From a virus, in IMG/VR virus record IMGVR_UViG_3300037140_000126, positions 60,955 through 124,954 of that record: a stretch of DNA of 64,000 bases; one strand, written 5' to 3'. Shown in pieces: positions 1 through 64,000 of the stretch; the first letter of the stretch is position 1; each line of letters starts with the position of its first letter. A model generated the notes under the pieces. That model ran no database searches, had not been told where the DNA came from, and saw only the letters and a list, made by a program, of their open reading frames with translations. A program made the translations under genes and the position numbers.

Positions 1-411
1 GCTGACCATTGCTGTCTTAGGGGCTCCTGAAGCAGACAGCGGGCCAGCGGTAGTTGCTGTTGAGCCATCCAGCAGGTTGATAGGATTAGTGCCCGTTGCG
101 ATCTTGAAGGCCATGCGCGACGCTTCGCGGAACTTGAATTCGAACGACTCGCCGACTTGCCCTCTGTATTGCGCCCGGACTGCACCGCGATAACCGGAAC
201 GTACTTGGCCGATCTTTGATGCAGGCGTGATCTTGAAATCCTTGATCCAGCCCAAATCTGTAAAGCCCGCCGGTGGGGAATACGTATTGAACGGACCACC
301 AGTCTGCAAATCCAGCATCGTCGGGCCTACAGAAGTATTGGCGACCGACGATCCTAAGGCGGCGTTATAGGGCGCAAAGAATGCCCTATATCCGGCCCCG
401 ATCATGAGCAT
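1..411 (-). CDS. Tail tube-like structural protein (3' end outside window)
   Basis: The frame stays open from an ATG at 411 to the window edge, giving about 137 residues. It begins MLMIGAGYRAFFAPYNA and includes GYRGAVRAQY. The protein encoded at 11608-12252 shares that block, so the two are related. The tube assignment rests mainly on position: it follows the HK97 gp10-like and tail-terminator genes, where the tube gene normally sits. There is no Shine-Dalgarno sequence near the ATG, and an in-frame TGA lies at 433-435. A group I intron core ends immediately upstream, so the true 5' end may be supplied by splicing. Confidence 0.5.
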   Translation of the reverse strand, partial: MLMIGAGYRAFFAPYNAALGSSVANTSVGPTMLDLQTGGPFNTYSPPAGFTDLGWIKDFKITPASKIGQVRSGYRGAVRAQYRGQVGESFEFKFREASRMAFKIATGTNPINLLDGSTATTAGPLSASGAPKTAMVS

Positions 412-439
412 GTTCTTAAGCTTTGTTACAAATCAGGTT

Positions 440-725
440 TTCTGATTTGGGTTGGTCATTTCTGCCAACCTCTTACGGTTCTTATTCCCGTAAGCCCCGA
501 CTATTGCATCACCATTCTTGCACTCTCGGTGCCTTCTCGCTTAGTCTGTCAGCGTCCCTTTAGGGTTCGCCCTCGTTGCCATTCTCAGGGTTCGAGTCAA
601 TCAGAGAAGGTTTTACTTCCGCAAGAACGCTACGTGATACGGAAGGGCTGAACTAATGCCTTTGAGAGTGCCATTTTAGTTAAGTCTCCTTATAGTTACG
701 TTTGGGGCCACTTCCGGTAGACTTA
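440..725 (-). ncRNA. Group I intron catalytic core (IA-like)
   Basis: On the minus strand, GCACTCTC (664-671) pairs perfectly with GAGAGTGC (520-527) as P3. GACTA (542-546) pairs with TAGTC (499-503) as P7, in the contexts CAGACTAA and AATAGTCGGGG that resemble the T4 td intron. Extra sequence between P7 and P3' fits the P7.1/P7.2 insertion of group IA introns. Two hairpins follow (472-494 and 450-470), as expected for P9 elements. GTTAAGTC and GACTTAAC upstream can pair as P2. I could not fix either splice site. Confidence 0.75.
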
Positions 726-767
726 ACCGAATTGCCCCATGACCAACTGTCCTGGCCATCAGCTTAA

Positions 768-1493
768 CTATTGGCACTCTTCTTCACATGCTTCCAACGA
801 AGTCAGAATTCTAAACTCAATGTCCGCAGATTTACAAAACGCTCTTGCGGCCCTAAACTTGGCTTGATTCTTTGGGTCCTTGAGAAAGGCGACTGGTTTG
901 ATTTCTTCCAGTATATGCGTGCCATCTGCGTAGCAAATCAGCAAATCGGGAAGGTAATAATGCGCCTTGCCATTCAAACTGTATGGAATCCGTACAGGTG
1001 TGCGTCTATAACTTGACACTTCGTTAGAAAGTTCAAGCACACGCATACGAGCTAACTCCCAAGAACAGTCGTAATGCATAGTCCTGTGATTCTTTTTGGA
1101 GTAGAAGTCACCGTGCTTACCACGGTTTACACGAGTTTTCCAGTAACGCTCTGTTCCATCAGCGTCCTTAATAAAGTTACGAATGTTTTGTGCGGGGTCT
1201 AAACGCCCGTCGGCAATCGCTTCACGGACACCAGCACTATTCCTCTCTCGGTGAACGTGGCACACCTTCTTGCCCTTAGGCCATCCCATGTGTATATTAT
1301 GCTCAAGATTATATGCACGTAGCCGCTTACCATTCTCGACTTTAGCTTTTGCACCTTCCGCCGTGAAAAGACGAGGGCCACACGAATCTTTCACACCTTT
1401 CGGTCGTCCAGCAGCGCTCATATCACGCTTCGCGTAACGCCCATCGCGCCACGCTTTGCGGAGCTTTGCTTTCTTTTGTTCAGGGCATTTCAT
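768..1493 (-). CDS. Homing-type endonuclease, PD-(D/E)XK-like
   Basis: This 241-residue basic protein is rich in Lys and Arg in its N-terminal half. The C-terminal part carries YLPDLLICYADG followed by ILEEIKP, the spacing of a PD...E-X-K nuclease core, and then a helix-strand segment typical of the fold. It lies directly upstream of a group I intron core, the usual place for an intron-borne homing endonuclease. A GAGGAG sequence lies about 13 bases before the ATG. Its likely role is spreading the intron by cutting intronless alleles. The exact nuclease family is uncertain. Confidence 0.65.
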   Translation of the reverse strand: MKCPEQKKAKLRKAWRDGRYAKRDMSAAGRPKGVKDSCGPRLFTAEGAKAKVENGKRLRAYNLEHNIHMGWPKGKKVCHVHRERNSAGVREAIADGRLDPAQNIRNFIKDADGTERYWKTRVNRGKHGDFYSKKNHRTMHYDCSWELARMRVLELSNEVSSYRRTPVRIPYSLNGKAHYYLPDLLICYADGTHILEEIKPVAFLKDPKNQAKFRAARAFCKSADIEFRILTSLEACEEECQ

Positions 1494-1513
1494 AGTCGAA
1501 AGTATAACACTCC

Positions 1514-2032
1514 TCAGAAAATCTGATCCGTAAAGTCAGTTATTCTTACGGTGCCCGTCCCGTACGTCACACCGCTATTTTTCTCGTTGCGGTCCACGAT
1601 ACTGACAGGCGACCAGATGATAAATTCTGCCGGATCAACTGGAATAGCGACGAGCGCTCCAGCGGCACTCACAACGACATTTTGCTTTTGTGCAAATCTT
1701 GGGTACACACCGTTCTCCAGCTCGCCCTTCATCGTGAAGTGTGTACGATAGCGGTCGCCTCTGCCACGCATTTGAATTCCCGTCTGAATGTCCGTACCGA
1801 CAATCATCCATGTCCATTGCACTGTATGCACCTTAACAGGAATCGACGCCGAATCCGCTTGCTTTCCCAAGGGCACTTCCCCGAGCACGAGCAGATAGAA
1901 AGACTCTGTTTCTACGTTCTTCGGTGGCCAGTCCTGTGCACTCATCACACCGATTACTTTACGGCTTGCATTCAGAGCTTGAATGCGCGTCTTGACCCAC
2001 AAATAATGCGAATCCACACTAGCCGCATACAC
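1514..2032 (-). CDS. Putative tail terminator/completion protein
   Basis: A 172-residue protein without a diagnostic motif. It lies between an HK97 gp10-like gene and a tube-like gene, the normal site of the tail terminator that caps the tail tube. Its length and beta-rich sequence fit that family. Its stop is 20 bases before the endonuclease start, so if the intron is inserted here this gene forms the upstream flank. The functional call is positional. Confidence 0.4.
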   Translation of the reverse strand: MYAASVDSHYLWVKTRIQALNASRKVIGVMSAQDWPPKNVETESFYLLVLGEVPLGKQADSASIPVKVHTVQWTWMIVGTDIQTGIQMRGRGDRYRTHFTMKGELENGVYPRFAQKQNVVVSAAGALVAIPVDPAEFIIWSPVSIVDRNEKNSGVTYGTGTVRITDFTDQIF

Positions 2033-2033
2033 G

Positions 2034-2504
2034 TCAGTAAATCCTTCTTACCATGAGTTGCTGCAAGCCCGCATATCGCTCTGCACCGATAATCTTGATA
2101 ACGTCAAGCTCCATGTCTTCCTCGGGTGCTTTCATACGCAGCAGCATCATCAGCCACATGTACCACCACAACTTTGCAGGCTGCATACTGTCGAACGATT
2201 CACACGCAAACGTGAACGTAGCGCCGAATGCGTCTTTCGGTTCAAACTTGGCCATCGACAGGCACGCGTCCTTGAAGTTTGTTCTGTAGCAACGCGTCCC
2301 AACAAGAGATGCATTGCGTAGATTCGCACCTTCAAAGTTCGCATAGCTCAAATCCGCATCATCGAAGTTCGCCCCAATTAAACTGGCACAGCGAAAATCA
2401 GCATGATCGAGTTTCTGTCCGGAGAAATTGCGGTTCGCCAGTTTCTTATTATAAAAGTCTTTCCCCACCCTGTCGGCACGTACAGTTGGCATCGTGTTCC
2501 CCAT
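2034..2504 (-). CDS. Pentapeptide-repeat protein
   Basis: 156 residues. Roughly positions 25-80 contain consecutive A(D/N)LXX-type repeats such as LDHADF, LIGANF, LSYANF and LRNASL, which predict a right-handed quadrilateral beta-helix. The C-terminal half is helical and hydrophobic (WWYMWLMMLL). The gene sits within the head-tail joining genes, between the gp10-like and terminator genes. Its role is unknown; a structural accessory or a DNA-mimic role are both possible. Confidence 0.75.
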   Translation of the reverse strand: MGNTMPTVRADRVGKDFYNKKLANRNFSGQKLDHADFRCASLIGANFDDADLSYANFEGANLRNASLVGTRCYRTNFKDACLSMAKFEPKDAFGATFTFACESFDSMQPAKLWWYMWLMMLLRMKAPEEDMELDVIKIIGAERYAGLQQLMVRRIY

Positions 2505-2507
2505 GTC

Positions 2508-3023
2508 CTATACCTCTCTCGTCAACATTAAAGCGTTTGAATCCTCGTCTTCGTCCAGCAGATCATCTCCTGCACTAATCACGCGGATATCATCGTAGAG
2601 TTGTCCTGTATCGACTGGGACATGCTCTCTGATGATGTCCCTTACGCGTGATGCCGTTCGTTCGACTACCTGTTGAAACTCCTCGTGAATCCCCTCGGCC
2701 GTTGTACTGGTGAACTTGAGTCTCCCTATCTCTTGCTCGAATGCGGCCCAGTACAACGGTGTATTCACGCGGATGTACCCGTGTGGTGCTTGAATCGACA
2801 AGAACACCCGCTCGCCGTCAGGATTCGTTCCGATAGTTGTCTTAGGGCCAATTTTTGTCTGCCGTATATTCCCCCATTCCCAAACGAGGGCATACGCAGC
2901 AGCGGGCCCTTCGACGCCGACACCCGCTTCGATTGGCGTTCTATCCGCCTGTGCAAACTCAGACAAGAATTTCTTCGTGTCGAGTTGCAACAACGGATAA
3001 AGTGCTGTGAATAAGGTAGCCAT
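2508..3023 (-). CDS. HK97 gp10-like head-tail joining protein
   Basis: 171 residues with the family signature VPVDTGQLYDDIRV near residue 138, and an upstream helix, EEFQQVVERTASRVRDIIR. HK97 gp10-type proteins sit at the neck and help join tail to head. The position between connector and terminator genes agrees. Overlap with the pentapeptide gene is avoided by only three bases, so the genes are probably co-translated. Confidence 0.7.
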   Translation of the reverse strand: MATLFTALYPLLQLDTKKFLSEFAQADRTPIEAGVGVEGPAAAYALVWEWGNIRQTKIGPKTTIGTNPDGERVFLSIQAPHGYIRVNTPLYWAAFEQEIGRLKFTSTTAEGIHEEFQQVVERTASRVRDIIREHVPVDTGQLYDDIRVISAGDDLLDEDEDSNALMLTREV

Positions 3024-3033
3024 GTGACCTACC

Positions 3034-3363
3034 TCACTGAAGATCGTTGAGTATATTTACAAGCAACGTCTGGTTCGTGCCGTCGGTCGCTTGATCCGTG
3101 TTCACCAGAACCTTTGCCAGCAATGTACCCAACTCCTGGGCTTTGAGCAGGCATAAGTTTAGGTTGCCGAGATAGTCCATCATGCCACCGGGGATTGACC
3201 CACTGGCGTAAACGCCTGTACCACCAGTGAAGTTTCCAGCACCACCAGTTGCCGTCAGTGCCGATGGGTTAGTAGCGTTTACTGACGTTGCCGCCTTGAT
3301 AGCGACGTTGTTATTCGTAATGACTGTTTTCAAATCTGCCACGATTGTTGTGCTGTTCGCCAT
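3034..3363 (-). CDS. Small Gly/Thr/Asn-rich virion-region protein
   Basis: 109 residues. I do not recognise the family. A Gly/Ala/Thr-rich middle (around residues 35-60) separates an N-terminal helix from a C-terminal helix. AAGGAGAA precedes the ATG. It lies among connector genes, so a minor structural role is plausible. Confidence 0.6.
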   Translation of the reverse strand: MANSTTIVADLKTVITNNNVAIKAATSVNATNPSALTATGGAGNFTGGTGVYASGSIPGGMMDYLGNLNLCLLKAQELGTLLAKVLVNTDQATDGTNQTLLVNILNDLQ

Positions 3364-3396
3364 AAACTTAGTTCTCCTTTTGAATTTTTACAGCTC

Positions 3397-3657
3397 TTAC
3401 CACAAACCACCAATCGAACGCCGTACAGGGTTGACTTGTACGCGTGCCCGTCCATACGCTTTGCTGACAGGCTCCAATTCATTTAATGAGATTGTCACGC
3501 GAGTCTGGTCTGCCGGAAACGAAACGACAGCTTTCGTCCCGTTCTCGGCAAATGCGAGAATCGTGCCTAGCTTAATAAGATTACTTCCACGCCCATGAAG
3601 TATCGGGCGTCTAACGCGTACCTGATCCTGAATGCGAAAACCTATTTCTTGTTTCAT
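3397..3657 (-). CDS. Small beta-barrel-like protein of the connector region
   Basis: 86 residues, beta-rich, with the pattern KLGTILAFAENGTKAVVSFPADQTRVTI, broken here by a turn at Asn-Gly, which suggests a small SH3/KOW-like barrel. It is encoded two bases from the next gene upstream, with tight coupling. No function is assigned. Confidence 0.6.
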   Translation of the reverse strand: MKQEIGFRIQDQVRVRRPILHGRGSNLIKLGTILAFAENGTKAVVSFPADQTRVTISLNELEPVSKAYGRARVQVNPVRRSIGGLW

Positions 3658-3658
3658 T

Positions 3659-4174
3659 TCAGCTCCCTTCGACCGTGACTGGTACTTCTTGATAAGACGT
3701 ATCGAGCGTCCAGGCTAGAATCTGCCCAGCAATCTGTTCGTTGTCGATACCGTCGATCTTGTGCAACCGGTTGTCATAGTACAGACCAATTACTGTTGGA
3801 TCACGCCACACTTGATACGGGTCCGTGTAGCCCATTAGATTCATACGGGCTTTTACAAACGTATGGCTGACATAGAACGTGCGGCCGGAGAACATGAATC
3901 GTGCCTGATTGAGTCCAATGTCTCCCGCTTTGCCGCCTTTTGCTCCTGCCGACCAGACTTCTACAGGAGGTTTGATCGGTATGTCCATAAACCCTGTTTC
4001 CTCGGGCTGCATCGCCCCTGTCGGACTAAACTCAAATCCCAATTCGGCGAATCCAACATCGGGCGTCACATAGTTCTGAATTCTCAGGGCACAGGGCAGT
4101 CCCGGACGGAAATAGCGCAACATACTGTCGTACATGAAGCGTACGCCAAATCCCCATGGCACTCCACCGCCCAT
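3659..4174 (-). CDS. Unassigned head-tail region structural protein
   Basis: 171 residues, aromatic- and beta-rich, starting MGGGVPWGFGVRFMYD. There is no diagnostic motif. It abuts the genes on both sides and lies between the gp6-like connector and gp10-like genes, so a neck or stopper role is possible on position alone. Confidence 0.6.
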   Translation of the reverse strand: MGGGVPWGFGVRFMYDSMLRYFRPGLPCALRIQNYVTPDVGFAELGFEFSPTGAMQPEETGFMDIPIKPPVEVWSAGAKGGKAGDIGLNQARFMFSGRTFYVSHTFVKARMNLMGYTDPYQVWRDPTVIGLYYDNRLHKIDGIDNEQIAGQILAWTLDTSYQEVPVTVEGS

Positions 4175-4726
4175 TTATTGCTCCGCCTCGGAGAATAGAC
4201 CAAAGTTCCCGCCGCCCGCTAGTATTAGAATGTGATGCATGACAGGTGCAAGATGGATCACAGCAACATGCAAAGCTTGTACTGCCTCATGTGCACCGCC
4301 AAGTCCTACGGCGGCCTTCGCAAGGCCTTTCGTCGCTTTTACAATGGCATCCGTAAACATCTTGAACCCGTCCCAGGATTGTGCTAAATCGCCAAGACGC
4401 TTGGCGAACCAGAGGTGCTTCAAAACAATGCCCGTCCTTGTTTTGGAACTCTCGATTTTACCAAGTGTTTTTTCGTCCGTCTTCATCGTGTCGTAGCTTG
4501 CTTTTGCCCAGTTGGCTACTTTCTTCGTCAGTTTTGTACCAGGCTTTGGCGCGGCAGTCGCGGCCTTTCCCTTCGCAAAGCCCTTCGTAACGGCAGGAAC
4601 AGTTTTTCTTCCGCGTCCACGACTATCCCATGCTTTCTGTACGCCCTCAGCAGTGCCATAAGCATGTATTGCTGAATAGCCAGCAAGCTCCGATGCACAG
4701 TGCATATCAGTCAGTCGTCTAATCAT
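4175..4726 (-). CDS. Protein with degenerate leader and GTxEGV-RGRGRK linker
   Basis: 183 residues. Residues 18-40 read YSAIHAYGTAEGVQKAW followed by DSRGRGRK. This matches the leader plus class-B linker of the tagged proteins encoded at 38299-38910 and 54676-55221. The rest is basic and Ala/Lys-rich, with amphipathic helices and a hydrophobic stretch (LHVAVIHLAPVMHHILILAGGG). It is the only tagged protein inside the capsid/connector gene block, which links the tag to virion assembly. The function of the body is unknown. Confidence 0.65.
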   Translation of the reverse strand: MIRRLTDMHCASELAGYSAIHAYGTAEGVQKAWDSRGRGRKTVPAVTKGFAKGKAATAAPKPGTKLTKKVANWAKASYDTMKTDEKTLGKIESSKTRTGIVLKHLWFAKRLGDLAQSWDGFKMFTDAIVKATKGLAKAAVGLGGAHEAVQALHVAVIHLAPVMHHILILAGGGNFGLFSEAEQ

Positions 4727-4747
4727 GTTTACTCCATGCTACTATTA

Positions 4748-5536
4748 CTAATATGCAATGACGTTAGCGTAAGGCCTCAGCCAGCGTTCTATCGTCGGGT
4801 CAATCATATCGTCCGTAAACTGACCGCTGACACGCCACACACTAAAACTTTTCATGCCTGTCGTGCCGCCACCTCTTGATAAGAAGTTCTTACATAAAGC
4901 CGCACACGCATGTTTGATGCTCTTCGGCATGTCCCTCGGATCGTAACCCGAGTTGTACTGAATAAAGACTTCCGTGTACTGGCTCAAGTAAAGTCCTGCG
5001 GGAAGCCAGATTTCACCTGTGATCGGATCAACGTCCGCTTTCGTCAAGTCAATCGGCGTGAACTGCGGCGGGCCACCGAAGAAACTCGCAATCTGCAAGA
5101 TGTTCGCGCCGTAGTTCAAGTCTGGATACACCATCTGGCTGCCACGTCGGCCATAACCGTAGCGTCCTGAACAACTGACAATCGGCGTCAGCGCCACTTG
5201 ATCGTATGGCGGCGGCGCTGCCGTGTTCGCTGTAAAGCCCGTATAGTAGTTCTGTCCGCTTGCTGCTAGACAGTTGGCCAGCGATCGAGTTAGTCCTACA
5301 AGAGGCCGGAACATTGTGCGAAAGATATTCCGGCCCTCCGGCAGGTACATGCGTTGCGAGTAAGTAGTATAGACGAGCGAGCCATTTCCGTCACCGTCCG
5401 TGCGGCCACAGTATTCATCAATCAGGCTGCTTGACGCTTCGACAAGCGAAAGAATATTCGGCTGGTCGTCAACGCTCGGCAACCCGAACGACTCTAATTC
5501 ACTAGGCATCAAGTACAATGGCTGAAATGCTGGCAC
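4748..5536 (-). CDS. Head-tail connector, gp6-like
   Basis: 262 residues. It starts with a short helical segment, LSLVEASSSLIDEYCGR, like the first helices of HK97 gp6/SPP1 gp15-type adaptors. It continues with a long beta-rich part and ends PTIERWLRPYANVIAY. Located immediately after the capsid gene in transcription order, the usual adaptor position. It is longer than typical adaptors (about 110-200 residues). Confidence 0.55.
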   Translation of the reverse strand: MPAFQPLYLMPSELESFGLPSVDDQPNILSLVEASSSLIDEYCGRTDGDGNGSLVYTTYSQRMYLPEGRNIFRTMFRPLVGLTRSLANCLAASGQNYYTGFTANTAAPPPYDQVALTPIVSCSGRYGYGRRGSQMVYPDLNYGANILQIASFFGGPPQFTPIDLTKADVDPITGEIWLPAGLYLSQYTEVFIQYNSGYDPRDMPKSIKHACAALCKNFLSRGGGTTGMKSFSVWRVSGQFTDDMIDPTIERWLRPYANVIAY

Positions 5537-5550
5537 GCTAGTCTAACTCC

Positions 5551-6540
5551 TTACCTCGTTGTCATAACGATACTATGTGCGTAATTAGGTCCCTTAGCTA
5601 CTACTCCACCAAATTTTACTATTACAAATTGGGCTGCCAAATTTCCGACGAGCCCGAGTTGGAATACCCTTGGGATCGGTGAAGTCAGCCAGTGATACTC
5701 GACAAACTCTTCCGACAGGATGAAGCCCGTGTACTGGTTCAAACTCCCTGACGGCAGCACTGTCAAGCCTGCGTCCGGAATCAACGGCAGCAGGCCCGCT
5801 TGCGTGGGCAAGGCCTTGACGATCACTCCAGGGATCACTTCGACTTCGTTGTAGTAGAGTTGCACGGTCTTCGCTTCCTGATCGAACAAGTCCGCGAACA
5901 ACGGGTTCATGTAGAAGCCGCTCGGTTTGACTTCGAAATCCTGCCGGGCGACCATGCCTGCTACTTGCGTCTTCGTGCCGTCAACAAGACTCGATGACGA
6001 ACCGATTGTCTTGACTTGGTTGAATCCACCCAAGACTGCCGCAGTTGCGATTTGACCCGAAATGCCGTAATACTGTGAAGAAGTCGGCACGACTAAATCC
6101 GAGTCCGCTCCGTTCCACAGTTTCAAGTCATGCTGCTTCAGCACAGCATCCACTTGATCGGTCAGGTCCTTCGCTTCAAGGTACGGGAACTGTCCTTGCT
6201 GCTGGTTCACTTCCACGTCGAAAATCGAGTAATTAATCTGGGCGACGATAGCCTTCAGAGTGATTACTTTCTCAACGCGCTCGGGTTGGCTCGCTGTCGT
6301 CGCAATGGCTCTCGGATCGACGAACGATGCTGTCCCGATGCTGAGTTGCTCGAAATACCTGCTCGGTTGGCCCGTAGCAGGCACTTGGTTGATACGCTGG
6401 CCGAGTACGAATCGCCTCCGGACAAGATCGAAGATTTCCGCTTGATAGCGGTTGACCTCGATTGCACCGGGAGCGAGATAGTCGGCGGCAGCTTGCACAG
6501 ACCCGATGAATCGGGCTGATCTTAAATTTGCTGCTCCCAT
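5551..6540 (-). CDS. Major capsid protein, HK97 fold
   Basis: 329 residues. The order portal, protease/scaffold, this gene, adaptor is the classic head operon order. Features fitting an HK97-fold shell protein are an N-terminal helical arm, a long beta/alpha middle (E-loop and spine region) and a C-terminal beta part ending FGGVVAKGPNYAHSIVMTTR. GGAG precedes the ATG. No motif identifies the subfamily. Confidence 0.75.
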   Translation of the reverse strand: MGAANLRSARFIGSVQAAADYLAPGAIEVNRYQAEIFDLVRRRFVLGQRINQVPATGQPSRYFEQLSIGTASFVDPRAIATTASQPERVEKVITLKAIVAQINYSIFDVEVNQQQGQFPYLEAKDLTDQVDAVLKQHDLKLWNGADSDLVVPTSSQYYGISGQIATAAVLGGFNQVKTIGSSSSLVDGTKTQVAGMVARQDFEVKPSGFYMNPLFADLFDQEAKTVQLYYNEVEVIPGVIVKALPTQAGLLPLIPDAGLTVLPSGSLNQYTGFILSEEFVEYHWLTSPIPRVFQLGLVGNLAAQFVIVKFGGVVAKGPNYAHSIVMTTR

Positions 6541-6584
6541 CTGATTTGTTTCTCCTGTTTTGATTTAGACGCTCACGCGCCCGG

Positions 6585-8129
6585 TTAGTTCACACCACGG
6601 TGTATCTCGCCCTGATCCATCAGCTCGGCCGCAGTCAACTGGTTTTTGAACCACATTCTCGTTGTCGGATCGAGTTCGACCGGAGCGTTTGCAAAAATCT
6701 GATCGACCTCTTCGACACTGAGTTTCTTGCCTTCGGCCTTGAGTTCCCGCACATCCACGTTGTTCTTCGAAAGGAAGTTGCCCAATTCGGCCGAAACAGA
6801 ACGCCTGTCCGTCTTCTCAGCGTACTGCTCCGCTTGTGCTTCGAGGGCATCGACTTGGTTCTGCAAAGTTCCCAGTCTATTGTCCGCATTCGCTTTCAAC
6901 GTGCGGTACTTCTTGCGCAACGCACGATGCGAAGCATAGAGTTCCCGAATAACCGAAGACGCTTGAATCGAACGCGTGCTGCTTGCTTTGACGAGTTCTT
7001 TCATGTGCTTTGGCTTTCCGATTTTCCCTGTGCGGGTTGTCTTGTCGCCCATGTTTTCGAAGTCCTTGTTGAGTTCCCCTGGTTTATCTTCTCCGGCGGT
7101 GTCGTCTTCCAAGTCCTCCAGCGCTGCATCGAGGTCCTCATCGTCATCGTCGTCCTCTTCGTCTTTCTTTTTCTTTTTGCTGTCAGCCTCGTCATCGTCC
7201 TCGCTGTCGGCGGCCATTTCTTCTTCCGCCTTCGCAGCGAGTTCATCGACCTCTTCCTCAACATCATCGTCCTCATGATGCGAGGCTTCGAGGCTTAGTG
7301 CTTTTGCTTCTTCCACGGAAGCAGCAATACTGGTAATGCTCGCTTGCTGCCTCTTTAGCACGCTAACGAATGGCTGCAACGATTCCGTTACAGCTTTGGC
7401 AATCGCCGGGCCGACACCAGCAGCAATTGCTTGTACAAGTCGCTGGCCGTCGCTGCTCGCTGCTTTCTCCTTCTTTTCAGGCTTCATACGTCCTCCTTCA
7501 GATTGACGGTCGTTTGCCGCTGCTGCGGCCAGTACCGTTTTTAATGCGATCTTGCGGATTTCTTTTTTCACACGAGAACCCCACATCTCACCGAGGTGCT
7601 GAATCGCACCGGCACTCAAACTCGTTTGCGTATACGCGGCAGCGCTCTTGAACAGGATCGTCGCACCGCTGAAATGAAAGTCTTCGAGGTACCAAACAGG
7701 GGCGTCTTTCTGACGTACAGTCACATCTTGCAACTCCATGCTCATGCCTAGTCTTCCCGTTTGCATGTCCTTCTTGACTTTCGGGAAGTCGCGCTGCCAG
7801 AAAAAGCCATTCACGATGACTTTGTTTCCCTCGATTTTTGCGCCTGTAATCACACCGACTTTATGTTGTGGCGCATGGGCCGAAAGCTCTGCTGAATAGT
7901 TCACACCCATGTTGATAAGGCTCGTCAGGCGCTTCTTTGCAACAGTAGTGGGAACGTAAATACGGTGACCTTCGGCCCCATGCGGGGGTTTATCGGAGGG
8001 AACATCGAGTAGCAGAAGAGTGCCCGTAAAGGGCATCTTATTTGGATGGATTTTATCTTGAGGACCTACGGCGCAGACGCCAATGCAGCCGTCATTGCCG
8101 AATCTCATTGTTGAGAGGCGCAGTTTCAT
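6585..8129 (-). CDS. Prohead protease fused to scaffold-like domain
   Basis: 514 residues. Residues 1-180 resemble phage prohead maturation proteases: an internal His (SAHAPQHKVG) and a Ser in RLGMSMELQDV, then FSGATILFKSAAAY, a typical family ending. The remainder looks like scaffold: a very acidic Asp/Glu/Lys tract (around 290-350) and a predicted coiled coil (around 395-445). Protease and scaffold are often fused or overlapping in one reading frame. It should act inside the procapsid and may cleave internal proteins, which bears on the leader-tag hypothesis. Confidence 0.75.
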   Translation of the reverse strand: MKLRLSTMRFGNDGCIGVCAVGPQDKIHPNKMPFTGTLLLLDVPSDKPPHGAEGHRIYVPTTVAKKRLTSLINMGVNYSAELSAHAPQHKVGVITGAKIEGNKVIVNGFFWQRDFPKVKKDMQTGRLGMSMELQDVTVRQKDAPVWYLEDFHFSGATILFKSAAAYTQTSLSAGAIQHLGEMWGSRVKKEIRKIALKTVLAAAAANDRQSEGGRMKPEKKEKAASSDGQRLVQAIAAGVGPAIAKAVTESLQPFVSVLKRQQASITSIAASVEEAKALSLEASHHEDDDVEEEVDELAAKAEEEMAADSEDDDEADSKKKKKDEEDDDDDEDLDAALEDLEDDTAGEDKPGELNKDFENMGDKTTRTGKIGKPKHMKELVKASSTRSIQASSVIRELYASHRALRKKYRTLKANADNRLGTLQNQVDALEAQAEQYAEKTDRRSVSAELGNFLSKNNVDVRELKAEGKKLSVEEVDQIFANAPVELDPTTRMWFKNQLTAAELMDQGEIHRGVN

Positions 8130-8212
8130 TTGCCAGCCGACTCCGGAAGTTCCGCATCATCCACATATCGTCTACTTCCTCATCGGCACAAACTACGCCA
8201 TCCACGAAATTC

Positions 8213-11200
8213 TTACTGATATGAACCTGTATCGCCACCACTGCGGGGATACTTTCCGCGCTTGCCCTTCTGTATTAGCTTCTGTTCGCCAGGCATGTAC
8301 GCGCTATTAGAATCATTAGGACGAGAGAAACCCCTATAACGATCATTGAGGTATTGCTCCACAACCGTGGGCTTGCGCAGGGACTCTTGGAACTTCTTGA
8401 CCTGTCCGCGCTCGTCGGCCTTACTAACTTTCTCGGGCTCTTCTTCACCATCTTGCTCATCCTTTTCTACTTGCTCGAAAAACTCTTTCAGTTCGTCGTT
8501 CAGTTGTTCGAGAACACCGGGCTGCTGTGTCTCCATTTGTTGACCAAGTTCACCCGTCTCAGGCAGCATACCCATCTCTTGGAAATACTGAACTTCTTCA
8601 GGTGTCATCTGCTGAATATCATCAGAGCTGAATTCCCCCTGCCCAATCAAGCTGCCCTGGAAGCCACGCATACCGCCAGAATTTGCCGATGCTGTCGGAG
8701 ACATTGCCCCAGCGCCACCCGTAGGCGGCAAACCGGAACTTACGCCCATACCGCCGCCACCGTTTCCACCTGCTCCAGCGCCACCACCCTGAGGCATTGA
8801 CTTCGCTCTTGCTAGAGCCATCGCTTCTTGGATCAGAATATTCATCATGCCGAATGTCAGCTTGCCCCAGCCATCGGGAAGCGGCGGCTTACCATCAGAC
8901 TCGCGCATTTCATCCGGCAGCAGTGCATTGCTCTGATACTGGCGCTGCTGGATTTGAACTTTCGTAAGCGCATCGGGATCGTCCAGACCCTTAAAGACGA
9001 ATTGCAAATCTTTCCAGCCTAGAAAGCCGTGTAAGAGTTCCCGCGTGAACGCTTCCATCAACCGTGTCGCCATTGGCACGACAGCGGCCTTGAAATCGGA
9101 AATCGACATTATTAAGCCGGTCGATCTATTGACATCCTTTTCCAAACCAAGACTGAACGGGGATAGATCAAATCCGTTCGCAGTACAACGGATCAACATT
9201 TCCTGCCATTCGAGCAGCAAGTCTTGAATCAGGACAGACTGCACCGGGATGACCTCGGGCTTTTTCATGCCCGCAATTAGGCTGACTTTCGCCTGACCTT
9301 CTAGCTCATTCTGAATGTGCCTGCGCACCGTCTGGATGTGCGCTTGATTTTGTGGCTGTTCCCACCACAGGAACGTCTTATGCACTTGATCGGAGCCCGC
9401 TTTACTGGCCATGTCCTGTACGCCGAGTAGCGCATTGACCGTATTGAAAGTAACTTCAAGCTTGCCTAAGCCAAAAGGAGTATTTGCCCTTACATTGTCC
9501 CGGATATAGACCAGTTCATCGGCTAGGAATGCGACAACGCCGCGCTCCCCTTTGAGTCCCGTCATTTGCGCGAAGCGTGGTCGTTCCGTGTTGCTTTCCG
9601 ACCAGTCGGCATAGATGCGGATTGTAGAACCATCCACAGACCACATTTTCATTGGGCGTTTATAGTAGGGCGTCATGCGAGGCTCAATGCAACCATAGCC
9701 ACCGATGATCGTATCTTCCAAAACCGCTTCAGAGAACGTCCGAAACGAGTCCACATTATTAGGATGTTCAAAACAATTCTTGACGATACGAATTCTCTTC
9801 TCCCGTTCTTTCGGGTCGCCCTCATTCTCCATGTCCGGCATAGCCTCAATGTCCCATTTCAGTTGAAGCACAGCATTCTTAATTAGGTTGATTGCCCGAC
9901 GAGGAATTGGGGTTTCACTGAACCTACGGAGATTATAGGGGGTTTGACCACACCATGCGGCCTTGCCATTACGACGAACATAGATAACCCCATCTGGAAC
10001 GCCGACGCAGTAGACCTTACCTGAATACTCCTGTACCTCCACATGCCTTAAACCCGACCACTTGAGGAGATTTTCATAGACACAATAAAATGGCGCACGC
10101 ATTCTGCCACTAGCCATTTTCTTTGACGGTCTGGTATGAAGCGTTCCTCCTGTTCCGAGCTTAATCAGAATTTCCTGAATGTCGTTTGCAAGCCGCTGAC
10201 TTGCGGTCGCAAACATTCGTGTTCGTTGAAACGATCCATCGCCAATCCAAAACCAGTGTAGCAAGATTTTGAGATACTTTGGCGGAAGATTTTTTACCCA
10301 AGTGGGCACATACTTTGTATAAGTATTGCCAAGCGGATGTAGCTTCTCATGCAGGGCTTTACTCTGAATGCGGAAACCGCGCTTACGCAATTGGACATGG
10401 AATGGCAAACGCCCAAGCAACTCGGCAATTGCTGTATAGCTTTCACTCTTGCGCTCCTGTGCTATGCCAACAGTCCACATCATCCCTACAGAACGATTAA
10501 ATTCTTGGTTTGATCCATCGGCAGCGGCGGCAATTGCTTGAACATACAAAGGCCTAGAATCCACGTCCGCATCTTTCTCCATACCAGCAAATGCAGATTC
10601 ACAGTGGCCCTCAGCTAGATACAGTCCTAGAAAGGCAACCCAATCCTCAAGCAGAACGGTGTAATCTTCCGGGTGACGACCGCCCTTGTCGCTGCATCGT
10701 TCAGTCTTAATAGTTACAGATTCAAACGGAATCTTCCCAATCCATGCTTTAGAAGTAAGGGGAACCTCGAATCGTACAAACCCATGGCCGTCCCCATTTG
10801 CTATGTGCTCTGCTACATCCTTCGCAAATTGAAACCCTTTTTTGTCTTTGGCAAATGCACCACTATTTCCTTTCGGTCCTGCCCAACGAACAGATCGGCC
10901 ATACATGCGATGGTGTGGCGTAACCAAAAAGTCCAAGCACTTGCCAGTCAGGTGCACCATCGGGCCAGAGTAATCAACAACCATAAATTTCTTGGCGTGC
11001 TGCCAGTGAATCTCACCATTCTTACTACGCGTAGCATATAAATCATCTGGACGAGCTTCTGGCCATGGCACCCAGCCTCGCTTTGTGAGTACCTGTGTAT
11101 CGGCAGAGAAGCAATTTTTCAAAATCGGTTGGTTCAACCTATGGAGCGCCTCTGGCAAATAGGGATATTGCCAGGTTCTCCGATCCACAATGTCAAATTG

Positions 11201-11392
11201 CCCATCGCGGACCGCTTGAATCTCTTGCGTGTGCCGCTGCTTGACAAGCCCCCATTGTTCACCGGGGGTAGCGGACAGTTCTTGGGAATGGGCATTTGAC
11301 ATTACGCGGACAATTTCTTGCGTGCGGAAGTGCCTCGCAGCACGCGCTTCCAGGTCCCTGTGGAACTGCCTGATTGCCTCAAGAATCGCCAT
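8213..11392 (-). CDS. Portal protein interrupted by an intein
   Basis: 1059 residues as translated. Residues 1-93 and 484-1059 form the portal, about 669 residues after splicing. The extein reads NLRRFSETPIPRRAIN, a portal-like start, and its C-terminal tail is Gly/Gln/Glu-rich and disordered. The portal is the dodecameric DNA channel and packaging-motor dock. Residues 94-483 are an intein with a LAGLIDADG endonuclease. A weak promoter-like TATTATA sits about 20-25 bases upstream of the ATG. Confidence 0.85.
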   Translation of the reverse strand: MAILEAIRQFHRDLEARAARHFRTQEIVRVMSNAHSQELSATPGEQWGLVKQRHTQEIQAVRDGQFDIVDRRTWQYPYLPEALHRLNQPILKNCFSADTQVLTKRGWVPWPEARPDDLYATRSKNGEIHWQHAKKFMVVDYSGPMVHLTGKCLDFLVTPHHRMYGRSVRWAGPKGNSGAFAKDKKGFQFAKDVAEHIANGDGHGFVRFEVPLTSKAWIGKIPFESVTIKTERCSDKGGRHPEDYTVLLEDWVAFLGLYLAEGHCESAFAGMEKDADVDSRPLYVQAIAAAADGSNQEFNRSVGMMWTVGIAQERKSESYTAIAELLGRLPFHVQLRKRGFRIQSKALHEKLHPLGNTYTKYVPTWVKNLPPKYLKILLHWFWIGDGSFQRTRMFATASQRLANDIQEILIKLGTGGTLHTRPSKKMASGRMRAPFYCVYENLLKWSGLRHVEVQEYSGKVYCVGVPDGVIYVRRNGKAAWCGQTPYNLRRFSETPIPRRAINLIKNAVLQLKWDIEAMPDMENEGDPKEREKRIRIVKNCFEHPNNVDSFRTFSEAVLEDTIIGGYGCIEPRMTPYYKRPMKMWSVDGSTIRIYADWSESNTERPRFAQMTGLKGERGVVAFLADELVYIRDNVRANTPFGLGKLEVTFNTVNALLGVQDMASKAGSDQVHKTFLWWEQPQNQAHIQTVRRHIQNELEGQAKVSLIAGMKKPEVIPVQSVLIQDLLLEWQEMLIRCTANGFDLSPFSLGLEKDVNRSTGLIMSISDFKAAVVPMATRLMEAFTRELLHGFLGWKDLQFVFKGLDDPDALTKVQIQQRQYQSNALLPDEMRESDGKPPLPDGWGKLTFGMMNILIQEAMALARAKSMPQGGGAGAGGNGGGGMGVSSGLPPTGGAGAMSPTASANSGGMRGFQGSLIGQGEFSSDDIQQMTPEEVQYFQEMGMLPETGELGQQMETQQPGVLEQLNDELKEFFEQVEKDEQDGEEEPEKVSKADERGQVKKFQESLRKPTVVEQYLNDRYRGFSRPNDSNSAYMPGEQKLIQKGKRGKYPRSGGDTGSYQ
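9944..11113 (-). mobile_element. Intein with LAGLIDADG homing endonuclease in the portal gene
   Basis: 390 residues. The N-terminal splicing block starts at Cys94 (CFSADTQVLTKRGW), with a second block carrying TPHHR near residue 158. LAGLIDADG motifs are FLGLYLAEGH (254-263) and LLHWFWIGDGS (377-387). The C-terminal block is VYCVGVPDGVIYVRRNG followed by WCGQ and the +1 residue Thr484. The terminal residue is Gln rather than Asn and the penultimate residue is Gly rather than His, which is uncommon. Removing it joins LKN to TPYNLRRF. Confidence 0.85.
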
Positions 11393-11395
11393 CTA

Positions 11396-11431
11396 GCGAG
11401 AAAGTGTATAATAGTGCACAAAGTCGCTAAA
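11396..11431 (-). promoter_or_regulatory. Possible promoter before portal gene
   Basis: On the minus strand TTGTTT is followed after 16 bases by TATTAT and then ACACTTTCTCGC before the portal ATG. The match is moderate and the leader would be very short. Confidence 0.3.
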
Positions 11432-11468
11432 ACAACTTAGCAATTAAATCTGGCGGGGATTTAACTTG

Positions 11469-11615
11469 TCAGTACCAATACCCATACCTATGTCGCCATG
11501 TAATTTTTCTTATTACCCATAACGGAAACCAGATAGGAAATAAAACCACAGCAAAAATAATCATGATCGCTGTGGTAAGAGATTCAAGGATTTCGTGCAA
11601 TATCCCCTCACTCAT
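11469..11615 (-). CDS. 48-residue single-span membrane protein
   Basis: It starts at an ATG overlapping the end of the preceding gene by eight bases. It begins MSEGILHEILESLTTAIM, continues as a hydrophobic span (IIFAVVLFPIWFPLWVI) and ends with a basic/aromatic tail (RKITWRHRYGYWY). Size and topology recall small phage holin-like or inner-membrane proteins, but no family is recognised. It lies immediately before the portal gene. Confidence 0.65.
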   Translation of the reverse strand: MSEGILHEILESLTTAIMIIFAVVLFPIWFPLWVIRKITWRHRYGYWY

Positions 11616-12252
11616 CGAAGTCTACCTCACGCTTGACTGGATACTGAATTGTTGGCTTGCGGGGCTTTTCTTTCGGCGCATCTTTCGAAGCCCGAATCTT
11701 CTGAAGCACATCATCAGGAATTGGCACTCCCGGACTGTTAGCATCAGGCCAGTAATATGGAGGCACATGAATCACGGTACCACTCACCGCATTTAGATTC
11801 GTCACTAGAGCACTTGGAGGGGGCAGCAAATCGGATTCAACTACAGGTAAGACGTGATCGAAGTAGGACATAAGATTACCAGCGTCATCGGGCATAGCCA
11901 CACCACGAAGATAAACATCATCACAGTCTTTGTTGCACGACACAGTGTAACAATTTTCCAATAGAATCGACTTATATTTGAAAGTGTCTCCCCCCGCAAC
12001 CAAAAGAAGTTGTAGCTTGCTGTATGGAAGGCTAAGCAAGTTGTTTCTGTCTTGCGTGTGCACGCCAATAAGTTTGCCGCACCATGCAATTTGTTTCAAT
12101 CCAGAGGTATACTGTGCACGGACTGCACCACGGTAGCCAACACGAACTTCACGAATGTCTTGCTGGATTGTCACATCTGCCAGCGTAGCAATGACAGAGC
12201 GTTCTGGCCCTGTCACGAGATAGCCTAGTGAAGAATTACTCTCTGAAGACAC
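11608..12252 (-). CDS. Tube-like paralogue of the window-start protein
   Basis: 214 residues. Residues around 35-50 read IREVRVGYRGAVRAQY, matching IGQVRSGYRGAVRAQY in the protein at 1-411; DNA around the block is also similar. The C-terminal part diverges (PPYYWPDANSPGVPIPDD) and contains several Cys. It sits apart from the tail genes, before the portal. It may be a second tube-type or a repurposed structural protein. Confidence 0.5.
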   Translation of the reverse strand: MSSESNSSLGYLVTGPERSVIATLADVTIQQDIREVRVGYRGAVRAQYTSGLKQIAWCGKLIGVHTQDRNNLLSLPYSKLQLLLVAGGDTFKYKSILLENCYTVSCNKDCDDVYLRGVAMPDDAGNLMSYFDHVLPVVESDLLPPPSALVTNLNAVSGTVIHVPPYYWPDANSPGVPIPDDVLQKIRASKDAPKEKPRKPTIQYPVKREVDFDE

Positions 12253-12254
12253 CG

Positions 12255-12581
12255 CTACCTCTCCTGTAAATCAACAATAAATCCCTTGTCCTTGAGTCGC
12301 CGCACGACGTACTCGCCCGCAGCACTCTTTGCGTCGATACCCCCTAACTGAAGTGCAAAACTAGTCGTCAGCATCCCAGACTGGCCGTGACGACGTAGCT
12401 TGTGTGGCCCATCGGGCTTAATAATAAGCTGTTTCTTTCCTATATCCACAGTCACTTGGAAGGTTTTCGCAATGCACAAATCTGGGGACAGCCGAAGCAG
12501 TCCTGCAGGCAGCACCCTAACAGTTCCTTTCGTCGCTTGTGGGCGTCCTACCCTTCTAGGTTCTGTTTTAATAATCGCCAT
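12255..12581 (-). CDS. Small basic protein of unknown function
   Basis: 108 residues when started at the ATG at 12581, which has AGAGG five bases upstream. An upstream in-frame start at 12623 would overlap the neighbouring gene and lacks a site. The N-terminus is basic (KTEPRRVGRPQATKG), then beta-rich. The C-terminal helix reads AAGEYVVRRLKDKGFIVDL. No family recognised. Confidence 0.6.
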   Translation of the reverse strand: MAIIKTEPRRVGRPQATKGTVRVLPAGLLRLSPDLCIAKTFQVTVDIGKKQLIIKPDGPHKLRRHGQSGMLTTSFALQLGGIDAKSAAGEYVVRRLKDKGFIVDLQER

Positions 12582-12595
12582 AGTACCTCTTTTCG

Positions 12596-12847
12596 TTAGT
12601 TCACAGAACGTGCATGCGAGCACTCGGGCTCGTACTCGCTCATCAGTTTGATAACCTCACTATAGTACTGCGGATGCTGTTCGCAGTACGACTCGATACA
12701 GTGTTTACCAGCAAGCCGCACGGGTGCGTACTTGGCAGGATAGTGTTCACAAGCCCAAAAGAATGCCAAACCCGCCCGATACTCAAAACGGGCGGCTATG
12801 TACTTCGCGTCCTCAATCTCACCACCACATTCAGTACACGTCACCAT
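12596..12847 (-). CDS. Small zinc-binding protein
   Basis: 83 residues. CTECGGEIEDAKY gives one CxxC near the N-terminus; later CEHYPAKYAP, HCIESYCEQH and ECSH add Cys/His ligands. GAGGAGGAAG precedes the ATG. It belongs to the run of small Cys/His proteins in the non-structural block. Function unknown. Confidence 0.6.
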   Translation of the reverse strand: MVTCTECGGEIEDAKYIAARFEYRAGLAFFWACEHYPAKYAPVRLAGKHCIESYCEQHPQYYSEVIKLMSEYEPECSHARSVN

Positions 12848-12857
12848 GTCTTCCTCC

Positions 12858-13001
12858 TCACTTGGAATCTCTACTCAACCAAAACACACCTGCTGTGTAC
12901 CACAAAAAAGAGGTGGATGGATCATAGCTCTTTTCCCAGAAAGAATGAGCAATGACAGCAATAGACATAATAAAACATAGAATTGCTAACACTGTATTCA
13001 T
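12858..13001 (-). CDS. 47-residue small membrane protein
   Basis: The ATG at 13001 has a strong AAGGAG six bases upstream. The peptide starts MNTVLAILCFIMSIAVIAHS, a membrane span, followed by a second hydrophobic stretch (SFLWYTAGVFWL). It resembles small phage inner-membrane proteins. The competing longer frame 12922-13113 overlaps its first half. Confidence 0.65.
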   Translation of the reverse strand: MNTVLAILCFIMSIAVIAHSFWEKSYDPSTSFLWYTAGVFWLSRDSK

Positions 13002-13113
13002 TTCGCGCTCCTTCGGGGCCCGAAGACAGCGTGCTGATTTTCGCCGAGATAGTCAGCTTGTCGGCTTTGGACAATTGCTCTGCGAGCAGCACGCGGTATC
13101 GGATTGGCTTCAT
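12922..13113 (-). CDS. Possible small coupled frame
   Basis: 63 residues starting at an ATGA overlap with the upstream zinc-finger gene, beginning MKPIRYRVLLAEQLSKADK. Its last 27 codons overlap the better supported membrane-protein gene at 12858-13001 in another frame. The front half looks protein-like; the Cys-rich end looks like shadow coding. Either may be real, or both. Confidence 0.35.
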   Translation of the reverse strand: MKPIRYRVLLAEQLSKADKLTISAKISTLSSGPEGARNEYSVSNSMFYYVYCCHCSFFLGKEL

Positions 13114-13334
13114 GAAGCTATCTTGCGCATATCAATCTCCACGATGCGGGCAGAGACAAGCCGTACTGCACTCTTTGCGGCGTTCTGACTCATGCAATTC
13201 GTGCACAGTTTCACATCGTCTTTGCCCCAACCGTCACGATGGCCGGGATTCACACGCGTCCACAGCCGTAAACGGTTCGAGCGGAAGTAGGTCTTGCCAC
13301 AGCGGCTACATTGTCGGTCAGGCTTTCTACGCAT
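13110..13334 (-). CDS. Zinc-ribbon-like small protein
   Basis: 74 residues. CSRCGKTYF (residues 9-17) and CTNCMSQN (about 44-51) form two CxxC knuckles flanking a basic segment. The C-terminal helix follows. It ends in an ATGA overlap with the next frame. A nucleic-acid or protein adaptor role is likely but unproven. Confidence 0.65.
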   Translation of the reverse strand: MRRKPDRQCSRCGKTYFRSNRLRLWTRVNPGHRDGWGKDDVKLCTNCMSQNAAKSAVRLVSARIVEIDMRKIAS

Positions 13335-13710
13335 GTTTCACCCCCGAGTGCATCTTCCTGCGGTGGATGGACAACGACATGGGCGACTTGAATGGTTTGC
13401 CATGCTTGTCGGTAGTTGTATTGCAGACATCGCAGCGTAACGCGGGGCGTGGGGTGTTCTTGGAATGGGCTTCCCGCTTGTGTGCACTTAAAGATGCTTT
13501 ACTGAGAAATGGTCCGTGTGCTCCCTCCATTGCGCCGCATACATCGCAACGCAGAGACTTGCTTGATTTCTCTGCTTCCGCGTCATGATTGAAACCATTT
13601 CTGGTCAGGAATTGCAGTCCGACATCGCCCGCTGCCGTAGTAATCATTAGGGTCTTGCCTTTCTGCAAGCGTGCTACTTCGTGGTCCTCCAGCAAAATAA
13701 TCTGCTTCAT
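13327..13710 (-). CDS. Protein with two C2H2-type zinc fingers
   Basis: 127 residues from the ATG at 13710, chosen because GTGAGGAG lies just upstream. Two similar finger units occur: CDVCGAMEG...H...H near residues 52-75 and CDVCNTTTDKHG...H...H near 92-115. They have the C-x2-C...H-x3/4-H arrangement and look like an internal duplication. The likely role is nucleic-acid binding. Confidence 0.65.
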   Translation of the reverse strand: MKQIILLEDHEVARLQKGKTLMITTAAGDVGLQFLTRNGFNHDAEAEKSSKSLRCDVCGAMEGAHGPFLSKASLSAHKREAHSKNTPRPALRCDVCNTTTDKHGKPFKSPMSLSIHRRKMHSGVKHA

Positions 13711-13721
13711 TATCCTACTCC

Positions 13722-13979
13722 TCACGTTTTAGATTTTACTGCTACCAAGAACTCCCTAGTTTTCGTGCTCAACCCGTAATAACCATTAATTTTGGGCAAC
13801 CTGTGTTTAAGTGCGATTGCTTCATGATACTTAATGGCCAAATCCAATGCATCGAGTGCATCATCTGTACCCATAACTTCCAGGTTCAGACCAATAAACA
13901 CCGCCTTCTTCCAGAGTCTCAAACTTTCAGCGGCCTCTTTCTTCGTCGCATAAACCTTCGTTCCCTTATAGTTTCCCAT
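13722..13979 (-). CDS. Small unassigned protein
   Basis: 85 residues from the ATG at 13979, which follows GTGAGGATC. It begins MGNYKGTKVYATKKEAAESL, which looks like a short beta-hairpin followed by helices. The end of the gene forms part of a sequence repeated before the gene at 17736. No family recognised. Confidence 0.55.
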   Translation of the reverse strand: MGNYKGTKVYATKKEAAESLRLWKKAVFIGLNLEVMGTDDALDALDLAIKYHEAIALKHRLPKINGYYGLSTKTREFLVAVKSKT

Positions 13980-13984
13980 GATCC

Positions 13985-14503
13985 TCACGCTTCAGCTACT
14001 GGTACATCTTGCACGACAACTTTTGCTGTACTGCCATTCTTGCTAAGAAACACAAGCCTTACTTTGTCTCCGTTCGTTTCGATCTTGAACGGGCGTTCCG
14101 CTTTCGAACCTGTCCGCCCCAATACGGTTAAGAAATAACCAACGCTGTCTTTTGCGCGATTCTTATACTTTTTGAAACTGTCCTTCACGTGCCATTTCTC
14201 GTCGAGCATCACGGACAACATTTTCTCAGGCATCGTGCCAGGCCGTGCGATCCCCAGCACCATATCAGACTTCGCTTTAACGATTTGTTCAGCGGGTGGC
14301 TCTTTCGGCTCACGTATCTTAATCTTGGTCATAGGCTCTTCCGAGTCCCGGCACTCGCGGGAGCAGAAGACGGCACCGGAACGGCGACCGAGAAAGCTTA
14401 CATAGGAGATTATATTTTTGCAGCCCGAACGGTCGCAGCGCTCACTTACGTATATGCCACGTGCTTTCAGTTGCGTTTGGTCAGCTTGGGTTAGTTGTGC
14501 CAT
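13985..14503 (-). CDS. Zinc-knuckle protein with paralogous C-terminal domain
   Basis: 172 residues from the ATG at 14503. The N-terminal part has CDRSGC and CSREC, a probable zinc knuckle. The C-terminal domain, from SDMVLGIARPG to VRLVFLSKNG, is homologous to the protein at 18183-18617; both contain KDS(V/I)GYFLTVL and end with VQDVP. A winged-helix-like fold is possible, but this is inference. GGAGGAAG lies 17 bases before the start, so initiation may rely on coupling to the short gene upstream. Confidence 0.6.
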   Translation of the reverse strand: MAQLTQADQTQLKARGIYVSERCDRSGCKNIISYVSFLGRRSGAVFCSRECRDSEEPMTKIKIREPKEPPAEQIVKAKSDMVLGIARPGTMPEKMLSVMLDEKWHVKDSFKKYKNRAKDSVGYFLTVLGRTGSKAERPFKIETNGDKVRLVFLSKNGSTAKVVVQDVPVAEA

Positions 14504-14507
14504 ATCG

Positions 14508-14612
14508 TTAGTCTTGTTTCTTCCTCCAGAGAACACAGGCGTAGTCTACCGATAATATGGCCGAAAGAACTAATACAGCCCAAAGAAATATGTGTGCCCT
14601 AAAGAATGTCAT
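14508..14612 (-). CDS. 34-residue membrane peptide
   Basis: The ATG overlaps the stop of the upstream gene (ATGA). The peptide MTFFRAHIFLWAVLVLSAIL continues to a basic tail, WRKKQD. It is a single span with positive-inside charge. It is short, so confidence depends on the overlap and topology. Confidence 0.45.
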   Translation of the reverse strand: MTFFRAHIFLWAVLVLSAILSVDYACVLWRKKQD

Positions 14613-14881
14613 GTGGCACCACGCTTCGCCTTATCCTCAGTATGCCAAGGACCATCAAGATTTTCTGGCTCAACCCCATTAACTTTCAGGAGTGCACGGG
14701 TTTCCCTGAGCCAACGGAGTCGGTGTTCCGGCGCGGCGGCGTCCATAAACATATTGGTGTGGGGTGTACCTATCATAGATTCAGCCGACCGGAGTCTTTC
14801 CAGTGCTTCGTCAAGCCGTTCAGCCAGTTTATTTTCGTCAAGCAATTCAGGCGGTGCTTTTTCAATCGGAACCGTTTTCAT
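14609..14881 (-). CDS. Small charged protein of unknown function
   Basis: 90 residues, mostly helical (NKLAERLDEALERLRSAESM) and hydrophilic. It starts at an ATGA overlap with the upstream gene. No domain recognised. Confidence 0.55.
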   Translation of the reverse strand: MKTVPIEKAPPELLDENKLAERLDEALERLRSAESMIGTPHTNMFMDAAAPEHRLRWLRETRALLKVNGVEPENLDGPWHTEDKAKRGAT

Positions 14882-15231
14882 GCCGCACCTCGCTTCGCCA
14901 TTGCTTCGGCTTCATAGTCGGGGTTGACAGCGGGCAGCAGCATCGGCGTGTGGACAACGGGCGCTTCGTTTTCGATGCTCAGTTGGTATTTCCGCCATGC
15001 TTTGCCAAGCTGATCCTTGGCGAGTTTAACGAATTCATCTTTCCATGAAATCGTCCGGCGTTCTTGGTAAGTCAGGGTCAACAGATACGGCCCGCGACTT
15101 GGACATTTGAGGCCCTCTTTGAACCCGGCAATCAGCTCTTCCCGCAACACAGACTTCTGCTCTTCCAATTTCTTGATCTCGGCAGCAATCTGTGCGTAAC
15201 GTGTCACTTGCTCTTGGTCTAGGTATTTCAT
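14878..15231 (-). CDS. Coiled-coil protein, first gene of a promoter-led operon
   Basis: 117 residues from the ATG at 15231, which has GTGAGGAGGA upstream. The longer in-frame start would read through the promoter at 15268-15296 and is rejected. Residues 5-35 form a coiled coil (YAQIAAEIKKLEEQKSVLRE). The middle is beta-rich and the C-terminus is helical. No family recognised. Confidence 0.65.
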   Translation of the reverse strand: MKYLDQEQVTRYAQIAAEIKKLEEQKSVLREELIAGFKEGLKCPSRGPYLLTLTYQERRTISWKDEFVKLAKDQLGKAWRKYQLSIENEAPVVHTPMLLPAVNPDYEAEAMAKRGAA

Positions 15232-15267
15232 CGAATCGTCCTCCTCACAGAGATTACTTACACACTC

Positions 15268-15296
15268 AATATACAATATTCGCACAATATTGTCAA
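15268..15296 (-). promoter_or_regulatory. Sigma70-type promoter with palindromic spacer
   Basis: Minus strand: TTGACA (15291-15296), 17-base spacer, TATATT (15268-15273). The spacer ATATTGTGCGAATATTG forms most of the palindrome CAATATT-GTGCG-AATATTG, a possible repressor or activator site. Related copies occur at 21.2, 22.2, 25.2 and 25.5 kb. Confidence 0.8.
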
Positions 15297-15300
15297 GTGC

Positions 15301-16224
15301 CTATTTTTCATTATCGAGCGCCGTCCACGCACTCCCTGGTACGCGCATTTCTTCCAGCATGGTAAACGCCTGTTTTGTGCTCCACACAATTTGCGCCGGC
15401 TCCGCGACTGCTGGATCGACGTGGATCGGCATCACGAATGGATTGGACCATGGACACGCATAGTGCAGTCCAAGACACATCGGGTAATAAAGAATCTGCG
15501 GTACTTTTTGTGATCCTGCAAGATGCGACAGGCCGTTATCTACAGTCACAGCTAGGTAAATCCTGTGCTCTTTCATCGCCCGGGCAAGTGCTCGCAGCGG
15601 CATCCCAGTAAGGTATTCTTCCTCAGAAAAACCTAGTTCGTCTGCCCGTTCGTCTGCGCTTCCAGTTACGCGAATCGGTTTGTTGAGTGTCCGTAGAAAG
15701 CGCAGAATTGGCTTCCACTTTACCCACGGCAGGCACTTGTTCGGCGGTTTGCCATCGTGACTCGAACACGACCGTGAAAACGGTGCAATCAAAATTGCGT
15801 CTTGCGGAACTCGGGATACCCATTCGTTGTCCTCCTCATTGTATGGCGGGTCGTAAAATGGCCCTAGGTCTGCCGCAGAATCGCCAAGTTTGACACCGAG
15901 CAAATCTGCATAGCCCTGTGCCAAGTGGCACTTCTTTTGATTGCAAATCTCAAAGGCCTTGTTTACGTTGAAATTGAATTCGAAGTCGTATTCAATCGTG
16001 ACAGGAACCTTCGGGAGCCCGATGTAAGCAACTTTTACCTCGTCCATTCTACCAAATACAACTTTCAGTGGCACACCCATTCCACGGTATAGTTCCGCCA
16101 CTGCGTTGTTGTCCGTTAGCATGTCGATTTCATACTCGGGATGACTGCGGTGCCAGGCACGCAATGCGGCTGATATGCAAAGTGCGTCACCTATGAGATT
16201 GTGGGATTCAAATAAGGCCCTCAT
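15301..16224 (-). CDS. Glycosyltransferase family 9-like protein
   Basis: 307 residues. The N-terminal HNLIGDALCISAALRAWHR and the C-terminal TVDNGLSHLAGSQKVPQI match heptosyltransferase-like GT-B enzymes: an N-terminal G-D-x-L helix and a late D-x-G-x-x-H-L-A donor-site loop. Such enzymes transfer ADP-heptose-type or related sugars to lipopolysaccharide. It lies in the non-structural block, away from the sugar cluster, and ends just before a strong promoter. A diverged relative is at 29834-30652. Confidence 0.65.
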   Translation of the reverse strand: MRALFESHNLIGDALCISAALRAWHRSHPEYEIDMLTDNNAVAELYRGMGVPLKVVFGRMDEVKVAYIGLPKVPVTIEYDFEFNFNVNKAFEICNQKKCHLAQGYADLLGVKLGDSAADLGPFYDPPYNEEDNEWVSRVPQDAILIAPFSRSCSSHDGKPPNKCLPWVKWKPILRFLRTLNKPIRVTGSADERADELGFSEEEYLTGMPLRALARAMKEHRIYLAVTVDNGLSHLAGSQKVPQILYYPMCLGLHYACPWSNPFVMPIHVDPAVAEPAQIVWSTKQAFTMLEEMRVPGSAWTALDNEK

Positions 16225-16864
16225 TTAGCCTCCCTAATCGCAACCTAGTCACACAGAACAAAATAGCGCGACCGCCTCTACTCGGACGCCTGAGTTTACG
16301 CAAAGCTTTTGCCTCAATCTGCCGAACACGCTCCTTGGTAATGGTCGGCCCTATAGTCTGAACTTTTTCAACAAATTTAGGTTGGTCACCAATATGGTCA
16401 TAACCGTCGTAATATTTTACTACCACCTTCACGACACCCTCTTTTGGCGCATCCGGATGCCTGCTCCTGATATGTGAACCGGTCTCGTCAAGTGTCAGTA
16501 CCTTTCCATTGAGAAGTCCAAAGCGCAGCACGATAACCTTCCGCTCAACACGCGTCAGTCCATCAAGACCTGAGAGCACAGCCATACACAAAGCATCATA
16601 CTCAATAGTGTCTTTTGTAAGCTGCTTAAAAGTTGGGGGTTTAGTAAAAGGCTCACAAGCAATGCGGCATGCGAGTTTCAAATAACAACTGAGTCTTTCC
16701 AACCGATCCTTTTTCTTTTGCCGGTACTGCCTAGCCTTTTCACGCGTTACTGAGGCTTTCCGTTGCCATTCCTCATGTATGCGTTCGTCTTCTTGTATTC
16801 CCATCAAATCGTCATGAACCCAAGGACAATCTTGTACAGTTACCCTCTTCCTCATCATTGTCAT
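16208..16864 (-). CDS. Sigma70 region-4-like protein with internal insertion
   Basis: About 218 residues. LTRVERKVIVLRFGLLNG (106-123) matches the first helices of region 4. TLDETGSHI (127-135) starts the helix-turn-helix, and ITKERVRQIEAKALRKLRRP (178-197) is nearly canonical for the recognition helix and its tail. About 42 residues (136-177) are inserted between the two helices. No region 2 (-10 binding) is visible; the N-terminus is charged and helical. It could redirect host polymerase to phage promoters or act as an anti-sigma or activator. The start is among several ATGs after GTGAGGATG. Confidence 0.75.
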   Translation of the reverse strand: MTMMRKRVTVQDCPWVHDDLMGIQEDERIHEEWQRKASVTREKARQYRQKKKDRLERLSCYLKLACRIACEPFTKPPTFKQLTKDTIEYDALCMAVLSGLDGLTRVERKVIVLRFGLLNGKVLTLDETGSHIRSRHPDAPKEGVVKVVVKYYDGYDHIGDQPKFVEKVQTIGPTITKERVRQIEAKALRKLRRPSRGGRAILFCVTRLRLGRLNEGLI

Positions 16865-16882
16865 CATCCTCACGTAGAAAAT

Positions 16883-17083
16883 TTATTTCTCCCGTTCGAA
16901 TACACTAGGCACGATGGGCTGATAGTCTTCAACGTACCGCACGAGCCACGCGGACAGTTGTGCCAATCGTTCGGTAAAGAACGCAAGTGGTAGCACAATA
17001 AGCAGCAAAAACGCCTTCGTGATTGTCAGCAGCAATACCCAGCATTCATCATGCAGATTTTCGATTGAGTAGTTTTCTGTCAT
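16883..17083 (-). CDS. Small membrane protein
   Basis: 66 residues with one strong span (VLLLTITKAFLLLIVLPLAFF), acidic ends and a C-terminal helix. It overlaps the upstream gene by 35 bases. Function unknown. Confidence 0.6.
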   Translation of the reverse strand: MTENYSIENLHDECWVLLLTITKAFLLLIVLPLAFFTERLAQLSAWLVRYVEDYQPIVPSVFEREK

Positions 17084-17264
17084 TTTGAACGCCTTTCTCC
17101 TTGTCGGTCAGGCCCTTCAATGTGGACTCGGGGTACTTTATTGGCCACATATCGCCCTCCAACTCGACCCAAATCTTTCCATCCTTAACGTCAATACGCT
17201 TAACCCAACCAAACTGAGCGTAAGCATTTTTTACTACTTGCCCTACGCTAAACTTGCTCTTCAT
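17049..17264 (-). CDS. KOW/SH3-like small protein
   Basis: 71 residues. KFSVGQVVKNAYAQFGWVKRI then DGKIWVEL is a pattern of short beta strands like a small SH3 barrel. The tail is basic. Its start overlaps the end of the upstream gene by 17 bases. No function assigned. Confidence 0.55.
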   Translation of the reverse strand: MKSKFSVGQVVKNAYAQFGWVKRIDVKDGKIWVELEGDMWPIKYPESTLKGLTDKEKGVQNDRKLLNRKSA

Positions 17265-17736
17265 TTCTTTCTCCCCTTCTTTTCATCATGGGTTTCAATG
17301 CTTCAGTTACAGCCGAAAGGAGACCATCTCGAATATCAGAGTCCGTCCAGTCTTCAATAGAGTCTCTAAGTTCATCCAATTTGTTTTCCAAAGTCTCCAC
17401 AAGACGATTCAATCGTATTTCCGACTTTCCTTGGTCATGTAACCGTAATTTTTCTGAAATAATTTCGGCGATTGCTTCAAAGTCTTTCTTGCCGAGCATG
17501 AAGGCAAGGTCAGTGTCCGTGTTATCCTCAAAGTGGTCTTTGGCATTTTCACCGTCGCATTCGTCGCAATAGGGTTCACCAACTTGGTTTATCAACAGGC
17601 CACAGTCGCTGCCACCCCATTTAAGAATTACCGGCATCCTCATAGCGATGCCTTCATCTTCTTCATGATGTGGGCACAACTGCTCAAGTCGAATTTCGCT
17701 TCGTATTTGAACTTCTTTTTCTTGTTTCGTTTTCAT
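17248..17736 (-). CDS. Acidic zinc-knuckle and coiled-coil protein
   Basis: 162 residues from the ATG at 17736 after GTGAGGAGTAGGG. It has CPHHEEDEG and CDECDGEN as possible metal sites, then a long charged helical part (RLNRLVETLENKLDELRDSI). The upstream 30 bases nearly match those before the gene at 13710. No family recognised. Confidence 0.55.
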   Translation of the reverse strand: MKTKQEKEVQIRSEIRLEQLCPHHEEDEGIAMRMPVILKWGGSDCGLLINQVGEPYCDECDGENAKDHFEDNTDTDLAFMLGKKDFEAIAEIISEKLRLHDQGKSEIRLNRLVETLENKLDELRDSIEDWTDSDIRDGLLSAVTEALKPMMKRRGERNEEQV

Positions 17737-17761
17737 AACCCTACTCCTCACGGTTTAGATT

Positions 17762-17971
17762 TTACCAACTTACTAGAAATTTAAGGGCGGTGCGGACAGT
17801 CACGAGGCTCAGATTCGTAACCGTCACATCGTGTCCTTCCGTCCCAGGTAGGACACTGGCTGAGGTAATACAGTACCAACCGCCCAGCTCGTCATACAGC
17901 AATTCATAAACTTTTCCAAGATAGATTTTTCGTAATTGTCGCGGGCGCGAAGTCTGAGCCTTGCGCATCAT
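17762..17971 (-). CDS. Small basic protein of unknown function
   Basis: 69 residues, starting MMRKAQTSRPRQLRKIYLGK, then a beta-rich segment. GGAG precedes the start. It is the first gene after a composite regulatory element (18003-18060) and a TCCTGTATCATG site. Confidence 0.55.
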   Translation of the reverse strand: MMRKAQTSRPRQLRKIYLGKVYELLYDELGGWYCITSASVLPGTEGHDVTVTNLSLVTVRTALKFLVSW

Positions 17972-17976
17972 AACTC

Positions 17977-17988
17977 CATGATACAGGA
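17977..17988 (-). promoter_or_regulatory. TCCTGTATCATG site (copy 1 of 3)
   Basis: A 12-base sequence found exactly three times, always upstream of a gene on the minus strand. It contains TG-TATCAT, like an extended -10 element. Confidence 0.4.
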
Positions 17989-18002
17989 ATCGTGTTCTAA
18001 CT

Positions 18003-18060
18003 CGTTCCCAGGATGCACAGGAACGCTGTTTCCCGTCGATTTCCCGCTACTTATGAGCAC
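18003..18060 (-). promoter_or_regulatory. Composite regulatory element, copy 1
   Basis: Core CGGGAAATCGACGGGAAA (18029-18046, minus strand) is preceded by GTGCTCATAAGTAG and followed by GTGCATCC and GGGAACG. The second copy at 41.7 kb keeps the core, the TAAGTA part and the GTGCATCC block at equal spacing; a third partial copy is at 56.9 kb. All three lie in short intergenic gaps before genes. Likely a phage-specific promoter or activator site. Confidence 0.55.
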
Positions 18061-18129
18061 TTCTATAGCAAAACACATCTGGAAAAGGCTTGTTTTACAT
18101 TAAAACTATTGTTTTCTTGAGGTTAGATA

Positions 18130-18175
18130 AGAAAAAGAGCATCTAGCCTGAGGTTTTTCGATCAGGCTAGATGCT
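18130..18175 (-). terminator. Rho-independent terminator
   Basis: A perfect 14-bp stem, AGCATCTAGCCTGA paired with TCAGGCTAGATGCT, with a ten-base loop (18138-18175). It is followed on the minus strand by TCTTTTTC. It lies eight bases after the gene ending at 18183. Confidence 0.9.
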
Positions 18176-18182
18176 GAGGGGG

Positions 18183-18617
18183 TTAGTCATCGGACGCGGG
18201 TACGTCTTGCACGGATGCTCGTGAAACTTCCGCACCAGCACCAGCGGCCTTCGCTTTGGCTTTGGCTTTGGCTTTGGCTTTAAGTACCGGCTCAGTGGAC
18301 TTCGCAGATGCACCGTTCTTGCCCTTGGCTGCGAGAAATACAAGCCTCACTTTCTCGCCATCGTTTTCCAGCTCCAGCTTGAACGGACGATCTGCTTTCG
18401 CACTCTTGCGCTTGAGCACGGTCAGGAAATAACCGATGCTGTCTTTTTCACGCTTGCGGTACTCCATGAAATCCGCACGGTTATGGAACTTCCCGTCGCT
18501 CAGATCGGACAGTATCTTTCCCTCTACAGAGTTCGGGGAAGCGATGCCCAACACACGGTCTGCCCTGGATGTACGAGTCTTTTTTACTTTTGCTTTCTTT
18601 GCTGTTTTATTTGCCAT
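18183..18617 (-). CDS. Lys/Ala-tailed protein, paralogue of the 13985-14503 product
   Basis: 144 residues. The basic N-terminus (NKTAKKAKVKKTRTSRADR) precedes the shared domain with KDSIGYFLTVL and VRLVFLAAKG. A tract of Lys-Ala repeats follows (five KA units), then an end like its paralogue (VQDVPASDD). The basic tails flanking a small domain suggest a DNA-binding, histone-like or nucleoid-associated protein. It has its own promoter and a strong terminator, so it is probably expressed alone and at high level. Confidence 0.7.
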   Translation of the reverse strand: MANKTAKKAKVKKTRTSRADRVLGIASPNSVEGKILSDLSDGKFHNRADFMEYRKREKDSIGYFLTVLKRKSAKADRPFKLELENDGEKVRLVFLAAKGKNGASAKSTEPVLKAKAKAKAKAKAAGAGAEVSRASVQDVPASDD

Positions 18618-18674
18618 GTTCTTGCTCCTCTTCTTAGGTTTATTTAGAAACTTGGCCCTGTTTCACGCACCCAA

Positions 18675-18703
18675 AATATTATACCTATCGTGGTGAATGT
18701 CAA
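18675..18703 (-). promoter_or_regulatory. Promoter for the Lys/Ala-tailed protein
   Basis: TTGACA at 18698-18703 with AATATT 17 bases on (18675-18680); an overlapping perfect TATAAT has only 14 bases of spacing. It lacks the palindromic spacer of the other promoters, so it may be under different control. Confidence 0.6.
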
Positions 18704-18709
18704 GGTATA

Positions 18710-18925
18710 TCACCTACACCCATAATCGGTCTCTGTCACCAAAACAAACTGTGGGCAGCCACACAGCACAGCAGTTGATTCAGCACCCGGTGTATCAAAA
18801 AATTCGGCATCGTCACCATGGTCGTAAAAGACTTCCTCATCGCACGTCATCGGATCGCCCGCACTTGTAAAGTGAAATTTGTACGCGTGATGGCAATTTT
18901 CGCATAGTGCTTCTAGGTCGAGCAC
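18710..18925 (-). CDS. Small Cys/His metal-binding protein
   Basis: 71 residues from a GTG at 18925 with GAGG four bases upstream. Ligand-like pattern: CENCHHAYKFH, then MTCDEE, then CGCPQF. This C-x2-C-H...C...C-x-C layout is common in small phage and actinobacterial zinc proteins. It overlaps the UPF0489 gene by 13 bases. The longer ATG start at 19024 would lie deep inside that gene. Confidence 0.55.
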   Translation of the reverse strand: MLDLEALCENCHHAYKFHFTSAGDPMTCDEEVFYDHGDDAEFFDTPGAESTAVLCGCPQFVLVTETDYGCR

Positions 18926-19674
18926 ACTTCCTCTTTTCCCAGCGGTGCACTCTCGCCGACTGGTATGAGTTTTGGAACTGTGATCTCTCGTTCTTTCATC
19001 CCATGTGCACCAAGCATCATGCAAAGCAAACTGAATTCCTTGTCATACTCGGGCGGGGCCCAGCAACCGGAACGGCAGATAAACACATAATCCACGTTGC
19101 GCCAACGTATTGGAGGAGCACCGTAGACAACATCAAACTGCCCGTTGAGTTGCTTACGGGCCCAATCCAGCTTGTCTTCGTGGCCTTCCGGAAACTTCTT
19201 TCGCCAATCGGGATAAACTTGCAACCACGATTTGACACGCCCGTTCGCAATCAAATGGCTGCCCCATGATCCACATTCAACGGATTTATCATCCTTGGCA
19301 ATTTTGCCGTAATGGATATCATGGTGCGCGTCGATGTTAACGATCTCAAGATTGCTCTGTCCAGTGAGCAGTTGCAGAATCGCGGCATGTGACTCGGCCG
19401 TTCCAATCTGATATTTCCCTTGCGTGAACGGCAACCTTGTAATCACGAACGGGCTGCCACGGAAAGGAAGCAGTTCGCGCAAGTCTACTAGCATTTGCTT
19501 GAAGGATTTCGTTGCTTCGTTGTAACTGGTATTCACACGCCTAATGTGCCACATATGTTCTAGGAAGAATGTCGTCTCACGATGGCCCCAATCCAGCATT
19601 GGATTTTCTTCAACGAAATAATCCCAGTCAATCGAAACCACTCTAGTTGTCTTAGTCTTAGTCTTCGCGTTCAT
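18913..19674 (-). CDS. UPF0489-family protein
   Basis: 253 residues. VVSIDWDYFVEENPMLDWG near the N-terminus and IVNIDAHHDIHYG near residue 112 are signatures of the UPF0489 family. Its fold is related to arginase/deacetylase enzymes, with Asp/His metal ligands. ECGSWGSHLI follows. The substrate is unknown. It is a plausible metal-dependent amidohydrolase in the non-structural block. Confidence 0.75.
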   Translation of the reverse strand: MNAKTKTKTTRVVSIDWDYFVEENPMLDWGHRETTFFLEHMWHIRRVNTSYNEATKSFKQMLVDLRELLPFRGSPFVITRLPFTQGKYQIGTAESHAAILQLLTGQSNLEIVNIDAHHDIHYGKIAKDDKSVECGSWGSHLIANGRVKSWLQVYPDWRKKFPEGHEDKLDWARKQLNGQFDVVYGAPPIRWRNVDYVFICRSGCWAPPEYDKEFSLLCMMLGAHGMKEREITVPKLIPVGESAPLGKEEVCST

Positions 19675-19686
19675 GTCAACTACCTC

Positions 19687-19824
19687 CTATAAATGAAACA
19701 ATGCCCAACCACCAGTTATGAAACCGACAGCAAATCCAAGAACGAACGCACTGATGAGTGCAACACGGATCGTCAGCTTGAACTGCCGCTCATCCGTCAG
19801 AGTGCGGTGGATTAGTTCTCTCAT
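19687..19824 (-). CDS. 45-residue small membrane protein
   Basis: The ATG overlaps the stop of the TadE-like gene (ATGA). The peptide begins MRELIHRTLTDERQFKLTIR and continues as a hydrophobic span with Gly spacing (ALISAFVLGFAVGFITGGW). Its position directly after a TadE-like gene suggests partnership at the membrane. Confidence 0.6.
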   Translation of the reverse strand: MRELIHRTLTDERQFKLTIRVALISAFVLGFAVGFITGGWALFHL

Positions 19825-20159
19825 GGTGTTACCGCCGTTTCTGTCAGTTTGACCGCTGGTATGAATCCAGTTAGTGATTGTGTGGTATAGGCAAGTGTGA
19901 CACTGTTGGGCGCGTTCACCGTGACGGTAATCTGGGCAGGGTTAAGATGCAAACCCGGTGCGGCTGCCGATACGTAGGCCACAGGATTGCACCCTGCCTT
20001 GGCGTTACAAATGGCTGCCTCGGTCGTAATATAGTCAAGGTTGGACTTCTGATTTTCTAGCCAGAGCAAGTCAGCACCCGCTAGGGCAAGAAAAAGGAAA
20101 ATAGGCAGAATTAACGCAAATTCAATTAGTGCCTGCCCACGTTGCCGATTAGTCTTCAT
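19821..20159 (-). CDS. TadE-like pseudopilin
   Basis: 112 residues from the ATG at 20159 (GGGAGG nine bases upstream). The N-terminus is MKTNRQRGQALIEFALILP, which has the G-Q-A-x-I-E-F-A-L core of TadE/TadG-type pilus proteins, followed by a hydrophobic helix (IFLFLALAGADLLW). The rest is extracellular-type and beta-rich with two Cys. TadE proteins are minor pseudopilins of bacterial Tad pili, so a phage copy is unexpected. It overlaps the upstream gene by 11 bases. Confidence 0.65.
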   Translation of the reverse strand: MKTNRQRGQALIEFALILPIFLFLALAGADLLWLENQKSNLDYITTEAAICNAKAGCNPVAYVSAAAPGLHLNPAQITVTVNAPNSVTLAYTTQSLTGFIPAVKLTETAVTP

Positions 20160-21135
20160 CGAACGATACCTCCCGCGAAGGTTTGAGCACAACGAGCGTG
20201 TCGAGCGTGCTCTTGATCGTCTCAAACGACGCACGCATTGTGTTACGTGCCCGTTCGTCTTCCCGCAGCACATCCGGATTGACACCCTTAACAAGAGCAT
20301 TCGCCTTGTCTACGAGTGCTTTCAGTTCAGCGTCACCTTGAATGTTCCGGGGATTGAATGTCCCAATCCATTCACTGACATTTGCAACGGCCGAATCCCG
20401 AATCACTTTTTTCTTGCCGTCTTTCGAGGGCGACAACCGTTCGACAAGGTGGCCAACAACTTCTGAGAACTCTTTGCGCAAAAGTTGCTGCCAGACTTCA
20501 CGTGCAGCGTCCCATGACTTTGCGGCCTTCGCCTGCTCCTGCTGATAGACATCCCGGCTAACCTGTTCGAGACTCACAGGAACGTCGAAGCTGATATAGC
20601 GCCAAGTGATTCCAAACGCGGAGGTCAGTCCATCCTTGGTCGGATAGTCGGACTCCGTGAACAACTTCCCGAGCCTGGTTTTTGACTCCTGCAACATCTC
20701 GTCGTATTCACCAACGAATTGCTCAACGAGTTGCTTGTGCTCGACTGTGAACTCGATGAGCCGCTTATTGACAACATCCACGTTGTCGGTCGGAATGAGA
20801 TACACGCTATCTTTTAGCAGTGACGGTAGTGCATGGGAGCGGACATATGCTTGAGCACGATACCCGACACCTCTAATCTTACCGAGGCTATCGGAAGCAA
20901 CCAGCTTTTTCGTGACGCCAATCCAGCGAGGATCGGCTTCGACTTTTACATTGCTCGTGCTGATCTTGCGTTGGTTGCCCAGCACATGCACGTCCAAGGA
21001 CAGAGCAATCACTTTGCCCAGCATCTCTTTTGTGCTGACTGGTTGTGGCTGCTGGACTGTAACGGTCTTGTGGATGTGACGTTTTGTTGCTGTGTGTTTT
21101 ACTGCCAATGCTTTCTTCTGAGCCTTCGCTGCCAT
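20149..21135 (-). CDS. Conserved phage-type protein, possibly DUF3150-like
   Basis: 328 residues. It has a basic N-terminal tail, then an alpha/beta region, then long helices (around 120-260), with Trp/Arg-rich patches such as FGITWRYISFDVP. Length and helical middle recall DUF3150 proteins, which often accompany ATPases in phages and plasmids, but I am not certain. It is the first gene after a strong promoter and has GTGAGGAGG before the ATG. Confidence 0.5.
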   Translation of the reverse strand: MAAKAQKKALAVKHTATKRHIHKTVTVQQPQPVSTKEMLGKVIALSLDVHVLGNQRKISTSNVKVEADPRWIGVTKKLVASDSLGKIRGVGYRAQAYVRSHALPSLLKDSVYLIPTDNVDVVNKRLIEFTVEHKQLVEQFVGEYDEMLQESKTRLGKLFTESDYPTKDGLTSAFGITWRYISFDVPVSLEQVSRDVYQQEQAKAAKSWDAAREVWQQLLRKEFSEVVGHLVERLSPSKDGKKKVIRDSAVANVSEWIGTFNPRNIQGDAELKALVDKANALVKGVNPDVLREDERARNTMRASFETIKSTLDTLVVLKPSREVSFDED

Positions 21136-21174
21136 GTTCGTCTACCTCCTCACGATATGAATTCTCAACGATTC

Positions 21175-21203
21175 ATAATACAAAACTCGCACAATATTGT
21201 CAA
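21175..21203 (-). promoter_or_regulatory. Sigma70-type promoter with palindromic spacer
   Basis: TTGACA (21198-21203), 17-base spacer ATATTGTGCGAGTTTTG, TATTAT (21175-21180). It shares the left half of the palindrome seen at 15.3 kb, while the right half is degenerate. Confidence 0.8.
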
Positions 21204-21206
21204 GGG

Positions 21207-21473
21207 CTAAACCTCGGAGAACAGATTTTCTTCGAGCCATTGACGTTCTGTGGCGAGCGCATCTTCCCGCAGTCTGTAAGGGCCAAGCACAGGCCCATTC
21301 ACGGGCGCGAGGTCTGCCGTCCAACCCTTGCCACTAGGCTCGACGTAGCTTACACGGCGCGTTACGGCTTCACCGTGCTCGCACAGGTCGGCGAGCTTGT
21401 CATCGTAGATGAACGAAAGACTACCGTCCGGCCGTATAGCGATTGAGAATTGTTCTTGTTTGTTCGGATTCAT
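21207..21473 (-). CDS. Small protein of the DUF1257/DUF2997 cluster
   Basis: 88 residues from the ATG at 21473, with AAGGAGG three bases upstream. SFIYDDKLADLCEHGEAVTR is followed by a segment rich in Pro/Gly and a C-terminal helix. The unit looks conserved but I do not recognise it by name. It overlaps the DUF2997 gene by 53 bases in another frame. Confidence 0.55.
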   Translation of the reverse strand: MNPNKQEQFSIAIRPDGSLSFIYDDKLADLCEHGEAVTRRVSYVEPSGKGWTADLAPVNGPVLGPYRLREDALATERQWLEENLFSEV

Positions 21474-21630
21474 ATGCCTCCTTCGTAGCTTGACTGTGCC
21501 CAACTTCTCCGAGCGCCGCTTCAAGCCCTTTCGTCAGCGCTTTGCAGGCCTTTCCTTTGACACCCTTGACGGAGACTTTCACTTCCCCATCTGGTGCAAT
21601 CGTCACTGTGATCTCTTCACTCATTTTCAT
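21421..21630 (-). CDS. DUF2997-like small protein
   Basis: 69 residues. ITVTIAPDGEVKVSVKGVKG then ACKALTKGLEAALG matches DUF2997: a two-strand hairpin, the G-x-x-G-K-x-C turn and a helix. The family is usually encoded next to DUF1257, as it is here. Its start overlaps the upstream stop (TAATG). Function unknown. Confidence 0.7.
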   Translation of the reverse strand: MKMSEEITVTIAPDGEVKVSVKGVKGKACKALTKGLEAALGEVGHSQATKEAYESEQTRTILNRYTAGR

Positions 21631-22076
21631 TACCCCCTAACTGCTTTAACAACGAGAGTGCCATCCGGACGCTTGTACTGCGCGATGCGGAAACCGTCAC
21701 GCTGGAACTTGGCCATTTCTTTCTTTGCGACTTGCACGGCATAGCCTTGCTTCAGTTTCTCGCCGCTCTTACCGATAGCTTCTTGGAGCCCGTAGCCGCC
21801 TTGCCAGAAGTCCCAAAGCATTTGATAGCCAGTGCCTGTCTTGCTCTTGACAACACCGACCTCGTACGCTCGCGGATTACCCTTAATGCGCATGGCGTAG
21901 TCACATTTGCCCATGTCCGCTTTCGTGAAACCGGCAGGCAGCGGATAATCACCGACATGCGTGCCGTACCACTTGAACGTTGATTGCTCGACCAGTTCCA
22001 TACCGAGTGCTTCGGCCGCAAGCTTCAATGCGTTGAGGTCCCTGACTACCAATTTCAAATCGGTCACATGCGACAT
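21630..22076 (-). CDS. DUF1257 (Ycf35-like) protein
   Basis: 148 residues. It has a ferredoxin-like start (SHVTDLKLVVRDLNALKLAA), a middle with YEVGVVKS and WDFWQGG, and a C-terminal basic part (KEMAKFQRDGFRIAQ). These fit DUF1257, known as Ycf35 in algae and cyanobacteria. With DUF2997 and the Ycf46-like ATPase at 23080-24651 it forms a recurrent but biochemically uncharacterised set. Its promoter is at 22190-22218. Confidence 0.7.
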   Translation of the reverse strand: MSHVTDLKLVVRDLNALKLAAEALGMELVEQSTFKWYGTHVGDYPLPAGFTKADMGKCDYAMRIKGNPRAYEVGVVKSKTGTGYQMLWDFWQGGYGLQEAIGKSGEKLKQGYAVQVAKKEMAKFQRDGFRIAQYKRPDGTLVVKAVRG

Positions 22077-22189
22077 CGTAAAACTCCTTTCAGTTTGCTG
22101 GGGAGACTCTCGCCAGTGAGCCTTTAATCAATTCACGCATAGACTGCGTGGAGGACTCCTTCCCCAAAGGGCATGACCCCAGCACATTC
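22077..22189 (-). promoter_or_regulatory. Leader region of the DUF1257 operon
   Basis: Transcript leader of about 105 bases. It contains two very short frames on the minus strand: MPFGEGVLHAVYA and MRELIKGSLARVSPAN, the second overlapping the end of the first. A possible leader-peptide control or simply chance. AAAGGAG lies before the DUF1257 start. Confidence 0.3.
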
Positions 22190-22218
22190 AATATACAATA
22201 TTCGCACAAAACAGTCAA
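22190..22218 (-). promoter_or_regulatory. Sigma70-type promoter with palindromic spacer
   Basis: TTGACT (22213-22218), 17-base spacer GTTTTGTGCGAATATTG, TATATT (22190-22195). It keeps the right half of the palindrome. Confidence 0.75.
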
Positions 22219-22222
22219 GGTC

Positions 22223-22558
22223 TTAGTTGGCCCGCATCCGTAACTGGCGGAATTGCCCATGCATCTGCCGGATGAAGTCGATCAAAATCGCTTGTTGAGC
22301 AACAGGCAGTTCGTGGAACTTAGGATCAACTGTTTCAAAGCTATGCTGTGCGAGTTCTTCCCACTTGTCCGCGTCGATTAGTTCGGCGCAGGGTGCGCAG
22401 GCTACCCATTTGCCGACGCTCTCGGCTACAAGTGGCCCTACATCAATTGCTTTGAACGTCTCACATGCGTAGTCCTTCACGATGGCTGGCGAACTGCAAA
22501 AATCACATAGCAACTCTTTACCACCAGGGTGCAATTCATATTTAACATAGTTAGTCAT
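22223..22558 (-). CDS. Zinc-ribbon protein
   Basis: 111 residues from the ATG at 22558 (GAGGAGG six bases upstream). CDFCSSPA (about 18-25) and CAPCAEL (about 54-60) form a four-Cys ribbon; the C-terminus is helical. It ends just before the DUF1257 promoter. A similar fold is common in small phage regulatory proteins. Function unknown. Confidence 0.6.
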   Translation of the reverse strand: MTNYVKYELHPGGKELLCDFCSSPAIVKDYACETFKAIDVGPLVAESVGKWVACAPCAELIDADKWEELAQHSFETVDPKFHELPVAQQAILIDFIRQMHGQFRQLRMRAN

Positions 22559-22559
22559 T

Positions 22560-22898
22560 TCAGTCCTCCTCAAGGCAGATTTCTCTTCGTGTCTGAATCA
22601 CAAGCATCTGTCCAGTCTGTGCAACAACCTTTGCGACAGGCAACACAGTTTTCTTGTCAAGGTAGCGGGCGCGTTGATTATTCGCCATTACTTGCACAGG
22701 CACACCACCTATGATCGGAACTTCCTCAACCTTCCGAATGTGCAAAATATGTTTGCACATTGGTTTCGGGTTTCTAGCAAACTTATGGGCCGGGCAGTCA
22801 CAAGCCCATCGTCCAGTCTTCGCCACGCTGACTGTATACGTCTTGTCAGTAGTAAACGAAGTCACTTTCCACTGTGCTGCCCACTGAGCGCCCATCAC
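22560..22898 (-). CDS. SWIM-type zinc-finger protein
   Basis: 112 residues. CDCPAHKFARNPKPMCKH has the C-x-C-x(n)-C-x-H ligand pattern of SWIM fingers, preceded by a beta hairpin (YTVSVAKTGRWA), the family's normal context. The C-terminal part is beta-rich. SWIM domains bind DNA or proteins. Its stop is one base from the next start. Confidence 0.7.
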   Translation of the reverse strand: MMGAQWAAQWKVTSFTTDKTYTVSVAKTGRWACDCPAHKFARNPKPMCKHILHIRKVEEVPIIGGVPVQVMANNQRARYLDKKTVLPVAKVVAQTGQMLVIQTRREICLEED

Positions 22899-23077
22899 CC
22901 TAACTCCCCTTCTAACGAATCAATTCTCGATTCCAATGAATTGACATCATCCCGATCAACCATAGAGCTAATCCGATCTTCAAGGTCAGATTCAAGATCA
23001 TCGGTATATTGTTGGCACTCATATCTGACCAAATCACCGACGAAGTACCAAAGCACTTTTCCAATCAGGCTCTTCAT
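22895..23077 (-). CDS. Small coiled-coil protein
   Basis: 60 residues: a hydrophobic helix (SLIGKVLWYFVGDLV), then an acidic coiled coil with heptads (DLESDLEDRI, SLESRIDSLEG). It lies between the ATPase and SWIM genes. Function unknown. Confidence 0.5.
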   Translation of the reverse strand: MKSLIGKVLWYFVGDLVRYECQQYTDDLESDLEDRISSMVDRDDVNSLESRIDSLEGELG

Positions 23078-23079
23078 GG

Positions 23080-24651
23080 CTAGTTGACCTCCCTCTTGAT
23101 GCTGCGTGACTGCTGAAGCACGGGCGGCTGATTTGACGGAAGCTTATACTTGCCAGGGTAGCTTGCGGCAATGAACTTCCCGGCAGCAAACTCACGCAGC
23201 CGTTGTATCTGATCTTTCGCAGACTGAGCGACAGGAACAACGTACTCGGCAGCTTCCACGAGGCTGATCCCGTAGTCCCAGGCCATCTCGGTGCACTGTT
23301 CGATTTCCGCCCCTGTCCATCCTTCATCGTCCGGACGCTTCTTGTCGGTCAGATTATATTTCTTCGTGAAAAACTGCCATGCCCCGTCACGCTCTTCTTT
23401 TGACATCAGGTCCATAAAGAACGTGCCACGCTTGAAACGCCTTCTCAATTCAGGAGGCAGGCTGTCCACGTTATTGCAAGTCGCAACAACGAAAATCGTT
23501 TTGCCGCCAGCCACAGCATCCACCATTTTCAGGAACGAGCGGAGATTCTTGCCCGACTCGCCGACAATACCGGCCTCCATTCCACCAATATCACCCACGA
23601 TAGTCGGAACTCCAGCTTCGTTTCCAATTGCCTTTGCTAAGAGGGACTTCCCTGTTCCGGGAGGCCCGAGCAGCAATATGCCAATTGCGTTGTGATCCTG
23701 CATCCAGGTCAAGAAAGTGCCAAACATCTTCTGGCTGACTCCAGACAAATCGCCTTGCAGGCCGGCAAACATCTTCTCGATTTCGTCCAGAAACAGGACG
23801 CACGAGATTTCCCGCTTGCCGTTGATAACCATACGGACGTACTTGACGACGTTCGACAGTCCGCAGATATTGGAAAACTTCTCCGCTCCGCGCCAGACAC
23901 TTGCACCAACAGTCTGCTCGATTGTCTGCCGCTTGCGTTCCCACAACCCTTCAACGTCGATACCGTCCTTCTTGAGTGAGATAAATGCTACCTGCTCGGC
24001 GGGATATGCGGCAAGTCCGCACAGCGCATCGGAGCATTTTTCCAGTACATCGGCTTTGGGTTTGTCGAGCTTCGCATCATTGTAGACGCGTGTGATGATT
24101 TCTTTCAATTGTTCGCGGTCAGGGTAGGGCTCATCCAGCAAAAGCACATCCTGGGCGAGTGCGGCGGGCAGGGTAATATCCGGAGCGAGCAGAACGACGC
24201 TGCGCCGGTTCGCTTTGAAGTTGTCACGCAGGTTGCAAATCGCTTGCGCGACAACAGGCTGCTCCATGTAGCGGTCAGCGTTCAGCATGAAGAGAATCGA
24301 CAAACGCGGCAGCTTCACAGCACGCACAAGGGCGTCCACTGGGCTAGACAACGATTCGGACAGAAGTTGATACAGGTCGCCAACTTTCTCACCCGACTGG
24401 ATACGCTCTTGCATCTGTGAAATTTCTACAGCAGAGAACAAATCGTGTAAGGCATCTTGGCCCTTATCGTTCACACCGAGCACGCCTCGGACGATATCGT
24501 GACACAGGATCGGTGGCACTTCTTTCGTCTCGGCGTACGCTTGCATGACTGTGCCCATCGTTGCGGCAGGGTCGGGTGTGCGAATCGCCATCAGGCTAGT
24601 GCTAACTCGTCTTGCTGCCTTAAAAGTTTCCAGAAAACTTTGCTGAGCCAT
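23080..24651 (-). CDS. Ycf46-like AAA ATPase with Walker B before Walker A
   Basis: 523 residues. The N-terminal part (SVVLLAPDITLPAALA, 151-166) is like Ycf46. The AAA core is in an unusual order: a Walker B segment CVLFLDEIEKMFAG (284-297) with GTFLTWMQD (311-319) precedes Walker A GPPGTGKS (329-336). Then come LVGES-type GIVGESGKNLR (361-371), sensor-1 VVATCN (388-393) and the Arg finger RRRF (403-406). In Ycf46 the LDEI and TFLTW segments come after GES. It is probably coupled to the DUF1257/DUF2997 products. A GAGGAGG site lies before the ATG. Confidence 0.8.
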   Translation of the reverse strand: MAQQSFLETFKAARRVSTSLMAIRTPDPAATMGTVMQAYAETKEVPPILCHDIVRGVLGVNDKGQDALHDLFSAVEISQMQERIQSGEKVGDLYQLLSESLSSPVDALVRAVKLPRLSILFMLNADRYMEQPVVAQAICNLRDNFKANRRSVVLLAPDITLPAALAQDVLLLDEPYPDREQLKEIITRVYNDAKLDKPKADVLEKCSDALCGLAAYPAEQVAFISLKKDGIDVEGLWERKRQTIEQTVGASVWRGAEKFSNICGLSNVVKYVRMVINGKREISCVLFLDEIEKMFAGLQGDLSGVSQKMFGTFLTWMQDHNAIGILLLGPPGTGKSLLAKAIGNEAGVPTIVGDIGGMEAGIVGESGKNLRSFLKMVDAVAGGKTIFVVATCNNVDSLPPELRRRFKRGTFFMDLMSKEERDGAWQFFTKKYNLTDKKRPDDEGWTGAEIEQCTEMAWDYGISLVEAAEYVVPVAQSAKDQIQRLREFAAGKFIAASYPGKYKLPSNQPPVLQQSRSIKREVN

Positions 24652-24687
24652 GACTTCCTCCTCATCCAGTATGTTACAGGATTCAAA

Positions 24688-25119
24688 CTATGCTTTCGGT
24701 GCCTCATACTTCGCTTTGAGCCTATCTAACTGTGCCCGTTCAGAAGTTTCAATTTCAGCATTCAGTCGGGCCGAGTATGCTTCAATCAAACCAGAAGTTA
24801 TCACCCATGCTTTGACAACACGCTCCACATCGCAATAAGTGAATTCCGGCGAGCCGTAGCAACCACACTCCGCTGTCTGTTTCAGAAATTGCATCTTGTC
24901 CCTGGTGTTTGTGAAAAACTCGCCGTAGAACCCTCCTTGATTGTAATGAGCGATATGCCCGAAGGTCATCGACAGACGATTGTAAAACCACTTCGGGAAC
25001 AGTGTACCCTTAAAATCGGACTCTACGAATCGAACGAACTGATTGGCGAACTTGGCCTTGTCTTCTGCTGTGTCCCATTCAGTTGGTGTAAACCGCGTTG
25101 CGTCGAATAGCTTTTTCAT
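24688..25119 (-). CDS. Conserved-looking phage protein of unknown function
   Basis: 143 residues, aromatic-rich (FPKWFYNRLSMTFGHIAHYN), with a small Cys group (CGCYGSPEFTYC) and a C-terminal coiled coil. It is the first gene after the 25155-25183 promoter and leads into the ATPase gene. No family recognised. Confidence 0.55.
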   Translation of the reverse strand: MKKLFDATRFTPTEWDTAEDKAKFANQFVRFVESDFKGTLFPKWFYNRLSMTFGHIAHYNQGGFYGEFFTNTRDKMQFLKQTAECGCYGSPEFTYCDVERVVKAWVITSGLIEAYSARLNAEIETSERAQLDRLKAKYEAPKA

Positions 25120-25154
25120 GGTCGTTCTCCTTGTACCTCACTTGTTGCACCTTG

Positions 25155-25183
25155 ATAGTACAAAATTCGTACAATATTGTCAA
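25155..25183 (-). promoter_or_regulatory. Sigma70-type promoter with palindromic spacer
   Basis: TTGACA (25178-25183), 17-base spacer ATATTGTACGAATTTTG, TACTAT (25155-25160). It starts the operon with the ATPase. A terminator lies immediately upstream. Confidence 0.75.
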
Positions 25184-25220
25184 GGGTAAAAATAATGGTG
25201 GCTTTCTCGTATAGCTACCA
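25184..25220 (-). terminator. Probable rho-independent terminator
   Basis: TGGTAGCT and AGCCACCA (25196-25220) form an eight-pair stem with one mismatch, followed on the minus strand by TTATTTTTA. It would separate the terminase transcript from the promoter that follows. Confidence 0.65.
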
Positions 25221-25526
25221 TGTGGGACTTGCGACCATCCGTTTGTCCCGTTTTTGCGGGTGACAACGGTATCCCATCATCCGTAGTTTAGGGCACTGGT
25301 ACCCAACCCGCCGCCGTTCGCATTGGCGTATAAGACGACTGGTCTCTTTCAGGACGAGACCGCAATTGCCAGCACGTTGCTTCCGTAGTTTGTTTCATTC
25401 ACTGGTTCGCTCGTTCGTCCTGCACCTATTTAGACGCACTAGCCCTAGGTAAAGATTCAATATTCGTACAATATTAAGGGTCAGGTTAGGTGCTTTAGTT
25501 TGAGTAGGTTAGGTATGGGGAACTGG
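25221..25526 (-). other. Gene-poor gap between terminase and ATPase operon
   Basis: No convincing gene. It contains an operator-like palindrome, AATATTGTACGAATATTG (25458-25475, minus), whose -35 is lost, then several hairpins (GGTCTC/GAGACC at 25341-25361, CCCG/CGGG at 25247-25261), then the terminator. A small RNA from the degenerate promoter is possible. One minus frame reads protein-like pieces (NYGSNVLAIAVSS, then after two TGA stops WDTVVTRKNGTNGWSQVPHG), so a decayed gene is an alternative. Confidence 0.4.
25458..25475 (-). promoter_or_regulatory. Operator-like palindrome without intact promoter
   Basis: AATATTGTACGAATATTG is the most symmetric spacer copy, but the adjacent TTGACA has become CTTAAT-like and the -10 is AATCTT. 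It may be a bare regulator site or a decayed promoter. Confidence 0.5.
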
Positions 25527-27374
25527 TTAATTTGCTTCGCCGGGAGCTTCGTTTTCGCCCTCTTGCCTGTCATAAGAAGAATACTCTGAAAGCATCTCTG
25601 GATCGAGGTTCCCGAGATTCGCGTGTCTCGCAAAAAATGCGACTGCGCGGCACATTACTGTGTCATCTTTTGAATTGTCGTCATCCCCGCCACCCTGAGG
25701 TTTTCCATCCTTAAGACGCCTCGTAAACCTCATGGCTTCTTCGATAAAGGTAAAGTCATAAAAACGCTCGGGGTACTCTTCGACAAATGCACGCAATAGA
25801 CCGAGCGAAACAGGCCGGGTTTTAGTCGTCATCGGAAGACCCGGAACCTCCTGGTCTTTCTTTTGATTCATACCAACAGAACGGGCACGGAACTTGTCTT
25901 TGTGCTTGTAAATATTCCAGTAGCGCTGTTCTTCCAAACGATAGAGCACAACGCCGCCATCACCACCCGTGCCTCGCTCTACGGCAATCATCGCCATGTT
26001 GTACTGCACACCCATTTCTATCAAGTCGTCTGCAAAATCCTCGGGTGGCATACGCCCACGAATCGCTGCGACTTCTTCACCTGTTTCTTCGTCGAGCACA
26101 ACAGCGGCAGAATAATCAGGATCATCAGTTGCAACTTGCCTGCCCGTAGCAGTATCCGCACCGATTACATATTTCTTCCCCTTGACACGGCGTTTGAATA
26201 TTTTTATCTGCCCGTCGCGCTTCGTCACGATAGGTTCGTAACCTTGCAGCTCAACATACCGATAACGCAGAATATCACGGTCAAAGTACGATCTACCAGA
26301 TACAAGAAACGCTGAAATATCATCCTCAGGGTATTTCTCGTCGAAGTTGTAACGCAGTGAAATCTTCTTGATGCGCCGAAAGCCGACTTGCCCCAGAGTA
26401 AGATGCACCCGGTCCTTAAGAGTTTTTTCTTCTGCCGTCAGTGGGTCCTGCTCGAAATCTACATCCAAATCACTCATGCGGTAGAGTTTGTTGCGAACAT
26501 GCTCGGCGCTGTACTCTTTGTGCCACCACCAAGGATGGAAAAAATACATGAACTCGGAAGTTTTATTCTGTGGATCGCGGGCCCGTATGCATTCTTCATA
26601 AAAAGTGCCGCCTGCACCGTTCGCAGTCGATTCAATATCAAGCGTTCCATCGTCGGGAATCGCTTCCTTGGCGTTTGCCAGAGTTTCCTCGGGATTGCCA
26701 GGCCAGCGGGCATACTCGGTGCAGACCAAATGATTCAATGTGAGCCCTTGTCCAACCTCATCCTGCTCTGCTGAATCCACCAAGATTTTCGAGTCAAGCT
26801 GATCGAAGACCAACTCTCGGCGGTTGCTCGCTACTGTGTGCAGCAAGTTCGCATGATACTCACGGGTCACTACGCTTGCATCCCAGTCATAAGGATTCGG
26901 CGTCCCGAAATAGCGATGCGTGCGCTTCAGGATTGCAAAGTGCTGTGCTGCGTAAAAATGATTCTGTGAGATAAGCAGGCAACCTGAACCAGGTTCTGTA
27001 ATCGCGGGAAGATAAAGCCTGCGAATAATCTTGTCTGTTGTGTACCCACCTTGTCTGTACTTGAGGCAGATATTACGCTTCTTCTCCCGGTTCACCATGT
27101 CACGCTGCACATCGTTCAGCATAAACGGAACGAGACGGCGGTTCCAGAAGCCTTCGGGGAGCGGAACTTGGTCTTTACCAGGTTCTTTCTTAATGAGAAT
27201 CCAGAAAAAATACTTGCAGAACTCCTCTTGGCCGAGGACGCGCAGCATCATCTGTAGGGATTCAAGCTGGTCTTTAACGATTGCTGGATCGGGGCCTGTG
27301 CGGGTTTTTAGCGTGTTGACCCAACTAAAACCAAATCCCGGAATAGTTGTCGAAATGGGCGGCTGCGTGGCCAC
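25527..27374 (-). CDS. terL: Large terminase subunit
   Basis: 615 residues. The ATPase part has a deviant Walker A, KYRQGGYTT (105-113), of the R-Q-x-G-x-T-T type seen in terminases, and a Walker B-like LVCTEYARW near residue 225. The C-terminal nuclease begins with YVIGADTATG and includes the acidic pair DPDYSAAVVLDE. It packages DNA through the portal. The portal gene is 14 kb further on, beyond the non-structural block. Confidence 0.85.
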   Translation of the reverse strand: MATQPPISTTIPGFGFSWVNTLKTRTGPDPAIVKDQLESLQMMLRVLGQEEFCKYFFWILIKKEPGKDQVPLPEGFWNRRLVPFMLNDVQRDMVNREKKRNICLKYRQGGYTTDKIIRRLYLPAITEPGSGCLLISQNHFYAAQHFAILKRTHRYFGTPNPYDWDASVVTREYHANLLHTVASNRRELVFDQLDSKILVDSAEQDEVGQGLTLNHLVCTEYARWPGNPEETLANAKEAIPDDGTLDIESTANGAGGTFYEECIRARDPQNKTSEFMYFFHPWWWHKEYSAEHVRNKLYRMSDLDVDFEQDPLTAEEKTLKDRVHLTLGQVGFRRIKKISLRYNFDEKYPEDDISAFLVSGRSYFDRDILRYRYVELQGYEPIVTKRDGQIKIFKRRVKGKKYVIGADTATGRQVATDDPDYSAAVVLDEETGEEVAAIRGRMPPEDFADDLIEMGVQYNMAMIAVERGTGGDGGVVLYRLEEQRYWNIYKHKDKFRARSVGMNQKKDQEVPGLPMTTKTRPVSLGLLRAFVEEYPERFYDFTFIEEAMRFTRRLKDGKPQGGGDDDNSKDDTVMCRAVAFFARHANLGNLDPEMLSEYSSYDRQEGENEAPGEAN

Positions 27375-27377
27375 AGG

Positions 27378-27986
27378 TTAGCGGCCTGAGGTCGTACGGC
27401 TGTAGATTACTTTTGGCACGAGGTCAAACTTTTCTTGTATCATTTCGGCAATAAGTCCATATCTGCTATCGCCCAGTCCGGCTTCCAGTTGAGACACTAG
27501 TTGCATCAGCTGTTCTTTCAACCAACCTTTTTCCCGATAGTGCAGCACGGCAACCGCATCATCTTCTTTGATAAGCCGGTACTCACGCTCGTCGAGAAAA
27601 CTATCAGGCAGCCCGACATGATGTGGCATAACGATATGATCGCCAACTTTGATGTCACACTCGTTGAAGACCGAAATGTCGAAGCGCTTGCCGTCTTCGG
27701 AAACCTTGTCTACTTTTTCCCAATACGGCTTATACACGGCAAGCACGACCGCTTCGATGTTCGGCTTGTTCTGCTTCTCTGGCATCAGAACACCGCCTGC
27801 TGTAACAGTCGAGCGTGGCAGCGTTCTGACAAGAATGAACGGTTTCAAGGGCTGCAGCCAGCGCTCGGTGTCCGCATACATGCGCTCCACTAGATCGGTC
27901 ATTTCTCTTTTTGACTTCGCCTCAACGGCGCGTGCATCCCCACTTACCACAATACCACTACCAAGGCGTGAGCCTATGCTTGCCAT
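27378..27986 (-). CDS. GroES/Cpn10-like co-chaperonin
   Basis: 202 residues. LQPLKPFILVRTLPRST, then GGVLMPEKQNKPNIEAVVLA, then DIKVGDHIVMPHHVG and EDDAVAVL follow the strand order of GroES, with a mobile-loop region at TAGGVLMPE. Long N- and C-terminal extensions exceed the usual 95-110 residues, as in phage co-chaperonins such as T4 gp31. It would work with host GroEL in capsid folding. It is encoded directly before terL. Confidence 0.65.
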   Translation of the reverse strand: MASIGSRLGSGIVVSGDARAVEAKSKREMTDLVERMYADTERWLQPLKPFILVRTLPRSTVTAGGVLMPEKQNKPNIEAVVLAVYKPYWEKVDKVSEDGKRFDISVFNECDIKVGDHIVMPHHVGLPDSFLDEREYRLIKEDDAVAVLHYREKGWLKEQLMQLVSQLEAGLGDSRYGLIAEMIQEKFDLVPKVIYSRTTSGR

Positions 27987-27997
27987 CTTGTCTCCCC

Positions 27998-28195
27998 TTA
28001 TGCTTCATCGCCACCTATAGGTTCTCTTCTCCACAAACCTTCTTCTGGCGTTCCAAAACAAACACATCGCCAACTGTGCGCGTTGCTATCCCAAAAGGTC
28101 TTATCAGGAGTTTGGTATGTGGCAGTTTCATTACATTTTGGGCACACAACCCGCTTTCTACAATCAGGACAGTTTGGATAGGTTATGGTTGCCAT
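27998..28195 (-). CDS. Small zinc-ribbon protein
   Basis: 65 residues from an ATG overlapping the previous stop (TGATG). CPDCRKRVVCPKC gives two close CxxC pairs, and WRCVCFG adds another. Function unknown. Confidence 0.55.
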   Translation of the reverse strand: MATITYPNCPDCRKRVVCPKCNETATYQTPDKTFWDSNAHSWRCVCFGTPEEGLWRREPIGGDEA

Positions 28196-28395
28196 CACTT
28201 TGTCCAATCTGACCTGAAAACGAAACTCTCACCGACTAGCTTCGTTCCTTGTGGTCTTTGCTCACGTTTGCCATGCCCATTTTTCTCAATCCATTCAATG
28301 ATGCCAAACAAAAGATTTTCAAGCGGTGCTGTGTTCCCGTCATCCAAACACGGCCCTACCTTTTCAAGAAGAATACGCATCTCTTCCGTTGTCAT
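28195..28395 (-). CDS. Small acidic protein
   Basis: 66 residues from the ATG at 28395, which overlaps the upstream stop (ATGA). It begins [20 protein letters not shown]. Mostly helical, with no recognised domain. Confidence 0.55.
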
Positions 28396-28931
28396 TGTTT
28401 GGGCCTTCTGTTGTACGCCTGCTCGCTCATCGTTGCCCACTTACAGTTGCCTGGCTCATAATTACCGTTATTATCCACCCGTTCTATAGTCCACCGAGAT
28501 ATGCCACTCTTGTATTTTCCCTTGGGCCTAGGTCCCATATCGGCAAGGAAGTTACTAAAGTCTTGCCAACGAATGCAAACTTTAATTCCACGTCCCCCGT
28601 AATATTTATAAATTGCACAATTTGGATCACCGCATCTCTGCCTCATACCATTCCAAATTATGTGCTCTGCTGTTCCGCATAGACCATGTTTAGTTCTCGC
28701 AACATTCAAAGCCACTATACATCTCGCGGCAACTTTCTTTTGATAACATCCACAACTCCTCGTAGAGCCTTTAATCAAGCACCAACCATAGACAGTTTTT
28801 ATATTCCCGCAATTACACTTACACACAAATCTACGGCCTTTACCTTTCTCAGCAACACGTATGATAGTAAGTCTGCCAAAGCAGTCCCCTGCACGCAGAT
28901 TCTTAACGGCGAAACTAAATCTCCCTATCAT
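28392..28931 (-). CDS. Free-standing HNH-type endonuclease-like protein
   Basis: 179 residues. [13 protein letters not shown] and RSCGC form zinc ligands in the N-terminal half. [29 protein letters not shown] and [19 protein letters not shown] give the late D-N/G-N core common in phage mobile HNH-like nucleases. Such genes are often selfish insertions between phage genes. It lies next to a run of small zinc proteins. Confidence 0.65.
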
Positions 28932-29233
28932 TGTGGCTTATTGAACTCCGGAATTTTCATACCTGGGGGTGGCACGAAAATGCCTCCGGTGTTGCGGGTC
29001 CTGACTGGACCCCAAGCTACTTCGACACCTTGAATCTTTTTGACCGACATTTGATAGGGCACACCGCAATGCGGGCAGGACTGCACATCAGGATGCGTCC
29101 AAATCACGAGTGACACACTCATGCTGTTAATCACCTCAGCGTGCGGCAGCATCACGACAAATTCTTTCCCACAGTCGGTATTAAAACATTTAATTTGTTG
29201 TTGCTGCTCACGAGACTCACCATTCGCGCTCAT
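28928..29233 (-). CDS. Zinc-binding small protein
   Basis: 101 residues with [10 protein letters not shown] and CPHCGVPY knuckles, and a Pro/Gly-rich C-terminus. It ends in an ATGA overlap with the HNH-like gene. Confidence 0.55.
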
Positions 29234-29649
29234 TACTCGTCCTCCGGACCAAAGATGGGCTTGCGACGCTTTTCACGCGCTACTTTCATGCTCTCAACTT
29301 GATCGGGCTTCGGCTCCTTCGGTCGGCCGAATCCTAGCGCCCGAAATACAGCCCGTGCAAGTCCGACTTTTTCAACTTCGGGAGCTTCAGGATACAGCAA
29401 CGAGTCTGTGTAGGCCTTCGGCTGATAGATTACCCGCCCGTCTGGCAGTATCGTTGCGCCGGTGATGACATCATCGGTTGGCGTGCCCGCACAGTCGGAG
29501 CATTTCGCGGTCGAGAATCCCTGATACAGACCACGATAAATCGGCTTCCCACATACCTTGCAAACCACGGTGACAGAACCATCGCTGTTTATGCGGCGTG
29601 TTTCACGTCCGCCTTGACTTGAAAACGCTTGCAGATCGTTAATCGGCAT
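29233..29649 (-). CDS. Zinc-ribbon protein
   Basis: 138 residues. CKVCGKPIY and CSDCAGTP form a ribbon near residues 30-55. A linker and a basic C-terminal tail (KVAREKRRKPIFG) follow. No family recognised. Confidence 0.55.
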   Translation of the reverse strand: MPINDLQAFSSQGGRETRRINSDGSVTVVCKVCGKPIYRGLYQGFSTAKCSDCAGTPTDDVITGATILPDGRVIYQPKAYTDSLLYPEAPEVEKVGLARAVFRALGFGRPKEPKPDQVESMKVAREKRRKPIFGPEDE

Positions 29650-29651
29650 AA

Positions 29652-29837
29652 TTAATCACTCGTAAAAATCAGAACAGCGCCCTCGTCATTCTCAAATACA
29701 AGCCTGTGCGGCAAGCAGAACTCAACTTTTTCAATGCTAGTATTCCACGCACCGCTAGGTTGGTCACTGACACCAATTTCAACAGGTACTTCTTGCGGCA
29801 TTGTTCTCAACAGTCCAATAAGCTCGGCCACCGTCAT
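29652..29837 (-). CDS. Small phage protein of the MTVAELI type
   Basis: 61 residues. MTVAELIGLLRTMPQEVPVE is a helix followed by strands, a pattern seen in many uncharacterised phage proteins that start this way. It overlaps the upstream glycosyltransferase gene by four bases. Confidence 0.6.
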   Translation of the reverse strand: MTVAELIGLLRTMPQEVPVEIGVSDQPSGAWNTSIEKVEFCLPHRLVFENDEGAVLIFTSD

Positions 29838-30652
29838 AACTCACCAACCTTCATAGGAACAGCCATTGCACGTTCGCGCTGCTCGATACGCTTCCACATC
29901 GCTTCAATTGCACGATACACTAAATCCGGCTGCACGTCACCCGGGTTGCCATAGATCATCTGATAGTTCATTGACGACCATTTCGACATCCAATTACGAT
30001 GACAGTCTGTTGGGTAAATTTCTACGACCGCAAGACCCGCCGCCGCCGCAAGATAAGTCAGTCCTGAACGCACACCGACAAGTAGTTTGCCCCGCAAAGC
30101 AACACGCCAGGAAGAATCGGCCCAGACAACGGATGGTTCAATTTGCACATTTAATTCCGGCCGATTGTTACACAGAAATTCATCCACCCTGTCACTACCA
30201 GAAAACGGCAGTAGCATAATATCGCAATCTGGTTTGATGTTTCCGACTACGCTAGATATATCGGGTACGACTTTCACAGGATCGGAGCCGACCATGATAC
30301 CGAAAATCTGTGTCACATGCTTCTCAGTCGTCAGTGACAGCTTATAGGCAAGCTCGGGATCAAACTTTACCACCTGATCGAATCCGTCCAGTGTCATGCC
30401 TGACGTGTCGTACACGATCTTTTCTACACGCGCATGCCCATCTTTCTCGATTGCGGGAATGAGAAAGTCTAACTCCCCGCCCACCTTAGAATGCACGGTC
30501 ACGATTGGGTCGATGCCACGCTTGTCAAGCCACAAATAATAATCCTGCAACGCACACACAGCCGCGAGAAACATCTCGCATGTATCAGGCATCGAGTAAA
30601 AGTGGTGCTCCGTATGGCGCTCGATAGAGTTATCTTTCAATTCTTTGCCCAT
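29834..30652 (-). CDS. GT9-like glycosyltransferase, diverged
   Basis: 272 residues. The C-terminal GVRSGLTYLAAAAGLAVVEIYP resembles the donor-site loop of heptosyltransferase-like GT-B proteins, and ILLPF-type IMLLPFSGSDR lies in the middle. The normal N-terminal G-D motif is replaced by a longer extension. It may add sugars in the same route as the other transferases. Confidence 0.5.
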   Translation of the reverse strand: MGKELKDNSIERHTEHHFYSMPDTCEMFLAAVCALQDYYLWLDKRGIDPIVTVHSKVGGELDFLIPAIEKDGHARVEKIVYDTSGMTLDGFDQVVKFDPELAYKLSLTTEKHVTQIFGIMVGSDPVKVVPDISSVVGNIKPDCDIMLLPFSGSDRVDEFLCNNRPELNVQIEPSVVWADSSWRVALRGKLLVGVRSGLTYLAAAAGLAVVEIYPTDCHRNWMSKWSSMNYQMIYGNPGDVQPDLVYRAIEAMWKRIEQRERAMAVPMKVGEL

Positions 30653-30884
30653 TTCCTAGCATAGATTCTGCCGACTTCATTCGTTCATGGAAGCAGATGC
30701 TACAATAAGGTAGGTCCATGAACGAGATTGTCGATTCTCTCTGCATCGGCCCGTGCTTGTCACAAACGAACACTTCGCTGCGCGGCAGGGCTTTCGTCTC
30801 GAACCAGGCCTCTAAATAGACATACCCAACATAAAGCCCTGCACTTATGGGCACACCAAATATTATCCACAATAAAAGTTTCAT
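30630..30884 (-). CDS. Membrane-anchored zinc protein
   Basis: 84 residues: an N-terminal span (LLLWIIFGVPISAGLYVGYVYL), then CDKHGPM and YCSICFHE as metal ligands. It probably faces the cytoplasm with its C-terminal ribbon. It overlaps the transferase start. Confidence 0.55.
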   Translation of the reverse strand: MKLLLWIIFGVPISAGLYVGYVYLEAWFETKALPRSEVFVCDKHGPMQRESTISFMDLPYCSICFHERMKSAESMLGNGQRIER

Positions 30885-31093
30885 CGCAGCACGCGGCTAG
30901 CTACGGCCTTCTCTAAAAGTTCATGCTGACATTCATTGCACAAATCAATTCTACCCAGATACTCCCTGTTGATTTTGTAGGTCACGAGCCATCCATCATC
31001 ACGCCCAGAGGAACGTCCAAATAAAATACTCCCAGAGGAACCATTCAGTGCCATCTCTTTACTACAGTTGTCACAGTAGTGTTTATCACTCAT
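30881..31093 (-). CDS. Small zinc-ribbon protein
   Basis: 70 residues from the ATG at 31093 (GGAGG seven bases upstream, ATGA overlap with the gene before). YCDNCSKEM and LCNECQHE form a ribbon around a beta hairpin. Function unknown. Confidence 0.6.
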   Translation of the reverse strand: MSDKHYCDNCSKEMALNGSSGSILFGRSSGRDDGWLVTYKINREYLGRIDLCNECQHELLEKAVASRVLR

Positions 31094-32106
31094 GCCAACA
31101 CCTCCTGAAATGCTTGCTGCCACAAAGTCATTAACTTGCGCTGCTCGAAATGCTCTTCCGTTACAGAGCGCATGACACCAGCTAGTTCATCACGCAAGTC
31201 TTTGTCCAGCACGAGTGCCTTAATCTTTTCTTTCCAGTGCTGTGACGTTCTACACATGAGCCATTCAAGCCGCTTGTCAAGATCGCAAAATCGTCTGTAG
31301 GGACCAACATCGCTGGCGACACAAGGAATACCTATCGCAGCAGATTCAACCATTTTTATGGAACTTTTCGAGCGGTTGAAGCGTACATCGGCAAGCGGGG
31401 CCATCGCAATGTCCCAGCCCCAACTCGGATAGCGGCTGAAGTATTCCCCTATCGGACAGAATTCACGTGTTCTGACTCGCGGATGCCCAATTAGCTTCTT
31501 AGGCGGTGCGGAACCGATAAGCTCCAAATGCAGCATAGGCAACTCTTCGATCAGGCTTGGCAGGACTTGCCACGCCAAACCAACATCGCCTTCGTGCGTA
31601 TTCGATCCTCCCCAGCCAAGAGTTACACGACCCTCAGGCTTCGGCAGTGGTGCTCTATGCAGATAGTCGAAGTCAATTCCATTCGGAATGACCATAATCG
31701 TCTTCGAACGCGACTTCGGAACCGCTAAATGCACAGCTGTACGAAGTGGCTCAGTAGATACAGTTACGAGATCACACACTTCAATGCACATGCCAAAACC
31801 GCTCTTTACAGGTTCAAAGACAGCCTTCGCTGGTGAACTTCCCGGTATAGACCACAAATCGTCATCGAGGTCATAAATTACTTTCAGGCCCATATCTTTC
31901 ATCTGTTTTAGAGCCTGCATGTTTCCCGCACTGCACTGCCGCTGCACGACGACTATATCCGCATCGCCCAGTTCCGAGACAGGCGTGCGCACGGGATGAA
32001 AGATAAATCTAGAGTTTGGGTAATGCAGTGACGGCATGAAAAGCCGATACAACGCACAACCGTCAAGCCACGCAGGGACGAAGGCTACGGTAGGAGTTTT
32101 CTGCAT
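31090..32106 (-). CDS. GT4-like glycosyltransferase
   Basis: 338 residues, GT-B type. VIYDLDDDLW near residue 78, VIPNGIDFDYL near 150, LGWGGSNTHEGD and VESAAIGIPCVASDVGPY near 270 are the typical central and donor-site motifs (E-x7-E is reduced). It likely transfers a nucleotide-activated sugar to a glycan. It is followed by zinc-protein genes and preceded by a nuclease gene. Confidence 0.7.
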   Translation of the reverse strand: MQKTPTVAFVPAWLDGCALYRLFMPSLHYPNSRFIFHPVRTPVSELGDADIVVVQRQCSAGNMQALKQMKDMGLKVIYDLDDDLWSIPGSSPAKAVFEPVKSGFGMCIEVCDLVTVSTEPLRTAVHLAVPKSRSKTIMVIPNGIDFDYLHRAPLPKPEGRVTLGWGGSNTHEGDVGLAWQVLPSLIEELPMLHLELIGSAPPKKLIGHPRVRTREFCPIGEYFSRYPSWGWDIAMAPLADVRFNRSKSSIKMVESAAIGIPCVASDVGPYRRFCDLDKRLEWLMCRTSQHWKEKIKALVLDKDLRDELAGVMRSVTEEHFEQRKLMTLWQQAFQEVLA

Positions 32107-32549
32107 GCAGCCACACTCCTTTCAAGAAAATCTCGAAACAGATACAACGTCAGCCCCTGCTCATCCCACCCCATCACATAAATTGGCCCACGGTTTTCTT
32201 TCAGCACCAATAAAGGGTGCAAGCCAAGTTCTGGCTTTGCCGCAACGGCATCATCAGCCTGTTTAATCCACTGCCATTCTTTCCATGATTTCTTACGGTA
32301 TTTTACGGGAAAAAGGAAGTTCTGCCAGTCTATCTTCCGATAATACTTACACTCTATTGCCCATGGAAAGAGTTCGGCTAGTCGGTCGGACAGGTATAAA
32401 TCGCCACAGGACATTGCATGCCCGCCAGAAAGTGTAGACCGCCAGCACTCCCTTTGCTTAATTCCATGCTCCCTGAAAGCATGCACGATCATCTTCGCAA
32501 TTTGCCGCTCAAAAGCCGCACCTTTGTTGTGCCCCATTCCCGGTTTCAT
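32085..32549 (-). CDS. Resolvase-like PD-(D/E)XK nuclease
   Basis: 154 residues from the ATG at 32549. KGAAFERQIAKMI, then GDLYLSDRL and WAIECKYYRKID give the E...D...E-x-K core of archaeal-type Holliday junction resolvase-like nucleases. It may resolve branched DNA before packaging. The gene follows a TGTATCAT site. Confidence 0.65.
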   Translation of the reverse strand: MKPGMGHNKGAAFERQIAKMIVHAFREHGIKQRECWRSTLSGGHAMSCGDLYLSDRLAELFPWAIECKYYRKIDWQNFLFPVKYRKKSWKEWQWIKQADDAVAAKPELGLHPLLVLKENRGPIYVMGWDEQGLTLYLFRDFLERSVAACRKLLP

Positions 32550-32571
32550 ATAAGCCACACTCCTCAACAAG

Positions 32572-32585
32572 TATGATACAGAAAC
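32572..32585 (-). promoter_or_regulatory. Extended -10-like site
   Basis: Minus strand CTGTATCATACTTG contains TG-TATCAT, about 25-30 bases before the resolvase-like start. No clear -35. Confidence 0.35.
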
Positions 32586-32588
32586 ACT

Positions 32589-32981
32589 TCAGCGTAACTC
32601 ATTCAAGTTGTCTTCACGGGCAAGAAAGCGCTTGCCATTCTTCGCGTCTACTACTTCATACAGACTACCGCCGTCCTTCGCAGCAGATGCGCGAATGATC
32701 GTCACTTTTCTGCCAGTCGGCTTGTGCCGAACAATACTTCCCCGTGTAAATGCGGATGCACCCTCCTTGCGTCCAGCAGTCTCCACTTTACGGTTGACGT
32801 TGTGCAGATTCTCCAGCGCAGCCTTTGCTTCTTCTTCCTGACGCACACCAGAAACAACATCGGGATGACCAGCAGAAGCCCGTAACAATGCAACCTGTGT
32901 GGGATTCTGCGCTAGATCGGCAAGCGACGTAAAAGAGGACTTCTGATACCTAGTCACGGACGGCTTACTGTTATCTGCCAT
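32589..32981 (-). CDS. Small protein with KOW-like C-terminus
   Basis: 130 residues. The first half is helical and polar; RGSIVRHKPTGRKVTIIRAS, then a short hairpin and KNGKRFLAREDNL, look like a small barrel. No function assigned. Confidence 0.55.
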   Translation of the reverse strand: MADNSKPSVTRYQKSSFTSLADLAQNPTQVALLRASAGHPDVVSGVRQEEEAKAALENLHNVNRKVETAGRKEGASAFTRGSIVRHKPTGRKVTIIRASAAKDGGSLYEVVDAKNGKRFLAREDNLNELR

Positions 32982-32993
32982 TGCTCTTCTCCT

Positions 32994-33950
32994 TTATGCG
33001 TTCAACCAAGTAGGATTGTCCCTGTACCAAAAAGCAGCTTTCTCTATCATCTGCTCTAATTCTAGTTTTGGTGCCCAGCCTAACGCTTTCAGTTTATCAC
33101 AACAAAGTGCATATCTACGGTCATGCCCGGGACGGATGTTATGATCGTCTATAAATTCAATCTGATCCTCGGGTTTATGCAGCACCCGGAGAATCCACTT
33201 CGCCAAGTCTAGATTTTTCAATTCCCTGTTCCCAGCAATATGATACACCGATCCAGGCGCTACATCGGCAGTCAGCAAAAGTATAAGTGCATCCACATGA
33301 TCCACCACCCAAAGCCACTGCCGCACGTGACCACCGTCACCGTACACGGGCAGCAGCTCGCCTGCTAAGGCTTTGCGAACAAACGTGGGAAACACTTTTT
33401 GTGGATGCTGAAACGGCCCGACATTATTTTCAGTGCGTGTCACAACCGTGTGAAGACCAAACGTATGTGCGTAGCTGATCGCAAGACAATCGGCCCCAGC
33501 TTTCGATGCCGCATAGGGGTTCGTCGGATTCAGAGGAGAATTCTCCGCGTACGCCCCCTCCAAAATACTCCCGTACACCTCATCAGTTGACACCTGAATG
33601 AACCGCTTGACTTTATTCCTGCGAGCATCCTCAAGCAACCGCAAAGTCCCGAGCACATTAGATTCAACAAAAGGGGTAGGGTCTACAATCGAATGGTCTA
33701 CATAGGTCCGTGCGGCAAAATGCACAACAGCGTCGCAGCCCTCCGTCAAACCGGAAAAGTCATCCATCAAATCACCGAATACAATACGCAATCGGTTATC
33801 ATCGAGAACAGATTCAAGGCGGCCACAGTTTCTTTGGTCTGTGTTTCTTGCAAACCCCACTATCGACAATTTAGACGATTCCGTTTCCAGAATACGCCTA
33901 ATAAACGCACTACCGATAAATCCCAACGCACCAGAAACGCAGATTTTCAT
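32994..33950 (-). CDS. rfbB: dTDP-glucose 4,6-dehydratase-like enzyme
   Basis: 318 residues, extended short-chain dehydrogenase. GALGFIGSAF (NAD-binding glycine motif) is at residue 8, STDEVYGS near 122, and the catalytic YAASKAG near 148. The order fits RmlB/RfbB, which converts dTDP-glucose to dTDP-4-keto-6-deoxyglucose. The thymidylyltransferase gene directly upstream overlaps by four bases, so the pair supplies one pathway. Confidence 0.75.
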   Translation of the reverse strand: MKICVSGALGFIGSAFIRRILETESSKLSIVGFARNTDQRNCGRLESVLDDNRLRIVFGDLMDDFSGLTEGCDAVVHFAARTYVDHSIVDPTPFVESNVLGTLRLLEDARRNKVKRFIQVSTDEVYGSILEGAYAENSPLNPTNPYAASKAGADCLAISYAHTFGLHTVVTRTENNVGPFQHPQKVFPTFVRKALAGELLPVYGDGGHVRQWLWVVDHVDALILLLTADVAPGSVYHIAGNRELKNLDLAKWILRVLHKPEDQIEFIDDHNIRPGHDRRYALCCDKLKALGWAPKLELEQMIEKAAFWYRDNPTWLNA

Positions 33951-34711
33951 TTCGCAGCCTCCGCACCTTTAGCCGTCATCCTCAACCATCGTGAAACTTT
34001 TTCCAACGATTCAAACGAGGCACCTGCATCACCCCACCAGCCTTGCAATAGCGAAAAGCCTAACACCCCCTCTCGCGCATAGTTATTGTTCAGGTCGGTG
34101 ATTTCAAGTTCCCCACGCGCTGAAGGCGTCAACTCTCGAATACGCGTGAACACAGTCTTATCGTAGAAGTAGACACCGATTACTGCAAGTGGTTCATACC
34201 CTGTATCGCGGGCGGGCTTTTCGGCAATCTCTACAATGCGGGCTCTTGTATGCTCGGGATTGCTCCACACGAACTTAGGACATCCATAATTTTCCGGGTC
34301 GGTAACTGCTTTGAGCAGCACACGTGCACCTTTGCCCTGCTGTTCGAACCGTTTTCGGTATGGTGTGAGTTGATCCTCAAGAACATTGTCACCAAGCACT
34401 ACACATATATCCTGCCCGGCAGCGAACGGTTCGGCAAGGTGCAAGGCGTCGGCTATTCCACCTTCTGTTTCTTGAAACGCATAAAGCAGACGCAACCCTA
34501 GTCTGTGTCCATCACCAAGCAGCTTGAGAATGTCAGATGTGGATTTGCCACCCACAACTACGAGCACATCTTCAATGCCAGCAGCTTGCATCGACCGCAA
34601 CGGCCAAAAAATCATGGGCTGCCCCGCCACTGGGAGTAAGTGTTTATTTACAACCTCGGTGCAGGGATACAACCTCGTACCTAGACCACCAGCTAGAATC
34701 ACACCACGCAT
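33947..34711 (-). CDS. rfbA: Glucose-1-phosphate thymidylyltransferase
   Basis: 254 residues. GVILAGGLGTRLYPCTEVVNK holds the nucleotide-binding signature (broken here from its following LLPVAGQPMI). GDNVLEDQL and the late metal-binding EITDLNN also match RmlA. It makes dTDP-glucose from glucose-1-phosphate and dTTP. Shorter than the host-type 290-residue enzymes, so it may be the short RmlA form. Confidence 0.75.
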   Translation of the reverse strand: MRGVILAGGLGTRLYPCTEVVNKHLLPVAGQPMIFWPLRSMQAAGIEDVLVVVGGKSTSDILKLLGDGHRLGLRLLYAFQETEGGIADALHLAEPFAAGQDICVVLGDNVLEDQLTPYRKRFEQQGKGARVLLKAVTDPENYGCPKFVWSNPEHTRARIVEIAEKPARDTGYEPLAVIGVYFYDKTVFTRIRELTPSARGELEITDLNNNYAREGVLGFSLLQGWWGDAGASFESLEKVSRWLRMTAKGAEAAK

Positions 34712-34714
34712 CTC

Positions 34715-35410
34715 TCACCTGTCCATATCAAGATCAGACGGACGCAAAGCAGACACAGCACCCAAATTAAAATTCCAACTTCTTCCACCCTTGTGGCCAA
34801 CAGCAGCCTTAAAGCTCGCAATCGTTGCATAGCCCAATTTGTTTAGTTCCCACGAAGCATTCCTATCGGAGCAAATATGTGCCGCTCCGTGTGTCACCTC
34901 ATCCAAATAAAAACCGGGCATTCCTCTTGCGGCTGAAATATCAAAAAGTGCTGAAACACTTACAAGCCAACAATGTCCGGTCACGTATGCGGGATGGAGG
35001 TATTCGGCATAGCGTCTAGGTTCTTCTGCTGATTGAATTGAACCAACCAAACCTATCTTTCGTTGCGGATTCTGCTGTTGGCATTCATCCCAGACAGCAA
35101 ACAGTTCATCAAGCCAACCAGAATCAAGAACACAATCGGAATTCAGCAACACACTACGCTCTGTCCTCAACAGACGCAATCCTAAGTTCGAGGCTCTGGT
35201 AAACCATCGCTGTTTGGAAGTGCGAATCATAAGCGCAGAGGGATGATCCAGACAGAACTGGTAGAGGTAATCGCTTGTTTCACGGTCGGAGCAGTCGTCC
35301 ACAAGTATAAGACGGTAATCGGTTGTATGGGCCGTCAGCGTTGCGAGACACTCCTGCACGTCAGGCAAAGCGTTGTGAACGGGAATCACAATATCTGTTT
35401 GTGGATGCAT
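34715..35410 (-). CDS. GT2-family glycosyltransferase
   Basis: 231 residues from the ATG at 35410. TDIVIPVHNALPDVQECLAT, LILVDDCSD and VLLNSDCVL (D-x-D-like) are GT-A family 2 motifs. Longer in-frame starts lack a binding site. It abuts the rfbA gene and probably uses a deoxysugar donor. Confidence 0.7.
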   Translation of the reverse strand: MHPQTDIVIPVHNALPDVQECLATLTAHTTDYRLILVDDCSDRETSDYLYQFCLDHPSALMIRTSKQRWFTRASNLGLRLLRTERSVLLNSDCVLDSGWLDELFAVWDECQQQNPQRKIGLVGSIQSAEEPRRYAEYLHPAYVTGHCWLVSVSALFDISAARGMPGFYLDEVTHGAAHICSDRNASWELNKLGYATIASFKAAVGHKGGRSWNFNLGAVSALRPSDLDMDR

Positions 35411-35470
35411 GTTAAACCTAGCAGAGTGGGGCGGCTGTGCTACTACCACCCCACACCGCAATAAGGTATT

Positions 35471-35647
35471 TTACCATTTGGGTTTGTTCGGGTCCGTGGC
35501 CGGAACAGGCTGTGGCTTAGGTGCTTTTTCCGGTTCGCCCAGGTCGTCTGTTTCTTCTTTCGGTTCTTCTTGCTCCTCTTGCGGTGGCTGTTTCGGTGGC
35601 GGCTTTGGTTTTTGCTCTTTAGGATTCTTGGGTTTTTTATCTGGCAT
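35471..35647 (-). CDS. Pro/Lys/Glu-rich disordered protein
   Basis: 58 residues from the ATG at 35647 (AAGGAG eight bases upstream). It consists almost entirely of Pro, Lys, Gln and Glu and is predicted disordered. It ends PVPATDPNKPKW. Unknown role. Confidence 0.5.
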   Translation of the reverse strand: MPDKKPKNPKEQKPKPPPKQPPQEEQEEPKEETDDLGEPEKAPKPQPVPATDPNKPKW

Positions 35648-35727
35648 TTTCATGTCTCCTTTTGTCCATGACTTTAATGCAATGTGGGCCACCGGCGATT
35701 CAATCCGACGGCAGCCCAACATTCCAT

Positions 35728-36105
35728 CTACGCAGGTACGCCAAACAGCACGCCCTGAGTGTTCGCCAAACCAGCCACAATCGTGACCGTATCGCTTGCG
35801 TCGGGAATAGGAGCACCGGCGGGGTTTGTGCCCGGGGTTCCATCCGCGTTCGCAATGTGCGATGTGATCGTGATTGGTCCACGATTCGTTACAGGGTTCG
35901 CAGTCGTGCCCTTACCGCTTGCACATGACGTTGTTCCGTCAGGAGCAGGAAGAGGCGAAGCATCGGGCGTCAACACGATGTTCGGGTCGGACGATGTAAC
36001 TGCATCCGTCTGGCCAGCAGCGAGTGTGGCACCATCGAGGCCGTGGTCGTCAACAGCTGAAATATAATAAGCGAACGATTTGTTGTCTGGCAGTTGTAGT
36101 GGCAT
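35728..36105 (-). CDS. Beta-rich Thr/Asp/Gly protein
   Basis: 125 residues with alternating hydrophobic/Thr residues, like an immunoglobulin-type or decoration domain (ITITSHIANADGTPG, DTVTIVAGLANT). AAAGGAG precedes the ATG. A virion surface protein is plausible; no family recognised. Confidence 0.5.
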   Translation of the reverse strand: MPLQLPDNKSFAYYISAVDDHGLDGATLAAGQTDAVTSSDPNIVLTPDASPLPAPDGTTSCASGKGTTANPVTNRGPITITSHIANADGTPGTNPAGAPIPDASDTVTIVAGLANTQGVLFGVPA

Positions 36106-36132
36106 TCTATTTTTCTCCTTTAGATTTTACTT

Positions 36133-36351
36133 CTACTTCTGTGGTTCGAGGTAAATCTTCTGCGTGCTCGCCAATCCAGGCCCAGGCGGAGCAACCTGTG
36201 CGAGAATCTTGTTCAGAATCTCGGATTGTGCGGCCTGGTTCTGAAGAATTTGATCCTGGTTTTTAAGCACCAAACCGACCGAGCGGGCAAGCGCCTTCAC
36301 AACCTGTTCAATTTCTTCAATTTCTCTTGCAAGGTTTTCCTCAGTACCCAT
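36133..36351 (-). CDS. Small coiled-coil protein
   Basis: 72 residues from the ATG at 36351, preceded by a GGGGG-containing site. It has a long acidic helix with heptads (EEIEQVVKALARSVGLVLKN) and a Pro/Gly-rich end. Two in-frame ATGs upstream (36375 and 36414) could also be used. Confidence 0.5.
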   Translation of the reverse strand: MGTEENLAREIEEIEQVVKALARSVGLVLKNQDQILQNQAAQSEILNKILAQVAPPGPGLASTQKIYLEPQK

Positions 36352-36443
36352 AATCTGCCCCCTTTCTCCTTGCATGTTAAGAATACGGAATCCGGAAACC
36401 AAATGCTGTTTCATTCTATACAGGTATGATCCTTGTTTAGTCA

Positions 36444-36635
36444 CTACTTTGGTCCTTGAAAGCCGTCCATCATGCCAGCTGGTATGCCCTGCCGGTATGG
36501 AAATCGTTTGTTCAAAGCCTCTGCACGCTTCTGGCACTTACCACAGGGCTTGATACCTACAGCGTTCGTTGCCCGCTTGATCGTATCACCAAGGCCCTTA
36601 TCTTGCTCCGCGTCGATCATTTGTCGTAGATTCAT
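36444..36635 (-). CDS. Small CxxC protein with MNL start
   Basis: 63 residues. MNLRQMIDAEQDKGLGDTIK then GIKPCGKCQKRAEALNKRFP resembles a short module seen in many phage proteins, with an amphipathic helix and a CxxC. The start is weakly like the leader at 37-46 kb. Function unknown. Confidence 0.6.
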   Translation of the reverse strand: MNLRQMIDAEQDKGLGDTIKRATNAVGIKPCGKCQKRAEALNKRFPYRQGIPAGMMDGFQGPK

Positions 36636-36644
36636 ACAGCCCCC

Positions 36645-36941
36645 TCAAATCGCATAGACGCCAGCAGCAACCGCAACGCCTAACACTAGAAAACAGAAGT
36701 CTTCCAAATCCGAGCCACGAGTCAGTGCATTTTCCATCAAAGGGTCCCAAAAAAATTCATGCACGGCTGCGTACAGTATGCACAATCCACCAACGATTTC
36801 AATTCCCGGCCAGCCCCAGAATCGTGCAGCCGTAAAAGTCAGCCCATAAGTAACAGCCACATGGGCAATTTGCGAGACCAAATTGAAAAAGCTTGGATCA
36901 ATAGCGTTCTCACCACTCTTTGCGGCATACGTCTCTTGCAT
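36645..36941 (-). CDS. Membrane protein with about three spans
   Basis: 98 residues from the ATG at 36941 (GGGAG five bases upstream). Hydrophobic segments are VAVTYGLTFTAARFW, IEIVGGLCILYAAVHEFFW and FCFLVLGVAVAAGVYAI. Possible holin-like or accessory membrane protein; no family recognised. A TCCTGTATCATG site lies upstream. Confidence 0.55.
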   Translation of the reverse strand: MQETYAAKSGENAIDPSFFNLVSQIAHVAVTYGLTFTAARFWGWPGIEIVGGLCILYAAVHEFFWDPLMENALTRGSDLEDFCFLVLGVAVAAGVYAI

Positions 36942-36979
36942 ATAATCTCCCGTTCTCATCTCCTACTATCCACTATCTG

Positions 36980-36991
36980 CATGATACAGGA
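36980..36991 (-). promoter_or_regulatory. TCCTGTATCATG site (copy 2 of 3)
   Basis: Exact 12-base repeat with TG-TATCAT, about 40 bases before the membrane-protein start. TTAGCA lies 16 bases upstream as a possible -35. Confidence 0.4.
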
Positions 36992-37004
36992 AACGGCATA
37001 CATG

Positions 37005-37073
37005 CTAATCATCCCAACCGTCAGAAGTGCCATAGGACTCAATCAAATCTTGCATAGCGGCTTGCAGGTTCAT
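37005..37073 (-). CDS. 22-residue MNLQ peptide
   Basis: The ATG overlaps the upstream stop (ATGA). The peptide begins MNLQAAMQDLIESYG and ends with an acidic tail. Its first four residues match the shared leader. It could be a minimal member of the tagged series or a remnant of one. Confidence 0.4.
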   Translation of the reverse strand: MNLQAAMQDLIESYGTSDGWDD

Positions 37074-37573
37074 AGTTTGAATTCCTTATTGCCATGCACT
37101 AAATAAGGAACGTCATCGGATTTGAACTGATGAACTGTTTGAATCCTATCAGGTGGAATGCCGCCCTGATACTTCAACCACTGTCCTTTGCTGCTCGCTT
37201 GTCCTAGAGGGTCGCTCTCTTTATCTTGTTTCCAGTCTTCGTCACCCCTTGAAAGTTTCAGAATAGAAACCTTCCCGCTTCCAGTTGCTTGGTTGAACGC
37301 CCAATCCATCTTTGCAGCCCATCGAAGTGCATCATGTGCATTGCTAAATGTATTTATCTCTCCTTTACCATACCTTGATTTATCACCTTGCTTAACCCAG
37401 TTAGAAGTCTGCATTGGCTTCAGTCCCTCTTTCTGGATTTTTGGGACAAGGTTAGTATGCGTAACGTGATATACACTTCCGCCAGAACTTTTTCTGCCAC
37501 ACGTTCCGGCAGCGGGATTACATCCAGACCCAGCACCACCAGCGTGAATCGAAATTGTAGTCTGAAGGTTCAC
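37070..37573 (-). CDS. Tagged ADP-ribosyltransferase-like protein
   Basis: 167 residues. Leader MNLQTTISIHA (1-11), linker GGAGSGCNPAAGTCGRK (12-28), then an enzyme-like domain starting VYHVTHTNLVPKIQKEGLKP. That H-x-T...I...G-L pattern is like the NAD-binding start of ART/RNA 2'-phosphotransferase-type folds. Phage ARTs such as T4 Alt are carried in the capsid and modify host proteins on entry. It overlaps both neighbours by four bases. Confidence 0.6.
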   Translation of the reverse strand: MNLQTTISIHAGGAGSGCNPAAGTCGRKSSGGSVYHVTHTNLVPKIQKEGLKPMQTSNWVKQGDKSRYGKGEINTFSNAHDALRWAAKMDWAFNQATGSGKVSILKLSRGDEDWKQDKESDPLGQASSKGQWLKYQGGIPPDRIQTVHQFKSDDVPYLVHGNKEFKL

Positions 37574-38172
37574 TTGTCCAGCACCTTTTCCAAGAATACA
37601 CGCTTGTTCTCGGACAGTCTATTTTTCTGGCCCATTACGTAAAACCCAAATGCGTCTGAGAAATCCTCATCAGAATTTTTCTCACTGTAGCGCCGAGCAA
37701 AACGAGCACCTTCCCGATGCGTTTCACTAGAAGTCTGCTTCGGCCAGCCAGAACGCTTTTCCTGATACGGTGGCGCTTGCCCTTCTGCGTGTCCTTCTTG
37801 CCAGCCACTCAGATGTTTCCATTCGTCTTGCTGCTTCACGGATAAACTCAGGAAAACTCCGTGCCCAAATTCGTGTGCGAGTGTCAAGTCTACGTGTGGC
37901 AGCTTTCTTCCCGGGCCATGGCCAAACTTTATGCGGCTGCGAAAATCACGCGGATTCAGATATACAACACCGCTTTCCTCATAGCGTCCGTGCTTCGCTC
38001 CCATCGTTCGGTCGGCCACAATCGTTTGCACGTGTTCCAGATAACGCGATGGAATCTCCGACAGCACTTGCCTGATCTGTTCTTGCTCCGCATTCGTAAA
38101 GCCTTCCAGCTTCACAGCAGCACGAGCGACGGGGTGCGACGCATACACCGAAATGGTAGTCTCAAGATTCAT
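37570..38172 (-). CDS. Leader-bearing zincin metallopeptidase-like protein
   Basis: 200 residues. Leader MNLETTISVYA without either linker. LAHEFGHGVF (99-108) holds the HExxH zinc motif. Upstream, SGVVYLNPRDF resembles the strand before the active site of small phage zincins. It is probably a metallopeptidase acting on host or virion proteins. It overlaps the next gene by ATGA. Confidence 0.65.
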   Translation of the reverse strand: MNLETTISVYASHPVARAAVKLEGFTNAEQEQIRQVLSEIPSRYLEHVQTIVADRTMGAKHGRYEESGVVYLNPRDFRSRIKFGHGPGRKLPHVDLTLAHEFGHGVFLSLSVKQQDEWKHLSGWQEGHAEGQAPPYQEKRSGWPKQTSSETHREGARFARRYSEKNSDEDFSDAFGFYVMGQKNRLSENKRVFLEKVLDK

Positions 38173-38315
38173 TTCTTGACCGGAACTCCGAACGTCACGT
38201 CCCCATTGGGCTTGATTATTTTGACCATCTCCGCTTGCGCTTTCTCGACGGGCGTGAAGTCTTTCTTCAAATAGACAACAATCGTTCCGTCTTTTTGCTT
38301 AATGATGCTGGGCAT
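38169..38315 (-). CDS. 48-residue basic protein
   Basis: MPSIIKQKDGTIVVYLKKDF, then a helix and a short beta end (GDVTFGVPVKK). It overlaps the gene before by 17 bases and the gene after by ATGA, so it is part of the coupled run. Small size and charge suggest an accessory or inhibitor protein for the adjacent peptidase, which is only inference. Confidence 0.6.
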   Translation of the reverse strand: MPSIIKQKDGTIVVYLKKDFTPVEKAQAEMVKIIKPNGDVTFGVPVKK

Positions 38316-38910
38316 AGTAGTCATTCACCCTCTTATACAAATCTTTCCACTGAGCGGTCCCGGGCAGCTTTCCCGTGTCGGACTGTAATCGCGCCATCTC
38401 GGCAAGCGTCTCATGCACACCCAATGCAATACCTGCTTCATGGCTATACACTTGACGCCAGCACTCTTCACTGTAGCCTGTTACCCCATCGTCCTTTGCC
38501 AAACCCATAAGGTTTTCCTGATTCATATTGTGGTCGTCCGCAAATGCCTTAAATTTTAGATGCTCTAATTCGTGGGCGACAACACCGCCGATTGGCATAT
38601 TCTGGGCATGTTCTAACCACACATCTGGGTGAAATTCAATAATTCCGGTGTTATTGTGGCTTACTGCAATTGGCTGCACTCCGAAATTGGAATCCACAGG
38701 GGCTTTATAGACAATTGTGGTCTTACTCTTGTCATAGCCCTGCTTTTCAATTTCCTTCAGGAATTCATCCACAGCAGCTTTTTCTTTTGTGGTACGAGTA
38801 GTGGTACTTGCAGGTCGGGCCTTCCTTCCACGGCCGCGCTCGTCCCATTCTTTCTTGACGCCCTCGGAAGTTCCGGTAGCGAAGATCGTAATTGTCGTTT
38901 CAAGGTTCAT
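38299..38910 (-). CDS. Tagged zincin peptidase-like protein
   Basis: 203 residues from the ATG at 38910 (AGAGG five bases upstream, ATGA overlap). Leader MNLETTITIFA, then class-B linker GTSEGVKKEWDERGRGRK (13-30), then a domain with VVAHELEHLKF (111-121), an HExxH zinc motif, and SHEAGIALGVHETLAE later. A second peptidase-like protein in the same series, with a sequence unlike the 37570-38172 product. Confidence 0.7.
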   Translation of the reverse strand: MNLETTITIFATGTSEGVKKEWDERGRGRKARPASTTTRTTKEKAAVDEFLKEIEKQGYDKSKTTIVYKAPVDSNFGVQPIAVSHNNTGIIEFHPDVWLEHAQNMPIGGVVAHELEHLKFKAFADDHNMNQENLMGLAKDDGVTGYSEECWRQVYSHEAGIALGVHETLAEMARLQSDTGKLPGTAQWKDLYKRVNDYYAQHH

Positions 38911-39326
38911 TCGAGCCTCTTGATATGTGCCATGGTCTTTTCCACATCGCGGTCCCAATGAACACCACGATCATCCACGTAGGCAATCGCCGGAGGCTTG
39001 TGGCTCGTCACACCATCTACTGGGATATTATTCTTAGCGAGAAATTTCACCACAACATCGTGATTATCCCGCGCCGTAAGGACGACCACGCGGTAGCCCT
39101 CGCTCTTCAGCCGCCGCACTAGCTCCGCTCCCTCAGGAATCATCTTTCTAGGCGTTGTCTCCCCGCCGCCTTTTTTGTGTTCTATAAGCGTGTTATCGAA
39201 ATCAACGCACACCAAACCACCCCGATATTTCGCGCCGCCTGCTCCCTTTGGACGACCACAGTTAGAACCCTCACACACTGAACCAGGCCCACCAGCATAA
39301 ATCGAGATTGTAACAGTGAGATTCAA
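38907..39326 (-). CDS. Tagged HAD-type phosphatase-like protein
   Basis: 139 residues. Leader MNLTVTISIYA, linker GGPGSVCEGSNCGRPK, then VCVDFDNTLIEH (39-50), the HAD nucleophile motif D-x-D-x-T. VVVLTARDNH supplies motif II and VDDRGVHW part of the acidic end. Like small polynucleotide or sugar phosphatases with a minimal cap. ATGA overlap downstream. Confidence 0.75.
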   Translation of the reverse strand: MNLTVTISIYAGGPGSVCEGSNCGRPKGAGGAKYRGGLVCVDFDNTLIEHKKGGGETTPRKMIPEGAELVRRLKSEGYRVVVLTARDNHDVVVKFLAKNNIPVDGVTSHKPPAIAYVDDRGVHWDRDVEKTMAHIKRLE

Positions 39327-39484
39327 TTGACCTTTTTCCGTTCCAGTTTCTTCTTCTCTTGCTCATACAGTTTCTCGAAATGCTGCACGTCTTTCTTTGT
39401 TGCAAACGGGTCTGGTGCATCATCTACCCACTTATGCCGCTTTTGCGCGTTGCTCGCCTTGGGCTGCTTTACCTCGATACTCAT
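39323..39484 (-). CDS. Small charged protein
   Basis: 53 residues from the ATG at 39484, the start best separated from the upstream gene. Lys/Glu-rich coiled coil (VQHFEKLYEQEKKKLERKK). It overlaps the end of the kinase gene by 53 bases. Possibly an antidote-sized partner of the zeta-like kinase, but there is no motif support. Confidence 0.5.
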   Translation of the reverse strand: MSIEVKQPKASNAQKRHKWVDDAPDPFATKKDVQHFEKLYEQEKKKLERKKVN

Positions 39485-40349
39485 TCCAACGTCCTCCGTC
39501 ATGAATTGTTTCAGGGCCCATCCCGTCACGGCTATAAACAAGTTTAGGTGCAGAACCTAGAGGCCCTGAATTATCGTAGAACTCTTTCCTACTTACTTCC
39601 GGCATATCCTTGAGGCGCATGAAATTTGCCGCTGCTCCGTAATGTGACTGTTCTATTATCCGGTCTGGCACGATACGCCCAAAATTGATTGGATCATTCG
39701 ATGACTGCGCCCGGAGATCGGCACGCTGTCTAGCTACGTCTAAAGGAACATCAAAAAACGCAGCTCTCACTGTATAGCCCTTATCGGTTAGTGACTTCGC
39801 CATAGAAGGACCACCGTTGCCGGAAGTTGTGGCGTCGTACACAATATCCAAACCTTTTACGGCGGCACGTGCTACCGCCATATGGGTTATGTCCGATGCC
39901 TCTTCATGGACTCTTGCGGAAGCGTTCTGTGGGTCAGTCTGTTTCAGTTGCGCGTATTCGGGCAGGGCTGTACGAATCTCATCAGAATCTATTCGCACAA
40001 TGTTAGTATTGCCCTTCATAAGCGCATCACTGCCGGAAGTTTTTCCAGAAGCCGTACCGCCGCCTAACAGAATCGCTATAGGAGCCCGTCCAACGGGTGC
40101 GGTCTTTCCTTTCAGTATCCGATCCACAACTCGGTCGTGAAATGCTCTGCGCTTCGGGTCCCACTCTCCTGATTTATTCTGCCACGCATAAATCGTGTGC
40201 TCACCTGGTTTCAAAGTTTTTACAGGGGCCCTGAGATTAGAGAAGTCCGCACCCTTTGGGATAGCGCTCTTAGGACGGCCACAATTAGGACCACGGCAAC
40301 CACTTCCAGGTCCGCCAGCAAAGATCGAAATTGTAGTCTGAAGGTTCAT
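39432..40349 (-). CDS. Tagged zeta toxin-like kinase
   Basis: 305 residues. Leader MNLQTTISIFA, linker GGPGSGCRGPNCGRPK, then a P-loop, LLGGGTASGKTSGS (94-107), and IDSDEIRTALPEY, the substrate-binding D-x-D-E-I/R typical of zeta/PezT kinases. ARVHEEASDI and YDATTSG also fit. Zeta toxins phosphorylate UDP-N-acetylglucosamine-type precursors. No epsilon-like antitoxin is recognised nearby. Confidence 0.75.
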   Translation of the reverse strand: MNLQTTISIFAGGPGSGCRGPNCGRPKSAIPKGADFSNLRAPVKTLKPGEHTIYAWQNKSGEWDPKRRAFHDRVVDRILKGKTAPVGRAPIAILLGGGTASGKTSGSDALMKGNTNIVRIDSDEIRTALPEYAQLKQTDPQNASARVHEEASDITHMAVARAAVKGLDIVYDATTSGNGGPSMAKSLTDKGYTVRAAFFDVPLDVARQRADLRAQSSNDPINFGRIVPDRIIEQSHYGAAANFMRLKDMPEVSRKEFYDNSGPLGSAPKLVYSRDGMGPETIHDGGRWNEYRGKAAQGEQRAKAA

Positions 40350-40358
40350 TGACCCGTC

Positions 40359-40610
40359 TTAGTAGAGCCCGAACAGATGCATGAACGCAATCACCACAAC
40401 TAAGACGAAGCACCAATAGAGAATCGTCACCCAAGGTTGACCGACACCAAGTGCCGGAAGAAGAAGTGATACAATTTTCCAGCAGATAGCGATCAGGATA
40501 ATGAGACAGATCAGCCCGATGAAAACACCGAACAGGCCGTCGATTCCTAAGAACCCGTAATGATGCACACCCAACGTCTGTAATGCGAGTGAAGCGAACA
40601 TGCTTTTCAT
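40359..40610 (-). CDS. Two-span membrane protein
   Basis: 83 residues with spans GVFIGLICLIILIAICWKIV and VTILYWCFVLVVVIAFMHL. AGGAGG lies before the ATG. Topology fits a class II holin-like or accessory protein, but no lysis genes are recognised next to it. Confidence 0.6.
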   Translation of the reverse strand: MKSMFASLALQTLGVHHYGFLGIDGLFGVFIGLICLIILIAICWKIVSLLLPALGVGQPWVTILYWCFVLVVVIAFMHLFGLY

Positions 40611-40629
40611 TGCTGCCTCCTTATAGTTT

Positions 40630-41376
40630 TCAAAACTGGCCTAGGTAACTACCCGTGTGGTGGGCTACCGCAGTGTTTGGAGGAATGCCTCCCAGCGTCG
40701 GATGCTTTTTCGTTTGCTGCAATCGGAAGCGCTGCGTGGCCTTGTCCGTACGCTTCGTGACATCCAAGAACGAATCGTCTTTTTCCATTGGATCATCAAC
40801 GGGGACACGCTTCGGATTCTTCAAACTTGGTGGGTGAAAGCTAGGTATAGGATCAATATGGGCCATCCCAACTGGCCCTTCCATTGCTCTCATTGCTTGC
40901 TCTAGCTTCGAGGCGGTAAGTTTCTGTGGTCTGAAATTCGGATGCCCAACACGTTGCTTGAACTCTGACATGGGCATCGCCGTCATCGAACCAAAATGTC
41001 TAGCATCGCCGCCATAGTTTTCGATTAGTGCTTTTTTTGCGGCATCAGCAGAATTCCATCCAAGAAGCACTTTGTGTTCGTCCGGCTTCTCAAACTCAGG
41101 GGCTTTCTTCGTTATCACGATATACGCGGTAGTAGCGTTTGCATCTGGGCCAATAAAGACATCCAGCGAATCCCCGTCAACCCCCGGTACGCCACGGATA
41201 TATCCGTAGTGTGCTTGTAGCTTCGTTCGCCAGCAAGTATGGGGCTTGCCCTTTTCACACTTCCCTTTTCTGACTGAGCCTTTCTTGTTCTCGATGGACA
41301 CAGGAAGCCCCTGAAACGAGGTATGCCCGTCGAGTTTGTGTTGCGCTTGCAATCCGCAAAGAGTCGATAAATTCAC
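40630..41376 (-). CDS. Inorganic pyrophosphatase-like phage domain protein
   Basis: 248 residues. The start MNLSTLCGLQAQHKLDG is weakly leader-like. YGYIRGVPGVDGDSLDVFIG (57-76), then DEHKVLLGW and a later MPMSEFKQRVGHP, match the InPase domain described in phage and polymorphic-toxin proteins. The metal-binding D-G-D-x-x-D-V is intact. It probably hydrolyses a phosphoanhydride. Confidence 0.7.
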   Translation of the reverse strand: MNLSTLCGLQAQHKLDGHTSFQGLPVSIENKKGSVRKGKCEKGKPHTCWRTKLQAHYGYIRGVPGVDGDSLDVFIGPDANATTAYIVITKKAPEFEKPDEHKVLLGWNSADAAKKALIENYGGDARHFGSMTAMPMSEFKQRVGHPNFRPQKLTASKLEQAMRAMEGPVGMAHIDPIPSFHPPSLKNPKRVPVDDPMEKDDSFLDVTKRTDKATQRFRLQQTKKHPTLGGIPPNTAVAHHTGSYLGQF

Positions 41377-41675
41377 TACCTTGGTTCTCCGTAGCCGTCG
41401 AATCCGCCTGATTGCGCTTCTTTGTCCTGTTTGCGTGGTTTAATTTCTTCCCTCATGGCTATTAGCTGCTTCGCCGGAATCCACGGGCATGATGCTTCAT
41501 GCCTTACATTTTCTTCGTTGTGTCCGCTGATAGCGCGGCAAAGAGCACATTTACGAACAAATGATTTAGTCAAACGGGATGGTGTTCCGGGCACAGGGGG
41601 AATTACAGATGTTTCATAAACTGGATCGGATTCGGCTAGAGCTTTAATAATATCGTGTGGTGTCATATGAATCAT
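41376..41675 (-). CDS. Cys/His small protein
   Basis: 99 residues. CALCRAISGHNEENVRHE and SCPW give C-x2-C-H...H-C zinc ligands near residue 45-65; the tail is basic. GAGG is six bases before the ATG. It is the first gene after the composite element at 41703-41760. Confidence 0.6.
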   Translation of the reverse strand: MIHMTPHDIIKALAESDPVYETSVIPPVPGTPSRLTKSFVRKCALCRAISGHNEENVRHEASCPWIPAKQLIAMREEIKPRKQDKEAQSGGFDGYGEPR

Positions 41676-41702
41676 TCAAATCCTCGTTTTTCGAGTCCTA
41701 GA

Positions 41703-41760
41703 CGTTCTCTAGGATGCACGCTAGACGCATTTCCCGTCGATTTCCCGATACTTACGGGCA
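41703..41760 (-). promoter_or_regulatory. Composite regulatory element, copy 2
   Basis: Core CGGGAAATCGACGGGAAA at 41730-41747 (minus), preceded by TGCCCGTAAGTAT and followed by CGTGCATCC and GAACG, with the same spacing as copy 1 at 18.0 kb. Confidence 0.55.
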
Positions 41761-41777
41761 ATCCTACTACTTAGAGA

Positions 41778-42419
41778 CTATCTGCCGCCAAAATTGCTTC
41801 CAAACGAGCCACTGCCGGGACGCTGTTGCATCTGCGGACGCTGGCCGCCACCCTGACCTGGACGTGACTGCTGGCCGCCACCGGGACGTTGACCATTACC
41901 GCCAGGGCGCTGCCCTCCACCGCCAAATCCGCCTCCGCCTCTTGACGCCCCAGCCTTCGGCGGTGCTTCTCCGATTGCGGCATGCCCCTTAGGCGTGAGA
42001 CTCCAGACATGACGCAATCCGCCTCCAGCACCGCCCAGCCTTGAACCTTGATGCTGCAAGTGGCCGGAACGAGCAAGTTGCTTCGCCTTCTCATGGCTTT
42101 CTTTGTTCGCGGTCACGAACGTACCAGTGCCGCCTGCAGCATTCTTCAGAAACGAGTGCAACTGTTTCGCTTGGTCCACAGGGTAGCGCTGCGGATCGGC
42201 GTTCACTTCATGCATCGGGAACTCGCCCTCGTTCTGTGCTTGCTCCTGCTGCATTTGCTGCTCTTGCTCTTGTTGCCCAATATCATCGGGACTCAGCATT
42301 GCCTGATCGTCTGTGTCATCCTGATTCATAGGCTGATTGTTATTCACAGGCGCGGGCTGTGCTGTCGGTTGCTGACGAATCTGTTCACGTGCGATGATGT
42401 CACGAATTGTTGAGTACAT
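41778..42419 (-). CDS. Gln/Gly-rich disordered protein with winged-helix-like middle
   Basis: 213 residues. The N-terminal third is Gln/Asp-rich, the middle (PQRYPVDQAKQLHSFLKNA to HVWSLTPKGHAAIG) looks like a small folded domain, and the C-terminus consists of GGGQRPGG-type repeats. Low-complexity tails of this sort can drive assembly or nucleic-acid binding. Function unknown. Confidence 0.55.
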   Translation of the reverse strand: MYSTIRDIIAREQIRQQPTAQPAPVNNNQPMNQDDTDDQAMLSPDDIGQQEQEQQMQQEQAQNEGEFPMHEVNADPQRYPVDQAKQLHSFLKNAAGGTGTFVTANKESHEKAKQLARSGHLQHQGSRLGGAGGGLRHVWSLTPKGHAAIGEAPPKAGASRGGGGFGGGGQRPGGNGQRPGGGQQSRPGQGGGQRPQMQQRPGSGSFGSNFGGR

Positions 42420-42441
42420 TTCATTCCTCCAAGTTTAATAG

Positions 42442-43287
42442 TTACCAAGATTTCCCGAGATGCTGCATACGGCAGTCGCTAGTAAGATTAGGGTCCATTA
42501 AGTACGAATACGATATCCAAGCAAATCCACGACTCTTCGATAACGAGGGTTCAGGCGGAGCAATACCCCAACTGGGTCCCCAGCTATTCTGGACGAGCAC
42601 AGCTCCGGGATTTGCGTTCGGACACTTAATTTCGTCGTCGAATCCAATCAAGGCGTGTGTTTCGTGGCCGCCTTGAAGAGATTCCACTCCTAAATTCGGC
42701 AGCGGTATTAGCCCAGAGGTTTCCACGGCGTCATCTTCAAATGAATCGTAGACAGAAATACCGATGACTGCAGAATAATCAGAGAGGATGCAGGATTTAA
42801 TATTCGCAATATCATTGCCGATGGAATGCCACGAACCACCTGGATTTTGTAGGGCGGATGCTAATGCCTGTGGTGTCGGGGCAGTTGAGTAGTCGGCTGC
42901 GTTATAAGGCATCAAAGACTCTAGACAAAATCCATTTGCCCCGTTCTGTGCAACTTGCAAACTGGTCGCTACCTGTGCTCCGCAATCTCCTTGGCCCAGA
43001 GTTTTTTCAATCTTACGCTCGATATAGTAATGAAATGCTGGGGCAAAAATGGGGGATTGACCTTTGAATTTACGGTACAGTCGCTCACCTTGAGATGTAG
43101 AGCCATGCCCAGTGCACGAACCTTGGTTACCCTGGTCCTTCGTCGGCCCAAGTGCTCCCGTAATAAAAGCTCTTACTGGAAATTCGCCTGTGCGAACAAT
43201 CAGATGCGACGGGAAGCCAAGATAATTTGGATTTGGTGTCGATGCAAAAGCCCCGAGTCCGTGCCCTTTGCGTGTCATCATTGCCAT
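42442..43287 (-). CDS. Papain-like (C1) cysteine protease
   Basis: 281 residues. DQGNQGSCTGHGST (51-64) holds the oxyanion Gln and catalytic Cys58. GGHETHALIGFDD carries the His and VLVQNSWGPSWG the Asn, in family C1 order. There is no leader tag, but it lies within the run of tagged genes. It could process internal virion proteins or degrade host proteins. Confidence 0.8.
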   Translation of the reverse strand: MAMMTRKGHGLGAFASTPNPNYLGFPSHLIVRTGEFPVRAFITGALGPTKDQGNQGSCTGHGSTSQGERLYRKFKGQSPIFAPAFHYYIERKIEKTLGQGDCGAQVATSLQVAQNGANGFCLESLMPYNAADYSTAPTPQALASALQNPGGSWHSIGNDIANIKSCILSDYSAVIGISVYDSFEDDAVETSGLIPLPNLGVESLQGGHETHALIGFDDEIKCPNANPGAVLVQNSWGPSWGIAPPEPSLSKSRGFAWISYSYLMDPNLTSDCRMQHLGKSW

Positions 43288-43291
43288 CGGA

Positions 43292-43852
43292 TTATTCTCC
43301 TGGTCCTTTGCCTAGTTTATGAACCGCCGACTCGTCTTTCTCTATTCTATAACCATTCCGGTAACCAACTCCGCCGCGCCAGTCTTGTACTTGAATCGTT
43401 ACGCGCCGACCTTTCACTTGCACGACTGTTCCACGACTTGTCAGACCATCCACGGTCACAGGATCACCTACTTTTATTTCCGATAAAACAACAGACGATC
43501 CTTGCAATCCCCTTTTTTCTGAAACTCTTAACTTAGCCCTAGCATTCTCACCATACCTAGAAGAATCGGAACGGCCGGATTCCTCATATACGCCATCTTT
43601 TAACCATCCACCACCAACCACCCTCTCAGGAGGAATTCCTAAATCATTTATAAGCATAACGTGGGTGCGTTGTTTTTCAGGCTGCCCATCAAAATAAATT
43701 CCCCCATCATCCGTTCTGACAGCAGCAAACTGACCTTCATCTGGAAGTTTAGGTTGTGGAGGCAAAGCACTTTGTTTACGGCCACAATTTGGCCCAGTAC
43801 ATCCACTCCCTGGTCCGCCAGCATGAATTGCAATAGTCATTTCCAAATTCAT
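43292..43852 (-). CDS. Tagged protein with KOW-like C-terminus
   Basis: 186 residues. Leader MNLEMTIAIHA, linker GGPGSGCTGPNCGRK (12-26), then an unassigned domain. Its C-terminal part, VGDPVTVDGLTSRGTVVQVK, looks like a small beta barrel. Shares the exact tag of the kinase and ART-like proteins. Confidence 0.6.
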   Translation of the reverse strand: MNLEMTIAIHAGGPGSGCTGPNCGRKQSALPPQPKLPDEGQFAAVRTDDGGIYFDGQPEKQRTHVMLINDLGIPPERVVGGGWLKDGVYEESGRSDSSRYGENARAKLRVSEKRGLQGSSVVLSEIKVGDPVTVDGLTSRGTVVQVKGRRVTIQVQDWRGGVGYRNGYRIEKDESAVHKLGKGPGE

Positions 43853-43853
43853 T

Positions 43854-44066
43854 TTAGTTTAGACCCATGCAATGCCACTCGAAGCACCTATCGTCCCACG
43901 AGAACTCCATGCACTCAGGATGCTCTTCTGCAAGTCCAAGCAACACATCCATGTTGGGAACCAGCAGGTCCTCGTCCCCGCATCCGCAAGCGCACATCTC
44001 TACGCTAATCCCATGCAGCATAACCCTTGGCTGCGCTTTCGTGAACGGAGCTACCCAGGCATCCAT
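43854..44066 (-). CDS. Small acidic Cys-rich protein
   Basis: 70 residues with CACGCGDE and CFEWHC as possible metal sites, plus a Glu/Asp-rich middle. It lies between two tagged genes. No family recognised. Confidence 0.55.
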   Translation of the reverse strand: MDAWVAPFTKAQPRVMLHGISVEMCACGCGDEDLLVPNMDVLLGLAEEHPECMEFSWDDRCFEWHCMGLN

Positions 44067-44069
44067 AAA

Positions 44070-44810
44070 TTAAATTACCTGATAACCTCGGAACGAATAA
44101 CCCGTCTGCCTGCGACGACCGCCAGGACGTTGCACGATAATCACAGACCGTTCTGCGGCAGCTGACAACGGCAGTCTGTGCCCCATCTTAGCGGCTTTGT
44201 TCTCATAGCCTGCCCCTTTATGGAAACCAGTATGACCACACCCACTACTATGACCCATACCGCCACGCTTCATTCCAAACGCAGCCATCTTTTTCGATTC
44301 GTTGCACGCTTCGCAGCCACCTTCCTTCTTTGCCTGCAACGGTGGCTGCCCGCCAGTGTACTGCGGATTCTGCGAGGTCGTATCTTGTCCGGCTTTCTTC
44401 GGCATCCGCAAACGATTATCGGGGGCAAATTCAGTCTGTGCACCGATAGGCTTTGCACCAAGAGCTTTTGCACGCTCGTCGATATGCGCCCTTGCAGCGG
44501 CTGGATTCTTGGCCCGACCGATAGCACGCTTGGCATTTGCCAAATCCCCACGATTCACGATAGGAAAGCCGCCACCAGGCATCGCATCACCAGACTTTGC
44601 AAGACTCTTACGCTTTCCTTCGGAGAACTCGCGGGCTTCCATCTCAATATGATGTGCAAGCAAATGATCTGTGCAGGCGTTCTGGTCCTTACATTTTTCA
44701 CCGCACATCTTGCACTTGTACCCGCCGCCTTCAATTTCTTGAAACGAAGCTTTCAGCGGGAATGCATTCGCAGAAGCTGCGATAAAACCAATCGTCTGTT
44801 GGATGTTCAT
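44070..44810 (-). CDS. Leader-like, C2H2-containing internal protein
   Basis: 246 residues. The start MNIQQTIGFIAASANAF is a diverged leader. CKMCGEKCKDQNACTDHLLAHH (broken: two CxxC, then a His pair) resembles a C2H2 finger. GGGFPIVNRGDLANAKRAIG then ARAHIDERAKALG is a short segment common in phage prohead-associated proteins. CEACNES and a Gly/His/Lys-rich tail follow. Confidence 0.6.
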   Translation of the reverse strand: MNIQQTIGFIAASANAFPLKASFQEIEGGGYKCKMCGEKCKDQNACTDHLLAHHIEMEAREFSEGKRKSLAKSGDAMPGGGFPIVNRGDLANAKRAIGRAKNPAAARAHIDERAKALGAKPIGAQTEFAPDNRLRMPKKAGQDTTSQNPQYTGGQPPLQAKKEGGCEACNESKKMAAFGMKRGGMGHSSGCGHTGFHKGAGYENKAAKMGHRLPLSAAAERSVIIVQRPGGRRRQTGYSFRGYQVI

Positions 44811-44823
44811 TTCTTCTCCTTAG

Positions 44824-45033
44824 CTAGTCGTTATGACCCTGCCCGCTGGACTGATTGATCGTTCCACCGAAAAACCAGTTTGAACCTTTCAAGATCGTCG
44901 GTGCAGGAAGCGTTCCCGCATCTTCTGCGGCCTCTTGCACTGTGTAACCGACGGAATTTCTGGCTATAATCATACCAGCGGACTCCATCGCAAGTTCTTT
45001 ATCTCGAAAATATGGGTGAATTTGTAGGGGCAC
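44824..45033 (-). CDS. Small protein with GTG start
   Basis: 69 residues from GTG at 45033, chosen because AAGGAG lies seven bases upstream and longer starts invade the next gene. Begins MPLQIHPYFRDKELAMESAG (GTG read as Met). It is Gly/Ser-rich at the end. Function unknown. Confidence 0.5.
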   Translation of the reverse strand: MPLQIHPYFRDKELAMESAGMIIARNSVGYTVQEAAEDAGTLPAPTILKGSNWFFGGTINQSSGQGHND

Positions 45034-45053
45034 GTTAGTTCTCCTTTTCAAAA

Positions 45054-45065
45054 GTATAATACAGA
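45054..45065 (-). promoter_or_regulatory. Extended -10-like site
   Basis: TCTGTATTATAC on the minus strand, about 25 bases before the GTG start of the 69-residue protein. Contains TG-TATTAT with a weak -35 (TCCACA, 16 bases). Confidence 0.4.
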
Positions 45066-45070
45066 ATTCA

Positions 45071-46003
45071 TCATCCTTGTGGACTCCCGCCAAATGGGCC
45101 ATTTGGATAGGGCAGGGACTTTCTAAACGTACGCACTTGATTGTCTCCCGGTCTGCGGCGAATAAAATCCATAACTTCCGGCGTGTCTTCCATCGGGGTC
45201 GCTTGCTCGACATGAGTGACTACTTTCGTATAACGGTTTCCAGCCGAGGCACTTTCCGCTTCGTCTCTCGTCCTGAACGTGTGAATCACATTGCCGTGTC
45301 CATCAACGACGTAATATTTTAGCGCCGTCAGGCTAGAACCTTCAGACTGGCCACCAGAAGTTGCTTCCAACGAGGGCCTCACTACTGTCCTCTTCCCATT
45401 CTCGAAAAACTCAACACTTTGGATATAGCTCTTGTCAAGTTTTCCGCCATGAAGAATATTGTACTCACCTTTTGCTTCACCTACACTATCATGCCCACTC
45501 AACATCTCAGCGGGCACCCTAACTTTCACGACAGCTCCACGCCCGCCACCAGGAATTAGCACAACCTTGCCACCAACCCGCTTGAAAGAATCAACGCGTC
45601 CATAAGCACCAGCAGCGGTTTTCTTGTCACTTGAAAACGACGTAGTTTTAGGGTCTTCCGGGTCTGCTTTCGTGATGTTTCGTTTCGGATCAAATCCATG
45701 CTGTAGAATAGATTTTGCATTTTCCACCGAAGTGCCATGATAAAGAGTCCTATGACGACCACAATTCTGTCCCTTACAACCACTACCAGGACCACCGCCA
45801 AATACAGCCGTTTTCTGAAGAAACTCTTTTGTGTCGGGATCAACAGTTGCCGTTACACCGCCTTTATCAGGCCCACCTTTACGCATCTTCTCCCGCCCAG
45901 TTGTCCCGTCAGTCTCAGGATGCTGGCCGACAGGAGCGGTGGAGGAAGATGCATCTCCCCCACCGCCTCCAAAGGTGCAATAGATAGTTTCCAGCAGTCG
46001 CAC
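45071..46003 (-). CDS. ADP-ribosyltransferase-like protein with internal tag
   Basis: 310 residues. The N-terminus MRLLETIYCTFGGGG is a diverged leader. A second tag copy, FLQKTAVFGGGPGSGC then KGQNCGRHR (61-84), is internal. The enzyme domain follows: RTLYHGTSVENAKSILQHGF, an ART H-G-T motif. TTSFSSDKKTAAGAY adds the S-T-S-like strand. The C-terminal domain is DGHGNVIHTF-type. Starts at GTG after AAAGG. Confidence 0.7.
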   Translation of the reverse strand: MRLLETIYCTFGGGGGDASSSTAPVGQHPETDGTTGREKMRKGGPDKGGVTATVDPDTKEFLQKTAVFGGGPGSGCKGQNCGRHRTLYHGTSVENAKSILQHGFDPKRNITKADPEDPKTTSFSSDKKTAAGAYGRVDSFKRVGGKVVLIPGGGRGAVVKVRVPAEMLSGHDSVGEAKGEYNILHGGKLDKSYIQSVEFFENGKRTVVRPSLEATSGGQSEGSSLTALKYYVVDGHGNVIHTFRTRDEAESASAGNRYTKVVTHVEQATPMEDTPEVMDFIRRRPGDNQVRTFRKSLPYPNGPFGGSPQG

Positions 46004-46024
46004 TGAGTACCTTTCCTGCTAGAA

Positions 46025-46279
46025 CTACGCAGTGAGTGCAACAGATACGGTAACTGACGGGACTCCGGGAGCAGAAACGGTAACTGTCCCAGGCGACCCT
46101 ACTCGCAAGCCAGGAGCAGTCACGGCAAACGAAGCGTCGTTAGCCCCAGTGGTTGGCGTGACGCTAATTCCATCAGTGGCCTTAGCGGTCCAATTTCCTG
46201 AAGCCAACCCGGTCACTTTGACCGATTGCGCTGCAGGTGTTGCTTTCGTAAAGCTCAAACTAGATGGTGATACGTGCAT
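46025..46279 (-). CDS. BACON-like beta domain protein (1)
   Basis: 84 residues from the ATG at 46279. MHVSPSSLSFTKATPAAQSV, then a W-centred strand (NWTAKATDGISVTPTTG) and NDASFAVT, follow the BACON/immunoglobulin-like pattern. It is a tandem paralogue of the next protein. BACON domains occur in carbohydrate-binding and phage tail proteins. Confidence 0.65.
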   Translation of the reverse strand: MHVSPSSLSFTKATPAAQSVKVTGLASGNWTAKATDGISVTPTTGANDASFAVTAPGLRVGSPGTVTVSAPGVPSVTVSVALTA

Positions 46280-46333
46280 TGTGTTTCCTCCCTTTTCCAT
46301 TTTACTTCTACAACATTTTTATTCCAACAATGC

Positions 46334-46579
46334 CTACACCACTGAAACAGGTATCATAATCGGTGCATGTCCTGGTGCCGTGACAGTAATCGAACCCGCA
46401 CTCAGACCAGGAATTGTTACATTGAACGAATCATCGTTCACGCCATTCGGGGGAGCGACTACAATACCAGCAGTTGCCTTCGCACTCCACGCTACGATAT
46501 TCACTCCAGTGACCTTGACCGATTTCACTTCCGTACTGTTCTGCTTGCTAAAGCTTAAACTGTCTGGTGAAACGTGCAT
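46334..46579 (-). CDS. BACON-like beta domain protein (2)
   Basis: 81 residues, about half identical to its neighbour: MHVSPDSLSFSKQNSTEVKS, a W-centred strand (AWSAKATAGIVVAPPNG), then DDSFNVTIPGL. Each has its own ribosome site. Probably virion surface or spike accessory proteins. Confidence 0.65.
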   Translation of the reverse strand: MHVSPDSLSFSKQNSTEVKSVKVTGVNIVAWSAKATAGIVVAPPNGVNDDSFNVTIPGLSAGSITVTAPGHAPIMIPVSVV

Positions 46580-46602
46580 TGTATCCCCCTTTCATGTCAG
46601 AT

Positions 46603-48732
46603 TCACGCTACGCTTACTGTCAATCCACTCGGCGGCGTGTGCTGCGTTGCCGGAGGCGTCGGAGGCGGTGGTGTTGGATTCGATGGAATTGCTGCTGATA
46701 CTGTATTTGATGGCACGGATTCACTCCCTGTTGACGATGCTGCGGTGGTCACGTAGTACGTGTACGTGATTCCAGCAACAACAGTATGGTCTACATAAGT
46801 AAGTGCTGTGACAGTAGCAATCTTGACGCCATTTCGATAGACATTGTATCCAGCGTCTGCATCAGGAGAAGCAACCCAGGTAAGTGACGCAGAATGTGTT
46901 GTCGTGGGCGTGGGCGGCGGTGTGGTGGACGCAAGAAGTTGAGCGGTGAGCACGTAGCCGGTGATGCCGTTGTCGAACGCCACGTTGGTAAAAGTGTTCG
47001 TGGTGTCGATTCCGGCAAGAACAGTTCCTAGATCAGGTTTCACTACATTGCCTATCGCAGGCAAAGTAGCGTTCGGAAGAGTTCTTACGTTCAATGACGT
47101 TGTATTGACTTCTACTCGTTGACCTGTTGTAAACACGGTTCCTCCTGGTGTTGGCGTTGGTACTGGTGTCGGATTCGGTACTGGTGTCGGCGTCGGATTT
47201 GGTGTCGGTTGCGGAATTGGAATAGCTGGCCCTGGAGGCATGACAATGAACGTCCCTAGCATCGGGGCTGTATGCGCAGGAGTAGCAATTCCTATCGGTG
47301 CGGCCTTGACCAACCCGGTCATTGGGATTGCTACTGTGCCTCCAGCATACGTTCCCGAAACTACCGCTGGCCCGTAGAAATTCTGTGCATCTTGGATAAC
47401 GAACGGATCACCGACAGCCAAGATGCTGGACAAATCCACATCAACTGTGGCAGACAAATCCCAGTTGTAGATCGTGACACTAGCACGCTTGGCTTCAAAC
47501 TTGTTTGGGATAACGTAAATCCACTTTCCGGTTGGAAGGCCCGGAGTGAATGCACTGTTGGTGTCGAAACCCGTGCCCGCCTTCCAGGCAGCGAATGTGT
47601 TATAGCCGCCACTATAGCTATCGGTTGATCCATCGTAGGTTCCCTGAAAGAACTTTTCCAATCCGTAATATTCATTATTGTCCCAAGTAAAGCCTGTGAG
47701 ACTTCCTCCGGCTGCGATTCCTAACCTCACCATTGAAAGTGCCGTGGCTGGTGAAACTACTTTATTACCAGTCACGACCATATTCGGGCCCTGCGCATCA
47801 GCGCAACTAAACGGCTCATATCCGCCAACGAATACATTGTTGGTGCATGTAATCGCCGTTGACGGGTCCCAGATGCCGATGGAGATGTACCCGTGCCCCT
47901 GGGGGTCTGTAGGATCGAAATAGAACATGTTGCCATCAATCGTGTTTCCTGTATCAAGTACGCCGCCACCAAGAAGCAAGTTATATTCGAACGTGCCACC
48001 GCCTTCAAGAGCCAATTCCCCGTTCTGGGCGAGTGTGTTGTTTCGGTAGGTGATGCCAGACAAGTCTGCACCACCGGACCCGTAAATCTGGCATCCCTCA
48101 TCAGCGTTATTGAAAACCGTACAATTCTCAATGTCTTTTGTGCCATTCAAATTCTGAACGTACATCCCGTGTCCATGTGCGCGGTCCGATGCGCCCCACC
48201 CGTTGTAGTAGGAGATTAATCCGTGGCACTCCATATCGCTTGCTGCGTTGTAGCAGGACAACCCTTGTGCCGTATCGTGGACAATACAATTGATTATCTT
48301 GACCCCGGAAGCGTAGACAGCGATTCCATAGGACAGTGGATTACCGAATGAACCGGCCACGTTGGCGGTTCTTGGTGCTCCCGAGTCCTGAACTTCCAAG
48401 CCCCAGTACCAGACATTTGCCCCGTAAATGGCGAATGCAAAGGCTTGTGTAGCACATTGGAAAGTTGCACGCTCTCCGTTATAGTTGCGAACAGTGACGG
48501 GCTTCGTTGCGTCAGAAGAGGTAAGTCCGCACATAAATCCGTTGTCCGTAGTAGGTGTATGGATACCACCACGAACCCACACAGCATCTCCCGGTTGAAT
48601 CAGCTGACTCGGCTGAATGACCATGGCCGTTCCGTTATATAAACCCAATGCCGTCTCTGCATTCCACGGGTTGCCAATCGAGCCATCACCAGCCGGTGTT
48701 CCATTTGGTGCTACAAACCAGTCATTCGCCAT
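46603..48732 (-). CDS. Beta-helix tail spike with SH3 and FN3 domains
   Basis: 709 residues. Residues up to about 490 form a right-handed parallel beta-helix of the pectate-lyase type (repeats such as NCTVFNNADEGCQIYG and YRNNTLAQNGELALEGG). A Pro-Thr-rich linker (PTPNPTPTPVPNPTPVPTPT) is followed by an SH3b-like domain (SLNVRTLPN) and a fibronectin-III domain (LTWVASPDADAGYNVYRNG). Likely binds or cuts host surface glycan. Confidence 0.8.
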   Translation of the reverse strand: MANDWFVAPNGTPAGDGSIGNPWNAETALGLYNGTAMVIQPSQLIQPGDAVWVRGGIHTPTTDNGFMCGLTSSDATKPVTVRNYNGERATFQCATQAFAFAIYGANVWYWGLEVQDSGAPRTANVAGSFGNPLSYGIAVYASGVKIINCIVHDTAQGLSCYNAASDMECHGLISYYNGWGASDRAHGHGMYVQNLNGTKDIENCTVFNNADEGCQIYGSGGADLSGITYRNNTLAQNGELALEGGGTFEYNLLLGGGVLDTGNTIDGNMFYFDPTDPQGHGYISIGIWDPSTAITCTNNVFVGGYEPFSCADAQGPNMVVTGNKVVSPATALSMVRLGIAAGGSLTGFTWDNNEYYGLEKFFQGTYDGSTDSYSGGYNTFAAWKAGTGFDTNSAFTPGLPTGKWIYVIPNKFEAKRASVTIYNWDLSATVDVDLSSILAVGDPFVIQDAQNFYGPAVVSGTYAGGTVAIPMTGLVKAAPIGIATPAHTAPMLGTFIVMPPGPAIPIPQPTPNPTPTPVPNPTPVPTPTPGGTVFTTGQRVEVNTTSLNVRTLPNATLPAIGNVVKPDLGTVLAGIDTTNTFTNVAFDNGITGYVLTAQLLASTTPPPTPTTTHSASLTWVASPDADAGYNVYRNGVKIATVTALTYVDHTVVAGITYTYYVTTAASSTGSESVPSNTVSAAIPSNPTPPPPTPPATQHTPPSGLTVSVA

Positions 48733-48750
48733 ATCAATCCTCCTTACAAG

Positions 48751-49707
48751 CTAAGCACTTACAGACTTTCCAAAGCGTTGCATTTCGGCGTCAACCATAC
48801 GCCGCACCAATTGCTCAAAATTAAGCGTCGGCTGCCATCCAAGCACTGACTTCGCCTTTGATGCATCCGCACGCAAATCATAAATTTCCTGGCTGCGCTG
48901 CATACGCTCGTCTACTTCAATTTTCCCGCTTACAATGCCAGCAGCATGACAGGCCGTATCCACAAACTCCTGAACGGAATGGGACTCGCCTGTACCAATC
49001 ACAAAGTCTTCGGGTGTCTCACGCTGTAGCATCATTACCATTGCTTTGACATAGTCTCCAGCGAATCCCCAATCTCTACGACTGTCGAGATTACCTAGCA
49101 TCAACACTTCCTCTGAACCAGTTGCCCATTGTGCAACATGCCGAGCAATCTTACGCGTAACCATCTCAAGTCCCCGACGTTCGCTCTCATGATTGAACAG
49201 CATCCCCGAGACAACAAAAAGCCCTCGTTTACGGTACAGAGCACACAAACGATGTGCTGCGGCCTTAGACGCACCGTATGGAGACATCGGCGCAAGCGGT
49301 GTTTCTTCATTGCACGCGCCATTGTGATTGCCGAACATTTCTGAACTGGATGCTTGGTAAACTCTCGTGTCCGGCTTCTCGCGCTCAACGATTTTCAAGA
49401 TACGTGCTAGGCCACCTGTGTTCACATCAAATGTCTCAGCAGGATATTCCCATGAAGTAGGCACGAAAACTTGCCCACCAAGATTATAAATCTCATCCGG
49501 CCATGATTTACGGATCGCCACTTCCAGAGAAGATTCGTCACGTAGGTCACCGTAAATATAATTTATATGAGTGAGAACGTCTGCCGGAAGCTGGCGACGG
49601 GTAAGGCCAACAACAGAGTAACCAAGTAACCGCAGATGCTCCGACAGGAACATTCCGTCTTGGCCGAGCGCCCCGGTGACGAGTGCTTTTTTCATCATCC
49701 GTTTCAT
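48751..49707 (-). CDS. gmd: GDP-mannose 4,6-dehydratase-like enzyme
   Basis: 318 residues. VTGALGQDGMFLSEHL (G-x-x-G-Q-D-G) at residue 10 is characteristic of GMD. QASSSEMFG and YGASKAAAH give the S/T...Y-x-x-x-K active site; FNHESERRG also fits GMD. It forms GDP-4-keto-6-deoxymannose for fucose/rhamnose-type sugars. Confidence 0.8.
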   Translation of the reverse strand: MKRMMKKALVTGALGQDGMFLSEHLRLLGYSVVGLTRRQLPADVLTHINYIYGDLRDESSLEVAIRKSWPDEIYNLGGQVFVPTSWEYPAETFDVNTGGLARILKIVEREKPDTRVYQASSSEMFGNHNGACNEETPLAPMSPYGASKAAAHRLCALYRKRGLFVVSGMLFNHESERRGLEMVTRKIARHVAQWATGSEEVLMLGNLDSRRDWGFAGDYVKAMVMMLQRETPEDFVIGTGESHSVQEFVDTACHAAGIVSGKIEVDERMQRSQEIYDLRADASKAKSVLGWQPTLNFEQLVRRMVDAEMQRFGKSVSA

Positions 49708-50000
49708 TGTGGTTCCTCTAATTCAATGATGTGTTTTGCGAGCAAAATATTCGTAGCTTTGATTGCAGCCGCACCTCCACCTGGACGGCCAAGGTCACAT
49801 ACACCAAGTTTCAAATAGATAATTTTGGCATAACTTTTCACTGTGCTTTCCACAATATTCATTTGGACAGCAATTTCCTTATAACACAAGGATTTCCCAA
49901 ACCTTAACTTCGCAAATTCCAACTCCCGATCCGTCAGATGAAATTCAACAGTAGATGTTGGTGGCCCCTTCGACAATCTCGGATGTCTCACGTAGCTCAC
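49704..50000 (-). CDS. LuxR-type helix-turn-helix protein
   Basis: 98 residues from a GTG overlapping the upstream stop (GTGA). HLTDRELEFAKLRFGKSLCY then KEIAVQMNIVESTVKSYAKI is a LuxR/GerE HTH: L-T-x-R-E and S-x-x-T-V-K. There is no receiver or ligand-binding domain. It probably regulates phage or host genes and is co-transcribed with the sugar genes. Confidence 0.7.
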   Translation of the reverse strand: MSYVRHPRLSKGPPTSTVEFHLTDRELEFAKLRFGKSLCYKEIAVQMNIVESTVKSYAKIIYLKLGVCDLGRPGGGAAAIKATNILLAKHIIELEEPQ

Positions 50001-51085
50001 GACGCATTCACCCCAATCGTTTTGCACGCTTTCGCCCATTGCTTCATGTTCCCAGACCAGCTACCCCAACCCTCCCTGCAAGCCCGATCATATCCAAATT
50101 CGTCAAGTTGATCCGCCAAGCACTCATAGGCTTCACAGTAAGTGCTGCCCGTTATTTTACACTCGTCTACGAGCCATGGCAGCATATTTTCAAGCAATTC
50201 GATGCACGGCAGTTCTAGTTTCACGTCCTTGAAATAATTGTGGCTGTTTCGTCTGTGCTCGACAATGGGCGTACCAATGCGCAAGTGCCCACCGAGATGC
50301 TTCATACATTTCTGCAAAAAATAACCTTGAAAAATATCGCCGTAGCGGTCCATTCCACCAGTCATCGGAAGAAAATAATACGCGGGGATCGCTTCGGCTC
50401 TAACCGCCGTGTTCTGTGAATTAACCGGGGCCCATGTATCTTTCGCCAATATCAAAGACTCTCTGCAACCATCCGACGATGCTGGATTGACAAGCCAAGT
50501 CATTGCATCGAGATCAGGATCGCGTGTCCACAATCCTTCATTCACATGCACATCGAAATTTCCAATTTCCCGCTTGAACGCAGAGTCTCCACCACGCGCA
50601 AAGTAGGGAAATCCACGCTGATAGACGCTTGCATCCATACTTAGCCAATCACATGGGTTGAACCACTTATCGCTCATAGAAATACATTCAGGACCACCAC
50701 GAAGACTCAACCCATGATTCTCAAAATAGTCATGTTCTTGCAGGCAGTAATTGTCATCGTCAATCGAAATGACAAAATCCACCCCAACATCCAGTGCCAT
50801 CAGGTACCCAATGTTGCGGCGGTTGTCTGAATTCATTGGAAACATATCATGTTTCAATCCTAAAATATTCAAGAAAACAGTCTGGTCCAAAATCCCTACG
50901 CACCTGACATTCAGGCCCTTGATGCTCAAATTCGTACACCTGTCAAACGCAGTGCCAGGCGTCTTCTTGTCAGAGATCATGAACACTTCGACCTCATCCA
51001 AATGCCCAAACTTCTTAAAATTCTCATAGTACCCGTCTAGGCATACTGGATCGTTGATCGAAGTCAGCACAAGTCCAGCTTTCAT
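49997..51085 (-). CDS. GT-A-like glycosyltransferase (RGP/STELLO-type)
   Basis: 362 residues. GYLMALDVGVDFVISIDDDN provides an acidic D-D-D metal site after a helix, and DMFPMNSDNRRNIGYL lies before it. The architecture resembles reversibly glycosylated polypeptide/STELLO-type proteins. It overlaps neighbouring genes by four bases. Substrate unknown. Confidence 0.55.
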   Translation of the reverse strand: MKAGLVLTSINDPVCLDGYYENFKKFGHLDEVEVFMISDKKTPGTAFDRCTNLSIKGLNVRCVGILDQTVFLNILGLKHDMFPMNSDNRRNIGYLMALDVGVDFVISIDDDNYCLQEHDYFENHGLSLRGGPECISMSDKWFNPCDWLSMDASVYQRGFPYFARGGDSAFKREIGNFDVHVNEGLWTRDPDLDAMTWLVNPASSDGCRESLILAKDTWAPVNSQNTAVRAEAIPAYYFLPMTGGMDRYGDIFQGYFLQKCMKHLGGHLRIGTPIVEHRRNSHNYFKDVKLELPCIELLENMLPWLVDECKITGSTYCEAYECLADQLDEFGYDRACREGWGSWSGNMKQWAKACKTIGVNAS

Positions 51086-51735
51086 CGTTTCACCAATAGC
51101 CCTACGCCGTTCATGTAGGGTAGTTGCAAAAACTGATAACCATTACTAGCCGCAAACGCCGCACAGATAGGCTCAAGCTCTTTCAGCCATGCCGTATCGT
51201 CAACAAACAATATCCGTGCTCCTAAATCGGCTAAGGCAACTAAATCTTTCCAGCAACCCTCAGGCGTATGATCGCCATCCACAAGACCAAAAACTTCTCT
51301 ACCTTGCAGAAACACTTTCTGAGAGTCGCCATAAACACGGAAAAATTCCCCGCTCGTTATATCGTAGTGCTCGAATTGCCCGGGATATTTCTCCTTAAGC
51401 CATCCGTAACCGCCATCCGCGAACCCGCCAGGGTCAACACTAATCAGCCTGCCTGGAGCAAGACGCTCAGGAATCTGCAATCTGACAAAGGCATCAAATG
51501 CGGCGTCCCCTTGTCTTGGATTCCCTTCTATTTCCAGTTTGTATTGCAGTGCATCGAGAATCACACAAGCCGACTTGCCCCACAAGTGGCCTGTCTGTAT
51601 CACAACTTCTGGACGAGTGAAACTAATCAGCGCATGCAGCAGCCAAGCAACTTCATCGAACATCCAGCCACAGTTGCCGGATTTCTTGGTAAGCTCACCC
51701 AGCGCCTTCACATTTTCAGCAAGTTCAGTTGTCAT
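51082..51735 (-). CDS. Class I methyltransferase-like protein
   Basis: 217 residues. VVIQTGHLWGKSACVILDAL is a variant of the SAM-binding strand-helix unit, LISVDPGG the acidic strand 2, and FGLVDGDHTPEGCWKDLVAL the D-G-D-H segment typical of Methyltransf_24/cephalosporin hydroxylase-like enzymes. Probably modifies a sugar. Confidence 0.6.
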   Translation of the reverse strand: MTTELAENVKALGELTKKSGNCGWMFDEVAWLLHALISFTRPEVVIQTGHLWGKSACVILDALQYKLEIEGNPRQGDAAFDAFVRLQIPERLAPGRLISVDPGGFADGGYGWLKEKYPGQFEHYDITSGEFFRVYGDSQKVFLQGREVFGLVDGDHTPEGCWKDLVALADLGARILFVDDTAWLKELEPICAAFAASNGYQFLQLPYMNGVGLLVKR

Positions 51736-52442
51736 GCCTCACCAATGAAATTCAACGCAAATTCTGGGACACCCTGTTGACAGTGAACACCGATCTGCCC
51801 CAGATGATCCATAAAACTCTTATCAGTCGCCCAACGATCACCTGGACGGAAATAAGCATGATGCAAGTCGAGTGTGTCCCCGCCGCTAGGCACGGGCCAC
51901 GTTGGGCCTTGCTTCCAGTGCACTCCCCAGGCTTGCCACTCTTCTCGCGTCCAGCAAGTACCATTGCCCGCCATGCTCGTCACAAGATGATCGTCACCAT
52001 CCCGCTGCAACGTCCTGTGATGACGTTCATGTGCGGAACGATACACAGACCAAGCTCTTGCATCGGGATGCCTTGTAACAAGTGCTTTCAGTTCTACAAA
52101 CCATTTTGGGTTATAGATCATGTCGTCTGCGAGTTCGATTACGTGCGTGCAGTCTGTTTCGTCAAAGAACTTTTGAACGATCCACGCTAAAGACGGATCA
52201 AGCCCAGCAACTTCTGGTGGCTGCAAAAATATTTTAACCGCGAATGACCACTCCGTTGCCGTATACAGTGCAGCATTTACAACTACGTCAGCGGAACCTT
52301 GATTCGCGGCAACCACAAATAAAGGAAGTGGACGCTCTTCTTTAGGCACATCTGTTCCACGCAAACTTGCATAGCTCTTCTCGGCAAAAACTTTGCGTTC
52401 CTCGGAATAAAGATACGTCGGGAGCACCATTCCAAACTTCAC
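51732..52442 (-). CDS. GT2-like glycosyltransferase
   Basis: 236 residues. VLPTYLYSEERK at the start and HVIELADDMIYNPKWFVEL (acidic D-D site near residue 103) are GT-A features, followed by a His/Arg-rich acceptor part. ATGA overlap with the methyltransferase gene. Confidence 0.6.
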   Translation of the reverse strand: MKFGMVLPTYLYSEERKVFAEKSYASLRGTDVPKEERPLPLFVVAANQGSADVVVNAALYTATEWSFAVKIFLQPPEVAGLDPSLAWIVQKFFDETDCTHVIELADDMIYNPKWFVELKALVTRHPDARAWSVYRSAHERHHRTLQRDGDDHLVTSMAGNGTCWTREEWQAWGVHWKQGPTWPVPSGGDTLDLHHAYFRPGDRWATDKSFMDHLGQIGVHCQQGVPEFALNFIGEA

Positions 52443-53710
52443 GATTGGCTCACAACAAATCTAGGATATGGCAGAGGCACAATCATCTGATTGCCTTTCG
52501 CAAGCCACTCTTTTTCACGTTGCTGGATCGCCCCAAGGAAATGCCACGGAAGTACGAGTCCACATTCGGCTTCCTTGCGAAATTCGTCCTCAGAGACTAT
52601 CGGCAGATTCGCACCGACCATATAGCGGCCAATCTTGCGGTCGTCACGCTCGGCGCAGGCAATCAGCCTGCCATCTGTTCGGAGGAGTTGCAGCAGCGTA
52701 GTGCCGCGTGTGGACGCGCCATACGCATAGACTTTCTTGTGCTTCACCGAGAGATCATCTAACATCTTTTGCAACGTACTGAGAACGCCAACTGTACGGC
52801 TCGTAAAACTAAAGTAAGACTCAAGGCTTGCCAACCCCATAGCATATTCACGCCCAAGGATCGCATGGACCGATGCGTCGGAATCCCGCTGTCCAGCATG
52901 GCACGCATAGACTCTAAGACTTCCACCATTCACGCTATTCGTCTCGGCTTTGTAAATCAATAGCCCAGCGGCTTGAAACACGGGGATCAACGTGGACAGG
53001 GAAAAATACGTCAGGTGCTCCTGAACTATGTTGTCAACTCCGTTTGACGACAACATAGTTGGCAGGTAGTTCATCTGCACAACGAACACGCCGTTTTTAT
53101 CGAGAATCTTGGCAACCTGCTTGCAAAATTCAACTGGGTTTTCTAGGTCGTAGAACATCGCACACGCAAATACAATCTTAGCTTTTCTAACGGGTATCGA
53201 ATGACGTGCAAATGCACGCTCGTAGGCTTCGCCGCTCCAGAATTCCGGTATGATGATTTCGGCGTACTTGCTCACCATCGCATACATATTCTTTGCTGGT
53301 TCACATGCGACCCTTACAGTCTCGGGAACAAACGACAACAAAGTTCCATCGTTCGCACCGATATCCACAACCACATCACCTCGCGCTAGGTGAACTTCAT
53401 ACAACGCTGAATTAACAATGCTGGCTAGTGCGGCACGCATCATTTCATTTACCCCTGAGCGGTAATGAAATTCCTCGTACAGATACTTAGGGTCGGTCGT
53501 ATGCATCAGCTGTACGAGCCAGCATTTTTCACACACAGCAAGCTGCAACGGAACCTTAGGCTTTGTCGGAGCATCACCCAACTTAGGAAACTCGACAATG
53601 TGAAGGGGGCCGGCATCCCAGAAGGTCATGAGGGCCGATGACCCACAGACTCGGCATACACTGATCTTAGTGTAACCAGCCGCTCTCTCGGTTGTGGGTT
53701 CGCTATGCAT
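52439..53710 (-). CDS. Sugar C-methyltransferase-like protein
   Basis: 423 residues from the ATG at 53710, overlapping the upstream stop. CRVCGSSALMTF and CEKCWLVQL form the N-terminal zinc site. VVDIGANDGTLLSF is the SAM motif, and NIVQEHLTYFSLSTL is the conserved centre. A C-terminal half with YGASTRGTTLLQ completes the TylC3/NovU three-domain layout. It adds a C-methyl group to dTDP- or GDP-linked keto sugars. Confidence 0.8.
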   Translation of the reverse strand: MHSEPTTERAAGYTKISVCRVCGSSALMTFWDAGPLHIVEFPKLGDAPTKPKVPLQLAVCEKCWLVQLMHTTDPKYLYEEFHYRSGVNEMMRAALASIVNSALYEVHLARGDVVVDIGANDGTLLSFVPETVRVACEPAKNMYAMVSKYAEIIIPEFWSGEAYERAFARHSIPVRKAKIVFACAMFYDLENPVEFCKQVAKILDKNGVFVVQMNYLPTMLSSNGVDNIVQEHLTYFSLSTLIPVFQAAGLLIYKAETNSVNGGSLRVYACHAGQRDSDASVHAILGREYAMGLASLESYFSFTSRTVGVLSTLQKMLDDLSVKHKKVYAYGASTRGTTLLQLLRTDGRLIACAERDDRKIGRYMVGANLPIVSEDEFRKEAECGLVLPWHFLGAIQQREKEWLAKGNQMIVPLPYPRFVVSQS

Positions 53711-54122
53711 ACATTTTCGTGTTGGCGCTAACGCCAAACATCTGATTCAGCTCGTTAACTAGCTGGGCCCGAACATCATTCAAATCAGCAATGCGCAACC
53801 CAAATTCACCTAGCTCCATTTTTTCACTATCAGTCAAGCTACCCGCTTTGCGGTAGACGCGAATCCGATCTTCCGCTTCCCACAGTTTTGCATTCACAAT
53901 GCCCAATCGTGCGTTCGCATTTGAAAACTGATCGTTGCTGAACGATGTGGCAGTGCGTTGATAACCCTGTATCTTTCTCTGCAAGTAGTTATCAAGCACA
54001 CGAAGTTCCTCTTCCCACGAAGCAGTAGGCACGTTCTTACGCATGCCCACGTTCAGTTTCAGTTGCAGGATCGACATGCGGTCAAGGACCTCACCGATTT
54101 CAGGTTCAAGCAAACCAGACAT
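53703..54122 (-). CDS. DUF6165-like helical protein
   Basis: 139 residues, mostly helical. LLEPEIGEVLDRMSILQLKL resembles a short protein type often found in polysaccharide clusters (I/V-x-x-G-E-x-x-D-K-x-S/T-I-L). The C-terminal helices contain LRIADLNDVRAQLV. It is the first gene of the coupled sugar run. Confidence 0.55.
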   Translation of the reverse strand: MSGLLEPEIGEVLDRMSILQLKLNVGMRKNVPTASWEEELRVLDNYLQRKIQGYQRTATSFSNDQFSNANARLGIVNAKLWEAEDRIRVYRKAGSLTDSEKMELGEFGLRIADLNDVRAQLVNELNQMFGVSANTKMYA

Positions 54123-54125
54123 AAA

Positions 54126-54641
54126 TCACACGACCTTTCTTAAAGACTTTTGCACAACCATCCGAGAGACAAGCTGAAGTACCTCTTCCTTGTCAATTTG
54201 CGCTAGCCGCACTTCAATGAGCATCCGTGCGGCGAATAAAGTTCCTACACGTTCAGCTGTCGGTGCTTCGAACAGCCAATGCAACGGTATGCCCAAACCA
54301 TCGGCAAGCTTCTCGACAAATGCAAGCCGACCATATAATGGCCCTTTAAGTTCAAGCTCTTTAACTGTTGTCCGGTTGCAGCGCAGCCTATTGCAAAGTT
54401 CATATTGGGTAAGGAACGATGCAATCCTATACGTGCGCAACGCAGCGGCGATGTCTTTGCGCCAGTCACGGCGCTCTCTTACACGTGGCGTTGGCTCAAT
54501 AGGCTGTGCTGTCTCTACCGCAACAAGGCTTGGATTCGTCATAGTTCTACGACACCTGCGGCAAACGCTTGCCGCATACTGAACAAGTCCACAAATGCTA
54601 CATCGCAATACAACACGTTGTTTGTCGCTCACATCTTGCAT
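54126..54641 (-). CDS. Zinc-ribbon XRE-type regulator
   Basis: 171 residues. CSICGLVQYAASVCRRC (about 14-30) is a zinc ribbon. A central XRE-like HTH, QYELCNRLRCNRTTVKELEL, follows, then GIPLHWLFEAP, a usual ending of that domain. A candidate regulator for the promoter family. The ATG overlaps a TCCTGTATCATG site, so the true start could be the GTG nine bases further in. Confidence 0.6.
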   Translation of the reverse strand: MQDVSDKQRVVLRCSICGLVQYAASVCRRCRRTMTNPSLVAVETAQPIEPTPRVRERRDWRKDIAAALRTYRIASFLTQYELCNRLRCNRTTVKELELKGPLYGRLAFVEKLADGLGIPLHWLFEAPTAERVGTLFAARMLIEVRLAQIDKEEVLQLVSRMVVQKSLRKVV

Positions 54642-54650
54642 GATACAGGA
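54639..54650 (-). promoter_or_regulatory. TCCTGTATCATG site (copy 3 of 3)
   Basis: Exact 12-base repeat overlapping the regulator's ATG. TTGGTG lies 16 bases upstream of TATCAT, a possible -35. If it is a promoter the mRNA would be nearly leaderless. Confidence 0.4.
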
Positions 54651-54675
54651 TCACACTATTTCACCAACTAACTAA

Positions 54676-55221
54676 TTACTTTGGCACGGTCCCCACACGC
54701 TCGTTAAATCTGCTTGCCATTCTTTCTAGCCTAGAAACCCTTTCCTGCTGTTCTTTTTCTGGTACACCAGACTGGTCCATTTTCCGCTCGGCTTCGGCCA
54801 CCCAATGGTATAGTCCAGTGTAATCAATATGCATAGCGTTCACAGCATTATCCACATCCGCAACGCCAGCATTAGAACTCATTAACCGTTGATCCAAAAT
54901 CTGGTACTGCACATCCCTCTTTCTGGCGGTTTTTCCACGGTCCCCAGGATCACCAAAATAACCCTTATTCTCTTTAACCAGATCGTTCAAGAGTAGATGT
55001 GCGGACATTTTTGCATCCAACAATGTCTCTTCATCGGGGTCCTTCCCTTTGTCAATTGCTTCGTACATTTTATTGATAGACTCCATAAGACGTTCTTCCC
55101 TGACTTTCTCTTTGTCGCTAGGTGCTGATACATTCCTTCCCCGGCCACGAGTGTCCCAAGATTTCTCAACACCTTCCGAGGTGCCGGAAGCAAAAATCGA
55201 GATTGTAGTTTGAAGATTCAT
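54676..55221 (-). CDS. Tagged helical protein
   Basis: 181 residues from the ATG at 55221 (AAGGACC upstream). Leader MNLQTTISIFA, then GTSEGVEKSWDTRGRGRN (13-30, class-B linker), then an all-helical charged body (SINKMYEAIDKGKDPDEETL). The body has no recognised fold. Encoded 13 kb from the main tagged run, showing the tag is not confined to one operon. Confidence 0.65.
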   Translation of the reverse strand: MNLQTTISIFASGTSEGVEKSWDTRGRGRNVSAPSDKEKVREERLMESINKMYEAIDKGKDPDEETLLDAKMSAHLLLNDLVKENKGYFGDPGDRGKTARKRDVQYQILDQRLMSSNAGVADVDNAVNAMHIDYTGLYHWVAEAERKMDQSGVPEKEQQERVSRLERMASRFNERVGTVPK

Positions 55222-55229
55222 TTTGGTCC

Positions 55230-55697
55230 TTAGCCAAGATTTACTTTCGTCACTTCCCGAATGTCTATAACTGTCCCATCGCCCAATTGCTGCAAACAGC
55301 CCATCGGTGTCCACAACCAACCACCGTCTCGATGCTTTACGCCGTCACCTTTTCCTTGTGGGGAACAATGGTAATCCGAACACATTTTTGGATGGTGTCC
55401 GTGAATCGTGCAAAGCGACCTGTCCGAATCCAAGTAGTAGCAGGAGTTTCCATCCTTGGAACGCTCCAGCACTCGTAACTCTGGATTCTGCGGGAAAGGA
55501 CGGTTCTTGTATTTTGGAATTTCGTCTTCTTGCAGCAGAACCGTAAATCCTTGGCGCAAGCGGCAGCACATCGCCTTACAGAAGGGCAAACATTCCACAC
55601 ACTCGGCGTTGAACTGAAGCGTAGAAAAAGTTCCGTTCCACACTAGCTCAATTCTACCACTCGGCAGTTCAACAAGAGTTTGGCGTTCCTCGGTCAC
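55230..55697 (-). CDS. YkgJ-like Cys-cluster protein
   Basis: 155 residues. ECVECLPFCKAMCCRL and CTIHGHHPKMCSDYHC give the C-x-x-C...C-x3-CC and C...H-P-x-x-C pattern of YkgJ-type zinc/iron-chelating proteins. A beta-rich N-terminus precedes it. It sits between a tagged gene and the ParB-like gene. Function unknown. Confidence 0.6.
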   Translation of the reverse strand: MTEERQTLVELPSGRIELVWNGTFSTLQFNAECVECLPFCKAMCCRLRQGFTVLLQEDEIPKYKNRPFPQNPELRVLERSKDGNSCYYLDSDRSLCTIHGHHPKMCSDYHCSPQGKGDGVKHRDGGWLWTPMGCLQQLGDGTVIDIREVTKVNLG

Positions 55698-56845
55698 AAT
55701 CCTGCCTCATCCGCTATGTTCCTGCGCTTCGGTGGCCTCTCGCCAATGTCTACGTTCTTGTGAGTAATCACTACATCGGCAGCCATCTTGCGCTTTTTGC
55801 GCTTCGTTACGATTCGCGCCACTTTAGCATCGCCACCCTTCAATGTTCCAACATCAGGGTCCGAGGAATAACTACGAGCGCGTGCCTTCGGATCGTTCAT
55901 TTCACTCTTGCTACCACCTTTTGTCTTCTCGCTCTGTTCGTCCGATGCCTTCCTATAGCCGTAGTAGCCAGTGCCTTTCAGCTGGTCAGTCATCTCCGAC
56001 TTGCTGCCGCCTTTTGTTTTCTGACGCTGCACATCACTCGCGTTCTTGTAGCCCATATAACCGGAGGTTTTTAGTCGCCCGCGTAGTTTCCCACCTTTCG
56101 AGCGCATCGTGGGCATTGAAGTCGGCTTCGTTGTACCGCCAGGAGTAGGAAGAGGTTTCATCGCCATCGTTGGACCAGGTCCGCTGCCTTGGCTTAATGA
56201 AGCACTCGGTGCACCCCCGATACCTGCACCGCCAGTAGCACCGTGAATCTGCATCGCCGCTTCAATCGAACTGACCTGCACTCGACGAAACTCGGTGGCA
56301 ATTTTCTCGGCCTGTGCGGCCAGTTCTCGTCTAACAGTATTTTGCCTAAAACTCTTGAGCGTAACGCCCGATACTTTATCCAAACTCAACACTTTGAGTG
56401 CGTCTTCTCCGACCCATGCCCGGATCGTCTCGCGTCCCTGTAAACGATGTGCAGCACAACGGTGTTTTCCATCAACGACAATCACAGGAGGAAAATAACC
56501 GAGCGCCTGCACAAGACCTAGTTTCTTTTTATTTATATCTACAACGATAGGCTCGACGCTGCCAGCTGCCGCCCGCATGAAGCCCTGTACTTTGCTGGAG
56601 TTCTCAGCCTTAATCGGACAGGCAGCATATTGCAGAGGCAAATCCACGAGACGAAAGCGGTGCGACACAAGCCACTCCTGCTGCCAGGAAGCGGGTGTTC
56701 CCGGAATGTGTTGCCTCTGTTCTTGTGCCATAGCAAACACATCCTCAGCAATCTTGTCGGCGAGCTTATTCAAATCACGCTGAACTACAGCAGCGTGTGC
56801 TCTCGTATTTAGCGTGCTCATTGCTAGAGCCTGTTGAATGTTCAT
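55694..56845 (-). CDS. ParB/Srx-like protein with tandem repeats
   Basis: 383 residues. The start MNIQQALAMSTLNTRA is faintly leader-like. PPVIVVDGKHRCAAHRLQGR near residue 120-138 is the ParB-type G-x-H-R motif. From about residue 262, two repeats, SGYMGYKNASD...KTKGGSKSEM and TGYYGYRKASD...KTKGGSKSEM, are followed by a basic tail with KRKKRK. Such proteins may bind DNA inside the virion or act as CTPase/nuclease-like factors. Confidence 0.6.
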   Translation of the reverse strand: MNIQQALAMSTLNTRAHAAVVQRDLNKLADKIAEDVFAMAQEQRQHIPGTPASWQQEWLVSHRFRLVDLPLQYAACPIKAENSSKVQGFMRAAAGSVEPIVVDINKKKLGLVQALGYFPPVIVVDGKHRCAAHRLQGRETIRAWVGEDALKVLSLDKVSGVTLKSFRQNTVRRELAAQAEKIATEFRRVQVSSIEAAMQIHGATGGAGIGGAPSASLSQGSGPGPTMAMKPLPTPGGTTKPTSMPTMRSKGGKLRGRLKTSGYMGYKNASDVQRQKTKGGSKSEMTDQLKGTGYYGYRKASDEQSEKTKGGSKSEMNDPKARARSYSSDPDVGTLKGGDAKVARIVTKRKKRKMAADVVITHKNVDIGERPPKRRNIADEAGL

Positions 56846-56997
56846 AGAAAACTCCTAAAAAGCAGTTCAGGATACGCTGACAGATAGCGATTGCTGCCGT
56901 TTCCCGTTGATTTCCCGCACGATCCAGCACTTCCACGTACTAAGTAGCAAGATGCTCACTAAAATGCTTAAAACACACACTTCACACCTCGCACAGA
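56846..56997 (-). promoter_or_regulatory. Composite regulatory element, copy 3 (partial), in a short gap
   Basis: The gap before the ParB-like gene holds CGGGAAATCAACGGGAAA (56900-56917, one base different), GAAGTGCTGG upstream and GTATCCTGAAC downstream. It agrees with copies 1 and 2 in core and part of the flanks. TAGGAG lies before the ParB-like ATG. Confidence 0.45.
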
Positions 56998-57171
56998 TCA
57001 TTTGCTGTCCTCATGGCATTCGCATGTACATTTCAACTTGTAGCAGCGTGGGTGAGCTTCTCGTTTACAAGCAGCACTCATCTCTTCTTTTGTGCCCCGC
57101 CCTTGTCCCATCTGTGCACGAGAATCATCCGCTTGGTGCCAATCAATCTGTATCGGCCCTGTGTTTATCAT
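56998..57171 (-). CDS. 57-residue Cys/His protein
   Basis: The ATG overlaps the upstream stop (ATGA) with GAGG five bases before it. It begins MINTGPIQIDWHQADDSRAQ; the end, CYKLKCTCECHED, has three closely spaced Cys and a His. A small metal-binding protein of unknown role. Confidence 0.6.
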   Translation of the reverse strand: MINTGPIQIDWHQADDSRAQMGQGRGTKEEMSAACKREAHPRCYKLKCTCECHEDSK

Positions 57172-57491
57172 GAATTCCTCAACTGCACTTTCGCCGGAAT
57201 CGACCAGAGCGCTTGCGTACCACTTTGGTTGGCGGTAATTTGCAACGTGTAGCCACTTCCTAACGCCGCACTGAACGTATCAGGAACAATTCCCAAATAA
57301 TTGCCATTCGTGTCAGTCAAATAGGCCATCGGAAGATTATTCAGCACAGGATCGGGATTGCCACGGTCGTCCAGCAGCGTAGCGGTCACACTAGCGCCGT
57401 TCAAGTAACTACCCGATATCTTATCTTGCAAACCTTGAACTTCAATCGGCTGCGTGTTTTCCGGATGCAAATAAACAATAGAAGGTATCAC
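57168..57491 (-). CDS. Small beta-rich appendage protein
   Basis: 107 residues from a GTG overlapping the upstream stop (GTGA). SGSYLNGASVTATLLDDRGN then YLTDTNGNYLGIVPDTF is an Ig/CNA-B-like strand pattern with Gly turns. Coupling to the large repeat protein suggests a shared appendage. Confidence 0.55.
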   Translation of the reverse strand: MIPSIVYLHPENTQPIEVQGLQDKISGSYLNGASVTATLLDDRGNPDPVLNNLPMAYLTDTNGNYLGIVPDTFSAALGSGYTLQITANQSGTQALWSIPAKVQLRNS

Positions 57492-60400
57492 CGCTCGTCT
57501 CCGCAACCGATCTTCAGTGCAAACATAACAATTTGTGGTGTCACGATCACGTCGGCAATCTCATAGGGTTGTACGTCCACATTGAACTGCGCTGGTGATG
57601 GCTGGACAAGCAACGCTTCAATCACCATCTGCCCAAGCACAGCAATCTTAAACGCACTGACCTGGTTCGCAACAAGGACACGATAAATACACATGAAAAG
57701 GGCCGCTGAAGGTAGGAAGCCCTCTTCGTTACGAATCTCTTCTGCAAGCCGGGCCGTCCACCCGACCCACATCTCAAGCTCGCCTTCGTCTTGAATCGCA
57801 TACGGAGGAATCGGCACGTTGTTCTGCTGCGTCTCTTCATCCGCGTGTAGATTCTGTACCCAGGCACACCATTTGTCTACTAATTCTTCTGCCTGCACAA
57901 CAGGAGGCGGCGGCGTTGTCTCTGAAGCGTCCGCGTTATCGACAAGCGTAGGCACAGGAATCAGTTTTTCTGGGTCATGTTCAATGACATACGGAGGCTT
58001 TGGCGGCAACGATATTTCAATTTCTTCCGGCTGCATTGCCCTAGTCTCTGTGAACCTCTCGCTGACTTCATCCTGTATTGCAGACGGGGGCGTTGGCGGC
58101 ACTTCGCGTTGCGTTTCCGTATCTTCGTGCCAAGGCTGTTGCAGTCCAACGAACTTTTCAGAAATTTCATCTTGCTGCGTCACGGGAGGCGTCGGTGTCC
58201 TACCAGAACTTTCCTCTTCAAAGGGCCGAGAAATTGGTTCGGCTGTTTTGAAGTGCACATCAACATCGTCAAGTCCGATATTCGGAGCAACCACAGGAGC
58301 TACCGGTTGTTTGTCGGATTCAGTGGAATCGTCGAACACAGCTTGATAACCAAACCACTTGGACATTTCGGAATCATCGGCGACAGGACCAATCGGATGT
58401 ATCGCAGAAATCGTGTCGGTGTCCTCGTGCTGTCTCGCTGTCCAATCTACATATTTCTGTTCGGCTTCTTCTGTCTGCTGAACAGTCGATGGTGGCGGAG
58501 GCAAAGCACGTTGCATCTCCGTGTCCTCATACTGAATTGAACGCTTCGTCACATCGAACTTATTTTCTCCATCGTCCGTGAACGTAGTCGGCGGCGGCGG
58601 CGGTATCGCCCTCTGTGTCTCAGCATCTTCATAGACCGGAACGACACGATCCTGCGCGTGCGGCAGATAATCTTCAAATTCCCAACCTTCAGGCACAATT
58701 GGGGGCGGCGGAGGCGTCTTATACCCTTCTAGGTCTTGCGTATCTATTACCGCAGGCGGTGCACTCCATTTCTCAATCGGCTCTTCTTGGAACGTAGGAG
58801 GCGGTGCCGGTGGCACGACAAGAAGTGTTTCATCATCCGGCTGAACGGAACGAGCTTCGAACCACTTCTCTATTTCAGGATCATCTATCGTAGGTGGAGT
58901 CGGCGTCGATGAACGGGCATCTTCTTCTTGCTGTTGCCTGCGGTCCGCAATTCTAAAACTAGCTTCCACATCATCAAGCCCAATATTCGGGGCGACTACA
59001 GGAGGCGTCACAATCGTAGGATTATCGAGGTCTTCCTGTGTCTGTCCAAATAAAACTACCGACCAATATTGGTAGAATTCATCTTCTGTTGCAAACGTCG
59101 GTGCTGTAGCGAAGCCAAAATCCATCACATCGCCAACTGTAATTTCTTCTTCTGCAATTCCGAATAGCCCTTCGTAGCTTGTTGGTGGCATGGGAATGAC
59201 ACCAGGTTCGTCAGTCTCCGGTGTGTGATCATAAACCGTTGCTTGTTGCGACGGTTTGAACAGTGCGTCCAGATCATCCGTACCCTGTTGTGTCGGAACA
59301 AACGGTGGAGTGGGCAGCAAGTCCGACTCAGTAGAATCATCCTGCACTTGTCGATAGGCAATCCATGCTTCTATTTCTGGATCATCTACGCTTAGCGGAG
59401 TCGGTGCCGCAAACGTATGGTCGTCTTCTAATGCTGGAGCGCCCCATCCCGTCCATTTCGATTGTTCTGTGTCTTGGTCGATAGAGAAAGGCGGCGAAGG
59501 TGGCAGCACATCTTGCTCAATCTCTTCTGGCCGCAATGCCGACCAACCCACCCACTTCTCGGAAACTTCCTCAATACTGATTTCTTCAATCGTTGGGGGC
59601 CGTGGTGGGAAAGTCGTCCAATCGTCTTCCGGCTGTAGACCTCTCCAGTCTACCCACCGCTCCATGATTTGCATATCGTCAAACTTAGGTGCGAAGTCAG
59701 GATTGCTTGCTGTAAGGGTTGCCTGCAGACTTCCAAGCTCCCCAGCACTGTCCACGAGCATCACGTATCCATAATTTCCGGGACTGACAAAAAGCACACT
59801 CATTGGATATGCCCCTGCTGTAACAGGGGTTGTTTCAATGATCCCGGCCGTGGTAACGACAACTTGAAATGAACTGCCTCCAGCCGAATTAAGAAAAAGA
59901 GTGGTGGGCGTTCCAGCGCTCGGGGTACTGTTAAACTCCCCCGCATTGTCAACAGCAATACCCCAGATTCCGCTACCGCTATCCTGAAGAAGAAGGCTAA
60001 CCACGGGAAGAAGCGAATACGTTGCGGACGATGGAATGCCGATCTCGGAATCTAAATCACCAATCTGAACTTGCTGGCGTTCTGTAATCTTGAAACTGGC
60101 CTCAAGATCATCAAGACCAATATTCGGCACTACGACTGGTGGGATTGGCGGGAAATCGGATTCAGTCGAGTCATCGAATAGAATTCGGTGGCCAAACCAT
60201 CGTGACACTTCCGAATCATCGGGAATGACCGGCGGAGGAACAGGGGCGCTCGAAGTAAGATCGTCTTCAATAGCGGCAGCGGCCCATCCCAACCATTTTT
60301 CAATCTCTAAATCGTCAATCGTAGGCGGAGCGGCCAATCCACCCGGTTCGTCTGCTTCCGATGTTGCGTCATACACAGTTCTCTGATCGTACGTGCGTTC

Positions 60401-61771
60401 TGTTTCGCCGTCTTGAATTGCAAATGGCGGAGCCGCTAGCCCTCCCGGCTCGTCAGTTTCAGGAGTATGGTCATAAACCACATTCCAACCGAACCATCGT
60501 GACTGTTCACTGTCTTGATCAATCACGCTTTGTGGTGCAACCAAACCTCCAGGTTCGTCAGTCTCAGAAGTATGGTCATACACGGTGTGCTGCTCTAGAA
60601 AATGGAAAGTAGAATCTAGATCGTCAAATCCGATATGGGGCACGACGGGCAGCAGTGCAATGTGTGTCGCGTCGTCGGACGAATTGTCATATACAGCGAT
60701 TGGCCTGCCGGTCCATACGGCAATATATTGTTCATCGTCATCATTCATGATTCGGTAAGGATTTGGAACTACGATTATGCCGTTAACGATTGTGATTTCC
60801 GTTTGGAAACCAGAAGGACACGTCAACATCGGATACTGCGTTGCATAGCCAGAATTATAGGTAACCGAAACTGCCTGTGGTAGCCCAACAGTCGTGATTG
60901 TCAGTTGCCAACTTGTCGAGGCTGCCGCCGAATCGTTTAGGAAAAAAGTGGTGGCGGGGCCGTTCAGAATCTCATTGTTTAAAAGAATTCCAGAATCATT
61001 GATCGTGATTCTCCAGAACTGCCCGTTGACATCTGCAAGAATGAAATATTCACCTGTTGGCAAGAAAGGCGTCGGGGGAAAATAACTACTCTCATCTTCC
61101 TGCCGGAACATGCTTAGAGGCAACTGCCAATCACATAGCTTCGCGGCAAGCGGCTGGTCATCATCGTATGCGCGGACGAGAAGCACAGCCAACTCAAGGC
61201 CTGTTCCAGCCCAGTTACTCAGCGAGCTGTTCGTCGCAGCAACCGTTGTTGTCGTGTTATCTAGGATCGCTACACCAGGGGTTGTCGAACCAGCACCTGC
61301 AATATTATTACGAAGATTGTCACTGCTTAAGGCCCATGTACCTGTGCCTTCGGCGGCATATGCCACAAGTGCCCAGTCGTTCGTCAGCAGTGTTTTCGGC
61401 AACGTCATACTCAGCGGTGAAGTCGTGCCACTGCCGGTGATTGTATTGCTCTGAATAAAATCGAAGATTCCCGTGTAGGTTGCAATAGCAATGCTGTAAC
61501 GGGAACTTCCAAACGTGCAGGTAATACTCGGACTTGCACCTCGGTTACTAAGGCATCCCCACAAAGTGATCGTAGCAGTGCTAGTGAACGTACCAAGTTG
61601 TACATAATTATTACTCGCAGTATCGGTAGGAACCGCCGAGACTGTACCAATAGTCCCAACTGCAACGATGATTGTCTCACCGACGGCTGCTGTCGTCGTG
61701 ATTGCACCAGAGGTTATCGCGGCGGTTGAACTGCCCTGAGTATTGCCGTGCGCAGTGTTGGCAATGGCCAT
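57488..61771 (-). CDS. Giant acidic repeat fibre/appendage protein
   Basis: 1427 residues. Residues 1-200 are Thr/Ala-rich and beta-like (SLSNWAGTGLELAVLL end). The rest has many degenerate units of about 30-45 residues: a W/F block (KWVGWSA, KWFGYQA), an acidic block (EDDTESD, DEPGG) and a Pro block (PPTPP), including PNIGLDD(L/V) five times and YDHTPETDEPGG-like four times. Two folded-looking inserts (about 240-350 and 590-680) interrupt the repeats. Probably a long, extended virion appendage. Confidence 0.7.
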   Translation of the reverse strand: MAIANTAHGNTQGSSTAAITSGAITTTAAVGETIIVAVGTIGTVSAVPTDTASNNYVQLGTFTSTATITLWGCLSNRGASPSITCTFGSSRYSIAIATYTGIFDFIQSNTITGSGTTSPLSMTLPKTLLTNDWALVAYAAEGTGTWALSSDNLRNNIAGAGSTTPGVAILDNTTTTVAATNSSLSNWAGTGLELAVLLVRAYDDDQPLAAKLCDWQLPLSMFRQEDESSYFPPTPFLPTGEYFILADVNGQFWRITINDSGILLNNEILNGPATTFFLNDSAAASTSWQLTITTVGLPQAVSVTYNSGYATQYPMLTCPSGFQTEITIVNGIIVVPNPYRIMNDDDEQYIAVWTGRPIAVYDNSSDDATHIALLPVVPHIGFDDLDSTFHFLEQHTVYDHTSETDEPGGLVAPQSVIDQDSEQSRWFGWNVVYDHTPETDEPGGLAAPPFAIQDGETERTYDQRTVYDATSEADEPGGLAAPPTIDDLEIEKWLGWAAAAIEDDLTSSAPVPPPVIPDDSEVSRWFGHRILFDDSTESDFPPIPPVVVPNIGLDDLEASFKITERQQVQIGDLDSEIGIPSSATYSLLPVVSLLLQDSGSGIWGIAVDNAGEFNSTPSAGTPTTLFLNSAGGSSFQVVVTTAGIIETTPVTAGAYPMSVLFVSPGNYGYVMLVDSAGELGSLQATLTASNPDFAPKFDDMQIMERWVDWRGLQPEDDWTTFPPRPPTIEEISIEEVSEKWVGWSALRPEEIEQDVLPPSPPFSIDQDTEQSKWTGWGAPALEDDHTFAAPTPLSVDDPEIEAWIAYRQVQDDSTESDLLPTPPFVPTQQGTDDLDALFKPSQQATVYDHTPETDEPGVIPMPPTSYEGLFGIAEEEITVGDVMDFGFATAPTFATEDEFYQYWSVVLFGQTQEDLDNPTIVTPPVVAPNIGLDDVEASFRIADRRQQQEEDARSSTPTPPTIDDPEIEKWFEARSVQPDDETLLVVPPAPPPTFQEEPIEKWSAPPAVIDTQDLEGYKTPPPPPIVPEGWEFEDYLPHAQDRVVPVYEDAETQRAIPPPPPTTFTDDGENKFDVTKRSIQYEDTEMQRALPPPPSTVQQTEEAEQKYVDWTARQHEDTDTISAIHPIGPVADDSEMSKWFGYQAVFDDSTESDKQPVAPVVAPNIGLDDVDVHFKTAEPISRPFEEESSGRTPTPPVTQQDEISEKFVGLQQPWHEDTETQREVPPTPPSAIQDEVSERFTETRAMQPEEIEISLPPKPPYVIEHDPEKLIPVPTLVDNADASETTPPPPVVQAEELVDKWCAWVQNLHADEETQQNNVPIPPYAIQDEGELEMWVGWTARLAEEIRNEEGFLPSAALFMCIYRVLVANQVSAFKIAVLGQMVIEALLVQPSPAQFNVDVQPYEIADVIVTPQIVMFALKIGCGDER

Positions 61772-61830
61772 AATTCAGCATGCAGTAGCTTACTGGCTTT
61801 GAATTTCGGTGTATCTAACTATAAAACTTG

Positions 61831-62616
61831 TCAGTCGCCGATGCCCGCTTTGCCGCCTATTCCCGCTTTGCCGCCCATGCCTGCGCCGCCTGGACCGCTT
61901 GGAGGAGGCTCAAGCGCAATCGTGGCTGTCGCGTACACCGTAGATGCCGTCTGGGTTGACGTGGGAGTAATAGAGCCGTGGGTGGCTTGCACTCCCAATT
62001 CTCCCATTGAGGCAAACCCGCCCTGTGTTGCCACAATCGTAAATCCGCTACCAGCAGTGAAGGTGCCTCCGGTTCCATTCGTGTTGGTGAAGAAAGCGAT
62101 AATCAGGTCGCCGTCGGTACTGGTGGTGGGAGCGTAGGCATTGATTGGATTGCCTGCGGTTACAGACGATGTGAAAAGCATCCCATGACCATCAAGCGTT
62201 CCGCTTGCATTTCCTCCGCTAATCTCTAGGGCAATACACGTATTCGCCGTGGTAGCGGTCACCGTGCATCCGATTGTGCATGAGCCTGTGGACGTAGCTA
62301 CGCCAACTGCATACGACTCGGTACTGTTTACTCCACCGCTGACTGGAATATCTGGCTGCGTGGTGGATGGCAGTGGCGAGCAAGAACCAAGACCAAAAGA
62401 AGAGATTGTCCCAGTGTAAGTATCGTCCCACACGATGACGAAATTACCGTTCGTCACATTCGATCCGAAAGCGCAATTCACCGTCGTTGCGTTCGCCTCT
62501 ACGGCGCATTGCTGCACGCAGGTATAGATACCGTAAGACGTGCCCGTACAAGGTGCTGCGTGGGCTTCTCCAGAAAATGCCAGAACGAGAATTAGCAGAA
62601 ACAGTAGTTTACGCAT
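61831..62616 (-). CDS. Secreted-looking Thr/Ser/Cys-rich protein
   Basis: 261 residues. Residues 1-20 (MRKLLFLLILVLAFSGEAHA) are a clear Sec-type signal peptide with an A-x-A site before APC. The mature part is Thr/Ser-rich with about nine Cys near the front and ends in GAGMGGKAGIGGKAGIGD repeats. It resembles surface proteins with N-terminal disulphides. A signal peptide among fibre genes is odd; it may be exported to the host envelope. Confidence 0.65.
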   Translation of the reverse strand: MRKLLFLLILVLAFSGEAHAAPCTGTSYGIYTCVQQCAVEANATTVNCAFGSNVTNGNFVIVWDDTYTGTISSFGLGSCSPLPSTTQPDIPVSGGVNSTESYAVGVATSTGSCTIGCTVTATTANTCIALEISGGNASGTLDGHGMLFTSSVTAGNPINAYAPTTSTDGDLIIAFFTNTNGTGGTFTAGSGFTIVATQGGFASMGELGVQATHGSITPTSTQTASTVYATATIALEPPPSGPGGAGMGGKAGIGGKAGIGD

Positions 62617-62664
62617 CTAATTCACCCCAGTAGAACATCAGCCCGATAATTAGAAGTAGTCGTC

Positions 62665-64000
62665 TCACTGGTATACCGCCCGGCAGAAACTCCCACGCTT
62701 CACGATCAGGTTATCCGCTCCGGTGGTCGTGTAGACGTAGACGCCAAACACTCCCGGCGTGGCGTTCGACGGCTGCTCAACCGCTCCATCGAGTTCAGCT
62801 TTCCAGATTGTAGTGATTGCGCTCGGGGTGAACGTAACAACCGCTGTCGGCGTGGTGGACGCCAATGATACCAGCGTGCCTGTAGTCGTAACAGTAGTGC
62901 TGGTATGGGCTGAAGCACCAGCATTTGCCGATGTGGGAGCGGTCCCTGTCACGCCAATCCCGATCTCGTCCACAACTGCCGTAGTTGCCTGATCGAATAG
63001 CAACGAGCAATGAAACGTCATGACGACGGCTTGGCTAACCGGCATCGTGAGCGAAAGGCCGGTAACGAGTTTTAAGGTGGTGCTGGTTGAGTCCGTGAAA
63101 TCGCTCGCCACGGTCAAGACTGCGGGAACTGGATGGAACGATTCCGTGCAAAGGGCAGAGGGACAAGCATCCGTCTGTCGATAGGAAGCAACGACCGGAG
63201 CCACGCCCGGACGCGCATTCTGATATGCCGTGACCGACGTAGGCGCGTAATCGACAATAGAGTTCGCCGGGAAATTCGTGTTCAGTGCCGTGACTGCCGT
63301 TCCTTGCGTGATGTATGTCAGGCCCGCCGTCGGCCCAGTGACAGCAACCACGCCCGCTTCGCCAGCGGGTCCAGAACCTCCGGTCCCGGCGATGCCAAGA
63401 GTTATGTTTAAGTTTCCGCCATCCCCGTTGTCGCCAGTTCCACCGCTGGCTCCACCTGCCCCGGTTGTGAGGTTTATAGAGCCTCCCGCGCCGCCAGTTG
63501 ATGACGTAGCGCCCGTTGCCGCGCCGCCAGCTCCTGCCACGATGGCTGGCGAACTGCCTACACCGCCAGTCCCGCTCGCGTTCGTGCTCGCTCCGCCGAT
63601 AACTCCACTCACGTTGAACAGGGTCGTCGCCGCTGTGCCGGGAGTCGTAGAGACAGACGCGGGCGCGGTGCCAGCAATCGTGAGTCCGCTGGTGGACGCG
63701 ACCGGATAGGTGAACGTCGCGTCGGCTGTGGGATCCGATAGGCCGGTACCGCTCTCGTCAAAGGAACTTCTTCTAATCGTGGACCATACCGAACCATTAC
63801 TTGTACAAAATACAACTGTCGAACCACCACCCACCGTGCAGTCTAATAGAGACGTTCCATCTGTTATCGTCGCAATTCCCCCCTCAACGGTGCTGGCGCT
63901 CGGCAGTCCGGACACAGTTGTTGGACTCAGGACAACTGGTTTAGTAAATGATTTAGTTGCTGTGATCGTCTGATTATCCTCAACCGTAACTGTCGTGTGC
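62665..64000 (-). CDS. Gly/Thr-rich tail fibre-like protein (5' end outside window)
   Basis: The frame stays open to the window edge (about 444 residues seen); a GTG at 63915 is not needed. The reading begins TVTVEDNQTITATKSFTKP, a fibre-type start, and includes a Gly/Ala collagen-like stretch (GGAGGSINLTTGAGGASGGT). The C-terminal part is beta-rich, ending LIVKRGSFCRAVYQ. A fibre or appendage role is likely. Confidence 0.6.
   Translation of the reverse strand, partial: HTTVTVEDNQTITATKSFTKPVVLSPTTVSGLPSASTVEGGIATITDGTSLLDCTVGGGSTVVFCTSNGSVWSTIRRSSFDESGTGLSDPTADATFTYPVASTSGLTIAGTAPASVSTTPGTAATTLFNVSGVIGGASTNASGTGGVGSSPAIVAGAGGAATGATSSTGGAGGSINLTTGAGGASGGTGDNGDGGNLNITLGIAGTGGSGPAGEAGVVAVTGPTAGLTYITQGTAVTALNTNFPANSIVDYAPTSVTAYQNARPGVAPVVASYRQTDACPSALCTESFHPVPAVLTVASDFTDSTSTTLKLVTGLSLTMPVSQAVVMTFHCSLLFDQATTAVVDEIGIGVTGTAPTSANAGASAHTSTTVTTTGTLVSLASTTPTAVVTFTPSAITTIWKAELDGAVEQPSNATPGVFGVYVYTTTGADNLIVKRGSFCRAVYQ

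What the first reader, a model, noticed from the sequence alone, without database searches (positions are those of the whole stretch)
36996..46003. A shared short leader joins unrelated enzymes: candidate phage sorting tag for packaged effectors
Seen: the proteins at 37070, 37570, 38299, 38907, 39432, 43292 and 54676 all start with M-N-L-x-x-T-I-x-(I/V)-(F/H/Y)-A, then change into ART-like, zincin, HAD, zeta-kinase and unassigned domains. The DNA of the leader is also conserved. Known: T4 internal proteins and the ART Alt carry a short N-terminal capsid-targeting sequence removed by the prohead protease. Inferred: this leader does the same job in this phage, so the enzymes travel in the virion and enter the cell with DNA. 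I know of no description of this leader.
Basis: partly seen in the sequence, partly recalled or inferred. Interest (0 to 1): 0.92.

Follow-up and report, generated by a model that had tools for sequence, protein, structure and literature searches.

The report
Phage effector tag with protease-cut site
Seven unrelated enzymes of an uncultured phage start with the same 11-residue tag, which ends in what looks like the cutting site of the phage's own capsid-maturation protease, so the tag probably sends the enzymes into the virus head, where it is cut off before they are injected into the next cell.

Summary
The leader has two parts. Part 1, MNLxxTIxIxA, ends in [ILV]-x-A followed by a small residue. 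Part 2, when present, is GGPGSGCxGPNCGR or GTSEGVxKxWDxRGRGR.

In other phages the same part-2 motifs sit inside polyproteins, up to four per chain, between the same kinds of enzyme (zeta kinase, zincin, InPase, ART). They also follow portal, minor-head and protease domains. In both settings [ILV]-x-A usually precedes them.

The 6585-8129 protein is a capsid protease: its AlphaFold model matches herpesvirus assemblins and T4 gp21 best. All 12 relatives keep an alanine exactly where the protease domain ends (TSLSA|GA), and 10 of 12 have hxA|x near the C-terminus, resembling assemblin's two self-cleavage sites. The leader ends in the same signature. Small motif genes also occupy a fixed slot in the head-neck operon.

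The sorting-and-removal reading is well supported by sequence but unproven: there are no virion proteomics or cleavage data. It works like the T4 capsid-targeting sequence with a different cut code; I found no description of it in the open-access papers searched.

The parts
40317..40349 (-). leader MNLQTTISIFA| of the zeta-toxin-like kinase (gene 39432-40349)
40275..40316 (-). second motif GGPGSGCRGPNCGR of the same protein
43820..43852 (-). leader MNLEMTIAIHA| of gene 43292-43852 (unassigned)
43778..43819 (-). second motif GGPGSGCTGPNCGR
39294..39326 (-). leader (TTG start) MNLTVTISIYA| of HAD-like gene 38907-39326
39252..39293 (-). second motif GGPGSVCEGSNCGR
37541..37573 (-). leader (GTG start) MNLQTTISIHA| of gene 37070-37573 (possible ART, unverified)
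37493..37540 (-). second motif GGAGSGCNPAAGTCGR
38140..38172 (-). leader MNLETTISVYA|S of zincin-like (HEFGH) gene 37570-38172; no second motif
38878..38910 (-). leader MNLETTITIFA|T of zincin-like (HELEH) gene 38299-38910
38824..38874 (-). second motif GTSEGVKKEWDERGRGR
55189..55221 (-). leader MNLQTTISIFA|S of gene 54676-55221 (unassigned)
55135..55185 (-). second motif GTSEGVEKSWDTRGRGR
45755..45796 (-). internal second motif GGPGSGCKGQNCGR in the PARP-like protein 45071-46003, without the first part of the leader
44778..44810 (-). degenerate leader MNIQQTIGFIA|A of gene 44070-44810
   Evidence: 4.8 bits, not significant alone
4175..4726 (-). gene in the head-neck operon with SAIHAY-GTAEGVQKAWDSRGRGR near its N-terminus
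6585..8129 (-). prohead protease (residues about 28-175) fused to a charged, coiled-coil scaffold-like tail; predicted to cut the leader
7611..7613 (-). codon of invariant Ala173, putative self-release site TSLSA|GA at the end of the protease domain
6735..6737 (-). codon of Ala465, putative second self-cleavage site ELKA|EG in the tail
5551..6540 (-). likely major capsid protein, next to the protease
   Evidence: position and 71% identity to the protein after the protease in L013; no Pfam or NCBIfam hit
8213..11392 (-). portal protein (with an intein-like insert), next to the protease

Best explanation
The leader is an N-terminal capsid-targeting propeptide. While the head assembles, MNLxxTIxI- docks each effector to the prohead interior, most likely to the scaffold part of the 6585-8129 protein. 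That protein's assemblin-like protease then cuts after [IVL]-x-Ala, at the junction before GG, S, T or xGTSEG, freeing the enzyme inside the head, from which it is ejected with the DNA. In related phages the same cut code separates domains of large effector polyproteins. Shown: the leader, its second motifs, the predicted protease fold, the matching signatures in the protease's own chain, the reuse of the same domains in solo and polyprotein form, and motif genes in the head-neck operon. Inferred: docking partner, cleavage, packaging and ejection.
For: 1) Seven leaders in one genome, found by a model trained on other phages. 2) The leader ends I/V-x-A|G/S/T. Among 48 motif sites of the GG type that are not at the N-terminus, the residue three before the motif is hydrophobic in 46 and the one before it is Ala in 32. 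Among 22 GTSEG sites Ala stands two before in 15 (binomial P 2e-24, 2e-24 and 2e-12; related sites are not independent). 3) The protease model (pLDDT about 95 over residues 30-165) has herpes assemblins as top 15 PDB hits and T4 gp21 at rank 16, probability 1.00. 4) Ala173 is invariant in 12 of 12 relatives and is the last invariant residue before the chain becomes variable; a second hxA|x lies in the C-terminal tail in 10 of 12. HCMV protease assays use a (Val-like)-Asn-Ala|Ser substrate (PMC12632753). 5) 11 of 16 motif-bearing records tested carry this protease family, and the other five are fragments under 60 kb. 6) Motif genes sit between head-tail adaptor and the next neck gene in four phages, and one leader gene lies between portal and protease. 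7) The same zincin and zeta domains appear solo with leader here and inside motif-divided polyproteins elsewhere.
Against: No proteomics or cleavage data exist. The leader genes lie 29-47 kb from the protease in this genome, not in the head operon. Protein 37570 has no second motif, and several relatives have Cys in place of Ala at the predicted cut (L013, L083, L045, L059). In phages with other proteases the motifs are preceded by other residues (VEM, VNL, LANY, SKET), so the motif can exist without the Ala signature. h-x-A is a low-information signature. TM-scores to assemblin are modest (about 0.4) and no PDB E-value is below 1e-3.
Confidence: 0.62

Rival explanations
1. The leader and second motifs are only a domain-shuffling joint: a conserved start/linker segment through which the phage swaps enzyme cassettes by recombination, with flexible Gly-rich spacing and no protease recognition.
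For: Codon identity inside the leader exceeds expectation while the upstream sequence is random; the same domains turn up in many contexts joined by the motifs; Gly/Pro/Ser-rich sequence suits a linker.
Against: Does not predict an [ILV]-x-A signature like that at the end of the protease domain, nor leader conservation in a gene without the Gly motif (37570), nor start-codon changes with the peptide kept.
Confidence: 0.2
2. The leader is a docking signal only: it binds scaffold or portal and carries the enzyme into the head but is never cut.
For: The N-terminal hydrophobic pattern is conserved even where the cut residue is Cys or where no second motif follows.
Against: The conserved Ala or Cys plus small residue at the end, and the match with the protease's own putative sites.
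Confidence: 0.1
3. Double-glycine-type or papain-type processing: the GG of the motif is the cut site for a cysteine peptidase such as the papain-like protein at 42442-43287.
For: A C1-like protein lies inside the cluster (Pfam E 1.1e-3); many leaders end in A-GG.
Against: 37570, 38299 and 54676 have no GG after the leader; cutting GG|P would be unusual; the leader is too short and lacks the usual double-glycine leader pattern.
Confidence: 0.04
4. Plain paralogy: a few recently duplicated genes share their start with no function for the leader.
For: Codon-level similarity among the seven.
Against: Bodies are unrelated folds; the leader recurs in several other phages with different bodies.
Confidence: 0.03

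Closest known systems
T4 capsid-targeting sequence of internal proteins IPI-III (and the Alt propeptide), removed by gp21
   Same: Short N-terminal peptide on otherwise unrelated proteins (10 residues in IPIII, 11 here), early residues thought to target and the last ones to be cut, an assemblin-fold prohead protease, ART among the cargo of T4 (PMC9026906).
   Different: No sequence similarity; predicted cut h-x-Ala|small instead of a Glu-type site; a second motif follows; the signal also divides polyproteins; packaging not demonstrated.
Polyvalent proteins of phages and conjugative elements (PMC5512222)
   Same: Overlapping enzyme domains (ART, zincin, InPase, PBECR), late or virion gene context, predicted virion packaging.
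   Different: That paper names no junction motif or N-terminal leader in the passages read; here single-domain proteins carry the tag and the separators are sequence-defined.
MuF-associated polymorphic toxins of temperate phages (PMC5576092)
   Same: Diverse C-terminal enzyme domains attached to a head-associated unit; some motif proteins found here are fused to portal or minor-head proteins.
   Different: Carrier there is a folded MuF domain; here an 11-residue peptide.
Herpesvirus assemblin/scaffold maturation
   Same: Protease-scaffold fusion with predicted release and tail sites of the (V/L/I)xA|S type; same predicted fold.
   Different: Phage enzyme; its effector substrates have no herpesvirus counterpart that I know of.
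SPN3US gp245 system (AXE| cuts, PMC10052503)
   Same: Prohead protease removing N-terminal propeptides from many head proteins, some only 20-24 residues long.
   Different: Different cut code; SPN3US propeptides are not a shared tag on a set of enzymes.

Membership tests
Prohead protease of the assemblin/gp21 fold (protein 6585-8129) | assemblin/gp21 fold | tested here: met
   AlphaFold model of residues 1-210, 12-sequence alignment; top PDB matches HCMV, HSV and PRV assemblins and T4 gp21, probability 1.00 but E-values just above 1e-3; many phage prohead proteases in BFVD, best E 4e-16
Prohead protease of the assemblin/gp21 fold (protein 6585-8129) | conserved His and Ser of the active site | tested here: met
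   His85 and Ser130 invariant in 12 of 12; third residue not identified
Prohead protease of the assemblin/gp21 fold (protein 6585-8129) | gene next to portal and capsid genes | tested here: met
   portal 8213-11392, protease, likely capsid gene 5551-6540; same order in several relatives
Prohead protease of the assemblin/gp21 fold (protein 6585-8129) | proteolytic activity with cuts after h-x-Ala | not testable with these tools
   needs enzyme assay
T4-type capsid-targeting sequence | shared short N-terminal peptide on unrelated proteins | tested here: met
T4-type capsid-targeting sequence | sequence homology to the T4 signal and a Glu-type cut site | tested here: not met
   leader ends in IxA, not in a Glu-type site (T4 cut code from PMC9026906 and own knowledge)
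T4-type capsid-targeting sequence | peptide directs protein into the head | not testable with these tools
   needs virion proteomics or reporter packaging
T4-type capsid-targeting sequence | removal by the prohead protease | not testable with these tools
   only the signature match is shown
Polyvalent proteins | two or more disparate effector domains in one chain | tested here: not met
   the seven window proteins are 139-305 aa with at most one recognisable domain; relatives such as L001:8756-11956 do combine zeta and zincin domains

The most novel reading that the evidence does not exclude
A modular 'sort-and-cut' code used across several phage lineages: interchangeable short junction motifs, read by each lineage's own capsid protease, both tag single effectors for the head and divide packaged effector polyproteins, so that injected proteins can be listed from sequence alone.
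Probability: 0.4. Interest if true: 0.82.

Novelty: new variant of a known kind. Interest (0 to 1): 0.66.

Why it matters
Which phage proteins are injected with the DNA is usually learned by proteomics of one phage at a time. If this tag works as inferred, a simple sequence model would list the injected effectors of uncultured phages, predict where polyproteins are cut, and supply a second, unrelated capsid-targeting peptide besides that of T4. It would also tie the phage and herpesvirus maturation proteases together by cut preference as well as by fold.

Tried and rejected
Nucleotide similarity of the region to sequenced phages: none. A weak leader hit in a Vibrio phage HAD gene lies on the opposite strand of that gene: chance. 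Protease structure with two sequences failed (pLDDT 42); 12 sequences gave a good model. Secretion signal: rejected, since the leader has no charged n-region and its hydrophobic stretch is too short. Translation or promoter element: rejected, since upstream DNA is random and start codons vary. Papers: no relevant text hit for the motif strings, though sequences in figures cannot be searched. The link between Ala-type junctions and this protease family (12 of 17 records against 0 of 16, P 2e-5) is only suggestive: the second group was chosen because it lacks the Ala signature, many records are fragments, and lineages are not independent.
Full report
WHAT IS THERE. The window is bases 60955-124954 of an uncultured virus record of 124,954 bases. 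To test chance I trained a model of residues 2-11 on 12 leaders from other phages and scored all candidate starts of 124 minus-strand genes in the window and the fetched remainder of the genome (about 54 kb; a stretch of about 7 kb next to the window, mostly one long gene, was not scored). Exactly the seven score 15.8-27.8 bits; the next gene (44070) has 4.8, and no shuffled N-terminus of 24,800 reached 15.8. None lies in the replication half. The training leaders were collected with motif searches and by eye, so the model is independent of this genome but not blind.

ANATOMY. Part 1 is 11 residues, M-N-L-x-x-T-[IV]-x-[IV]-[FHY]-A. The residue after it is always small (G, S or T). Part 2 comes in two kinds. 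GGPGSGC(x)nCGR is found in 37070, 38907, 39432 and 43292, and internally in 45071. GTSEGVxKxWDxRGRGR, one residue later, is found in 38299 and 54676. 37570 has part 1 only. The DNA before the start codon is not conserved (28% identity) and ATG, GTG and TTG are all used, while codons inside the leader agree more often than codon usage predicts (54% against 33%). The peptide is therefore what is kept, with some recent copying.

RELATIVES. Pattern scans of viral contigs found many more cases. They fall into about 60 distinct motif proteins. Some are solo proteins with part 1 at the start (L013, L015, L046, L071, L083). Others are chains of up to 1464 residues in which the motifs recur up to four times, in some cases mixing both kinds (L001, L027, L034, L041). 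Others are portal, minor-head or capsid-protease proteins followed by the motif and then an enzyme. Domains by Pfam include InPase, zeta toxin, PBECR2, DRAT-type ART, RelA/SpoT, NUDIX, GNAT and zincin, plus Peptidase_S78_2 and portals; PHROGs adds minor head, portal and head-maturation protease families. The window's zincin 37570 is 37-41% identical to domains inside motif-bearing chains of L001, L041 and L072. Its zeta kinase (39432) is 48% identical to a domain in L001 that follows SIKAY-GTSEGVTKSW, and about 29% to domains that follow a GGEGSGC motif in Peptidase_S78_2-type proteins. So one domain can travel as a tagged solo protein or as a segment of a chain.

THE CUT-SITE SIGNATURE. Among 48 motif sites of the GG kind not at the N-terminus, the residue three before the motif is hydrophobic in 46 and the residue just before it is Ala in 32 (backgrounds 27% and 8%). 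Among 22 GTSEG sites, Ala is two before in 15. So leaders and internal junctions share [ILV]-x-A. Sites lacking Ala come mostly from other lineages (for example those with Peptidase_S78_2), in which the window's protease family was not found. That comparison is weak, because those records were picked for lacking Ala and many are fragments.

THE PROTEASE. Pfam gives no protease call, but an AlphaFold model from 12 relatives is confident over residues 30-165. Its best PDB matches are herpesvirus assemblins, with T4 gp21 at rank 16, all probability 1.00 with E-values just above 1e-3. Many phage prohead proteases match in the viral library. His85 and Ser130 are invariant. The folded domain ends at TSLSA|GA, and Ala173 is the last invariant residue in all 12. 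The remaining 340 residues are charged and coiled-coil-like, with a second hxA|x at ELKA|EG conserved in 10 of 12. This is the layout of assemblin, with a release site after the protease and a maturation site in the scaffold tail (own knowledge). HCMV protease assays use a (Val-like)-Asn-Ala|Ser substrate (PMC12632753). The leader therefore ends in the signature that this enzyme most likely cuts in itself.

CONTEXT. Of 16 motif-bearing records searched, 11 hold this protease family; the other five are fragments of 42-58 kb. In the window, L013, L031 and L037, one or two small motif genes sit at the same place between the head-tail adaptor and the next neck gene. In L083 a leader gene (MDLRTTITLHC|GGPGSGRH) lies between portal and protease. 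The seven window genes are in a late-type, same-strand island 29-47 kb from the protease.

HOW IT PROBABLY WORKS. By analogy with T4 IPIII, where ten residues suffice, residues 4 and 7 target and residues 8 and 10 are needed for processing (PMC9026906), I propose that the first residues dock the enzyme to the prohead interior and that the protease cuts after residue 11. The freed enzyme stays in the head and is ejected with the DNA. Docking partner, cutting, packaging and ejection are inferred. The second motif stays on the cargo; whether it is a spacer, a DNA-binding element or part of the recognition site is open.

KNOWN OR NEW. Virion packaging of such enzymes has been predicted before (PMC5512222, PMC9503650) and capsid-targeting peptides are known in T4. 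I found no description of this leader, its junction motifs or the h-x-A link in the open-access texts searched, and the passages read in the polyvalent-protein and MuF papers do not mention them. It functions like the T4 signal but is not a member of that family by sequence or cut code. I rate it a new variant of a known kind.

Noticed in passing
window 8213-11392: The portal gene carries an intein-like insert: start CFSADTQVLTKRGW, a LAGLIDADG_3 match at residues 381-423, and the portal in L013 is 427 residues shorter.
   Followed up: partly
L002:7632-9620, L002:15229-17247, L026:6703-7350: A third junction-like motif, (F/Y)xxD(Q/E)xRDxHGR(F/W), occurs near the N-termini of phage polyprotein-type genes and may be an equivalent of GGPGSG and GTSEG in other lineages.
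   Followed up: no
L013, L083, L045, L059: Several leaders have Cys instead of Ala at the predicted cut position (SIYC|GG, TLHC|GG, ELWC|GG, ELRC|GG).
   Followed up: no
window 42442-43287: Papain-like (C1) protein inside the effector island; a similar-sized protein with a possible catalytic Cys region lies in the related locus L001 at 13892-14650.
   Followed up: no
window 40630-41376: InPase-domain protein (Pfam E 1.6e-34) with a degenerate leader MNLSTLCGLQA; InPase-like relatives in L038, L050 and L066 start MDLAAAVALQG, MNLAANIELYA and MNLQSLTANRK.
   Followed up: partly
window 57488-61771: 1427-residue protein with many recurring short repeats (WFGW..VxDDSTES, PPPxP), unlike any PHROG family.
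   Followed up: no
window 31090-35461 and 48751-53737: Sugar-nucleotide, glycosyltransferase-like and methyltransferase-like genes are interleaved with the tagged effectors; similar genes flank tagged genes in L014 and L050.
   Followed up: no

What the first reader, a model, noticed from the sequence alone, without database searches (positions are those of the whole stretch)
37523..55221. Two alternative linkers follow the leader: GGPGSGCxGPNCGR and GTSEGVxKxWDxRGRGRK
Class A (two Cys, one GR) follows the leader at 37070, 38907, 39432 and 43292. Class B (Trp, RGRGRK) follows at 38299 and 54676, and a degenerate form is at 4175. One protein (37570) has neither. Separate conservation of leader and linker suggests two modules with different partners, for example one for capsid entry and one for cleavage or metal/nucleic-acid binding. 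Gly-rich GGPGSG-type linkers occur in other phage head proteins as I recall, which would fit.
Basis: partly seen in the sequence, partly recalled or inferred. Interest (0 to 1): 0.8.

Follow-up and report, generated by a model that had tools for sequence, protein, structure and literature searches.

The report
Cut-site tags on phage-packaged effector proteins
A virus of bacteria seems to mark many different weapon-like proteins with the same short front tag and cut site that its own shell-building enzyme uses on the virus coat, which would let it load them into the particle, trim them and inject them with its DNA; the evidence so far is comparative sequence only.

Summary
The leader, both linkers and their coordinates are real. 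The two 'alternative linkers' are one element: a leader ending in [I/L/V]-x-A, then an interchangeable Gly-rich spacer (GGPGSGC..CGR, xGTSEGV..WDxRGRG, or GGPGSGRH). In related phages the same junctions also separate domains inside polyproteins. Upstream of the spacer only P3 (hydrophobic, 45/46) and P1 (Ala, 38/46) are conserved, as at a protease site. The phage encodes a protease fused to its scaffold, predicted to share the fold of T4 gp21 and herpesvirus assemblin. [quoted passage not shown] In other phage lineages the residue before GGPGSG is lineage-constant (Lys, Phe or Glu). Tagged domains (Zeta kinase, InPase, and probably ART, metallopeptidases, HAD) are those of polyvalent proteins. 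Best reading: T4-like capsid-targeting propeptides and cargo polyproteins cut by the prohead protease, with equivalent spacer classes rather than different partners. Cleavage and packaging are inferred, not observed.

The parts
37541..37573 (-). leader MNLQTTISIHA (GTG start) of 37070-37573
37493..37540 (-). class A spacer GGAGSGCNPAAGTCGR
38140..38172 (-). leader MNLETTISVYA of 37570-38172 (HEFGH metallopeptidase-like), no spacer, [V]-x-A before S
38878..38910 (-). leader MNLETTITIFA of 38299-38910 (HELEH, aspzincin-like)
38821..38877 (-). class B spacer TGTSEGVKKEWDERGRGRK
39294..39326 (-). leader MNLTVTISIYA (TTG start) of 38907-39326 (HAD-like)
39252..39293 (-). class A spacer GGPGSVCEGSNCGR
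40317..40349 (-). leader MNLQTTISIFA of 39432-40349 (Zeta toxin family kinase)
40275..40316 (-). class A spacer GGPGSGCRGPNCGR
41344..41376 (-). leader-like MNLSTLCGLQA of InPase protein 40630-41376; InPase orthologs in other phages carry clearer leaders
43820..43852 (-). leader MNLEMTIAIHA of 43292-43852 (weak match to a MutS2/Smr-associated SH3 domain)
43778..43819 (-). class A spacer GGPGSGCTGPNCGR
44778..44810 (-). weak leader MNIQQTIGFIA of 44070-44810
   Evidence: score 8.0
45755..45796 (-). class A spacer GGPGSGCKGQNCGR inside 45071-46003, before an ART-like domain, no leader
55189..55221 (-). leader MNLQTTISIFA of 54676-55221
55132..55188 (-). class B spacer SGTSEGVEKSWDTRGRGRN
4604..4660 (-). 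class B spacer YGTAEGVQKAWDSRGRGRK after GYSAIHA in 4175-4726, next to the head-tail adaptor
6585..8129 (-). protease-scaffold fusion: N-terminal predicted clan SH protease (H85, S130 conserved), C-terminal acidic/coiled scaffold rich in [ILVM]-x-A
5551..6540 (-). major capsid protein (HK97-type fold matches)
6490..6498 (-). predicted capsid propeptide site V-Q-A (residues 15-17) before AADYLAPGAIE
8213..11392 (-). portal, interrupted by a probable intein
4748..5536 (-). head-tail adaptor (no such site at its N-terminus; negative control)

Best explanation
The 11-residue leader is a capsid-targeting propeptide, working like the CTS of T4 internal proteins. [quoted passage not shown] The Gly-rich element after the cut (class A, B or RH) becomes a flexible new N-terminus and can be any of several equivalent spacers. 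In relatives the same [ILV]-x-A/spacer junction is repeated between domains, so their large effector proteins are virion polyproteins that the prohead protease would split into single effectors, delivered with the DNA. Shown by computation: the shared leader, the P3/P1 signature, the predicted protease fold, the same motif in scaffold and capsid protein, lineage-constant P1. Inferred: cleavage itself, packaging, injection, effector targets.
For: (1) 46 contexts (nearly all internal): P1=A 38, P3=[ILVMF] 45, nominal p 4e-34 and 6e-29; other upstream positions at or near background; independent loci 7/8 and 8/8. Same for classes A, RH and B. (2) Scaffold of 18-19 distinct orthologs: 7 conserved hydrophobic-x-A columns at spacing 2, all at or beyond the end of the protease domain, against 1-4 at other spacings, most of those within the protease fold; 313 pairs against 131-220; other proteins of this phage flat (542 against 543-575); T4 control recovers its published xE motif (34 against 12-26) and shows no Ala peak. 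(3) Capsid protein: N-terminus variable in length and sequence, conserved block starts at [IVLFM]-x-A-[AS]-A in 20 of 20 readable distinct orthologs. (4) Predicted protease fold: T4 gp21 Z 11.0, herpes assemblins Z 8-10.7, next fold 7.1. PrV assemblin's likely R-site is YLQA-T (PMC4498786). (5) P1 constant within other phages: K 27/27, K 19/19, F 7/7, F 6/6, E 5/5; 115 of 124 modal against at most 75 in 5000 shuffles; one K-lineage candidate scaffold has hydrophobic at -2 for 12/19 Lys, p 7e-4, Ala not enriched. (6) The nearest annotated relative of the Zeta domain is in cyanophage P-SS2 ORF 030, a virion protein with 96.5 peptides on average.
Against: No mass spectrum or cut product for any phage of this lineage. 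Contexts are related by descent, so p-values are nominal. P1 is not always Ala (C, S, G, F in about 15%). Not every tagged protein has the leader (45071, 4175, most in G008). Co-variation outside the Ala lineage rests mainly on one Lys-lineage candidate scaffold; the Phe-lineage scaffold shows no Phe enrichment, and in the Phe and Glu lineages P3 is often not hydrophobic. P-SS2 ORF 030 itself lacks these spacers, so it supports virion location of the domain, not the tag.
Confidence: 0.75

Rival explanations
1. The leader-spacer is a mobile cassette or neutral flexible linker copied from gene to gene; IxA is part of the copied cassette and no protease reads it.
For: A 43-base, 84% identical repeat covers the leader and start of the spacer of two genes, so copying may occur. 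P1 could be constant within a genome by copying.
Against: Only P3 and P1 are conserved upstream in polyproteins, not neighbouring residues. The same motif marks the scaffold and the capsid protein, which lack the spacer. Codons vary synonymously.
Confidence: 0.1
2. The leader only docks cargo to scaffold or capsid and stays on; the spacer just separates it from the folded domain.
For: Leader of fixed length before many domains; spacers look flexible.
Against: The motif recurs between domains of polyproteins, far from any leader, and at the capsid protein N-terminus.
Confidence: 0.07
3. Processing is done by the embedded metallopeptidase domains, as proposed for polyvalent proteins, not by the prohead protease.
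For: HExxH peptidases are among the tagged proteins; the 2017 paper proposes embedded MPTases as the processing agent (PMC5512222).
Against: The motif is shared with the scaffold and capsid protein, the usual prohead protease substrates; several tagged polyproteins show no recognised peptidase domain.
Confidence: 0.06
4. The leader is a Sec signal peptide cut after A.
For: P1 Ala.
Against: No positive n-region, no long hydrophobic stretch, large Ile/Leu at P3 where small residues are expected, and the same site inside polyproteins.
Confidence: 0.02

Closest known systems
T4 internal proteins and Alt with the capsid targeting sequence, cut by gp21
   Same: Short N-terminal propeptide (10-19 residues for the IPs; first 10 of IPIII suffice) shared by otherwise unrelated cargo, removed by a clan SH prohead protease (PMC9026906)
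   Different: P1 is Ala, not Glu; a Gly-rich spacer follows; many enzymatic domains; the same site recurs inside polyproteins; protease is fused to the scaffold
Polyvalent proteins of phages (Iyer et al. 2017)
   Same: Same kind of domain set: ART, Zeta-type kinase, InPase, metallopeptidase, ParB-like; predicted virion delivery
   Different: In the window the domains are separate small genes, each with a leader; processing is attributed there to embedded metallopeptidases, here to the prohead protease
Herpesvirus assemblin (UL26-type) and assembly protein
   Same: Predicted fold, protease fused to scaffold, hydrophobic-x-Ala cut sites, a site at the protease-scaffold border
   Different: A phage; additionally acts (inferred) on effector cargo
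SPN3US/phiKZ head and ejection proteins with prohead-protease propeptides
   Same: Cargo with N-terminal propeptides cut by the prohead protease (PMC10052503)
   Different: Motif AxE or S/A-x-E; longer propeptides; no common spacer reported in the passages read

Membership tests
T4-type capsid targeting sequence | short N-terminal leader shared by unrelated proteins | tested here: met
T4-type capsid targeting sequence | cleavage motif with P1 Glu | tested here: not met
   P1 Ala; T4 control shows Glu
T4-type capsid targeting sequence | leader sufficient for packaging and removed by the prohead protease | not testable with these tools
   needs virions or reporter fusions
T4-type capsid targeting sequence | sequence homology of the leader to the T4 CTS | not tested
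   IP genes were not in the T4 stretch fetched
Clan SH proteases (assemblin / gp21 / prohead protease) | fold | tested here: met
   predicted model, Z 11.0 to 5jbl, 8-10.7 to assemblins, next fold 7.1
Clan SH proteases (assemblin / gp21 / prohead protease) | catalytic His and Ser | tested here: met
   H85 and S130 invariant in 7 aligned orthologs and retained in the wider set; geometry not measured
Clan SH proteases (assemblin / gp21 / prohead protease) | third catalytic residue | tested here: inconclusive
   not assigned from the alignment
Pfam Peptidase_S78_2 (XkdF type) | profile match | tested here: not met
   no match in G000 or G009; no Pfam protease match for 6585
Polyvalent proteins | domain repertoire (ART, Zeta, InPase, MPTase) | tested here: met
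   in the window only Zeta, AAA_33 and InPase pass the Pfam cut-off, ART and MPTase matches are below it
Polyvalent proteins | several domains in one polypeptide | tested here: not met
   separate genes in the window; met in relative G002

The most novel reading that the evidence does not exclude
Many unrelated tailed phages load effectors by a common plan: a lineage-specific leader, a cut site tuned to that phage's own prohead protease, and an interchangeable GGPGSG-type spacer, so that polyvalent proteins are virion polyproteins cut by the capsid protease, and cargo can be recognised from sequence by matching P1 to the scaffold.
Probability: 0.5. Interest if true: 0.85.

Novelty: new variant of a known kind. 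Interest (0 to 1): 0.74.

Why it matters
It would turn a recurring unexplained motif in phage proteins into a readable tag for virion-delivered effectors, and would give a testable rule linking cargo, scaffold, capsid protein and protease within one phage. It would also reassign the processing of at least some polyvalent proteins from embedded metallopeptidases to the prohead protease.

Tried and rejected
tblastn of the short leader-linker against 50,697 phage records gave one hit, on the strand opposite to the annotated gene, taken as chance; class B, RH and a composite K-type query gave none. The protease-scaffold and capsid protein have no relative there. Class B pattern in genome contigs: five stretches, the four that could be read in frame are unrelated proteins. 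PF04586 and PF05065 found few head genes in the other lineages. The protease HMM did not find the other lineages' proteases. XkdF-type proteases of G020, G021, G026 and G027 show no clear Lys enrichment at spacing 2. No Phe enrichment in the Phe-lineage scaffold; a weak Glu excess in G019. The capsid protein model is low confidence overall. A literature search for GGPGSG found nothing relevant in the held library. A Sec signal peptide was rejected on sequence grounds.

Full report
On the minus strand, seven proteins begin with a leader of the form M-N-L-x-x-T-I-x-[IV]-[FHY]-A. Four continue with class A, two with class B and one with neither. Two further linkers lack the leader: class B at 4175 and class A inside 45071. 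The window lies in a 124,954-base virus record.

The tagged proteins carry, by Pfam match, a Zeta family kinase (E 1e-30) and an InPase domain (2e-34, behind a weaker leader). Weaker matches, below the curated cut-offs, suggest two HExxH metallopeptidases, a HAD phosphatase and an ART/PARP domain. The match of 37570 to an anthrax lethal factor profile is weak and is read here only as a generic metallopeptidase. This is the kind of domain set described for polyvalent proteins, which are predicted to be delivered with phage DNA (PMC5512222).

Relatives change the picture. Scans of viral contigs by leader, class A, class B and RH patterns brought in several phages of 117-132 kb and fragments. In G002 (55.5 kb) two proteins of 1226 and 1066 residues carry A, RH and B spacers between domains, among them Zeta and, by weaker evidence or by eye, ART-like, ParB-like and metallopeptidase domains. 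In G015 a 686-residue protein mixes RK/RH and B spacers. The Zeta domain lies behind class A in the window and behind class B in G002. The spacers are therefore interchangeable and their starts align column by column: x-G-[PT]-[GS]-[SE]-G.

What is conserved before the spacer is only two residues. In 46 contexts from 11 contigs P1 is Ala in 38 and P3 is hydrophobic in 45; P2 and P4-P10 are at or near background. A few of these 46 are leaders with an in-frame upstream extension; the rest are internal. Thirteen N-terminal contexts agree (P1 A 11, C 2; P3 13/13). A separate set of loci, fetched by the protease and not by the linker, gives 7/8 and 8/8. These contexts are partly related by descent, so p-values are nominal.

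The phage's own head genes show the same motif. Gene 6585-8129 encodes a conserved N-terminal domain fused to an acidic, coiled, poorly conserved region. The domain was modelled from seven orthologs (mean pLDDT 71.5). Its closest solved folds are T4 gp21 (Z 11.0) and herpesvirus assemblins (Z 8-10.7), ahead of the next fold at 7.1. His85 and Ser130 are invariant in those seven. In the scaffold part, hydrophobic residues are enriched exactly two positions before Ala (313 against 131-220 at other spacings), while 48 other proteins of the phage are flat. Seven such columns are conserved, against 1-4 at other spacings. Applied to the T4 core proteins, the same test finds Glu at spacing 2 and no Ala peak, which agrees with cleavage after Glu in T4 (PMC9026906).

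Gene 5551-6540 is the major capsid protein: synteny, one ortholog matching phrog_10 'major head protein' and PF05065, and fold matches to encapsulins and phage capsids from a low-confidence model. Its N-terminus differs in length and sequence among orthologs, and the conserved block begins at [IVLFM]-x-A-[AS]-A in all of the 20 distinct orthologs whose N-terminus could be read. The adaptor next door shows no such pattern.

Other lineages supply a natural experiment. In phages found by the RH spacer alone, with no condition on P1, the residue before GGPGSG is Lys in G021 (27/27), G020 (19/19), G018, G022, G023, G026 and G027, Phe in G024 and G025 (6/6 and 7/7), and Glu in G019 (5/5). Modal P1 accounts for 115 of 124 contexts, against at most 75 in 5000 shuffles. 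Several of these lineages have their own recurrent leaders, such as M..NPFST..LLP..S.YPVxK. In G021 a candidate scaffold has hydrophobic at -2 for 12 of 19 Lys (p 7e-4) and no Ala enrichment. The G026 capsid protein has L-R-K before its likely mature start. The XkdF-type proteases of these phages and the Phe-lineage scaffold show no such signal, so co-variation outside the Ala lineage is suggestive only.

An experimental hint on location: the closest annotated relative of the window's Zeta domain is in cyanophage P-SS2, in ORF 030, which averaged 96.5 peptides in purified virions (PMC2784084). That protein fuses the Zeta domain to what look like MuF and ART domains (read from sequence) and lacks these spacers.

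Conclusion. The leader most likely works like the T4 capsid targeting sequence, and the junction is most likely a prohead protease site with a flexible spacer behind it. Every step after the sequence signature is inferred. By the membership tests it is not a T4 CTS in the strict sense (P1 is Ala), and the window genes are not polyvalent proteins in the strict sense (one domain each), though relatives carry the fused form.

Noticed in passing
8213-11392: Portal of 1059 residues against 632 in L009; an insertion of about 400 residues with a LAGLIDADG_3 match suggests an intein.
   Followed up: partly
27378-27986: GroES-like co-chaperonin match (phrog_3188).
   Followed up: no
33947-35461 and 48751-53737: Sugar-nucleotide, epimerase, glycosyltransferase-like and methyltransferase-like genes amid the late region; similar clusters stand next to a leader gene in L010/L017.
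   Followed up: no
46025-46300 and 46334-46579: Two tandem small paralogs, MHVSP.SLSF.., resembling bacterial Ig-like domains.
   Followed up: no
40359-40610: 83-residue membrane protein between effector genes, with a counterpart between the two polyproteins of G002 (L011:8494-8745).
   Followed up: no
55694-56845: Protein with MNIQQALAMS start; relatives in other phages start with a different recurrent N-terminus (roughly M..LQAA.LASLR), perhaps a second leader type.
   Followed up: partly
L009:9906-10220, L115:4291, L119:13869: Leader followed by a recurrent module (YCVKSED.SKNLGCKPSK..RLRQVEYFKH) ahead of a spacer.
   Followed up: no
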